Source: Verrucomicrobiota bacterium (GTDB lineage Bacteria; Verrucomicrobiota; Verrucomicrobiia; Limisphaerales; SXTU01). Taken from it: 36,392 nucleotides of DNA. Both the position numbers and the translations under genes were made by a program. Below, in pieces: positions 1 to 36,392 of the stretch (the first letter of the stretch is position 1; each line of letters begins with the position of its first letter). The stretch is from NCBI GenBank assembly GCA_016871445.1, contig VHDH01000022.1, forward strand, positions 1 through 36,392. The letters run 5' to 3'. The notes beneath the pieces are model-generated. The model was given only the letters and a program-made list of their open reading frames with translations, did no database searches and was not told the DNA's origin.

Positions 1-1
1 T

Positions 2-151
2 AAGCCTGGTGAAGGTAAGCCTGGTGAAGGTAAGCCTGGTGAAGGTAAGCCTGGTGAAGGTAAGCCTGGTGAAGGTAAGCCTGGTGAAGGTAAGCCTGGT
101 GAAGGTAAGCCCGGTGAAGGTAAGCCCGGTGAAGGTAAGCCCGGTGAAGGA
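2..151 (+). repeat. ten tandem 15-bp repeats (AAGCCTGGTGAAGGT) coding for KPGEG
   Basis: Ten head-to-tail copies of a 15-bp unit. The first seven have the proline codon CCT and the last three CCC; the final copy ends GGA instead of GGT. The unit is a multiple of three, so copy-number change keeps the frame. The array may extend left of the window. It lies inside the low-complexity coding region. Confidence 0.95.
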
Positions 152-832
152 TCCCCGCAGGCCGGCAAGCCTACGCCTTCACCCGCGCAGCTTGCCAAAC
201 AGCAAGCCGACGTGAAGGCGCTCACCGAGCAACTCGCCGCGTCGCAGGCCGCGCAACAGGCCGCGTCACCGCTGGATGCGGCCGCGCAGATGGTGGCTCC
301 GCTGGCTGCCGGTGAGGCCGGGCCGCTCCCACAATTAGCGCAGATGTCCCTCGACAAGGCACTACAAGCGCTCACCCAAGCCGCTGCACAAGCAGAGGCT
401 GGCAAAGCTCAGCCCGCCCAAGCCAACGCCGAGGCCGCGCAAGCCGCGCTCGCGCAGGCCGCCGCTGCGCTTGCGCTCGCCCAGGAAGGCGTCGGCCAGC
501 AGATGGCGCAGCAAGGGAAAGGACAACAGGGCCAAGGCCAAAGCCAGCAACAGGGCAAAGGTCAGGCCCAAGGCCCCGGCCAAAACACCCCGCAGGCCAA
601 CAGCAAGGAAGGCCAAGGGGATGGCAAGCAGGGCAACTGGAACGGTGAGGGCGGGGCGGACGGCCCAACGCGTCAAGCCAAGGGTAGCAGCGGCTTTCTC
701 GGCTTACCCGCGCGCGACCGCAATGCGATTCTCCAAAGCCAGACTGAACGCGCTCCTGAGGAATACAGCCCGCTGGTCGAGCAGTATCTCAAGAACCTCT
801 CCGACTCCGCGGCGCGCGGACGAAAGAAGTAA
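2..832 (+). CDS. C-terminal part of a low-complexity Ala/Gln/Gly-rich protein with PGEGK repeats (5' end outside window)
   Basis: The reading frame is open from the first bases of the window, so the start codon lies upstream; the GTG at 212 is internal. The visible part begins with ten KPGEG pentapeptides. An Ala/Gln-rich, probably helical stretch follows (about residues 60-170), then a Gly/Gln/Lys-rich stretch. A more ordinary tail carries LPARDRNAILQSQ and ends near EQYLKNLSD. From memory, similar tails close large membrane-anchored proteins found next to MoxR/von Willebrand-A gene clusters in Verrucomicrobia and Planctomycetes. That link is recollection only, because the upstream genes are not visible. 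No enzymatic motif is present. The coding assignment is firm: the frame is continuous across the repeats and the non-repetitive tail. The function is unknown. Confidence 0.7.
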   Translation, partial: KPGEGKPGEGKPGEGKPGEGKPGEGKPGEGKPGEGKPGEGKPGEGKPGEGSPQAGKPTPSPAQLAKQQADVKALTEQLAASQAAQQAASPLDAAAQMVAPLAAGEAGPLPQLAQMSLDKALQALTQAAAQAEAGKAQPAQANAEAAQAALAQAAAALALAQEGVGQQMAQQGKGQQGQGQSQQQGKGQAQGPGQNTPQANSKEGQGDGKQGNWNGEGGADGPTRQAKGSSGFLGLPARDRNAILQSQTERAPEEYSPLVEQYLKNLSDSAARGRKK

Positions 833-1030
833 GCGAAGGGAGCCACCGCAGTGCGCCTGCTTCCGCGAGGTCTTGGACTGCGCCAGTGCTGTATCGCTGT
901 TCAAAAGCGGATATGTGGAAAGTTTGTCAAACATGTGGCAGGAAACGGTCGCGCTCCTCGACGCTGTGTCGCTACCCTCGGCGACAGGCAAATTGAGCCC
1001 GAACATTCTGGGCAATTGAAGAGAGCAGGG

Positions 1031-2224
1031 GTGAAATCTTTGTTCGGCCCCGTGCTTTGGGTTGTCTTTCTTCTTCTAGCAACGGCTCCGTTCCAACACG
1101 CCGCCGCCCACACCGCCTCACTCACGCGAGTGGATGCGCGGCTCACGACCAATTCCCTTACGCTCACCTTCCAACTCAACCAGCCGGATCTGCTCCAGTT
1201 CCTGGCGGGCCGCACCAACGACGCGGTCGTGCTGATGACGCCGGAGCAGGTGCGCACGCTTGCCACGAACATTGCCGACTACGTCCAGTCGCGTATCCAC
1301 TTCGCGCTGGATACAAACCCGCCCGTGCGGGGCGTGCTCTCGAACTGGCCGCCCGCGCCGCTCGTGCTCACGCGCGAGGAACGGCCCGGCGAGGTCGTCC
1401 CGGCGCCACTGCCGCTAACGGTGCAGTGGAAAATTCCCGCGAGTGCCAAAGAGATGGAGTTGTCCTTTTCGCTTTATTCGACCTTTGGTTTCGCTGCGCT
1501 GTTTGAGGTGCTGTTCCACCGCGGCAAGGACGTCCCGCCCGTGCTGCAACTCGTGCAATCGCGGCAGGCCATGGTGATTGACCTCACTGCGTTTCAGGAA
1601 GACCTGCGAACCGTGGAACAGCCCGATCCCGCGAAGCACCGAGACGTGCCACCGGCCGCGCCCGTGGTGCGTAACACGGCGGCTCAGTTCACCGAGCTTG
1701 GCTTCAAGCACATTCTGCCCCAGGGCTTGGATCACATCCTCTTCGTGCTTGGGCTGTTCCTCCTCAGCCCGAAGCTCAAGCCGCTGCTTTGGCAGGTGAC
1801 AACTTTTACCGTCGCGCACTCGGTCACGCTCGCGCTCGGGGTGCTAGGCATCTTCGCGCTGCCGGGGCGCATGGTGGAACCCATCATCGCGCTTTCCATC
1901 ACGGTGGTGGCCATTGAGAATTTGTTTCGCAGTGAGGTTTCGCCGGGGCGTTGGGCGGCGGTGTTCGGGTTCGGGCTGATTCACGGCATGGGTTTCGCCA
2001 GCGTCCTCAGCGAAGTGGGCTTGCCCCGAGATCAGCTTGGCATGGCACTCTTGTGCTTCAACGTGGGCGTGGAGTTAGGCCAACTTACAGTCATTGCCCT
2101 CGCTTTCGCCGCGACGAGATGGTGCGCCGACCGCGCGTGGTATGGCCCATGGGTGCGGCGGCCCGCCTGCTTGCTTATCGCGCTCACCGGAGTCGTGTGG
2201 ACTGTGGAGCGAATGATGCAGTAA
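1031..2224 (+). CDS. HupE/UreJ-family membrane protein with N-terminal secreted domain
   Basis: About 397 residues. I chose GTG 1031 because it starts directly with a basic-hydrophobic signal sequence (VKSLFGPVLWVV, cleavage near HAAAH); a frame extension to 851 is open but has no protein-like character. Residues about 30-220 form a soluble, probably periplasmic domain. The C-terminal ~180 residues are a HupE/UreJ-type membrane domain with about six or seven hydrophobic segments. It contains the characteristic stretch GFKHILPQGLDHILFVLGLF, then TFTVAHSVTLAL and GLIHGMGFAS, whose membrane histidines are typical of the family. Family members are linked to nickel/cobalt or hydrogenase/urease accessory roles, but many versions outside such operons have no assigned substrate. 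No hydrogenase or urease genes are nearby. Confidence 0.85.
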   Translation: MKSLFGPVLWVVFLLLATAPFQHAAAHTASLTRVDARLTTNSLTLTFQLNQPDLLQFLAGRTNDAVVLMTPEQVRTLATNIADYVQSRIHFALDTNPPVRGVLSNWPPAPLVLTREERPGEVVPAPLPLTVQWKIPASAKEMELSFSLYSTFGFAALFEVLFHRGKDVPPVLQLVQSRQAMVIDLTAFQEDLRTVEQPDPAKHRDVPPAAPVVRNTAAQFTELGFKHILPQGLDHILFVLGLFLLSPKLKPLLWQVTTFTVAHSVTLALGVLGIFALPGRMVEPIIALSITVVAIENLFRSEVSPGRWAAVFGFGLIHGMGFASVLSEVGLPRDQLGMALLCFNVGVELGQLTVIALAFAATRWCADRAWYGPWVRRPACLLIALTGVVWTVERMMQ

Positions 2225-2278
2225 TTAAGTTTGAGGAAACATTGCTCCGCGTCACTGTCCAGGTACAGTCTGCCAAAA

Positions 2279-5200
2279 ATGCTGTTGCTCATGAGACTTT
2301 CTTTCGTTTTCGCAGGTGTTGCCGGTTTGCTTGCCACTACAACGCCCATTTTTGCCCAGCTCACCGCGCCCGTGCCACAGCCCGTCGTCGGGGCTCGCCA
2401 GCCAACGCTAAGTCCAGATGGCAAGCGCCTTGCCTTTGTGTATCGCGGTGATGTGTGGGTGGCGGCAAGCGAGGGAGGGCGCGCGACGGCGCTGACCTCG
2501 CACGTCGAAGCAGATGCTTACCCGTGCTTTTCGCCAGACGGCAAATGGGTTGCCTTTGCCAGTAAACGCAATGGCGGGTGGGACCTGTTCGTGGTGCCGG
2601 CAGAAGGTGGGCCTGCGCAGCAAATCACTTGGCACAGTGGCGCGGAATATCCCGGCGGCTGGAGTCCAGACGGCAAGCAACTAATCTTCGCCGGTCGCCG
2701 CGAGACACCCAACTACGCACTCTATGCAGTGGACTTGAAGACTCTGGGCACCTCGCGGCTCACGGAGGACTATGCGGCGCTGAACTACCCAAGCTTCTCC
2801 CCGGACGGGAAATCCGTAGTCTATGGGCGATACGGTTTTCCGTGGACGCGCCCACGCTACACCGGCGCGGCGGCGGCGCAAATCTGGACGCTGAACATCG
2901 CCGACGGTCGCCGCAAACCGCTCACCAACGACGATCGGCAGCATCTCTGGACGCAGTTCCTCCCCGATGGCAAACGCCTACTCACCGTCACCGTCGGTGA
3001 AGTCACGCCCTCCGCGAGCAAGCTCAACGAACCGATCCCCAAAGTCACGGACTCGCCCGCGCGCACGCCCAACCTCTGGCTCTATGACCTCGATGGCAAA
3101 AGCAAGCAACTCACGCTTTTCACCGGCGACGCAGTGCGCTGGCCGACGGTGGCGATGAAATCAGCGGACATCGCATTCGAGTACGGACCGGATTTGTGGT
3201 TGCTGAAGAGCGGAACTAAAACTGCCACCAAGCTCAAGTTCGTGGTCAGTGCAGATGAAAAACAAACCACCCGGCGACGCGAGAAACTCACCAGTGGTGT
3301 GACTGAAGCCGAGCTTTCGCCGGACGGCAAGACCCTGGCCTTCGGTCTGCGCGGCGACATCTGGACGGTGGCGATGGAGAAGAGCAAAGGCGTAGCGGGC
3401 CGTGGCGAGGAGTTCGCGCGGCGGCTCACGGAGTGGGTGGGCGACGACTCCGATTTCACTTGGGCGCGCGACGGCAAGAAGCTCTATTTCACCAGCGACC
3501 GCGAGTTCAACACGCGCATTTACGAATTGGACCTCGCCACGCTCGCAGTGAAATCACTCTGGCAGCGCTCCGAGGAAATCACGCGGCTTTCATTATGCCC
3601 GGATGGCCAGCACCTCGCGTTTTGGGTCGCGGGTAACGACGGTGGTCTCTACACCTTGGCATTGGCGGACGGGGCCACCAAGCGCATCGTGCATGTGCCC
3701 GGCACTCACTGGCGGACGTCAGGTGGCGGGGATTTCGCGTGGTCGCCGGACATGCAGTGGGTTGCCTATATGCGCAAGGGCGAAACACGGAGTTGGAACA
3801 TCTGGGTTGTCCCCGCTGCGGGCGGCGAGGCGCAGAACGTGACACGACTCAACGCGCAGCACACGCAGCCCACGTGGTCACCGGATGGGAAATACATCTT
3901 CTTCCAAAGCGACCGAGACGGACTCGGACTCTACGTGCTGCCGTTGCAACCTGAGTCTGCCCGACTGACGGACACAGACCTGAAGTTCGAGAAGCCCAAG
4001 GACAAAGTGAAAGTGCAAATTGACTTTACGGACATCCAACGGCGCATCCGCAAGCTTTCATCGCAAAACCCCCAAGCGGATTTGCTGGTCACGGCGGACG
4101 GCACCATTGCGTTCATGTCCGAGGGCGATGTCTGGACGGTCAGTTACGACGGCAAGGAAACTAAGCGCCTGACCACGGGCGGCAACAAAGCGGGTCTGCG
4201 CTTGCTGCCGGAAAGCAAGGCCGCCCTCTACGTGCAGAACGCCGAGGTCTGGAAGTTTAGGCTCGGAGACTTGAAGGGCCCGGAAAAAGTAACTTTCAAC
4301 GCGGACTTTGACCGCGACGTGAAAGCGGAGCGCAAGGCGGCCTTTACGCAATTTTGGCGCAGTTACCACCACAACTTTTACGACCCAAACTTCCACGGAC
4401 GCGACTGGGAAGCCATCCGCAAACGGTATGAGCCGATGCTCGATTCGGTTGAAACCCATGATGATTTCTCCACCGTGCTGGGCATGATGATTGGGGAACT
4501 GGAAGCCTCACATAGCGAGGTTACCCCGGCGGCGGGCAGCACCCCGGAGCCAGTTACGCCGCACTTGGGTTTCACCTTAGATTATACGCACGCTGGGCCG
4601 GGCCTGCGCGTGGCCAACGTGCCCACCGGTGCGCCCGGTTCCTACAAACAGACTGAGATCAAGCCTGGCGATTACGTCCTGACCATCAACGGGCAGGACG
4701 TGGCGCTGAATGAAAAGCTCTACCAGTTCATCAACGACCGGCAGGACCGCGAGTTCGAGTTCCTCGTTAACAAGGAACCGAAAAAGGAAGGCGCGCGGAA
4801 GGTGAAATACAAAGTGCTAACCGCCGCCGAGTGGGAAAATCTGCAATACCAAAACCGCATTGAGCGACTACGCACCTATGTGGAGAAACAGACCGGTGGC
4901 AAGCTCGGCTACCTGCACATCAGTGCCATGGGCGGCGAGAACCAGACCCGCTTCGAACGCGAGGCCTACGAATACATGAGCGGCAAGCAGGGCATGATCA
5001 TTGACGTGCGTTTCAATCGGGGCGGCAATATTTCGGACACGCTTATTGACTGGCTGGAGCGCAAACAACACGGCTGGTATCGCCCGCGCGACGAAGGCCC
5101 CGAAGCCGCGCCCAACCGCTCGTGGGAAAAACCCGTCATCGTGCTGATGAACGAGCACAGCTACTCCAACGGCGAAATGTTCCCCTACGCCATGCGCCAG

Positions 5201-5461
5201 CGCGGCATTGCCAAGATCGTCGGCATGCCCACGCCGGGCTATGTGATCTGGACTTGGGCTCTGCGCCTGACCGATGGCACTGGCGCACGGATGCCGCAGG
5301 GCGGTGTCTTCCGCATGGACGGCACGAACATGGAAAACCAAGGCGAGCAACCCGACGTACGCCTTTGGCTCACGCCTGAAGACTGGCTCACCCAACGCGA
5401 TCCGCAACTCGACAAGGCCATCGAAATGCTGCTCCCCCAAAAGAAAGCCGAGGCCAAGTAG
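2279..5461 (+). CDS. tricorn protease homologue (secreted PD40 propeller - PDZ - S41 serine protease)
   Basis: About 1060 residues, close to the usual tricorn length. ATG 2279 or 2291 both give a signal peptide (MRLSFVFAGVAGLLATTT, cleavage after IFAQ). The N-terminal ~620 residues hold many PD40/WD40-like blades with SPDGK signatures (e.g. LSPDGKRLAF, FSPDGKWVAF, WSPDGKYIFF). A PDZ domain follows around residues 770-850 (LGFTLDY to PGDYVLTING), then the S41 catalytic core. The whole tricorn catalytic set is in place: Ser744-His745 in EASHSEV, the nucleophile Ser963 in HSYSNGEMF and Glu1019 in MENQGEQPD, numbered from ATG 2279. Archaeal tricorn degrades peptides released by the proteasome in the cytosol. 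This version is predicted to be exported, so it more likely cleaves periplasmic peptides. It lies 54 bp downstream of the HupE-like gene. Confidence 0.93.
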   Translation: MLLLMRLSFVFAGVAGLLATTTPIFAQLTAPVPQPVVGARQPTLSPDGKRLAFVYRGDVWVAASEGGRATALTSHVEADAYPCFSPDGKWVAFASKRNGGWDLFVVPAEGGPAQQITWHSGAEYPGGWSPDGKQLIFAGRRETPNYALYAVDLKTLGTSRLTEDYAALNYPSFSPDGKSVVYGRYGFPWTRPRYTGAAAAQIWTLNIADGRRKPLTNDDRQHLWTQFLPDGKRLLTVTVGEVTPSASKLNEPIPKVTDSPARTPNLWLYDLDGKSKQLTLFTGDAVRWPTVAMKSADIAFEYGPDLWLLKSGTKTATKLKFVVSADEKQTTRRREKLTSGVTEAELSPDGKTLAFGLRGDIWTVAMEKSKGVAGRGEEFARRLTEWVGDDSDFTWARDGKKLYFTSDREFNTRIYELDLATLAVKSLWQRSEEITRLSLCPDGQHLAFWVAGNDGGLYTLALADGATKRIVHVPGTHWRTSGGGDFAWSPDMQWVAYMRKGETRSWNIWVVPAAGGEAQNVTRLNAQHTQPTWSPDGKYIFFQSDRDGLGLYVLPLQPESARLTDTDLKFEKPKDKVKVQIDFTDIQRRIRKLSSQNPQADLLVTADGTIAFMSEGDVWTVSYDGKETKRLTTGGNKAGLRLLPESKAALYVQNAEVWKFRLGDLKGPEKVTFNADFDRDVKAERKAAFTQFWRSYHHNFYDPNFHGRDWEAIRKRYEPMLDSVETHDDFSTVLGMMIGELEASHSEVTPAAGSTPEPVTPHLGFTLDYTHAGPGLRVANVPTGAPGSYKQTEIKPGDYVLTINGQDVALNEKLYQFINDRQDREFEFLVNKEPKKEGARKVKYKVLTAAEWENLQYQNRIERLRTYVEKQTGGKLGYLHISAMGGENQTRFEREAYEYMSGKQGMIIDVRFNRGGNISDTLIDWLERKQHGWYRPRDEGPEAAPNRSWEKPVIVLMNEHSYSNGEMFPYAMRQRGIAKIVGMPTPGYVIWTWALRLTDGTGARMPQGGVFRMDGTNMENQGEQPDVRLWLTPEDWLTQRDPQLDKAIEMLLPQKKAEAK

Positions 5462-5470
5462 CCGGTTAGT

Positions 5471-5545
5471 TTATTTCAGTCCGCTAGGCTCGAACACCGC
5501 TTCTTTGCCAACCACCGTCAGCATTGGGGTAACAGCTCGATGTAA
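5471..5545 (-). pseudogene. C-terminal remnant of an amidohydrolase
   Basis: Read on the minus strand, these 25 codons give RAVTPMLTVVGKEAVFEP plus a few residues and a TAA stop. Many amidohydrolases, including the YtcJ-like/Amidohydro_3 type, end in this way (a 'TVVGGKVV'-like last strand). An in-frame stop lies just upstream of the remnant, and no start or further homologous sequence is visible. It sits in the gap between the convergent tricorn and NHL genes. I interpret it as the surviving tail of a deleted gene. The match is by eye on a short motif, so the call is tentative. Confidence 0.45.
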
Positions 5546-5597
5546 TTAATCCGCTGCTACGATTGCTGAAAATTAAAGCCCCGCGAGCACCTCTAAC

Positions 5598-6644
5598 CTA
5601 CTTAGTGATCTTCAGAATCCGGTGGTTATAGCTGTCTGTAATGTAAAGCGTGCCGTCGCGATGTACCGTGACGCCGTGTGGCCGAGCAAGATCACATTCC
5701 AAGGGTGAACCTCCCAATGCTCCCCTGCCCTGCTTGCCAGTGCCGGCCACACGCGTTAGCTGGCCATCCTTGGGCGTGAACTTGCGGATGAGATGGCTCT
5801 CAGCGTCGGCCATGATGACGTTGTCCTCGAGGTCTACGCAAAGGTGTTTCGGCCCGTTCATGGAGGCTTCGAGGGCAGGGCCGCCATCGCCGGTGCTGCC
5901 CTTTTTGCCACTGGCATTGACGACGGTCTTGATCTTGCCGTCGGGCGTGACAACACGCAGCGCGTTGCCGCCGCGCTCGAGGATGTAAAGGTTCCCCTTG
6001 CGGTCCGGGGCGGCAGCGCGCGGGTCGGACAGCGGGGCCTCGATCGCGACCGCGCCATCCTCGGGCCGGCCCTTCTCGCCGTTGCCGGCCACGACGCGGG
6101 TCTTGCCCGTGGCGATGTCCAGCTCGTGAATTCGCGTGAGGTCGGCGATGAAGAGCTTCGTGCCCGTGAAGTCGAGCGTGATGCAGTAAGGCCCGCTCCC
6201 ACGCGCTTTATCCGCCGGGACGGTGTAGCCTGCAAGACTCTTGACGGTGCCGGTCCGCATGTCTACTTGGCGCACGCGCCCGGCCCAAGTGTCGCCGATG
6301 AGCACGTCGCCGTTGGGCAGCACGCCGAGGTTGTGCGGGCCGTTAAACTCGGCGGCCAGCGCGGGACCGCCATCGCCGGAGAAGCCCGCTTTGCCCGTGC
6401 CCGCGATGTGCGTCAGCAAGCCCTTCGTGTCCATCTTGAGCAGCCGGTTGCCCATTGCCATCTCGACGATGAACAGGTTCCCCGCGCGGTCGAAGTCTAC
6501 GCCGAACGGCTCTTTGAGCTTCGCTTCCGAGGCGGGTAGACCGACGGCGTCCTGCACCCCGCCGGCGACGAGCACGATCTTTTCTGCGCGCGCGGGCACG
6601 CAGACGAAGAGCATGGCTACAACGAGGCAAAAGCGTAGTTTCAT
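5598..6644 (-). CDS. secreted NHL-repeat beta-propeller protein
   Basis: 348 residues starting at an ATG with a clear signal peptide (MKLRFCLVVAMLFVCVPARA). The rest is a series of NHL blades with regular motifs: LKEPFGVDFDRAGNLFIVE, GPHNLGVLPNGDVLIGDT, GPKHLCVDLEDNVIMAD and RPHGVTVHRDGTLYITDS, interleaved with AGTGKAGFSGDGGPAL-type loops. Such propellers act as binding scaffolds, or occasionally as lyases or lactonases; no catalytic residues can be assigned from sequence alone. It is transcribed away from the tRNA and converges on the tricorn gene. It is the only intact minus-strand gene in the window. Confidence 0.88.
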   Translation of the reverse strand: MKLRFCLVVAMLFVCVPARAEKIVLVAGGVQDAVGLPASEAKLKEPFGVDFDRAGNLFIVEMAMGNRLLKMDTKGLLTHIAGTGKAGFSGDGGPALAAEFNGPHNLGVLPNGDVLIGDTWAGRVRQVDMRTGTVKSLAGYTVPADKARGSGPYCITLDFTGTKLFIADLTRIHELDIATGKTRVVAGNGEKGRPEDGAVAIEAPLSDPRAAAPDRKGNLYILERGGNALRVVTPDGKIKTVVNASGKKGSTGDGGPALEASMNGPKHLCVDLEDNVIMADAESHLIRKFTPKDGQLTRVAGTGKQGRGALGGSPLECDLARPHGVTVHRDGTLYITDSYNHRILKITK

Positions 6645-6809
6645 GTAGCCAGTTTTCTAGGACAGCGACTGCAAAACAGCGAGGGCAAAGTCTGCCCCTC
6701 ACAAAATACCGGCTCGTGTGGGGCCGAAAGGAAAAAGTCTGCGGCTGCAAGATGGCCGAGATTCGGCTTGCGCCACCGGGCAAAAGCGATTCAATACGCG
6801 GCGTTCTTC

Positions 6810-6894
6810 GCGCACGTGGCGGAATTGGCAGACGCGCTACTTTGAGGTGGTAGTGCCTTACGGCGTGCAGGTTCAAGTCCTGCCGTGCGCACCA
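6810..6894 (+). tRNA. tRNA-Leu (anticodon GAG, 6844-6846), CCA encoded
   Basis: The acceptor stem GCGCACG (6810-6816) pairs fully with CGTGCGC (6884-6890). The discriminator is A6891 and CCA is encoded at 6892-6894. The D-arm has the class II form GGCGGAATTGGCAGACGC. The anticodon stem CTACT/GGTAG (6837-6841 with 6849-6853) encloses loop TTGAGGT. A long variable arm forms the stem GCC-TTAC-GGC. The T-arm is GCAGG-TTCAAGT-CCTGC. The long variable arm together with the GAG anticodon identifies leucine (codons CUC/CUU). Length is 85 nt. Confidence 0.97.
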
Positions 6895-7057
6895 CCAAGC
6901 ACCGTCTTACCCCCTCCCGGCTAACATCGCGAACAGCGTTGTTTCCTTTTGTGCTGGCTTCTTTAACTCGACTTGGGGGCTGGAGAGGCGTCACCTGGTT
7001 TGCTAAGGTTGTTCCTCAAGCTCGACGATGCTCGCGGCGCCACTTATGCTGCGCGCG

Positions 7058-7852
7058 ATGCACGAAATCGCCTTTAAGCTCGGAGGCCTGACGGTCCATT
7101 GGTACGGCATCCTTGTGGCCCTCGGCTTTATGGCAGGTTATTGGACCGCCCAACGCCGAGGCCTCCGTGATGGCCTCTCACCAGATGCAGTAGCGGATGT
7201 GGTGTTCTGGCTGTTCCTCGGCGGCATCGCCGGTGCGCGAGTGCTCTACGTGATCAGCTACTGGCGCGAGGAATTCGCAGACGGGCCGTGGACAAAAGTA
7301 TTTACTACACGCAGCGGGTTTGTGTTTTACGGAGGCCTCATCGGTGCGACGGTGTGTGGCATCGCTTACGCAATCCGAAAAACGCTGCCAGTCTGGAAGC
7401 TGGCGGATGCACTCGTGCCCAGCGTGGCACTCGGTCATGCCTTTGGGCGGCTGGGCTGCTTCATGACGGGCTGCTGCCACGGGCGCGCGTGTGAGCTGCC
7501 TTGGGCGGTGCATTTCCCAGCTGACCATGTGACCCGAGGTATTGGCGTGCATCCGACCCAGCTCTACGAGGCGGGTCTAAACCTCGCGCTCTTCGGCGCG
7601 CTGGCTTGGTGGTATCGACGGAAGCAATTCGACGGGCAAGTCTTCGCCCTCTACCTCATGGCCTACGCGCCGGTGCGGGCGCTGGTGGAGCATTATCGCG
7701 GCGACTACGCGCCCACAAAGTTCATTGGCCCGCTTTCCCCGGGGCAACTCGTGAGCATCGGCATTTTCACGGCGGGCATCATTTTTTACTTCTGGTTACG
7801 GCGGCGCGCCGCCAACTCTAAATTCTCACCTTCCAACCCCAAACCCGCCTGA
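7058..7852 (+). CDS. lgt: prolipoprotein diacylglyceryl transferase
   Basis: Lgt transfers diacylglycerol from phosphatidylglycerol to the lipobox cysteine of prolipoproteins in the inner membrane, the first step of lipoprotein maturation. The start MHEIAFKLGGLTVHWYGI matches the usual Lgt N-terminus, so I prefer ATG 7058 over in-frame ATGs at 7028 and 7046. Several hydrophobic segments span the protein. The signature region HAFGRLGCFMTGCCHGRACE keeps the conserved arginine (GRLG), and the 'GCCHG' form is common in non-proteobacterial Lgt. A HPTQLYEAG motif follows. The protein has about 264 residues. Its stop codon overlaps the likely CTG start of the next gene by 4 nt, suggesting one transcript. 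Confidence 0.95.
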   Translation: MHEIAFKLGGLTVHWYGILVALGFMAGYWTAQRRGLRDGLSPDAVADVVFWLFLGGIAGARVLYVISYWREEFADGPWTKVFTTRSGFVFYGGLIGATVCGIAYAIRKTLPVWKLADALVPSVALGHAFGRLGCFMTGCCHGRACELPWAVHFPADHVTRGIGVHPTQLYEAGLNLALFGALAWWYRRKQFDGQVFALYLMAYAPVRALVEHYRGDYAPTKFIGPLSPGQLVSIGIFTAGIIFYFWLRRRAANSKFSPSNPKPA

Positions 7853-8787
7853 GCGAGCGTTCTGAGACTTTCACCGTTGAGCTGACGCTACCCACCGAGC
7901 GGCTCGACCGCTTTTTACACGCGCGCTATCCGGCGGCCTCGCGCAGCACGCTGCAACGGCTCATCGAGGAGGGCGAAATCACCGTCAACGGTCAGTCCAT
8001 CAAGCCCACGCACGTCCCGCATGCGGGCGAATCCATCACCGTACGTTGGCCTGGCCCGCGCCCGGATAAGGCCGAGCCGGAAGCCATCCCGCTGGCCGTG
8101 CTTTACGAAGACCACGTGCTCGTGGTCGTCAACAAATCCCCAGACATCGCCGTGCATCCGGGTAATGGCCACGAACGGCATACGTTGGTCAACGCTCTGC
8201 TGCACCATTGCCACGGGCAGTTGAGCGGCATTGGAGGCGTGGCGCGGCCGGGCATCGTGCACCGACTTGACTTGGAAACTAGCGGCTGCCTCGTGGTGGC
8301 AAAAGACGATGCGACGCACCTGGCGCTATCGCAACAGTTCGCCGGCCGCACGGTCGGAAAACTTTACCACGCGCTCGTCTGCGGCTCCCCCACGCGCAAC
8401 GCCGGCGAGATTAAGGTCGCCATCGCCCGCCACCCGACGCACCGCAAGCGCATGGCCGCGACCGAAAGTGGCGGGCGCGCATCGTGGACAAGCTACGAAG
8501 TGCAGCGCCGGATGAAGGCCGCGAGCCTCGTGCACTGCACCTTGCATACCGGCCGCACGCATCAGATTCGCGTCCACCTAGAACACCTCGGCTATCCCGT
8601 CGTAGGTGACACGATTTATGGTAAGCGGCTCAATAAGCAGCTGCGTGAGCAGACGGGCTATGCAGCGCCACGCCAAATGCTGCACGCCGCGCGGCTAACT
8701 TTTGCTCATCCGCAGACAGGCCAGATGGTTGCTGTCGAAGCCCCCTGGCCGAGGGATTTTGCAGAGGCGGTCAAAGCTTTGAGTTAA
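7849..8787 (+). CDS. RluA/RluD-family 23S rRNA pseudouridine synthase (probable CTG start)
   Basis: It converts uridine to pseudouridine in RNA, most likely 23S rRNA. The frame encodes an N-terminal S4 RNA-binding domain (RLDRFLHARYPAASRSTLQR ... GEITVNGQ, about residues 14-60) and the RluA-type catalytic domain. The latter contains HRLDLETSG with catalytic Asp at about residue 141, and GRTHQIRVHL near residue 240. Between the upstream in-frame stop at 7819 and GTG 8098 there is no ATG, GTG or TTG, yet the S4 domain begins well before 8098. The best start is CTG 7849, which overlaps the lgt stop as CTGA and gives 312 residues; ATT 7822 is the other rare possibility. Starting at GTG 8098 would remove the S4 domain and give 229 residues. 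Whether it is RluD, RluC or another member cannot be told here. Confidence 0.87.
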   Translation: MSERSETFTVELTLPTERLDRFLHARYPAASRSTLQRLIEEGEITVNGQSIKPTHVPHAGESITVRWPGPRPDKAEPEAIPLAVLYEDHVLVVVNKSPDIAVHPGNGHERHTLVNALLHHCHGQLSGIGGVARPGIVHRLDLETSGCLVVAKDDATHLALSQQFAGRTVGKLYHALVCGSPTRNAGEIKVAIARHPTHRKRMAATESGGRASWTSYEVQRRMKAASLVHCTLHTGRTHQIRVHLEHLGYPVVGDTIYGKRLNKQLREQTGYAAPRQMLHAARLTFAHPQTGQMVAVEAPWPRDFAEAVKALS

Positions 8788-8790
8788 CGC

Positions 8791-9501
8791 ATGGCAAAAA
8801 CTGGCGCACGCAAAAGCCGCACAGTACGCGCAGAGTGGGGTATGGTGATTGACCGTTTGGCGTGCGAACGCGAATTGTCAGCCAAAGGGCTCACTCCACT
8901 CGCCGGTCTCGACGAAGCCGGGCGCGGCCCGCTGGCGGGACCGGTGGTCGCGGCGGCGGTGATATTTCCACTGGGCTGGCTGCAAGGTGAGTTTCCCGCT
9001 GAGCTGCGCGACTTAAACGACTCGAAACAGCTCTCGGAAACGCAGCGCGAGCACTACTTCACTTGGCTTACCTCCCGCTCGGAAGTTTCCTATGCCATCG
9101 CGCAAGCAGATGCCGGGTTGATTGACCGTATCAACGTCCTCCAAGCCACGCACCACGCAATGAACGAAGCGCTCGCGCAACTTACGCCTCCGCCCGCGCA
9201 TGTCTTAGTGGACGGCTTGCGCGTAAAGTCGCTGCGGTGGGCGCAGACCCCGCTCGTAAAAGGCGACGCGCGCAGTTACTCGATTGCCGCCGCCAGCGTG
9301 CTGGCCAAGGTGACGCGCGACCGGCTGATGCGGGAATTCGACCGGGAGTTCCCCGGTTACGGGTTCGCGGAGCATAAAGGATACGGCACGCCGCAGCACC
9401 TCGCCGCCCTCGCGCGACTCGGCCCCTGCCCCATCCACCGCCGCAGTTTCGCACCGCTGAAAGTCACACAGCCGGAACTGGGCCTCCAGCCCTCCCCTTG
9501 A
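8791..9501 (+). CDS. rnhB: ribonuclease HII
   Basis: RNase HII cleaves RNA in RNA-DNA hybrids and removes single ribonucleotides from DNA. The signature DEAGRGPLAGPVVAAAV gives the first acidic pair (Asp41-Glu42), and DLNDSKQLSE follows. Further catalytic aspartates are Asp141 in HVLVDGLRV and Asp159 in KGDARSYSIAAASVLAKVTR. The GYGTPQHLAAL and HRRSF motifs close the family pattern. I list ATG 8791, 3 bp after the preceding stop (236 residues). ATG 8842 gives 219 residues, begins nearer the usual family start and has GAGTGGGG just upstream, so it is a serious alternative. It is the last gene of the lgt group. Confidence 0.95.
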   Translation: MAKTGARKSRTVRAEWGMVIDRLACERELSAKGLTPLAGLDEAGRGPLAGPVVAAAVIFPLGWLQGEFPAELRDLNDSKQLSETQREHYFTWLTSRSEVSYAIAQADAGLIDRINVLQATHHAMNEALAQLTPPPAHVLVDGLRVKSLRWAQTPLVKGDARSYSIAAASVLAKVTRDRLMREFDREFPGYGFAEHKGYGTPQHLAALARLGPCPIHRRSFAPLKVTQPELGLQPSP

Positions 9502-9578
9502 ACCCAAAATCTCTGGCTGAACACTCGTTCGTGAAGCGGCGTTTCTATTGAATTGCGAACCATTCTTACGATGACTTT

Positions 9579-10109
9579 ATGAGGGATTGCCGTTCTGCCT
9601 TGGCCTGCTTCAGGTTCGGCGGCGGGCTGCTCACGCTGGCGGGAGTATTCACCGCCCTCGCCCAGGCGCAGCCACTTGCGGATACCAACTTTATGAACCC
9701 CAAGACCCATCCCATCACCCGCCGCGCCGCGTTGCGCGGGCTCGGCGCAATGATCGCCCTGCCGTCTTTCGACATCATGGGCGGTCGAACCGCCACCGCG
9801 GAAGCTGGAGAGAGGGCTTCGAAGCGGTGTCAGAGCCGGCTTGAATCGCCCACACAGGCAACAGCCCCCTGTATCCGCGCTCTCACAGTCGCGGGGTCTC
9901 AAAAACACGGAGTTGACTGCATTTCACGCTGTTTGTCTTCAACACGACTTGATCACGCGCGCGCGGAGGCTTGGCGCAAGGAAATCCCTTCACTTGCCGT
10001 CGCCCGTTACCCTCCCGAGGATGAGTGTTGGCGCAGCGAATTTTCCAAAAAGTTTCACGGCAGGATTATGAACGGGCAGGGATTAGCTCTCGGAAATTTG
10101 CACCGATGA
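9579..10109 (+). pseudogene. relic ORF with two consecutive export signals; 5' remnant of a DUF1552/DUF1501-type gene
   Basis: The ORF is open for 176 codons but only its first ~78 residues look like protein. Residues 1-31 resemble a Sec signal (GGGLLTLAGVFTALAQAQ). From the internal ATG (residue 39) runs a Tat signal with ITRRAALRGLGAMIALPSFD, which closely resembles the start of exported DUF1552/DUF1501 proteins. After about 9810 the similarity stops and the translation is Cys/Arg/Ser-rich without domain character. Its TGA overlaps the sigma-factor ATG (ATGA at 10106-10109). I read it as the surviving 5' ends of a deleted export-gene pair. A functional short secreted peptide cannot be excluded. 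From 9502 to 10105 I see no intact gene. Confidence 0.5.
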
Positions 10110-10111
10110 CA
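10059..10111 (+). promoter_or_regulatory. leader module, copy A (before the ECF sigma gene)
   Basis: The arrangement is GGCAGGATT-N12-GGATTAG-N5-GGAAAT-N8-ATGACA. The four blocks recur at 18708-18760 with identical spacing, ending in an ATG in both places; 36 of 53 positions match without gaps. In this copy the ATG is the sigma start at 10106. It could be a promoter plus translation-initiation region recognised by the ECF factor itself, or simply shared ancestry of the two gene starts. Confidence 0.4.
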
Positions 10112-10645
10112 CACAATTCGCCAGAGTCCGAGAAGGACGGACAGTTTGTAGCGCTGCTGGTCGAGCATCAAGTGGCCATTCGTTCATTTGTCCGCACCCT
10201 GCTGCCAAACCCGGAGGATGCGGAGGATGTGGTGCAGACGGCCAGTCTCACCATGTGGCGGCGATTCGGCCAGTTTCAGCCGGGAACCAGTTTTCGGAAC
10301 TGGGCGTTTCAGGTGGCGAAGTTTGTCGCGCTCAAACATATCACGCGGAAGGTTCGCGATCGGCAGCGGTTTTCCGAGGCGACCATGGAGGCGCTGGCGC
10401 AGCACTTGGAACAAGAATCGGAGCGCATCGCCGCCCAGCGGCAGGCGCTGGATTTCTGCATCGAGAAGCTGGACGGAGACGACCGGCAGATCCTGGCGGT
10501 TTGCTATTCCAGCGCCTCGTCGCTGAAGGAATTCGCCGACCGGCTGGAGCGGACGCCAAACGCGATTTACAAGCAACTCGGGCGAATCCGGGCGGCACTG
10601 GCCGAGTGCGTCCGACGCCGATTGCGAGCGGAGGGAATCGCATGA
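10106..10645 (+). CDS. ECF-type RNA polymerase sigma factor
   Basis: 179 residues, the normal ECF size, with region 2 at about residues 15-85 (LLPNPEDAEDVVQTASLTMW, FRNWAFQVAKFVALKH) and region 4 at about 118-172 (LDGDDRQILAVCYSSASSLK, LERTPNAIYKQLGRIR helix-turn-helix). I chose ATG 10106 because family similarity begins there; the frame extends upstream to 10025 without ECF character. The next gene starts inside its stop codon (ATGA 10642-10645), so the FecR-WD40 protein is the obvious partner and candidate anti-sigma. The factor probably directs transcription of part of this export locus. The leader motif shared with DUF1592-b makes that cassette the first candidate target. Confidence 0.92.
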   Translation: MTHNSPESEKDGQFVALLVEHQVAIRSFVRTLLPNPEDAEDVVQTASLTMWRRFGQFQPGTSFRNWAFQVAKFVALKHITRKVRDRQRFSEATMEALAQHLEQESERIAAQRQALDFCIEKLDGDDRQILAVCYSSASSLKEFADRLERTPNAIYKQLGRIRAALAECVRRRLRAEGIA

Positions 10646-12483
10646 ACCCGGCACCGATTGATCCGCGCCGCGATACCGTCCTTGTCACGCTGATCGAAGC
10701 GGTGCTCAACGGACAAGCCGATGAGATTCAGTTTTCCGAGCTGGATCGGAGGCTGCAGAGTGACGCAACGGCGAGAGACATCTATGCCACCTATGTAAAC
10801 CTGCACTGTGAGTTGCAGGGGCGGTTCGCGGTCGCAGGGAACATCGTCAGCATGGAGGCGGAGCTGGAAAAGGAACTCGCATCGTCGAATCCATTACCCG
10901 GACCATGGCATGAAAACGGCTTCGAACGCCCGCGTCCCTTCGGGAGTTCGATGAAACGATCGGCGGCGCTCGCGGCGCTGGCCGCGTCCGTATTGATCGG
11001 GTTGTTCTTCTTGCATCGGCTGGGGTCGCGGGATTCATCGGCGCAGGCCAGACTGGCTCACGTTCGGGATCAGGACGGGGCGGTGACGATCATCGGCAGG
11101 ACTGACAGGGCAGCACGGATCGGAGATGTGCTGCGGCCGGGGGAACGGCTCCGCACGGATGAGACTGCCGGCCGCGCGGTGCTGGAATACGCCGACGGAA
11201 CCAGGGTCGAGGTGCATTTTGATTCGGTGGTGCAGGTTCCGACGGATGGTGAAGTGCGGCTTCGGCTGATGTCCGGTTCGATCGATGTGGCGGCGGCTCC
11301 GCAACCCGCCGGGCATCCTCTGATTATCGCGACGGAACACGCGCGTTCCGTGGTGCTTGGGACGCGATTTCGCATGTATCGGAACGAGGCAGGGACGCGG
11401 CTGGAGTTGCAGGAAGGCAAGGTCCGCATCGAGCGTCAGCAGGAAGGCCGCGTGGTCGAGGCGGTGGATGTCGAGCCGGGCAACACCGCGATCGCATCCG
11501 CCGTGGCGGTGCCTTTGGAAATTTTTCCGCTGGCCGAAGGGCGTGCGCAATTGCGGGCGACGCTGCCGCTGCCGGGCGACGGTCTCGCGTTGTCGCCGGC
11601 GGGCGACCGGCTGGCCGTGAATGACAACAGCAAGGGGCTCAAGCTCTGTCGCACCGACGATTTCACCGTGCAATCGGGATACAAGCGCGACCCGGCATCC
11701 AGCTTCGGCCTGACGCTGACACCGGACGGGCAAACGGTCGCGCGGCTCGCGGTGGATCACGTGCTGCTGTGGCGCCCGGGCGAGAGCGAAGTCCGCAAAT
11801 TGCCGTTTCCATCACGCGCGGCGCGCAGCCGGGCGTTGTCGCCGGATGGCCGTCTCGTGGCGATGTCGCCGCCGGAAGGGATCGAGGTGTCGGCGATTGA
11901 CTTCGCAACGGGCGCGCTGAAACGGATCGCAGTGCTGCCAGCGGAAGCCAAGGCGTGGAGTCTCGCATTTTCAAGCACGGGCCAGCATCTGGCGGCCGGG
12001 TTTTGGAACGGCACGGTGCAAGTTTACGATCTCGATGCGGAACGGATTACCCGTCCGTTGCCGGACGACGGCCAGACCGGGAAGCCGGCATTCAAGCTCG
12101 CGCATGAATTCCGGCTCGCCAGCATTCCGACGCCCATGGCCATTTCGCCGGACGGAACTTATCTGGCAGCGTTCTCTCGCGTTGACGGAATCGTCCTCAT
12201 CAACACGGCGACCGGCGAGCGCCACGAGTTGTGGCCCTACGCGGGCGCGAAGATTGGATGCTTGAAATTCACGCCGGACGGCCGGTGGCTGATGGCCGGC
12301 AGTGATGACCAAACAGCGCGCCTGTGGTCGGTAGCCGACGCCCGGTCGCGATGGGTAATCGACGCCGGGCACATTCCGAAGGGAATCGCATTCGTGCCCG
12401 AAAAACGTTTGTTGTTTACCGTGGGCGACAGCCTGAAAGTCTGGGATCTTCAATCCCAGCTCCTCCTGAGTGACACCAAATGA
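10642..12483 (+). CDS. FecR-domain transmembrane protein with C-terminal WD40-like propeller (candidate anti-sigma/sensor)
   Basis: 613 residues from ATG 10642, which overlaps the sigma stop; the open frame upstream to 10255 lies inside the sigma gene in another frame and is not coding. Residues 1-105 are cytosolic and carry a short acidic/helical segment typical of the ECF-partner type. One transmembrane helix lies at about 108-125 (AALAALAASVLIGLFFL). The periplasmic FecR domain is at about 165-280 (GDVLRPGERLRTDETAGRAV, SVVLGTRFRMYR, LQEGKVRIER). From ~310 to the end is a WD40-like propeller with repeated SPDG signatures and a final blade WLMAGSDDQTARLWSV. FecR proteins relay outside signals to ECF sigma factors; the propeller may be the ligand-sensing part. 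The next ORF again starts at ATGA. Confidence 0.88.
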   Translation: MNPAPIDPRRDTVLVTLIEAVLNGQADEIQFSELDRRLQSDATARDIYATYVNLHCELQGRFAVAGNIVSMEAELEKELASSNPLPGPWHENGFERPRPFGSSMKRSAALAALAASVLIGLFFLHRLGSRDSSAQARLAHVRDQDGAVTIIGRTDRAARIGDVLRPGERLRTDETAGRAVLEYADGTRVEVHFDSVVQVPTDGEVRLRLMSGSIDVAAAPQPAGHPLIIATEHARSVVLGTRFRMYRNEAGTRLELQEGKVRIERQQEGRVVEAVDVEPGNTAIASAVAVPLEIFPLAEGRAQLRATLPLPGDGLALSPAGDRLAVNDNSKGLKLCRTDDFTVQSGYKRDPASSFGLTLTPDGQTVARLAVDHVLLWRPGESEVRKLPFPSRAARSRALSPDGRLVAMSPPEGIEVSAIDFATGALKRIAVLPAEAKAWSLAFSSTGQHLAAGFWNGTVQVYDLDAERITRPLPDDGQTGKPAFKLAHEFRLASIPTPMAISPDGTYLAAFSRVDGIVLINTATGERHELWPYAGAKIGCLKFTPDGRWLMAGSDDQTARLWSVADARSRWVIDAGHIPKGIAFVPEKRLLFTVGDSLKVWDLQSQLLLSDTK

Positions 12484-12662
12484 GAATCCCGATCTGTCTG
12501 TGTAGGTTCGCTGCGCGGCTGCCGGCCTGGGCTGATCCGTCGTCGCACGAAAGTGTCGTCCAACCTTTGATCGAGAAGCATTGCGTCTCCTGTCACCGCG
12601 CTCACAAGGCGAAGGCGGCTGTTCGCCTCGATGGACGCATCGACTTTGCGGCATCAGCATGA
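12480..12662 (+). pseudogene. 60-codon CXXCH stub, 5' remnant of a planctomycete-type cytochrome gene, ATGA-coupled on both sides
   Basis: The encoded peptide contains VVQPLIEKHCVSCHRAHKAK and then VRLDGRIDF. This is the beginning of a planctomycete cytochrome c (PSCyt1) domain as seen in DUF1549/DUF1553 proteins, which normally continue for 700 residues or more. Here the frame ends after 60 codons. The start overlaps the FecR-WD40 stop (ATGA 12480-12483), and its stop overlaps the DUF1592-a start (ATGA 12659-12662). The N-terminus is only weakly signal-like. It is most likely the residue of a deletion that fused a truncated gene to its neighbour's start. It may be kept as a translational bridge. 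A real 60-residue mono-heme peptide is possible but unproven. Confidence 0.6.
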
Positions 12663-15475
12663 TCGTCGAGAACAGACATGCCTGGTGCGGGGTGGCGATG
12701 ATGCTATCGATCGCCGCCCAAGCGGCGACGGCGGATCCTCTCCTCAAGGACGTGCCTTCGTTTCTCCGCAATCACTGCGGCAAATGTCACACCGGTGATA
12801 CCGTGGAGGGAGACTTTCGAATCGACTCGCTTTTGAACCCGGCGAATCGAAACACTGGTGCGCCTGATGCGCGCACCTACGAGGCAGTCTATCGTCAGCT
12901 CTCGAAGGGCAAGATGCCCCCCAAGGATGCGGCGCAACCGTCGCCGGAGGAACGCCGCTCCGTTCTGGCGGCACTCACGCCGTTTCTCGACAAGGTGATC
13001 GACGATCGTGGGAGTCGTTACGCAGGGGCATTTGCCCGGCGATTGAATCGCGAGGAACTTCAAAACGATCTGTTCGATACTTTGGGAATTGATCGCACTT
13101 TCTACAACCTGCCACCCTTTGCCGATTTGTTGCCGGAAGAAGGTCGGACCGATGGCTTTGATACCGTCGGCGCCGGGCTCGGCCAGTCGGCGCTGTTGCT
13201 CGAGCAATACCAGCAATTCGTCGACCGCCATCTCGCACTGATCACGGACGACTATTCGCCGCAGCGTTGGCGCGTCAAGTTCGGCCGCCGCTATGCCGAC
13301 AGGGAGCATTCATTCTACGAGGGGCTTGGCGAACGTGTCTTCCTCCATGAATCGATGCAAGCAGATCATTCGGTGGCGGCTTTCGACCTGACGTGGCAGC
13401 TCGAAAGCCGCGCGGGTCCGCCCCGGCGAACACCGGCGGAGGTCGCGGCGGCCGTGCGTTCGTTCTTTCCCAGGGTCTTGGAAAACAACAAACGCGACCG
13501 GTTGGAGCTGGACCGACGTGGAGGGCTGCCGCTCATCAACGAGGACAGCGTGACGATCTCGGATCGCCTTGGCAAGGTGATGGGAGATAATGGGCCGCTC
13601 ATGGTCGGTGCCACGGGGCGATACAAGGTGCGGATGCGTTGCCGGTTGCGATTCGCCGACGGGGTGGAGCCGGAACTCGTGCGCGCCCGGTATTTCAACC
13701 GCAGTCATTTTTTCGTCGGTCGTTATGACGCGCGGGATCTCGATGACGACCGATCGTACGAATGGGATGAAGATGCTTCGCGGCTTTGTTTCGAGGGGCC
13801 TGATCGGTCCAGGGTGCTGAAGCCTGGCGAATGGACGATTCTCGAGTTTGACGATTTTCGTTCGGCTGGGGAGGCCGTCTCTGCCGCGGCGAAAGCCGGT
13901 TTCACGTTCGATTTCCGTTTCGAGAGTACCGCCAAACCCAAAACGCGACAGCCCCCGCTGGAACTGCCAGCGAGGAACGGCAAGCCAGCGGTCGTGCCGC
14001 CGCGCGAGGAAGTCGAGGCCTACTACCCGTACCTTGTGGACGTGGACTACCTGGAAGTCGAGGGCCCTTATTCGCTGGTCAATCAGCCGTCGGCGTTGAT
14101 TCCGACTCGTCCCGCCGATGGATCGGATGCCCGCGCGACAGCCAAGGCTTGCCTGGCCAGGCTTCTTCCCCGCCTGTATCGCGGGCCGATCGCACAAGGT
14201 GATCTCGACTTGCTGTTGGGCGTCTTCGATCGCAACTTCGCGCGAACGAACGACTTCCGCAGCTCGCTGCGGTCCGCGATCTGCGGGGCCTTTCTCTCCC
14301 CCAAGCACTTGTTCGCGTCCAATGCAGCCACCGCCCGGAAGCCGGGAACGCCGCTGTCGCCCCACGACTTGGCGACCCGCCTCAGCCTGTTTCTCTGGTC
14401 TTCGACGCCAGACTCTGAATTGAGCGCTGCGGCAGATCGAGGTGAGTTGGGCGAATCCGCCGTCCTCCAGCGGCAAGTCCGACGGCTTCTCGATCACACG
14501 TACGCCTCGGAGTTGAGTGCCAATTTCACGTCCCAGTGGTTGCACCTGTACAACATCGGTCTGAATGCGCCCGACCAAGATCTGTACAACTACGACGAGT
14601 CTCTGCAGCGGGCGATGGTTCATGAACCACTCCGCTTTTTCCACGAGGTACTGCGAACCGATGGCAGCATCAGGCTGTTTCTCGACAGCGATTGGGTGAT
14701 GGTCAACGGCCGGCTGGCAGAGTTCTACAAAGCCAAGTTCACCGGCAAGGAAACCAGGAAGCCCTTCTCCTCCTGGCGCAAGATGCCGGTCGCCGGACAG
14801 TATGTCCCGAATTTCGGCGTGCGGGGGGGGCTGCTCGGGCAGGCCAGCATCCTCAAGTTGACCTCGGGAAGTATCCGCACCTCGATCGTCAGCCGGGGCA
14901 TGTTCATCCTGGAAAACATCCTTGATGATCCGCCGCCGCCGCCGCCGGAGAACGTGGGAGAGATCGCGAATGCCGTCGCGGACCTGGACCAGAAAAGCGT
15001 CCGCGAACAACTCGAGATCCATCGCCGCCGCGCGACCTGCAACGCCTGTCATCAGAAGATCGATCCCCTCGGGTTCGCCTTGGAAAGTTACGGTGCGATC
15101 GGGCAGTGGCGATCGACCGAGACGGATGGCATGAAGCCACTCGTCGTGGAAGAGATCGTTAAATCGCCGGACGGAAAAGTCGAAGTCAAGACGAAGAAAA
15201 TCGACCGGAAGGGGCATCCGGTCGATACGAAGGGCGTCGTCATGGGCGTTCCGGTCGACGGTCCAAGGGCGCTGCGCGCGTTGCTCCTGACCAAGGACGA
15301 TGTGTTCGCACGTTGTCTGGTGAGCAAGTTGATGGTCTACGGGCTGGGCCGCAGTCTTCGTCATCAGGACCAGGCGGTCATCGACCAAATCGTCGCCAAA
15401 GCGGCGAAAAACGACTATCGGTTGCGGGAAATCATCGAGCTGATCGTGCTCAGCGACAGTTTCAGAAACTATTGA
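12659..15475 (+). CDS. DUF1592-a: exported di-CXXCH DUF1587/DUF1592/DUF1588/DUF1585 protein
   Basis: 938 residues from ATG 12659, chosen because it gives a signal-like start (VAMMLSIAAQAATAD) and forms ATGA with the preceding stub. In order: an N-terminal heme-binding segment with CGKCH at residue 40; DUF1587 near 125 (RRLNREELQNDL); DUF1592 at about 565-690 (SPHDLATRLSLFLWSSTPD); DUF1588 at about 722-820, with a second site CNACH at 794 followed by QKIDPLGFALE; and DUF1585 at about 868-938 (LMVYGLGRSL, IVLSDSFRNY). A six-proline run lies in DUF1588. The two CXXCH sites suggest a periplasmic di-heme electron carrier or oxidoreductase, but no reaction is established for the family. Partners here are the lactonase-fold protein and DUF1552-a downstream. 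Confidence 0.92.
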   Translation: MIVENRHAWCGVAMMLSIAAQAATADPLLKDVPSFLRNHCGKCHTGDTVEGDFRIDSLLNPANRNTGAPDARTYEAVYRQLSKGKMPPKDAAQPSPEERRSVLAALTPFLDKVIDDRGSRYAGAFARRLNREELQNDLFDTLGIDRTFYNLPPFADLLPEEGRTDGFDTVGAGLGQSALLLEQYQQFVDRHLALITDDYSPQRWRVKFGRRYADREHSFYEGLGERVFLHESMQADHSVAAFDLTWQLESRAGPPRRTPAEVAAAVRSFFPRVLENNKRDRLELDRRGGLPLINEDSVTISDRLGKVMGDNGPLMVGATGRYKVRMRCRLRFADGVEPELVRARYFNRSHFFVGRYDARDLDDDRSYEWDEDASRLCFEGPDRSRVLKPGEWTILEFDDFRSAGEAVSAAAKAGFTFDFRFESTAKPKTRQPPLELPARNGKPAVVPPREEVEAYYPYLVDVDYLEVEGPYSLVNQPSALIPTRPADGSDARATAKACLARLLPRLYRGPIAQGDLDLLLGVFDRNFARTNDFRSSLRSAICGAFLSPKHLFASNAATARKPGTPLSPHDLATRLSLFLWSSTPDSELSAAADRGELGESAVLQRQVRRLLDHTYASELSANFTSQWLHLYNIGLNAPDQDLYNYDESLQRAMVHEPLRFFHEVLRTDGSIRLFLDSDWVMVNGRLAEFYKAKFTGKETRKPFSSWRKMPVAGQYVPNFGVRGGLLGQASILKLTSGSIRTSIVSRGMFILENILDDPPPPPPENVGEIANAVADLDQKSVREQLEIHRRRATCNACHQKIDPLGFALESYGAIGQWRSTETDGMKPLVVEEIVKSPDGKVEVKTKKIDRKGHPVDTKGVVMGVPVDGPRALRALLLTKDDVFARCLVSKLMVYGLGRSLRHQDQAVIDQIVAKAAKNDYRLREIIELIVLSDSFRNY

Positions 15476-15495
15476 CGTGAGTAGGAGGTTGCGAG

Positions 15496-16629
15496 ATGAG
15501 AGGCATCAGTTCTTGTGGTCTGGCAAACGCGGTGCGGGTTGGCCTCGCGCTAGCCATCGCCTTGCAGTGCGTGCCCGGCCGTGCCGTGGGGACTGAGCCT
15601 GCCGCACAGGGCGACAGTGTGACGTTCGCGTATTTCTCGCGGAGCAATTTCTCGCGGGGCAAAATACAGGGCATCAGTGTCTGTCGCCTGTCTTCCGACG
15701 ACGGTGCTCTAACGCCGGTCGTCGAGCAGCCGCTGGAAAGCCCCGGTCCCCTGGCCGTGGACACCCAGAAGCGACGGCTCTACGCGGTCAGCTATCCCGA
15801 CAAAATTCATACCTATGACATCGATGCAGGCTCCGGGACCTTGAAATCGTTGGCGGAAGTCCAGTTGCCGGGACGCCCGGAATACCTCGCGCTCGATCGC
15901 CGCGGCCGGTATCTGTTGGCCGCGATGTACCATCAGAAACAGGTCATCGTGTGTCCTCTTGACAACCAGGGGCGTCCGCAGATCGATCAATTGCAGGTGC
16001 TCGATTCCGGCCTCCGGCCGCACGCCATTCTCAGCGACCGGCACGACAAGTTCGTCTATGTTCCCTGTGCCGGCGAGATCTGGCAGTATGCGTGGAACGA
16101 AAACGGCAAGGGGCTGGCGGCCCAGGCGGTGGCCAAGCACAAGGCCCCCAAGGACTCCCGGCCGCGGCACCTTTGGTTTCACCCCGGAAAGGACTGGCTG
16201 TACGTCGTCAACGAGTCCAGTCGGTCGCTGACGTTCTATCAGGTCGATCCCGACACCGGCGGGCTCCGCGCCATTCAAACCTTGTTGACCGTTCCCGAAG
16301 GCGTACTGAAAGGCAGCGGCGCGGACATTCACGTCACGCCGGACGGCCGTTTTATCTATGCGTCCACCCGAGAACATGACTCCGTCGCCGGGTACTCGAT
16401 TGACCAAAAGTCGGGCGAACTTCTGGCCTTGGGACAGGTTCCGACGGCACGCGGGCCACGTGATTTCGCCATCGACCCCAGCGGGCGATTTCTGGTGGCC
16501 GGAGGCACCGGTGGCAACGTCGTCGTTCATGCCATCGATCAAAAGACCGGCCAAACGACAATGAAGCACCGTTATGAGGTCATGGGGCCGAACTGGGTCG
16601 AAATCGTCAATTTTCCGCAGAAGCGCTGA
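15496..16629 (+). CDS. secreted lactonase-family beta-propeller (Pgl/YbhE-type fold)
   Basis: 377 residues preceded by a strong Shine-Dalgarno AGGAGG at 15483-15488, one of the clearest in the window, which fixes ATG 15496. A signal peptide (GLALAIALQCVPGRAVG) comes first. Seven-bladed propeller motifs follow: PLAVDTQKRRLYAVSY, PEYLALDRRGRYLLAAMY, PRHLWFHPGKDWLYVVNE, ADIHVTPDGRFIYAST and PRDFAIDPSGRFLVAGG. These match the lactonase family that includes 6-phosphogluconolactonase and muconate cycloisomerase-like members. The exported location makes a pentose-phosphate role unlikely. Sitting between DUF1592-a and DUF1552-a, 20 bp after the former, it probably acts in the same periplasmic process, perhaps on a lactone or as a binding propeller. 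Confidence 0.88.
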   Translation: MRGISSCGLANAVRVGLALAIALQCVPGRAVGTEPAAQGDSVTFAYFSRSNFSRGKIQGISVCRLSSDDGALTPVVEQPLESPGPLAVDTQKRRLYAVSYPDKIHTYDIDAGSGTLKSLAEVQLPGRPEYLALDRRGRYLLAAMYHQKQVIVCPLDNQGRPQIDQLQVLDSGLRPHAILSDRHDKFVYVPCAGEIWQYAWNENGKGLAAQAVAKHKAPKDSRPRHLWFHPGKDWLYVVNESSRSLTFYQVDPDTGGLRAIQTLLTVPEGVLKGSGADIHVTPDGRFIYASTREHDSVAGYSIDQKSGELLALGQVPTARGPRDFAIDPSGRFLVAGGTGGNVVVHAIDQKTGQTTMKHRYEVMGPNWVEIVNFPQKR

Positions 16630-16671
16630 GGTTGGAAGTAATCGTCATTTTCAGGAAAGTGAGCCAACGCC

Positions 16672-17958
16672 ATGAGAAATCAGATTAATCGTCGAACCTG
16701 CCTGCGAGGCACGTGTGCCCTGCTCGGTCTGCCCTTGCTCGAGGCGATGCGGCCCCGTCTGCTTGCCAATGACCAAACGGCAAAGGCCAATGTGCCGCGG
16801 CCGCGGCTGCTGTTCATCGACGAGATCGGCAACGGCGTGGACAACGTGCGCTGGTATCCGACGAAGCTCGGTCGCGATTGGGAGATGACGGAAACGCTGC
16901 GTCCGCTGGAGCCGTTTCGCGACCACATGACCGTCCTGTCGGGGCTGCGGCAGACCTACGACGACAACGGGCATCTCGCAGCCGACACGTTTCTGACGGG
17001 CGGCAAGGCGGCGAGCAACACCGTGTCGGTCGACCAAGTCGCAGCCGAGCATCTTGGGAAAGACGTGCAGTTTCCTTCCCTGGTGCTCGGTCCGGGTGGG
17101 ACTGGCACGGTTAAGTGGTCGTCGACCCTTTCCTACGATCGCAAGGGCCGGCCGATCCCGTCGATCAGCGACGCCAGCGCCCTATTTCAAAAGCTGTTTG
17201 TCGCCCCGACGGGCGCGGCCGTTCGCGAGGCCGAAGCGCGGATCAGTCGCAACGAGAGCATTCTCGATGGTCTGGAAGCACAGACCGTAGCACTGCGGAA
17301 GTCGATTTCGGCGGAAGATGCCCGCCAGGTGGACGCCTATCTGGACGCCGTTCGGGAAATGGAACGCCAGATCGCCCGAGACCGTGCGTGGTTGCAGAAG
17401 GCGCCGCCCGACGTTGACAAGGCCGCGTTCGCGGCGGCCGAAAAGCAGGGCCGCCAGCCCGCCATGTACGAACTCATGCGGATGGCACTGCTCACGGAGC
17501 GGTCTCGGGTCGGCACCTTGATGTTTACGTCCGGGCTGGGATCTTCACACGGGGACACCCATCACAAGGGACAGCAGTCCAGCCTCGACAAGGTTGCGGC
17601 CCGCGATCTGAAAGCCGTCAAGCTGTTTGCGAATTTCGTCGCCTCGATGCAGGCGACGCCAGTGGGGGACGGCACGCTTCTCGACTACACGTGCATCCTG
17701 TTCGGCAGCCACATGAACAACGGCACGGGCTGGGCACAGGGCTTCCCCTTCAAGAGCACGTTCGATTCGCACTCGGTTCGCAATCTGCCGATCCTGCTGG
17801 TCGGCGGTCGCAAGCTGGGCGTCAAGCAGGGCCAACATCTCCTGTTCCCGGACGAGAAGACCACCCTGAGTCAGTTGTTTGTCGAGATGCTCAAGATTGG
17901 TGGCATTCCGAAGCCGACCTTCAACGGCCTGGATCGGGGAATTGCGGGATTAAGCTGA
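16672..17958 (+). CDS. DUF1552-a: Tat-exported DUF1552 protein
   Basis: 428 residues with an N-terminal Tat-like signal (INRRTCLRGTCALLGLPLLE). The body shows the DUF1552 pattern: an early FIDEIGNGVDNVRWYP region, then RDHMTVLSGLRQTYDDNGH and a helical middle (VDAYLDAVREMERQIARD). MRMALLTERSRVGTLMFTSG and SSHGDTHHKG follow, and the tail has NLPILLVGGRKLGVKQGQH. No enzymatic activity is known for the family. The position directly after a di-CXXCH DUF1592 protein is the standard pairing in planctomycete and verrucomicrobial genomes. The first cassette ends here; the next 874 bp are non-coding. Confidence 0.9.
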   Translation: MRNQINRRTCLRGTCALLGLPLLEAMRPRLLANDQTAKANVPRPRLLFIDEIGNGVDNVRWYPTKLGRDWEMTETLRPLEPFRDHMTVLSGLRQTYDDNGHLAADTFLTGGKAASNTVSVDQVAAEHLGKDVQFPSLVLGPGGTGTVKWSSTLSYDRKGRPIPSISDASALFQKLFVAPTGAAVREAEARISRNESILDGLEAQTVALRKSISAEDARQVDAYLDAVREMERQIARDRAWLQKAPPDVDKAAFAAAEKQGRQPAMYELMRMALLTERSRVGTLMFTSGLGSSHGDTHHKGQQSSLDKVAARDLKAVKLFANFVASMQATPVGDGTLLDYTCILFGSHMNNGTGWAQGFPFKSTFDSHSVRNLPILLVGGRKLGVKQGQHLLFPDEKTTLSQLFVEMLKIGGIPKPTFNGLDRGIAGLS

Positions 17959-18039
17959 CCCTCCCCGCGAAATCGGCCGGCATGTCATTGAGGGGTGCGA
18001 CCAGGTCTGGGTGAGTTCAAACATGAGCCCGGATCGGAG

Positions 18040-18079
18040 GCACGCCAGAGGCGTGCGATACGGCAGGCAGGATGCCTGC
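18040..18079. repeat. two adjacent REP-like palindromes, each 7-bp stem with 3-nt loop
   Basis: GCACGCC-AGA-GGCGTGC at 18040-18056 and GCAGGCA-GGA-TGCCTGC at 18063-18079 are perfect hairpins separated by 6 bp. A third hairpin of the same geometry, CAACTGC-TCC-GCAGTTG, lies at 18608-18624. The regular geometry resembles REP-type extragenic palindromes. Confidence 0.8.
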
Positions 18080-18153
18080 GCTACGGCCCTCCCACGTCTC
18101 GCGCGCGAACGCGGCCCATCGTAGCAGCGCGGGCGTCCTCGCCTGCCGTATCG
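18056..18153. repeat. 13-bp perfect inverted repeat, 72-bp spacer
   Basis: CGATACGGCAGGC at 18056-18068 is the exact reverse complement of GCCTGCCGTATCG at 18141-18153. The left arm runs into the second REP-like palindrome. No coding sequence lies between the arms. Confidence 0.75.
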
Positions 18154-18192
18154 CTGGCTTCCCCCTCGGCTTCGCTCGGGGCCTTGAGCTTG

Positions 18193-18408
18193 TCGAAACG
18201 GCAGCCGGCCTCGGGGCGATCCTCTGAGGAAGAATCCCTCAATTCAACCGAGAAAAAGCGATTGGGTCCACGAAACACACGGAAAACACTAAACTGGAGG
18301 AATTTGCACGGATCGAGCGCGGCACCCATGGGGTGAAGACGCTCCCTTACCCAATGCGCTCATTTCGTGTCTTTTGTGTGTTTCGTGGACATCCAACTGC
18401 CGTTTCGA
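18193..18408. repeat. nested inverted repeats (12-bp outer, 15-bp inner)
   Basis: Outer arms are TCGAAACGGCAG (18193-18204) and CTGCCGTTTCGA (18397-18408). Inner arms are GTCCACGAAACACAC (18266-18280) and GTGTGTTTCGTGGAC (18376-18390). All are perfect. The concentric arrangement over about 216 bp looks like a small non-autonomous repeat element; no transposase is present. Confidence 0.75.
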
Positions 18409-18544
18409 GGTCCACGGCACCGCGGAATCGCGCGGGCGCGGTGCGGCCAATCGGGACAGAGGGAAGGATGCCCGCGGTCCCCACAGCCAGGATGGCCGTG
18501 TCACGCTGTGCCGCTGCGCCGGATGCGGACGCGATTCCGATCAC

Positions 18545-18689
18545 CCTAAAAACGGCAGTTGAGCGGTTTTTCAGAGAAAAATGAGCCGTGGACGGGTGAG
18601 CAATTTTCAACTGCTCCGCAGTTGGCACTTTCCAGAGTAAAACACCCTGTTTTTGGCCTCGAAAAAACAGGGTCAACTGCCGTTTTAGG
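18545..18689. repeat. about 145-bp palindromic element with imperfect terminal inverted repeats
   Basis: CCTAAAAACGGCAGTTGA (18545-18562) is complementary to TCAACTGCCGTTTTAGG (18673-18689) apart from one extra A. Inside are the 7-bp palindrome at 18608-18624 and an 11-bp hairpin at 18644-18673. The arm core AACGGCAG recurs in the neighbouring element at 18193-18408, so the two belong to one repeat family. Confidence 0.7.
18644..18673. terminator. 11-bp hairpin, terminator-like
   Basis: ACCCTGTTTTT (18644-18654) pairs perfectly with AAAAACAGGGT (18663-18673) around an 8-nt loop. The stem is AT-rich at its tip and no T-run follows directly on the plus strand. It may stop transcription from either side or just be the centre of the surrounding palindromic element. 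Confidence 0.4.
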
Positions 18690-18707
18690 ATCACACGCAT
18701 TTTTTTT

Positions 18708-18760
18708 GGCAGGATTGGCGGCGGGAAAGGATTAGTTTGTGGAAATCTTGCCGCATGACA
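18708..18760 (+). promoter_or_regulatory. leader module, copy B (before DUF1592-b)
   Basis: GGCAGGATT-N12-GGATTAG-N5-GGAAAT-N8-ATGACA with exactly the spacing of the copy before the ECF sigma gene (10059-10111). Its ATG at 18755 is in frame with DUF1592-b but lies 78 bp upstream of the likely signal-peptide start at 18833. The first codons after both ATGs are also similar (MTxxS). Either a shared ECF-type promoter/leader or the 5' relic of a second sigma gene. Confidence 0.4.
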
Positions 18761-18832
18761 GACTTCTCCAGCCCCGACCCAGCGCGACGGTCCTCTTCCG
18801 CACGGCCTCAGCGCGAAGCCCGGCGATTTTTC

Positions 18833-21028
18833 ATGAAGTTCCCCCATTTCGCGAAAACCCCTGTGTTCCTTATGGCGACTGCTTTGGCGGGATCCGGCGT
18901 GCTGGCGCAGGCAGCGGCCCCGGCGGATCTCAAGTTCGCGAGCGCGGCGGAGAGCAAGGCGGAATACGAGCGGGTGGTGGTCCCTTTCTTCGCCAAGCAC
19001 TGCAACGATTGCCACAACCAAAAGGAGTTGGAAGGCGATCTCGATCTGGCCGTGCTGGAGTTTGACATGAAGGCCTCCACGAGCGGTGCCCGGTGGGCCA
19101 CGCTGGTCGATCTGCTGACCAAGGGCGAGATGCCGCCGAAAAAGCGGACGCGGCCCATGCCGGAGAGCGTGGCCGCGGTCATTCGCTGGGCCAACGCGGA
19201 GGCCAAGCGGGCCAACCGGCACTTCACCCGCCGCGAAGCCTACGCGAACGGCAACAAGGTGCCGCACGAGTCACTCTTCAATCCGAAGGACATCCCGCCG
19301 TTCGCCGCCGACCCGCAGATTCGCCGCATCAGCCCGGAGATTTATGCCGCGTTCGTCGCCGAGATGAAGGCAAAATCCCGCCTCGGCCAGCCGTTCTCGC
19401 CGAGCGGGCGGACCACCTTCAAGGACATGGGCACGCCGAAGGTGGATGAACCCGTGACGGCGCAGCTCCTGCAAAACGCCCTGTCGATCGTCGAGAGCCG
19501 GACGGCCCACAAGCTCGAGGGCGACAAGGTGGTCGGGAATCTGACGAAGGAGTTCTCCGCGTTGTTTCATCCCGTGACGCCGCCTTCGGAGCCCCAGATC
19601 GAAGCGGCCATCGTTCATCAGTTCAACCAGATCCTCCGCCGGACGCCGACCGACGCCGAGAAAACGCGGTTCGTCGCGCTCATGAAGAAGAACATCGCCG
19701 ATGCCGGACAGACCGTGGGCGTCCGCTACACGCTGGCGACGGTGTTGATGCTGCCCGAGGCAATCTTCCGCATGGAAGTCGGCAGCGGCACGCCCGATGC
19801 GAAAGGCCGCATCCGGCTGGCCCCGCGCGAGATCGCTTTTGCGCTCGCCTTCGCGCTGACCGACAAGCGCCCCGATGCCGCGCTGCTCACGGCGGCGGCG
19901 GCGGGCGAACTGGACACCGACGCGGGCGTGGCAAAACAGGTGCAACGGCTGCTCGATGACCCCAAGACGGAGAAGACCCGCGTCCTGCGTTTCTTCCGCG
20001 AATACTTCGGCTACGACAAGGCGACCGACGTCTTCAAGGAGGCGAACGGCGGCGGTTCGGCCGTCGATCATCCCGGCCACGAGCCGCGCGCGCTGGTCGA
20101 GGACACCGACCGGCTGGTGCAATTGATTTTGGAGCAGGACAAGGACGTGCTGAAGGAGTTGCTGACGACCACCAAGAGCTTTGTCGCCTACAAGACCGCG
20201 GCGGACTCCAAGAAGAAGATCGCGGAAGCGAAGGCGAAGTTCGAAGCGGACAGGCAGAAAGACCCGGCGAAGTTCAAGGACAAGTTGTTCAAGCCGCAGC
20301 AAAAATTGATCTACGAGTCCTACGGGCTCACCGACTTCCCGGATGTGCAGCCGGTCGAGCTGCCAGCCGACCAGCGGGCCGGCATCCTCACGCAGCCCTC
20401 GTGGCTCGTGGCCAACTCGACCACCTTCGACAACCATGCCATCCACCGCGGCAAATGGATTCGCGAGCGGTTGCTGGGCAACGTGGTGCCGGACATCCCG
20501 ATCACCGTCGATGCGCAGCTCCCGATCGCGCCCGAGAAGACGCTCCGCACGCGGATGGCGGTCACGCAGGAAGCCTACTGCTGGAAGTGCCACCAGTTGA
20601 TGAACGACCTCGCCTACCCGTTCGAGCAATTCGATCACTTTGGCCGCTATCGCGCGGCGGAGATCGTGCAGGACCTGGAAGCCACCGCCTTGAATGTGGA
20701 TGGCAAGGGCAAACCGAAGGGACCGGTGATGAAAGGCGCTCCGCTCGACATCAGCGGTCTGATTGCGCACGTAGGCGACAAGTCGCTTGAAGGGCCGATC
20801 AAGAACCCGATTGATTATATGAAAAAGCTGGCGGGTTCGAAACGCGTGGAGCAGGTCTTCGTGCGCCACGCCTTCCGGTTCTGGGTCGCCCGCAACGAAG
20901 CTCCCGGCGACGCGGCCAGCCTGCAAGCCACCCACAAAGCCTACAGCGAGAGCGGCGGCAGCATGAAAGCGCTGATCACCGCCCTGCTGACCAGCGAATC
21001 ATTTCTCTACCGCATCGCAGCCAAGTAA
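18833..21028 (+). CDS. DUF1592-b: exported di-CXXCH DUF1592/DUF1588/DUF1585 protein
   Basis: 731 residues from ATG 18833, which begins a clean signal peptide (MKFPHFAKTPVFLMATALAG, cleavage near VLAQA). The frame is open upstream to 18737, including ATG 18755 at the end of leader module B, so a longer form is possible. The N-terminal heme site is CNDCH at residue 57, followed by KGEMPPKKRTRP. The middle corresponds to DUF1592 (LAPREIAFALAFALTDKRPD; LRFFREYFGY). DUF1588 carries CWKCH at residue 583 (HQLMNDLAYPFEQFD) and DUF1585 ends at LTSESFLYRIAAK. A lysine-rich, helical insertion (about residues 455-500, KKKIAEAKAKFEADRQKD) is absent from copies a and c. Copy b is the shortest of the three. 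It is paired with DUF1552-b, 36 bp downstream. Confidence 0.9.
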   Translation: MKFPHFAKTPVFLMATALAGSGVLAQAAAPADLKFASAAESKAEYERVVVPFFAKHCNDCHNQKELEGDLDLAVLEFDMKASTSGARWATLVDLLTKGEMPPKKRTRPMPESVAAVIRWANAEAKRANRHFTRREAYANGNKVPHESLFNPKDIPPFAADPQIRRISPEIYAAFVAEMKAKSRLGQPFSPSGRTTFKDMGTPKVDEPVTAQLLQNALSIVESRTAHKLEGDKVVGNLTKEFSALFHPVTPPSEPQIEAAIVHQFNQILRRTPTDAEKTRFVALMKKNIADAGQTVGVRYTLATVLMLPEAIFRMEVGSGTPDAKGRIRLAPREIAFALAFALTDKRPDAALLTAAAAGELDTDAGVAKQVQRLLDDPKTEKTRVLRFFREYFGYDKATDVFKEANGGGSAVDHPGHEPRALVEDTDRLVQLILEQDKDVLKELLTTTKSFVAYKTAADSKKKIAEAKAKFEADRQKDPAKFKDKLFKPQQKLIYESYGLTDFPDVQPVELPADQRAGILTQPSWLVANSTTFDNHAIHRGKWIRERLLGNVVPDIPITVDAQLPIAPEKTLRTRMAVTQEAYCWKCHQLMNDLAYPFEQFDHFGRYRAAEIVQDLEATALNVDGKGKPKGPVMKGAPLDISGLIAHVGDKSLEGPIKNPIDYMKKLAGSKRVEQVFVRHAFRFWVARNEAPGDAASLQATHKAYSESGGSMKALITALLTSESFLYRIAAK

Positions 21029-21064
21029 TCCTCAACCAATCCGCTAATTCATTAGTAAACTCCC

Positions 21065-22450
21065 ATGATCACCACTCGTCGCAACACCTTGAAGACCCTC
21101 GGCCTGTCCGCGGGTGCCACGTTCCTCCACCCGATTGTGTCCCGGCTCGAGGCGCAGGCCGCCGGCAAACCGATCACCGCCAAGCGGTTCGTCTTCGTCG
21201 TCGAAAGCAATGGCGTCAAAGCGCAACAGATGGCTCCGGAGGGCGTCGTCCGTAAGGAGCGAGACCAGAAGCCGCTCAATGGCCCTGATTCCTTCGTCGA
21301 TGTCTCGCTCACCGGCCGAAAGCTTCCCTTCTCGCTGGAGCCGGTCTCGGCGTGGAAGGATAAGATGACGATTGTCAATGGACTCTCAGGCCGCATTTGC
21401 GGCGGTGGCCACTCCAACGATCATGGGGCGCTTGGAGCCGTGCCAGGCGGTCGCAAGGGGCCGGCCGAAGTGCAGGAAACCATTGATGCTGCCCTCGCCA
21501 AGACGCTACCGGGGATCTTCCCGCATGTCGGACTGGGCATCTCGAAGCGGCTCGAAAATAACGTCGTTTACAGCATTTCGGCCTGGGGGCAGGGCAAGAA
21601 ACTGCCCATCATCTGTCACCCGCTTCAGGCGTACAACACGCTCTTCGGTAGCGTCGCGGACGGGTCGGCCCGGCAAGAGTTCATCGCCAAGAACAACGTC
21701 CTCGACTTCCTGAAGGACGACATCAAGTCGGCCGAACGGGGACTTAGCACGTCGGAACGCGAGCAGTTCGGGGCCTATCTGGAGACCTTTGAAACGCTCC
21801 GTGATCGCCAGAGTAAGCTGAACGAGATCAAGCACACTCTTCGAGAGAAGGGGCCGGTCGCTTCGGACAAGTACACGAGCAAGGTCGAAACCGACCGCCT
21901 CGACGCCCAGTTCGATCTCGGCGCCGCGGCACTGATCTGCGGACTTACCAACGTGCTAACGATCTCGTCTGCCGCCGGCGAGCAGGACTTCGACATCAAT
22001 TTCTCCGGCCTGGGACTCAAGGCGGGCAAGCACCACTACGGCCACGGCGGCGGGGAGAACGGCATGACGTACCTGGGGGTGTACGACATGATTCGCCGCT
22101 ACCACTTCGACCTGATCGCCGGGCTATGCAAGAAGCTCGACGCGGTCAAGGAAGGGGACGGCACCATGCTCGATAACACCGTCATCATTTATCTGAGCGA
22201 TGGCGCCGAGGCGCACCACAGCCGCTGCTGGGAATGGCCGATGGTGGTCATGGGCAACATGGGGGGCAAGCTCAAGAGCAACCGCTACATCGACTACCCC
22301 GGTTACGCTCAGAAGGGGCACCGTACCATCGCCAACATGTATGTCACCTTGCTACAGTTGGCCGGTTCGTCGCGGACTTCGTTCGGCATGGCCGACCCGG
22401 CACTCAAGGACTTCGATCAGCACGGCCCGCTCGCCGAGTTGTTGGTCTAA
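21065..22450 (+). CDS. DUF1552-b: Tat-exported DUF1552 protein
   Basis: 461 residues. The signal is Tat-like but weak (TTRRNTLKTLGLSAGATF). Family features are KRFVFVVESNGV near the N-terminus, KDKMTIVNGLSGRICGGGHS, a helical middle (SEREQFGAYLETFETLRDRQ), ALICGLTNVLTISSAAGE, HHYGHGGG and the strand-turn TVIIYLSDGAEAHHSRCWEW. Several histidines cluster in the two Gly/His stretches, a plausible metal or active site, but this is inference. The sequence is clearly divergent from copies a, c and d. A 13-bp stem-loop follows its stop codon, and the TIGR03067-like gene starts 90 bp downstream. Confidence 0.88.
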   Translation: MITTRRNTLKTLGLSAGATFLHPIVSRLEAQAAGKPITAKRFVFVVESNGVKAQQMAPEGVVRKERDQKPLNGPDSFVDVSLTGRKLPFSLEPVSAWKDKMTIVNGLSGRICGGGHSNDHGALGAVPGGRKGPAEVQETIDAALAKTLPGIFPHVGLGISKRLENNVVYSISAWGQGKKLPIICHPLQAYNTLFGSVADGSARQEFIAKNNVLDFLKDDIKSAERGLSTSEREQFGAYLETFETLRDRQSKLNEIKHTLREKGPVASDKYTSKVETDRLDAQFDLGAAALICGLTNVLTISSAAGEQDFDINFSGLGLKAGKHHYGHGGGENGMTYLGVYDMIRRYHFDLIAGLCKKLDAVKEGDGTMLDNTVIIYLSDGAEAHHSRCWEWPMVVMGNMGGKLKSNRYIDYPGYAQKGHRTIANMYVTLLQLAGSSRTSFGMADPALKDFDQHGPLAELLV

Positions 22451-22466
22451 CATCGCAGACTGCCGA

Positions 22467-22502
22467 CGCCGTTTGCAGCCTGACAACAAGCTGTAAACGG
22501 CG
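22467..22502. terminator. 13-bp stem-loop after DUF1552-b
   Basis: CGCCGTTTGCAGC (22467-22479) pairs with GCTGTAAACGGCG (22490-22502) around a 10-nt loop, with a single G-T pair. No T-run follows, so it may be an intrinsic terminator of weak type, an mRNA processing or stabilising hairpin, or a repeat. Confidence 0.5.
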
Positions 22503-22514
22503 TACTAAATTAAG

Positions 22515-22543
22515 GGTAGAACGATAGTAAAGGTGGAACGATG
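22515..22543 (+). repeat. duplicated translation-initiation segment
   Basis: GGTAGAACGATA (22515-22526) is followed 17 bp on by GGTGGAACGATG (22532-22543), whose ATG starts the next gene. Ten of 12 bases match. The upstream copy has ATA where the downstream copy has the start ATG, so it looks like a tandem duplication whose first start is inactive. Confidence 0.45.
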
Positions 22544-23428
22544 ACTCGGTATCTCGCGGCCCTGTGTCTTTTCAGCACGTCACTGACTGCTTATGGCCAA
22601 CAGGCCAAACCCACACCCGAGGTCGAACTGAAGTCGATGCTCGGCAAATGGCACGTGCTCCTCGCCCACGAAGCTGACAAGAACAAGCTTGAGGATCCGA
22701 AGTTTCAAGGTTCGACCATCACGCTTGACGAGAAGAAGCTGGACTGGCTCGCGGCTGACGGAAAGTCGCTCTGGTCGGCTGGGTGCGAGTTCAAGCATGT
22801 GGGCAAGCCAGCTTGGGAACTCGATCTGACGACCAAAGACGGTGACAAGCCGGTGTCACTCCCCGGCATTGCCATGCTCTTTGATAAAGACATCCTCAAA
22901 ATCTCTTGGCGGCGGGTCGGCATTGAGAAGGGGCGAGCGACGAACTTTAACGGCAATAAAGAGCATGCGTTTCTGCTCCTCTCCCGTGAACCGCTCGGCA
23001 AGCCTACGGACAAAGCGGATTTCGCCGGAGAATGGCAGATGCTCATCGGTTTCGACGACGCCTTTGACAAGCTTGGCCTCGCCAAGGTAGGTGCGGTTCT
23101 GCTCATCGAGGGGGACAAGTTCAATTGGAAAAGCAGCAAGAACGACAAGGGAACGAAGTACCAAGGAACGTTTACGCTGGATCAAACCTCGGTGCCCAAG
23201 AAGATCAAGCTCTTCGTCACATTTCCACCCCCGGGGAGCGGCGCCACGCCGACACCGAAGGAAGGCCACGTTCCCGGTATCTACCAATTTCTCGACGATA
23301 ACACGCTGAGCATCTGCTATCGCGAGAGCGGTTGGAAGAACACGGATGCACCCGACGCTCGGAAATACCCCGATGGCTTTTACTCGGATGGTGGTTTGAA
23401 CCTTTGGATCCTTCGCCGCCCCAAGTAA
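22541..23428 (+). CDS. secreted two-domain TIGR03067-like protein (a)
   Basis: 295 residues with a signal peptide (YLAALCLFSTSLTAYGQQ). Two lipocalin-like halves start with the same sort of motif: MLGKWHVLLAHEADKNKL near residue 32 and FAGEWQMLIGFDDAFDKL near residue 160. The second half continues with KYQGTFTLDQTSVPKKIKLF, VPGIYQFLDDNTLSICYRES and a final NLWILRRPK. This order (G-W start, 'tldp' strand, 'giY...L.icy' strand, closing LxxRR) is that of the TIGR03067 domain, which is frequent in planctomycetes and has no known function. Two more proteins of this design lie at 26751 and 30596. The start is set by AAGGTGG seven bases upstream of ATG 22541. Confidence 0.7.
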   Translation: MTRYLAALCLFSTSLTAYGQQAKPTPEVELKSMLGKWHVLLAHEADKNKLEDPKFQGSTITLDEKKLDWLAADGKSLWSAGCEFKHVGKPAWELDLTTKDGDKPVSLPGIAMLFDKDILKISWRRVGIEKGRATNFNGNKEHAFLLLSREPLGKPTDKADFAGEWQMLIGFDDAFDKLGLAKVGAVLLIEGDKFNWKSSKNDKGTKYQGTFTLDQTSVPKKIKLFVTFPPPGSGATPTPKEGHVPGIYQFLDDNTLSICYRESGWKNTDAPDARKYPDGFYSDGGLNLWILRRPK

Positions 23429-23446
23429 CTAACTGAAAGAGATCGC

Positions 23447-24157
23447 ATGAACCTGCTACCGTCGCTGACGCTACTACTGGCCATCATCGGGGCTGATCCG
23501 GGGACGGATCCGTTCGCGCCGCGCGAAGTCGGGCCCGGTTGGACACTGACACATTTCGGCAAGGGCGAGCAGAGCCGCTTTCAAAGTCCGCTGGAAGTCG
23601 CCGTCGTCGACGGGAAGTTCAAGCTGAACGCCGACTCGGGAATGCTGTTCTTTAAGCGTTCCGACGAGGCGGACGGCGTGGGCTTTGTTCATCAAACACT
23701 TGAAGGAGACGGCTCAATCACGGCCAAGATCACCAAATTCGACGCGTTCCATTACTGGGGCGGAGCCGGGCTCATGCTCCGCGACGAGAACAAGCCGCTC
23801 GGAAAATACCTATGTGCGATGCTGGAAACGATACACTCGAAAGATCCTGCCGCGACGGAACACCACATGGCGGCCTCGATCCGCATGCGCCGTCAGGTTG
23901 GCCCAGAAGGCTTTCGTGTCCAGCGACCCGACGAAGTCAAGCTCCCGGTTTGGCTGAAAGTTGAACGGCAGGGTAAAAAGTTCAGCAGCTTCTACTCTCA
24001 GGATGGCAAGTCGTGGAAGCTGCTCAAGGAAGCCGAGATCGAGATGGGCCCAAAAATCTCCGCCGGCATGACCGCCTGGAACCGCTACGGCAAGGGCAAG
24101 TTCGGCACTGCGGTATTCGAAAACGTACAGGTGGTGAAAGCCAAACAGGGAGAATAG
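23447..24157 (+). CDS. secreted DUF1349-like / concanavalin-lectin-fold protein
   Basis: 236 residues; the N-terminus MNLLPSLTLLLAIIGADPG looks like a short signal peptide, and GAAAGAG precedes ATG 23447. The pattern fits the DUF1349 (regulation of enolase 1-like) / laminin-G-like jelly-roll family: FFKRSDEADGVGFVHQTLEG, the beta-rich SITAKITKFDAFHYWGGAGL, then MLRDENKPLGKYLCAMLE, WLKVERQGKKFSSFYSQDGK and ending GKFGTAVFENVQV. These domains usually bind carbohydrate or sit beside glycoside hydrolases; no catalytic residues are evident. It lies 18 bp after the TIGR03067-like gene and 2 bp before DUF1592-c, so it belongs to the same transcript. Confidence 0.7.
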   Translation: MNLLPSLTLLLAIIGADPGTDPFAPREVGPGWTLTHFGKGEQSRFQSPLEVAVVDGKFKLNADSGMLFFKRSDEADGVGFVHQTLEGDGSITAKITKFDAFHYWGGAGLMLRDENKPLGKYLCAMLETIHSKDPAATEHHMAASIRMRRQVGPEGFRVQRPDEVKLPVWLKVERQGKKFSSFYSQDGKSWKLLKEAEIEMGPKISAGMTAWNRYGKGKFGTAVFENVQVVKAKQGE

Positions 24158-24159
24158 CG

Positions 24160-26739
24160 ATGCCACGATGGTCCACCCTTGGATTTGCCTGCCTGACGCT
24201 GCTGACGGCCGGATCGGCCATCGCGCAGGCAAAGGTGGAGTCCACCTACGCCGACACCCTTGCGCCTTTCCTGAAGCGGCATTGCGTCGAATGTCACGGG
24301 GCCGAGAAATCCAAGGGCGGTGTTCGCTTCGACGGGCCGATGCCGGATCTGATCGACGTGAAACTTGCGGAGCAGTGGCTTACCGCGAAGCGGATGATGG
24401 CGCAGGGCGAGATGCCGCCCGAAGGGAAGCCGCGACCGACAGCCGACGAATTGACGAACGTGCTCGCCTGGATCGACGACGCGGCGGCGCGAGCGGCAAC
24501 CATCACGCGGGGCGGGATTGGGCGCCGGGCTTTGCGGCGGTTGACGCCTCGCGAATACGTGAGCACCGCGATGGACGTGCTGGGGCTGTCTTTCCCTCAC
24601 TTTGCCCCGGACTTGAGCAAACGGCTCCCCACGGATACCGCGGCCGACGGCTTCAGCAATGACAGCAATCAGCAATCGACGCAGCCGCTGTTGCTGCGGC
24701 GGAGCCTCGACTTGGCGGAGCAGCTCGTGGATGTCGCGCTGCCGGTAGAACCGCATCCGAGCCCGATCCGCTACGAAGTGGATCTTCGCGAATTCGTCGC
24801 CAAGGCCACCGATAAGCCCTCCAAGCCGAAGAGCATCTTCGTTGCCTACCGCATCGATGTTCCCGCCGCGAGCGACGGCCAACCATCGGCTTCGTTGAGC
24901 CTGGTTGGCCGCTGGTCCGGTCCCAATAACGGGCGCCGGCCGCAGGCGGTGACGCGGCTGGATGCGAAGCGTGGCATTCTCCTTGCACCCAACCCGGTCA
25001 TTATCGGTAATCCGATGGAATGTTTGATGTTGAAGTTGCCGCAGGTTCCCAACCAGGGCGTGCTGCGATTGCGCGCCAGAGCCGGAGCCAGCATTCCGGC
25101 CGGGGAAACCGCGCCGGTGTTGCGGTTGAGCATCGCGCGGCAATTTACGATTGTGCCCATCGGCGAGATCGTCGTCACCGCGCCCGCCGACGGGCCCGCG
25201 GAATATGTGCTCGAAGTGCCGCTCGCGCTGGTTGAGGCCGATTGGAAAGGAATCCAGCGCGACGGGCATCTAGAGCTGCAAATCGATAACGCCGCGGCAC
25301 TCGTGGCGCCGACGCCGCTCAAGCCGGATGACAAACGCAAGGAAAGCGAGATTCCCACGCCGGCCCGCAACGAGTTGATCGTGAGTTCGCTGAGTGCCGA
25401 AGTGGTGGAAGCTCCGTCGCGGTCGGCAATCCTATTAGCCGCCGCGAAGGAGGGCGAGACGGAGCGAGAACGAGCGCGACGATTTCTCCAAAGCTTTCTG
25501 TCGCGAGCGTTTCGCCGGCCGGTGAGTGAGAGCGAAGTGGGCTCGTACCTGGGCCTCTTTGATGTCGAGCGGAAGCGGGGCGTCTCGTTCCTCGCCGCGT
25601 ACAAAGCGTCGCTCACCGCCGCGTTGATTTCGCCGCAGATGTTTTACCTGATCGAGCCGAAGGACAAGGAGCAACGTCCTTTGACGGCTTGGGAACTCGC
25701 CTCCCGGCTGTCCTATCTGGCGTGGGGAACATCGCCGGACGAAGAGCTTCGCGCCCGCGCCGCCGACGGCAGCCTGCTGCGCGAGGACGAGCTGCGGCGT
25801 CAGCTTGTCCGACTGCTCGACGATCCCCGGAGCTATGCGCTTTGCCGGGAGTTTGCCCGGCAGTGGCTGGACCTTGATTCGGTGCTGCATATCGACCAGG
25901 CAACCGTCCTGGCTCACCTGACGATCGACCGGAAGGAAGACATTCCCTGGTACGAAGCCGTGCTGCGGCGGGACTTGGTGGAGGAATCCCCGCGACTTCT
26001 CGAGGAGTTGTTGCGAAAGAACCGGCCCGTCGAGTCGCTCGGCAGTTGCGAAATCGTGGTCATCAACGACCGCCTCGCCCGGTTCTACGGCATCGACGGT
26101 GTATCAGGGCACCAATTCCGCGCCGTGCCCGCACCGGCGGATCGTCGTGGCGGACTGCTGACGCAAGCGGGCTGCATCGCGGCTGGGTCGCATGGCCGGG
26201 AGCGGTCGGAGATTCTCCGCGGCGTCTATTTGATCGAACGCATCCTCGGCATCGACATCCCCACGCCGCCGGGCAACGTGCAGCCGCTTGATGTGCAACT
26301 GAACATCGACAAGAACCTCCGCAGGTTGTCGCCGCGCGAGCATGTGGAAACTCATTCCAGCGTCAACACGTGCGCAGTCTGCCACCAGCGGATCGATCCG
26401 CTGGGGTTCGTCTGGGACCAGTACGACATGTTCGGCCGGCTGCGTCGCGACAAGGAGGGCAAGCTGGTCGTGGCCAGGACCAGCGGAAAACTGCCCGACA
26501 AGACCCCGTTCGCCGACATCGACGAGTTTCGCAAACGGCTGATCGAGCCGTCCTCGACCACGCCTCGTTTCGCCGATGCATTTAACCGGCGACTCTACGC
26601 CTACGTGCTCGGCCGCAGTCTCGACCACGGCGACGACAAACATTTGAGTTCCATTCAATCGACCACCACAAAAACCGAGGGCGGCCTGCGCGATCTGTTG
26701 ACCGCGATGGTGCTCTCCGAACCGTTCCGGAAAAAGTAG
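24160..26739 (+). CDS. DUF1592-c: exported di-CXXCH DUF1587/1595/1592/1588/1585 protein
   Basis: 859 residues from ATG 24160, preceded by AGGGAGA 8 bp upstream; the frame is open further upstream but lies inside the previous gene. Signal peptide: FACLTLLTAGSAIAQA. The N-terminal heme site is CVECH at residue 42 (HGAEKSKGGVRFDGP). Then come DUF1587 near 126 (RLTPREYVSTAMDVL), a beta-rich linker, DUF1595 near 434 (RARRFLQSFLSRAFRRPVSE), DUF1592 near 507 (TAWELASRLSYLAWGTSPD) and DUF1588 near 661 (RRGGLLTQAGCIAAGS). The second heme site is CAVCH at 738, followed by QRIDPLGFVWDQYD, and DUF1585 closes the protein (YVLGRSLDHGDDK, MVLSEPFRKK). This is the most canonical of the three copies. It is followed by a TIGR03067-like gene and two DUF1552 genes. 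Confidence 0.93.
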   Translation: MPRWSTLGFACLTLLTAGSAIAQAKVESTYADTLAPFLKRHCVECHGAEKSKGGVRFDGPMPDLIDVKLAEQWLTAKRMMAQGEMPPEGKPRPTADELTNVLAWIDDAAARAATITRGGIGRRALRRLTPREYVSTAMDVLGLSFPHFAPDLSKRLPTDTAADGFSNDSNQQSTQPLLLRRSLDLAEQLVDVALPVEPHPSPIRYEVDLREFVAKATDKPSKPKSIFVAYRIDVPAASDGQPSASLSLVGRWSGPNNGRRPQAVTRLDAKRGILLAPNPVIIGNPMECLMLKLPQVPNQGVLRLRARAGASIPAGETAPVLRLSIARQFTIVPIGEIVVTAPADGPAEYVLEVPLALVEADWKGIQRDGHLELQIDNAAALVAPTPLKPDDKRKESEIPTPARNELIVSSLSAEVVEAPSRSAILLAAAKEGETERERARRFLQSFLSRAFRRPVSESEVGSYLGLFDVERKRGVSFLAAYKASLTAALISPQMFYLIEPKDKEQRPLTAWELASRLSYLAWGTSPDEELRARAADGSLLREDELRRQLVRLLDDPRSYALCREFARQWLDLDSVLHIDQATVLAHLTIDRKEDIPWYEAVLRRDLVEESPRLLEELLRKNRPVESLGSCEIVVINDRLARFYGIDGVSGHQFRAVPAPADRRGGLLTQAGCIAAGSHGRERSEILRGVYLIERILGIDIPTPPGNVQPLDVQLNIDKNLRRLSPREHVETHSSVNTCAVCHQRIDPLGFVWDQYDMFGRLRRDKEGKLVVARTSGKLPDKTPFADIDEFRKRLIEPSSTTPRFADAFNRRLYAYVLGRSLDHGDDKHLSSIQSTTTKTEGGLRDLLTAMVLSEPFRKK

Positions 26740-26750
26740 AAGGATTTAAC

Positions 26751-27716
26751 ATGACCTCATTTCGCGCATTCGTTTTCCCGGCACTGGCCGTCGTGATTCA
26801 CGCTTCGGCCACCGTGGCCGCCGAGCCGACATTCCCCAAGGAGACCCACGGCGACTGGCATGTCTTGCTGGGCGTCCCAGCGTCGAACCTCGGCATCACG
26901 GATGAGGATACGGGCTTGATCGGCGGAAAGGTGAAGATCGATGCGGATCGCCTCACACTGGCTTCACCCGGAGAACAGCCGGAAACCTTGCTGACCGCCA
27001 ACTGCAAGTTGCTCGCGGAACAGCGCGTCGACGAGAAGAACAGGCCACTACCGGGCAAGGAAGCGGAAGCCAGGCTCTCGGGCAGAGTGACCGGCGACCG
27101 GCGACTCCTCTGGGCGACCTCTGAGGCGGGGCTCTTACACGTGAAGATTCTGACTTCAGACCCGCCGAAAACGACGGGGCCTTTCAAAGGTTTCTATCTG
27201 TCAAACCAGTTTGGCGGCGGCCCCGAAACGCTCTACCTGGTGCTGCGCCGACAAGCAGTTCCAGCGCGATCAAAACACGAAAAGGCGGCCGATGCCAAAC
27301 GGATTCTGGGCGATTGGAAGGCGGTCGCCCATTACGACGACGCTTTCCTGAAGGGACCGGGCCTCGCCGGGAAGCGAACGTTTTCAATCACTGCGGAGCG
27401 AATCAACGAACTGGACGCCAAAGGTCAGTTCGTTCGGCCGCCGGTCGGTTTCTGGGGGACTTACCAAATTGCCGAACCTGTCGGGGCGCTCGGTGCGATT
27501 GACCTCCAGTTGGAAAGCTGGGCCGGTGGCGGCGCTGGCCTGATGGGCCGCACCCCGAGCCTCCTGGCCTTCTACGGCGATGACCTGCTCTACATCGCCT
27601 ACAACGAAACGGATCGCCGCACCGAGGACAAGCGAACCCGCTGCGAGCGCCTTCGTTCCGACGGCAACCACAACCTGTTCATCCTGGTACGCCAGCCAAC
27701 CGAAGGGAAAAAATAA
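26751..27716 (+). CDS. secreted two-domain TIGR03067-like protein (b)
   Basis: 321 residues. The signal peptide MTSFRAFVFPALAVV...SATVAA shares its nucleotide sequence, including the ribosome-binding region, with the start of the PQQ gene at 31764. The mature part repeats the two-half design of the protein at 22541: HGDWHVLLGVPASNLGI, then ILGDWKAVAHYDDAFLKGPG, VGFWGTYQIAEPVGALGAID, SLLAFYGDDLLYIAYNE and HNLFILVRQ at the end. AGGA stands 7 bp before the ATG. No function is known. The gene lies between DUF1592-c and DUF1552-c with gaps of 11 and 1 bp, so tight co-expression is expected. Confidence 0.7.
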   Translation: MTSFRAFVFPALAVVIHASATVAAEPTFPKETHGDWHVLLGVPASNLGITDEDTGLIGGKVKIDADRLTLASPGEQPETLLTANCKLLAEQRVDEKNRPLPGKEAEARLSGRVTGDRRLLWATSEAGLLHVKILTSDPPKTTGPFKGFYLSNQFGGGPETLYLVLRRQAVPARSKHEKAADAKRILGDWKAVAHYDDAFLKGPGLAGKRTFSITAERINELDAKGQFVRPPVGFWGTYQIAEPVGALGAIDLQLESWAGGGAGLMGRTPSLLAFYGDDLLYIAYNETDRRTEDKRTRCERLRSDGNHNLFILVRQPTEGKK

Positions 27717-27779
27717 AATGAATCATCTACGAACAACACGGCGACAGTTCCTATCCGCGAGTGGGGTCTGCCTCGCACT
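27716..27779 (+). repeat. 64-bp direct repeat, copy 1 (start of DUF1552-c)
   Basis: This stretch, covering two bases before the ATG and the first 62 coding bases of DUF1552-c, is identical to 29191-29254 at the start of DUF1552-d, including every third codon position. Identity falls away directly afterwards. Confidence 0.95.
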
Positions 27780-29067
27780 ACCATGGCTCGAACGTTTCGC
27801 CTCGGCGAATGACGCTGTGAAGCCGCCCAACCGCGCCGTTTTTCTGTTCGTTCCCAATGGCGTGAACATGTGGGAGTGGCATCCCGCGACCACCGGCAAG
27901 GACTACGAACTGACACCGCCGATGCGGAATCTGGCCGGGCTGCGCGATCGCTTCACGGCGCTCTCCGGCCTGCAACACATCAAGGCCGGAGGCGGTCACC
28001 AGGAAGCCGCACTGTGGCTGACGGGGAATCCGAACTACGCCAGCAAGAAAGAGATTTACGTCACGCCGAACACGATCTCCATCGATCAGCACATCGCGCG
28101 CGCGATGGGCCGGCAAACGCGCTGGCCGAGCATGGTCGTTGGCGCCGACGGCGGCCAGTACACCTGCTCGTTCAATGCCGACGGCCGACCGGTGCTGGCC
28201 GATTTCGACCTCGCTTCCATTTTCGCGGAACTGGTCGGCGCCGATCCGAAAGGTCGGTTGCCGCAGCGGGGCAGCATCCTCGACCTGGTCGCGGATCAGG
28301 CAACCAGGCTGCGTCGCGAACTGGGCAAGAGTGACGAGCGGAAACTCGACGAATACGTCGAGTCGATTCGCGCGGTGGAAAAACGCGTGCAAGCGGACAT
28401 CGCCTGGAAGTCGTTGCTCCGGCGGGATTCGATCCAGGAAGATCGCTTGAACCTGCGGGCCGATCCGCACAACACGCCCGACGGCGTGGACTTTGTGGAT
28501 ACGATGCTGGAACTGATTTACCTGGCCCTCCGCATCGACTGCACGCGTGTCGTGGCTTTCTCCGCGTACCGTTCGAGCCAGTCCTGTGTGCTCAAGCATC
28601 TCGGTTTTGACGTCCACAACGAAGGTCACAGTAGCGGCGACGCCCGGCCCGAGGATAAGCCAAAGCAGTTCGCGAACATCAGCAAGGCCGACGCCTGGTG
28701 GACCCAGCGCCTGGCCCGCTTCCTCGATCGACTGCGGACGACTCGCGAAGGCGAGCATGACATGCTTCGGCACACTACCGTCCTGTACGGCAGCGGGATG
28801 TCGTGGCCGGCGACCCATCGCAACCACAACCTGCCGATCCTGTTGGCCGGCGGCGAGGGACTGGGCTTTGCGCACGGCCGGCACATCGCCTTCAACGGCC
28901 AGCGAAAGGACGTTCCGAACGACAAACGCGAGCACCTCGACAGCCCCAAACTCGGCCCCGACGCCGTGAGCATGTCCGACCTGCTGCGCACCATCTCCGA
29001 ACGAATCGGCGTGCCCGCGGAAGGCTTTGGCGAGAGTCGCCGCGTTTTGGCAGAGTTGCTCGCCTGA
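27718..29067 (+). CDS. DUF1552-c: Tat-exported DUF1552 protein
   Basis: 449 residues from ATG 27718, preceded by GAAGGG; the start lies 1 bp after the previous stop. A textbook Tat signal opens the protein (TTRRQFLSASGVCLALPWLE). Family blocks are RAVFLFVPNGVNMWEWHPA, LRDRFTALSGLQHIKAGGGH, NTISIDQHIARAMGRQTRWP, GSILDLVADQATRLRRELGK, LDEYVESIRAVEKRVQAD, MLELIYLALRIDCTRVVAFS, VLYGSGMSWPATHRNHNLP and ILLAGGEGLGFAHGRH. It is a tandem paralogue of DUF1552-d, and the two are far more alike than either is to copies a or b. Partner: DUF1592-c. Confidence 0.93.
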   Translation: MNHLRTTRRQFLSASGVCLALPWLERFASANDAVKPPNRAVFLFVPNGVNMWEWHPATTGKDYELTPPMRNLAGLRDRFTALSGLQHIKAGGGHQEAALWLTGNPNYASKKEIYVTPNTISIDQHIARAMGRQTRWPSMVVGADGGQYTCSFNADGRPVLADFDLASIFAELVGADPKGRLPQRGSILDLVADQATRLRRELGKSDERKLDEYVESIRAVEKRVQADIAWKSLLRRDSIQEDRLNLRADPHNTPDGVDFVDTMLELIYLALRIDCTRVVAFSAYRSSQSCVLKHLGFDVHNEGHSSGDARPEDKPKQFANISKADAWWTQRLARFLDRLRTTREGEHDMLRHTTVLYGSGMSWPATHRNHNLPILLAGGEGLGFAHGRHIAFNGQRKDVPNDKREHLDSPKLGPDAVSMSDLLRTISERIGVPAEGFGESRRVLAELLA

Positions 29068-29190
29068 GTGACCGGGAGCATGATCACTAATCCGGCAAAC
29101 AAACAGATCGCCGTCTCCATCTTATTCATAACACCGCAAAACCGAGCGGCTCGCGCTGCTCCGCTACTTGCCCACTGAAACGATAAATCG

Positions 29191-29254
29191 AAATGAATCA
29201 TCTACGAACAACACGGCGACAGTTCCTATCCGCGAGTGGGGTCTGCCTCGCACT
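29191..29254 (+). repeat. 64-bp direct repeat, copy 2 (start of DUF1552-d)
   Basis: Identical over 64 bp to 27716-27779. The 125-bp gap before this copy shows no ORF and no similarity to the sequence before copy 1. Confidence 0.95.
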
Positions 29255-30539
29255 GCCGTGGCTCGAAGCGTTCGCGGACGCCGCGCCAGCCGCACAGGCC
29301 CCGAAGCGGGCCGTGTTCGTGTTCGTGCCCAACGGTGTGAATATGTGGGAGTGGCATCCAGCGACGACCGGCAAGGACTATGAACTCACTCCGCCGCTGA
29401 AGAATCTGGCCGATTGTCGCAAGCGCTTCACCGTGTTCTCCGGCCTGCAACACAAGGCCATCCCGGGGCACGGCGAACTCGCCGTGTGGCTGACAGCCAA
29501 CGCGAATTACACGGCTGGCAAGGGTGCTGTGACGAAGAGCACGATCTCGATCGACCAGCACATCGCCGAAGCCGTCGGCCGGCAGACCCGCTGGCCCAGC
29601 ATGGTAGTCGGCGCCACGGGCGGTCGGCGGACAATCTCCTTCGACCGCCAGGGCGAGCCGGTACTGGCCGACCAGGATCTGTCCGCGATCTTCGCGGAAC
29701 TTGTCGGCGCCCACGGGCGCGAGAAACTTCCGCGCCGGGCGAGCATTCTGGATCTCGTTTCGTCGCAGGCGGCCGCCCTGCGGCGTGAGTTGGGTAAAAG
29801 CGACGAGCGAAAGCTCGAGGAGTATCTCGACTCGGTCCGCACCGTCGAGAAGCGGGTGCAGGCCGACATCGCCTGGCAGGCGACAGCCAGAGCCGAGGTC
29901 ATCGACAAGGACCGGCTGCGACTCCAGTCCGACCCCTACGCACCGGCCAATTACGCGGAGTATATCGACACGATGTTCGAGCTAATCTATCTGGCACTGC
30001 GGACCGACAGCACGCGGGTGGTCTCCTTCGCGACGACCGAATCCGAAGGGGGCGGCCCGATCAAGAACCTGCCGTGCGGCAACTGGCACAATGCAGGCCA
30101 CAACACGGGTGACGCACCGCCCGAGCAAAAGCCGAAAGATTACGCGACTCTCAGCGAGTACGACGCCTGGTGGACCGCCCGCCTGGCGAAATTCCTCGCC
30201 CGGCTGCAAGGGACAACCGAGGGCGGGCACGACATGCTGCACCACACCGCAGTCCTCTACGGCAGCGGAATGTCGTGGCCGGCGGCCCACCGGAGCGACA
30301 ACTTGCCGCTGCTGCTCGCGGGCGGCGAGGGACTGCGATTCGCGCAAGGCCGGCACGTCGCGTTCAACAACCAAGCGCCGGTGAACGCCGCCGTCGGCAA
30401 GGCGCCACCCGTGAACAAAGACTTCGGCAAGAACCCGGCGTGCGTCTCGGACCTGCTTCGCACCATCGCCGAACGAATGGACGTGCCAGCTCCCGGATTC
30501 GGCGAGAGCCGACGCACGCTGGATGAGTTAATGGCTTGA
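29193..30539 (+). CDS. DUF1552-d: Tat-exported DUF1552 protein, tandem paralogue of c
   Basis: 448 residues. The Tat signal is encoded by the same 62 bases as in copy c. The mature protein keeps the same blocks (RAVFVFVPNGVNMWEWHPA, RKRFTVFSGLQHKAIPGHG, NYTAGKG, STISIDQHIAEAVGRQTRWP, MFELIYLALRTDSTRVVSF, NLPLLLAGGEGLRFAQGRH) but has diverged over its whole length. It also carries an insertion near residue 395 (APVNAAVGKAPPVNKDFGKN). It starts 125 bp after copy c. Keeping two copies beside a single DUF1592 suggests different specificity or a hetero-complex; this is inference. The possible ATG 30539 of the next gene overlaps its stop. Confidence 0.93.
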   Translation: MNHLRTTRRQFLSASGVCLALPWLEAFADAAPAAQAPKRAVFVFVPNGVNMWEWHPATTGKDYELTPPLKNLADCRKRFTVFSGLQHKAIPGHGELAVWLTANANYTAGKGAVTKSTISIDQHIAEAVGRQTRWPSMVVGATGGRRTISFDRQGEPVLADQDLSAIFAELVGAHGREKLPRRASILDLVSSQAAALRRELGKSDERKLEEYLDSVRTVEKRVQADIAWQATARAEVIDKDRLRLQSDPYAPANYAEYIDTMFELIYLALRTDSTRVVSFATTESEGGGPIKNLPCGNWHNAGHNTGDAPPEQKPKDYATLSEYDAWWTARLAKFLARLQGTTEGGHDMLHHTAVLYGSGMSWPAAHRSDNLPLLLAGGEGLRFAQGRHVAFNNQAPVNAAVGKAPPVNKDFGKNPACVSDLLRTIAERMDVPAPGFGESRRTLDELMA

Positions 30540-30595
30540 TGTTTGTGCCTGGGGCCAGCCGCGTGACACCGAAAACCGTGAAAGAAGCCGCATCC

Positions 30596-31555
30596 ATGAA
30601 AAACTACTCGACAACTCTGCGCTGCTGGCTCCTCGCTTTGGGCGCGTCCCTGGCTCTTACCGGGTTTGCGCCGGGCGAGACTCCCGCCGTCGATCCCGCA
30701 CCCGCCTTCACGAAGGAGGCGCAAGGCCACTGGCACGTCCTCGCCGCGCATCAGAACAACAAGAACATCGCCCAAGGGAAGCGGGTCGGCTCGCGGGTCG
30801 CGGTCGCGGCCGACGGCGTGGCCTGGCACGACCCGGAGAAGGCCGACACGCCGCTCGTGAGTGCGAAGTGTACCCGCGCCGCAGCCGACCCGACGAAAAA
30901 ACAGGCCGACCCCAACGAGTTGACCAGCATCGTGACCGGCAGCCTGTGCCCGAAGCCAGACGCGAAACTCGCGGCCCGCTGGCGCATCACCGACAACGAC
31001 GTGCTGCTGCTGCTCGTCGAGGTCGCCGAGTACAAGGGCAACCGCAACGGGACCTACAGCGGGGCCGCTCCGTCGGACGTGATCTTCATCTGCCAGCGGA
31101 AGGCGGTGCCGGCAGCCCAGAAACCCGATCCGGCGGCCGACGCGAAGCGGTTCGTCGGCAAGTGGGCCGTGCTGGGCGAACTCGACGACGCGAACTGCTC
31201 CCGCACACGCCCCGGCGGTAACGTCGAGTTCACTGCGACGGACTTCGTCAAACGCGGAACCTACAAGTCGGACGCCAAGCCGGGCATGGACGGCACCTGG
31301 AAGCTGGCTGAGCCGACGGCGGAGCGAGGGCGGATCGATCTGGCCTTCCGCAGAGGCATCGAGGGGAACCAGGGCCGCTCCCCGAGCTTGTACACCTTCC
31401 ACAGTGACGACTTGCTGATGATCGTTTACCCGGAAGGCGGGTGGGCGAAGGACGCGGTCGATCAGCAGGAACTGCGACAACCACCCGCCTACTTCGGATC
31501 CGACAGCAACCGCAACATGTGGATTTTGCGGCGAACCACGGAGGCGAAGAAATGA
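30596..31555 (+). CDS. secreted two-domain TIGR03067-like protein (c)
   Basis: 319 residues from ATG 30596, which begins the signal peptide (LRCWLLALGASLALTGFAPG). An in-frame ATG at 30539 overlapping the DUF1552-d stop would add 19 residues without signal character. The two halves start with QGHWHVLAAHQNNKNIAQGK and FVGKWAVLGELDDANCSRTR. Closing strands are SPSLYTFHSDDLLMIVYPEG and NRNMWILRRT. This is the third protein of the design in the window, and the first and third halves-starts are the most alike (WHVL.AH......K). Function is unknown. Its stop forms ATGA with the following stub. Confidence 0.65.
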   Translation: MKNYSTTLRCWLLALGASLALTGFAPGETPAVDPAPAFTKEAQGHWHVLAAHQNNKNIAQGKRVGSRVAVAADGVAWHDPEKADTPLVSAKCTRAAADPTKKQADPNELTSIVTGSLCPKPDAKLAARWRITDNDVLLLLVEVAEYKGNRNGTYSGAAPSDVIFICQRKAVPAAQKPDPAADAKRFVGKWAVLGELDDANCSRTRPGGNVEFTATDFVKRGTYKSDAKPGMDGTWKLAEPTAERGRIDLAFRRGIEGNQGRSPSLYTFHSDDLLMIVYPEGGWAKDAVDQQELRQPPAYFGSDSNRNMWILRRTTEAKK

Positions 31556-31767
31556 CACCGCGGAAGTGGCTGGTCGTCCTTGCCGCGGCAGTGGTCCCGC
31601 AGCCGACGCGCGGCCGTGCCCGTGCTACCACGGGCCGAATGGCAAACTTCAGCGCCACCGACTGCGCGTTGACGCTCGTTGACGACCTCAAGGGTGCGCG
31701 GCTGTTATGGAAGAGCGCCATGCCGCACTCCGCACCGTTTCAAAAAACGCAGAAGAATCCAACATGA
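31552..31767 (+). pseudogene. 71-codon 5' stub of a PQQ-type propeller gene, ATGA-coupled on both sides
   Basis: The peptide begins with a short signal-like stretch (RKWLVVLAAAVV) and contains TLVDDLKGARLLWKSA. This closely resembles PLVADLSTARPVWRSE in the full-length PQQ-type protein that follows. After that the sequence turns unrelated (PHSAPFQKTQKNPT) and stops. Its ATG overlaps the previous stop (ATGA 31552-31555), and its TGA overlaps the next start (ATGA 31764-31767). This is the same arrangement as the CXXCH stub at 12480. I read it as a truncated paralogue of the downstream gene left by an internal deletion, possibly kept for translational coupling. Confidence 0.6.
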
Positions 31768-33677
31768 CCTCTTTTCGCACCGTCGGTTTTCTGACATGGG
31801 CCGCCGCGTTCCACGCTTCCGCCGCCCTTGCCGCATGGCTCCTGCTCGCCGATGCAACCGCACTTGCCGCGGAAGGCAAACCACCTCAAGCGGACCGGCT
31901 GTCACCTGTGGTCACTCGGCCCGCGGGCACGTTTCAGGCGGCCTGGCTTTCGCTCGCGGGCGCGGGCGAGCCATGCCGGGTCTTTCTCGCGTGGCGGGAC
32001 GGCAAGCCGGTGCAGTTTTGGTCCACGAAAATCCAACTGCCAGGCGGCCCGAAGCCGCAGGGCGTCCCCAAGCTGCTCGTGGACGGTTTGCGCGGCGACC
32101 TGGCTGTCGTCGAGATCGAACTGCGACTGGTGAGCGTGTGGGCGCCGCAAAAGCGCCTGGCGCTCCAGACGCTGTCCCTCAATCTCGCCGCCTCGGGCCG
32201 ACAGTTGTCCAGCGCGTGGACGCTAAAGAGCGACGGCAAGGAAGTGAGCAAAGGGACGGTCACCGGCGAACTGCGCTCCGACACAGATGGCATCGCAGCG
32301 GGACAGGATTGGCCCGCCTTCCACGGAGTGAAGTCCGCCTGCGCCGGCCCCGCGTATGGCAAACCGCTCGTCGCCGATCTGTCCACCGCGCGACCTGTCT
32401 GGCGGAGCGAGGCGGTGTCGCTCTCCGGTTGGGGGACGGGCGCGGATGCACGGTATCGCGAGCGCACCGCGTTCGGCACGCTGTGCGGCGGCTCCTCTTC
32501 GCCCGTGGTCGCGGATGGGATGATCTACCTCTATCACTATCTGCCGTCGGGAGACGTGACGCCCGAGGGCGCGGACGCGGCGGTCGTGGCGAAGTTCCAG
32601 GAACATCCCGTCGAACACGAAGCCATGCGCCGATGGTATTCCAAACGTGCGGACGTGGTGGTCACCGCCATCGACGGCGCCACGGGCAGGACCGTCTGGG
32701 AATCGGTCTGGCCGGGGAAACAAGGCAACTGGCAGACGCACAAATGGCGCGGCGACAACTTTGTGCCAGCCGTGGCGGATGGGGTGCTGGTGGTAGCTGA
32801 TTATAGCTGGAACCTGTATGCCCACGATGCCAAGACCGGTGCCCTGCTGTGGACGACCGGCAAAAACACCAGCATTAGCAAGGACAAGGGCAACATCGGT
32901 CCGCTGATCTGCAACGGGGTGGTGGTGTGGACCAGCGGCAGTGGCACTCAGGGCTTGGACCTGCGCACCGGCACCGAGCGGTGGAAGGCACCGGGCTCTG
33001 ACGGGGCGCGCCGGCTTAAGTATAACGGCAAGGACGCAGTGCTGCTGTGCGGCCCCAACTTGCATGTGATTGATCCGGCCACCGGCACGATCCTGGCGAA
33101 GGGGACCTTCCCCTCGGCACGCCTGAATAAGGATGGCAAGCCCGATATCGGCAATGGCGCCGGCCCGAACCTGGTGACGCACGAGGACTGGATCGTGTCG
33201 TTCGTGACGGGCAAAGAAGGCGGACAGGTGGTGGCCATGCGCGCCCAGGGCGGCGCCATCAACGAAGTGTGGCGCAATGAAGTGCTGGGCGAGATGGAGG
33301 ACGGGCACATCGGACTGACCATCACCGCCAATGGGCGCATCTTCACGGCCTTCAAGGACAAAGGTGCTCGGTTGATCGAACTGCCAACGGGCAAGACTCT
33401 GGGCGCCGTGCCCGAGCATCTGGGTCGCAGCAATCCCACCTATATCGCTGTTGACGATTGGGTGCTGTCGCAACCCGAATGCCAGCACGGCAAGCAGTCG
33501 ATCACGCTGTTCGACACCACCGCCGGCACGTTGAGGCAGATGCACGAACCCTGGTCCCCGCCGCACAATGACACCACCGCCTATGGCGAGATGCCGACCA
33601 CCAATGTCATCGTGGACGGACGCCTCATCGTCCGCGGCATGGACGGCACTTACTGCTACGACCTCCGGAAACCATGA
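31764..33677 (+). CDS. exported PQQ-type beta-propeller protein
   Basis: 637 residues from ATG 31764 with a signal sequence shared at nucleotide level with the gene at 26751; the frame upstream to 31707 is not protein-like. Residues about 40-185 form a beta-rich N-terminal domain. A propeller of PQQ-type blades follows: CGGSSSPVVADGMIYLYHY, VVTAIDGATGRTVWESVW, VPAVADGVLVVADYSWNLYA, YAHDAKTGALLWTTGKNTS, GLDLRTGTERWKAPGSDG and LHVIDPATGTILAKGTF. It lacks the N-terminal heme or obvious calcium/PQQ residues of true quinoprotein dehydrogenases that could be confirmed by eye, so it may be a structural or binding propeller. A large inverted repeat follows 24 bp after the stop. Confidence 0.85.
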   Translation: MTSFRTVGFLTWAAAFHASAALAAWLLLADATALAAEGKPPQADRLSPVVTRPAGTFQAAWLSLAGAGEPCRVFLAWRDGKPVQFWSTKIQLPGGPKPQGVPKLLVDGLRGDLAVVEIELRLVSVWAPQKRLALQTLSLNLAASGRQLSSAWTLKSDGKEVSKGTVTGELRSDTDGIAAGQDWPAFHGVKSACAGPAYGKPLVADLSTARPVWRSEAVSLSGWGTGADARYRERTAFGTLCGGSSSPVVADGMIYLYHYLPSGDVTPEGADAAVVAKFQEHPVEHEAMRRWYSKRADVVVTAIDGATGRTVWESVWPGKQGNWQTHKWRGDNFVPAVADGVLVVADYSWNLYAHDAKTGALLWTTGKNTSISKDKGNIGPLICNGVVVWTSGSGTQGLDLRTGTERWKAPGSDGARRLKYNGKDAVLLCGPNLHVIDPATGTILAKGTFPSARLNKDGKPDIGNGAGPNLVTHEDWIVSFVTGKEGGQVVAMRAQGGAINEVWRNEVLGEMEDGHIGLTITANGRIFTAFKDKGARLIELPTGKTLGAVPEHLGRSNPTYIAVDDWVLSQPECQHGKQSITLFDTTAGTLRQMHEPWSPPHNDTTAYGEMPTTNVIVDGRLIVRGMDGTYCYDLRKP

Positions 33678-33701
33678 GCCCACGAATCAGGGAACCGGGC
33701 T

Positions 33702-33773
33702 GGCTGGTAAAAGATTTGGGGTAAAAAGTTTCGATCTGTTCCCCAATCTTTTACCCCAAACCTTTTACCAGCC
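33702..33773. terminator. 25-bp inverted repeat with one mismatch (stem-loop after the PQQ gene)
   Basis: Arms at 33702-33726 and 33749-33773 are reverse complements except for one base, separated by 22 bp. The arm contains GGTAAAAGATTTGGGGTAAA, and the motif GGTAAAA/TTTTACC occurs repeatedly. The position between two same-strand genes suggests a terminator or an mRNA-stabilising hairpin, but the length and internal repetition also fit a dispersed repeat. Confidence 0.65.
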
Positions 33774-33831
33774 CATCCGGCCGCCATTCACGCAAACTTC
33801 AGTTCGCCTCTTAATCCCAATCATCTCCGAT

Positions 33832-35640
33832 ATGCACCGTCGCACCCTCCTGAAAATCCTCACTGCCATGGTCGCCACCGCGACGCTGGCTTGCTTCTCG
33901 ACTGCCTTGGCCGCGGACACCGGCGCGCCTTGGCCGTCGGATGTCGCCGACTTCCGGGCACTGGCTCCGGGTGAGCATCCGCGACTGCTCTTCCGCAAGA
34001 GCGACCTGCCCCGGCTCCGGCAGAAGGCCGCGACCCCGGAGGGTCAGGCCATCCTCAAACGCCTCCGGGCGACGCTCGACGCGAAGAACGGCGACACCTT
34101 TCCCACCGTCTTCAACGGCTCCAGCCAGGCCTACGAGGGCAATCGACCCGCCGCAGGTGCCGGTGCCGCCGACGCGAATCGGGAGAGCGAGACGGCGAAT
34201 CCACCCAAGGCCGCTGGCAAAAACACGGAGCTGCCGCTGGGAGCATTTACCATCAGCCATGCCGCGGGCTATGGCCTGCTCTACCAGCTCACGGGCGAGA
34301 AGAAGTTTGCCGACCTAGGCAAGGAAGCCATGCAGAAGGCCCTGGCCGGCGTCCGCGACCGCGATGATCGCTACAGCTTTCGCAAGCCCGGCGGTGCGCT
34401 GCGCTGCGGGCCGTCGCTCGGCTGGACGGCGCTGGGTTACGACCTTTGCTACGACGGCTGGGATCCGGAATTTCGGCAAAAGGTGGCGGAGGAATTCAGC
34501 AAATACAACGAGGGCCCTCATTGCGCGATCGAGGAATGCATCCTCGGCAAGCGCCAGCATCCCGGCAGCAACCACTGGGGAATGGAGGTCGGCGGCTCGG
34601 CCATGGCCATGCTCGCCATCCTCAATGACCCCGGCTGCGACATGAAAAAGTTCGGCCCGCTCGTCGGCCAGAGCACGCAGATCATGATCCGTAACATGAC
34701 GCAGGGCTTCGGTGACGGCGGCTTCTTCGCCGAGGGGGATGGCGCCGGCTCGATGTCCAGCCACATCGTTTTCCTCACCGCCCTCCAGGCCTGGAAGACT
34801 GCGCTCGGAAAGGATTTCATCTCCCCTCGGCTCAACGCCCAGTGGATGGCGAACCGGTGGTTCCTGCAAACCCTCGCCCGCGACGGCCAGCCCGACTATC
34901 ACCCGCAGCGCGGAGCCTACCCGCAAAATATCTGGGGGCGCGGCGGACTGTCCGGCGGTGGTTATTTCTCCATCGGGTTGGGGGTGGCGGCTTCGGCCGA
35001 TGTCCAGGCGGCAATTGCCTGGTATTACAATCACGGTGGCTTTGCGAAACTGGACGCAAAGAACGGCACGCCCTTCGACACGCCGTCTCCCTACCCGCAT
35101 CACGCGGTGCTGGCCTTCGTCAACTGGCCCGTCGGGCTCCCGGAGAAGAATCCCGCCGGCATCATTCCGAACGCGCTGCATGATTCCAAGTGGGGCTTCT
35201 ACGCCTGGCGCAACCGCTGGAGCGACAGCGGTGACGTCGTGATCTCCATCCTCACGAAAAACACCAAGGGCAACTACTCCTGCAAAGCCGAAGGCAGCCT
35301 GAGCATCAACGACACAGGCCGGAAACTGACCTGGGGCAAAATCCCCCGCGGCTTCCAGGGCGACTTCAAGCCCGCCAAAGACGGCTCGACCGTGCTGCCG
35401 ACCGCCGACGGCTCATGCCTGGCGATCGACTTCTCGCAGGCCAGCGGCGCCGAGGCCATGCTCGTGATGACCGGTCCCGGCGCCCCATCCGATAACGCCG
35501 TCGAAGCGGGCGGAGTCCGGTTCAGCTTCCTCTTTCTCGGGAAACGCGCCGATGTGAAACCGACCGTGGACGGCAGCAAAGTAAAGGTCGGCGGGCAGAC
35601 GGTTGCCTTTCAGGACGGCCTCATCATTCTTGGCAAATGA
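33832..35640 (+). CDS. exported heparinase II/III-like (polysaccharide lyase-type) protein
   Basis: 602 residues from ATG 33832 with a twin-arginine-like export signal (MHRRTLLKILTAMVATATLA, cleavage near ALAAD). The frame runs upstream into the PQQ gene but is not coding there. The N-terminal segment EHPRLLFRKSDLPRLRQKA is the classical opening of heparinase/alginate-lyase-like alpha-toroid proteins. The toroid follows (GYGLLYQLTGEKKFADLGKE, ALGYDLCYDGWDPEFRQKV), with GSNHWGMEVGGSAMAMLAI as the conserved Asn-His region. The C-terminal ~150 residues are beta-rich. Family members cleave uronic-acid-containing glycans by beta-elimination; substrate and activity are not inferable here. It is the one gene in the locus that points directly to a glycan substrate. 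Confidence 0.75.
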   Translation: MHRRTLLKILTAMVATATLACFSTALAADTGAPWPSDVADFRALAPGEHPRLLFRKSDLPRLRQKAATPEGQAILKRLRATLDAKNGDTFPTVFNGSSQAYEGNRPAAGAGAADANRESETANPPKAAGKNTELPLGAFTISHAAGYGLLYQLTGEKKFADLGKEAMQKALAGVRDRDDRYSFRKPGGALRCGPSLGWTALGYDLCYDGWDPEFRQKVAEEFSKYNEGPHCAIEECILGKRQHPGSNHWGMEVGGSAMAMLAILNDPGCDMKKFGPLVGQSTQIMIRNMTQGFGDGGFFAEGDGAGSMSSHIVFLTALQAWKTALGKDFISPRLNAQWMANRWFLQTLARDGQPDYHPQRGAYPQNIWGRGGLSGGGYFSIGLGVAASADVQAAIAWYYNHGGFAKLDAKNGTPFDTPSPYPHHAVLAFVNWPVGLPEKNPAGIIPNALHDSKWGFYAWRNRWSDSGDVVISILTKNTKGNYSCKAEGSLSINDTGRKLTWGKIPRGFQGDFKPAKDGSTVLPTADGSCLAIDFSQASGAEAMLVMTGPGAPSDNAVEAGGVRFSFLFLGKRADVKPTVDGSKVKVGGQTVAFQDGLIILGK

Positions 35641-35681
35641 CCTTCAGCCCATTCCCGCCGCGGGAACCATCAAGACACACC

Positions 35682-36392
35682 ATGCGAACGCTCACTCTGC
35701 TCATCCTGCTCGCCTTTCGGTCGATGGCCTGCGCCGGTTACGAACTGCCGAGCCAGATTGATGGCTGCCGCTCCGTTGACGGCCGATTCCTCATCACAGC
35801 CGAACCGATTGGCAAGACGACCAGCCACGGACCGAATCAATGGAGCTTCGTCTGGAAGGACACCAAGACCGGGGAAACTCGAACCGTCCCCGCCCAGGGC
35901 GTCAGCGGCGGGCAGGTTCACGGCCAGCTATTCATCGCTCCAGACGGCGAGACGTTCGCTCTCTTTAACCACGTGACGCTCTGGTATCCCGGCAAGTCCG
36001 ACATGCACGGGGCTACCAAGCTGTGGGGCGACAAGGCTGGCTCTCCGCGGGACATCCAGCACGAGGCGTTCTCTCGCCGCATCATCGTTTACAAAAAGGA
36101 CGGCAGCATCCTCAAGGAACTCGGCGTCACCGATTTGCTGAATCAGGCGGAACTCGAGAACGTGACGACGGTTTTCACACGAGTTCACTGGGTTCAGGAG
36201 TATCCCGGTCTGCGCTTCAAGGAGACTCCGCGGCCCGGCTACGCGTTCTATCGCGTCAGTCCTGACTACACGGTGCTCGAGGTTCGTGCCGTCACACCGC
36301 GCGGCAGCAAGGAGAAGTCGGGCCGTGTCATCCGCGTCTCGCTGACCGACGGAAAAATCCTCGACCCCAACGCCGAGCTGGAAGGCGACAAG
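35682..36392 (+). CDS. unrecognised secreted protein, 3' end outside window
   Basis: ATG 35682 opens a frame of 237 codons that runs to the window edge without a stop. It begins with a short signal-like sequence (MRTLTLLILLAFRSMACAG). The mature part is polar and beta-rich, with WSFVWKDTKTGETRTVPAQG, LFIAPDGETFALFNHVTLWY, RIIVYKKDGSILKELGVTD and YTVLEVRAVTPRGS. The pattern of short strands (query of state, PDGE, TLWYPG) is reminiscent of a beta-propeller or lipocalin-like secreted protein, but I do not recognise a family. It starts 41 bp after the heparinase-like gene on the same strand, so it is probably co-transcribed with it. Confidence 0.75.
   Translation, partial: MRTLTLLILLAFRSMACAGYELPSQIDGCRSVDGRFLITAEPIGKTTSHGPNQWSFVWKDTKTGETRTVPAQGVSGGQVHGQLFIAPDGETFALFNHVTLWYPGKSDMHGATKLWGDKAGSPRDIQHEAFSRRIIVYKKDGSILKELGVTDLLNQAELENVTTVFTRVHWVQEYPGLRFKETPRPGYAFYRVSPDYTVLEVRAVTPRGSKEKSGRVIRVSLTDGKILDPNAELEGDK

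Follow-up and report, generated by a model that had tools for sequence, protein, structure and literature searches.

The contig analysed here carries three gene cassettes in which a putative exported two-heme cytochrome of the DUF1592 family is paired with one or more Tat-exported proteins of the DUF1552 family. The best reading of such cassettes, which is held with moderate confidence, is that they are paralogous glycan-directed redox/hydrolytic modules, each made of an exported cytochrome and a near-constant Tat partner.

Gene content and organization of the contig

The window (36,392 nucleotides) is the entire contig C22 (VHDH01000022.1) of a 3.49-Mb draft genome (Verrucomicrobiota, SXTU01). 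The following gene list was checked by ORF, Pfam, and NCBIfam results.

9684..9800, + strand: 5′ remnant of a DUF1552 gene, 117 nt, covering its start and Tat signal
10106..10645, + strand: ECF sigma factor, TIGR02989 family (NCBIfam)
10642..12483, + strand: FecR domain and WD40 repeats, with a 4-bp overlap with the sigma gene
12659..15475, + strand: DUF1592-a, PSCyt1-PSD3-(insert of ~280 aa)-PSD5-PSD4-PSCyt3-PSD2, two CXXCH sites
15496..16629, + strand: lactonase family protein with a 7-bladed beta-propeller (PF10282), located between DUF1592-a and DUF1552-a
16672..17958, + strand: DUF1552-a, Tat signal (PF07586)
17959..18832: 874-bp spacer between cassette a and cassettes b and c, containing four inverted repeats
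~18833..21028, + strand: DUF1592-b, two CXXCH sites, without PSD3 and without a complete CBM-like insert
21065..22450, + strand: DUF1552-b, Tat signal, divergent (~21% to other DUF1552; PF07586)
22541..23428, + strand: first TIGR03067 protein, above the cut-off
23447..24157, + strand: DUF1349 protein (33.8 bits, cut-off 32.4)
24160..26739, + strand: DUF1592-c, cytochrome domain, PSD3, likely CBM-like beta-sandwich (~201-417), PSD5-PSD4-PSCyt3-PSD2
26751..27716, + strand: second TIGR03067-like protein, with similarity to the other two TIGR03067-like proteins only
27718..29067, + strand: DUF1552-c, Tat signal (PF07586), modelled; alkaline phosphatase superfamily fold predicted
29193..30539, + strand: DUF1552-d, tandem duplicate of DUF1552-c (64%; PF07586)
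30596..31555, + strand: third TIGR03067-like protein, below the cut-off
31764..33677, + strand: PQQ_2-type beta-propeller protein, possible extension of the b/c gene run
33832..35640, + strand: exported protein with a Tat-like signal, no family match, heparinase-like by eye only

Because the intergenic gaps from DUF1592-b through the third TIGR03067-like gene are 1-125 bp, this run looks like a single transcription unit, and it possibly extends into the PQQ_2 propeller gene and the gene of the exported protein with no family match (gaps of 208 and 154 bp). Given the four inverted repeats in the 874-bp spacer, one pair of which is 28 nt long and 86% complementary, cassette a and cassettes b/c need not share one transcript.

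Three further observations concern the contig and its genome. The DUF1552 remnant at 9684-9800, just 5′ of the sigma gene, matches the DUF1552 gene of contig C77 (L200) at 87.5% identity, which points to the loss of a fourth cassette or to recombination. The contig starts with a tandem repeat (window positions 1-150, unit of ~60 nt). In the genome as a whole (G000, 3.5 Mb), ~67 DUF1501, ~52 DUF1553, and ~55 sulfatase matches were counted, along with one TatC match and two matches to a cytochrome c assembly family.

DUF1592 proteins are putative two-heme cytochromes

DUF1592-a, -b, and -c all matched PSD4, PSCyt3, and PSD2 above the Pfam cut-offs, and all three also matched PSD5. PSD3 (DUF1587) was present between the cytochrome regions of DUF1592-a and -c and absent from DUF1592-b. 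Each of the three proteins has two CXXCH sites, as the first-pass annotation had pointed out, and in an alignment with 82 relatives heme 1 (C42/C45/H46) was kept in 81 and heme 2 (C738/C741/H742) in all 82. A methionine in the MPP motif after heme 1 (M85), a candidate distal ligand, was found in 82/82, and a His ten residues ahead of the second half of heme 2 in 80/82. Since the CXXCH sites are near-invariant across these relatives, they are not there by chance, and the proteins can be regarded as putative exported c-type cytochromes with two hemes.

The three proteins are only 23-29% identical to one another. By its domain make-up, DUF1592-b appears to be a different sub-type, with no PSD3 and an insert region of 64 residues. 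The closest DUF1592-b relative in the genome (L201, G000:C128, positions 1413-5338) lies in a locus of reversed order, DUF1552 then DUF1592. For DUF1592-c, the closest relatives in ten congeners reached ~31-41% identity over the aligned part and none was above this; the cluster in the window is therefore not a conserved island. No relatives were found when the DUF1592 profile was searched against the sequences of solved structures, and the N-terminal cytochrome profile recovered only generic c-type cytochromes from PDB chains.

A likely CBM-like insert between the heme regions

DUF1592-c was modelled with AlphaFold2 using 82 aligned sequences (pLDDT 83.6, pTM 0.87); this model and that of DUF1552-c (below) are protein chains without heme or metal, and one protein was modelled per family. 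In the model, residues ~201-417, which lie between PSD3 and PSD5, fold as a beta-sandwich. The best match to the sandwich was the CBM6 of an agarase (VIA Z 11.5, rmsd 3.3 over 130 residues), and further VIA matches were to CBM36, CBM35, and CBM4. Middling Z values can arise from a common structural arrangement. On the basis of the model, the insert is likely a CBM-like sandwich. The VIA matches cover the sandwich alone and do not extend to the helical PSD5/PSD4/PSCyt3/PSD2 part, and Foldseek with the whole model gave no match at E ≤ 0.001.

In 76 of the 82 DUF1592 relatives, the insert between the PSD3 and PSD5 positions measures 110 aa or more, and in one congener CBM60 (xylan-binding) passed the Pfam cut-off in the same region (32.6 against 28.2). 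Within the window, the insert of DUF1592-a was recognised by length alone.

DUF1592 and DUF1552 genes are paired across phyla

A set of 80 named loci was collected from GTDB genomes with the DUF1552 profile alone, and 77 of them held enough upstream DNA. At 63 of these 77 informative loci, a DUF1592 gene lay directly upstream of DUF1552 on the same strand, with a median frame gap of −26 bp. Most of the named loci belong to Planctomycetota and Verrucomicrobiota, and others to Acidobacteriota, Armatimonadota, and Poribacteria; there are also a few bins with other labels, which may be misassigned. The same pair was found on proteobacterial plasmids (Pseudoalteromonas, Sphingobium, and Novosphingobium). 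Across 20 genomes of the order, per-genome DUF1552/DUF1592 counts ran from 0/0 to 32/32 (r = 0.996, totals 254 and 256).

Within single genomes, the distance matrices of the DUF1592 and DUF1552 paralogues mirrored each other in two congeners (G010, r = 0.985; G005, r = 0.86; both p = 0.0002). Because paralogues were compared within a genome, speciation cannot explain the mirrored distances. In the window's own genome the correlation (r = 0.69) rests on pair b and falls to r = 0.28 (p = 0.16) when that pair is left out, as the other pairs are all ~70% diverged. Mirrored distances are a sign of co-inheritance, not of contact, and linkage alone also predicts them. Taken with the conserved sites and the adjacency, they bear out, at the level of sequence, the earlier proposal of putative exported heme-type cytochromes in cognate pairs that form parallel paralogous modules.

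Several loci vary the arrangement. At L120 (6953-7882), DUF1552 occurs without DUF1592, and its immediate upstream neighbour encodes a cytochrome c of a different kind, with two domains. On a plasmid of Planctomyces sp. SH-PL62 (L264, 3164-9411), DUF1592 takes the form of two separate genes ahead of DUF1552, one for PSCyt1-PSD3 and one for PSD5-PSD4-PSCyt3-PSD2; the DUF1592-DUF1552 pair there adjoins a 3-keto-disaccharide hydrolase gene, a single case. At 14 of the 80 named loci, in Planctomycetota and Verrucomicrobiota alike (L128, L131, L132, L134, L137, L138, L140, L147, L154, L160, L161, L164, L171, and L180), the gene that immediately follows DUF1552 in the same orientation encodes a HEAT-repeat protein, which may be a third component in one sub-type.

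DUF1552 has a predicted alkaline phosphatase superfamily fold

DUF1552-a, -b, -c, and -d all matched PF07586, and the twin Arg of the Tat signal was kept in 114/114 DUF1552 sequences, so that their description as Tat-exported DUF1552 proteins (one each for cassettes a and b, two for c) stands. The cassettes had also been called divergent. This is true of a, b, and c, whose DUF1552 proteins are 20-32% identical; DUF1552-c and -d are the tandem duplicates.

DUF1552-c was modelled with AlphaFold2 using 114 relatives (pLDDT 85.5, pTM 0.88). The best VIA match to the model was PafA (Z 17.7, rmsd 3.8 over 271 residues), followed by nucleotide pyrophosphatases (NPPs) and sulfatases, with 439 chains at Z ≥ 8. 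The top Foldseek match was choline sulfatase (prob 1.00). DUF1552-c is thus predicted to have the alkaline phosphatase superfamily fold. In HHalign comparisons, DUF1552 aligned with DUF1501 at 98% (E 2.8e-13, 364 columns; 99.2% in global mode), while a control against a phosphodiesterase alignment gave 0.2%; profile alignment with sulfatases covered the C-terminal region only (42.6%). By these profile comparisons, DUF1552 and DUF1501 are distant homologues, and DUF1552 is not a member of DUF1501. The DUF1552 profile found no relatives among the sequences of solved structures.

Four histidines are conserved in DUF1552 (DUF1552-c numbering): H300 in 114/114, H304 in 113/114, H94 in 112/114, and H367 in 111/114; D123 and D189 are also among the conserved polar residues. 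By order and spacing, we take H300-x-x-x-H304 (the HXXSH of the Pfam name) to stand at the place of the superfamily D-x-x-x-H metal ligands, H367 at the place of the third His ligand, and H94 near the nucleophile position. No clear counterparts of the superfamily Asp ligands were seen in the DUF1552 sequence. If the residue mapping holds, the metal site of DUF1552 would be altered and His-rich. DUF1552-c shares its predicted fold with PafA, NPPs, and sulfatases; the HXXSH(H) motif, the Tat signal, the cytochrome partner, and the lack of clear Asp-ligand counterparts in the sequence set DUF1552 apart from them.

These results bear on the earlier suggestion that DUF1552 is the redox partner of DUF1592, which loses its main support because of the fold predicted for DUF1552-c and the homology to DUF1501. 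The view of DUF1552 as an oxidoreductase that trades electrons with the hemes of DUF1592, put most strongly with H94, H300, H304, and H367 as ligands of a redox metal, is considered unlikely. It would fit the near-constant pairing with a cytochrome, the other cytochrome c upstream of DUF1552 at L120, and the conservation of all four histidines in 111-114 of 114 sequences, and Tat export would suit a cofactor loaded in the cytoplasm. The predicted fold, however, is that of a hydrolase superfamily, no known redox member was among the structure matches of DUF1552-c, and no known redox cofactor motif was seen in DUF1552.

A more specific idea, which is quite improbable at present, is that DUF1552 is an alkaline-phosphatase fold rebuilt around an all-His metal site (H300, H304, H367, and perhaps H94, with HXXSHH replacing D-x-x-x-H) that works directly with a diheme cytochrome bound to a glycan, for instance in the oxidative removal of a sugar substituent. 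No member of the alkaline phosphatase superfamily is known to us to be redox-coupled.

It is likewise doubtful that DUF1552 is simply a hydrolase of the usual sulfatase or phosphatase type whose gene accompanies that of the cytochrome, with no contact between the products and with linkage behind the mirrored divergence. The predicted fold agrees with this, as does the hydrolase-rich lifestyle indicated by the many sulfatase matches in the genome (~55), but one-to-one counts and adjacency across phyla, proteobacterial plasmids included, exceed what loose linkage would give.

Redox and glycan context

The proteobacterial plasmids place the pair beside further domains. A Pseudoalteromonas gene of 2157 aa encodes PKD, three CBM26 (starch-binding), a glucose/sorbosone dehydrogenase (GSDH) propeller, cytochrome c, and PSD3-PSD5-PSD4-PSCyt3-PSD2, and is followed after 16 bp by a DUF1552 gene. 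In Sphingobium the order is DUF1592-DUF1552-cytochrome c′-cytochrome b561, and the last two genes may provide a route to the membrane.

Among characterised proteins, Cbp2D of Cellvibrio japonicus is described as combining CBM2, a YceI-like domain, an X183 cytochrome, DUF1587, and a CXXCH-bearing X132, and as important for growth on cellulose (PMC8981238, PMC12542752). Its CjX183 domain can reduce two bacterial LPMOs in vitro (PMC8981238). Its Teredinibacter relatives (T. turnerae) have a lactonase/dehydrogenase-type propeller, but published tests of their X183 domains showed no LPMO reduction (PMC10916295). The earlier statement that no biochemical role is known was therefore too strong, given the cellulose growth and the X183 LPMO reduction reported in PMC8981238 and PMC12542752.

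Cbp2D, TERTU_2913, and TERTU_3803 look like the same kind of cytochrome as DUF1592, a likeness drawn from the shared DUF1587 and the architecture. All are exported and combine a small cytochrome of the c type, bearing CXXCH and Met, with DUF1587 (in DUF1592-a and -c) and with a C-terminal block that bears a second CXXCH. Carbohydrate-binding modules occur in Cbp2D and TERTU_3803, as a CBM-like one probably does in DUF1592-c; the former proteins have CBM2, YceI-like, or X122 modules, whereas DUF1592-c has an internal sandwich. The X183 entry 7B21 was absent from the matches of the PSCyt1 profile to PDB chains at E up to 10. A DUF1552 partner is not mentioned for Cbp2D, TERTU_2913, or TERTU_3803 in the accessible text of these sources.

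The Pseudoalteromonas fusion, the Sphingobium cytochromes, and Cbp2D point to redox chemistry on carbohydrates. As we infer the working of paired glycan-directed modules, a DUF1592 cytochrome would dock on a glycan or a glycan-oxidising enzyme and take electrons from sugar oxidation, passing them to a periplasmic or membrane chain. Most DUF1592 proteins (a and c here; not b) seem to have an extra domain between the heme regions, and the DUF1592 layout resembles that of the Cbp2D-type X183-DUF1587-X132 proteins found in saprophytic bacteria. DUF1552 would fold in the cytoplasm, be exported by Tat, perhaps come into physical contact with the cytochrome, and work on that glycan too, as a metal-dependent hydrolase or transferase. 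Cassettes that have diverged would be directed at different glycans.

That DUF1592 proteins are instead electron donors to LPMOs, as proposed for Cbp2D, is very improbable here. The in vitro activity of CjX183 on two bacterial LPMOs speaks for it (PMC8981238), but the T. turnerae X183 domains failed, and no match to LPMO_10, the one LPMO family searched, was found in the window's genome and 19 relatives, which hold up to 34 DUF1592 genes. Because LPMO_10 matches are absent from these genomes, LPMO reduction is not a likely role in this clade.

Relation to described systems

The first-pass annotation had put the cluster forward as a candidate undescribed system. The DUF1592-DUF1552 pairing itself is already published: He et al. 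reported in 2017 that PSCyt3 genes usually adjoin an unknown gene family, function unknown, and that some PSCyt genes carry CBMs, and suggested a link to carbohydrate-binding modules (PMC5615132). Domains and pairing are shared with that system, for which the fold or role of the partner was not given; here the partner is predicted to be alkaline-phosphatase-like and one cytochrome insert CBM-like, both from predicted structures. The pairs of DUF1549/DUF1553 (PSCyt2/PSD1) with DUF1501 follow the same logic, an exported cytochrome and a Tat partner homologous to DUF1552, and have other cytochrome core domains than DUF1592.

A literature search naming DUF1592 and DUF1552 together gave no joint match. 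The DUF1552 fold, a CBM-like core in DUF1592, the matching one-to-one gene counts, and the link of PSCyt to X183/X132 were not found in the searched literature, which mostly excluded subscription journals, and the novelty of these four points is provisional.

Accessory genes and regulation

Neighbours were surveyed at 120 other cassette loci with single-sequence searches, which are of limited sensitivity. An ECF factor was found at 5/120 loci and the lactonase family at 2/120; a FecR homologue was found at none, nor were the TIGR03067-like, DUF1349, or PQQ proteins. Even so, these numbers differ greatly from those of the DUF1592-DUF1552 pair, and the ECF/FecR pair and the accessory genes appear to be features of the contig, not of the paired system. 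The accessory families, which had been taken as parts of the system, are not recurrent neighbours. The lactonase-fold protein was clearly matched (220 bits, Pfam), and the DUF1349-like protein passed its cut-off, though barely. The three proteins described as two-domain TIGR03067-like are mutually homologous over almost their whole length, but two matched TIGR03067 stretches were seen in the first protein only; it alone was above the cut-off, the third scored 28.2 against 40.15, and the second had no match.

Two other associations were considered and rejected. Three cassettes had a sulfatase gene nearby on the same contig, which is not above a rough expectation from ~55 per genome, and PSCyt2 and DUF1501 were near the cassettes at 12/80 and 11/80 named loci, about the density expectation.

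Placing all cassettes under one ECF/FecR system had been an inference, and the 874-bp spacer and the survey counts (ECF 5/120, FecR 0/120) argue against it. The ECF sigma factor is a candidate regulator of cassette a only. There is a precedent in R. baltica, in which the PSCyt/PSD domains were first identified (cited in PMC2754498): a stress-induced ECF factor is proposed there to control a PSD1/PSCyt2 gene (PMC2754498). With this precedent and the ECF-FecR genes directly upstream of cassette a, the cluster could be read as an ECF/FecR-controlled stress or envelope system that is not catabolic. Such a role is hardly probable, however, in view of the 874-bp spacer ahead of cassette b and of the rarity of ECF factors and absence of FecR homologues among the 120 other cassette loci.

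Implications

The family-wide pairing and the unexpected fold predicted for the partner are of more interest than this contig itself. In Planctomycetota and Verrucomicrobiota, the number of cytochrome-partner cassettes in a genome can reach the tens. The predicted DUF1552 fold, the near-strict one-to-one pairing, and the proposed link to Cbp2D make the role of these cassettes testable with few proteins. Should an all-His, redox-coupled DUF1552 prove true, it would help to explain the large PSCyt/DUF1501/DUF1552 gene sets of Planctomycetota and Verrucomicrobiota. If the reading as paired glycan-directed modules is true, part of the polysaccharide turnover in aquatic and soil environments would use a redox route new to these phyla.
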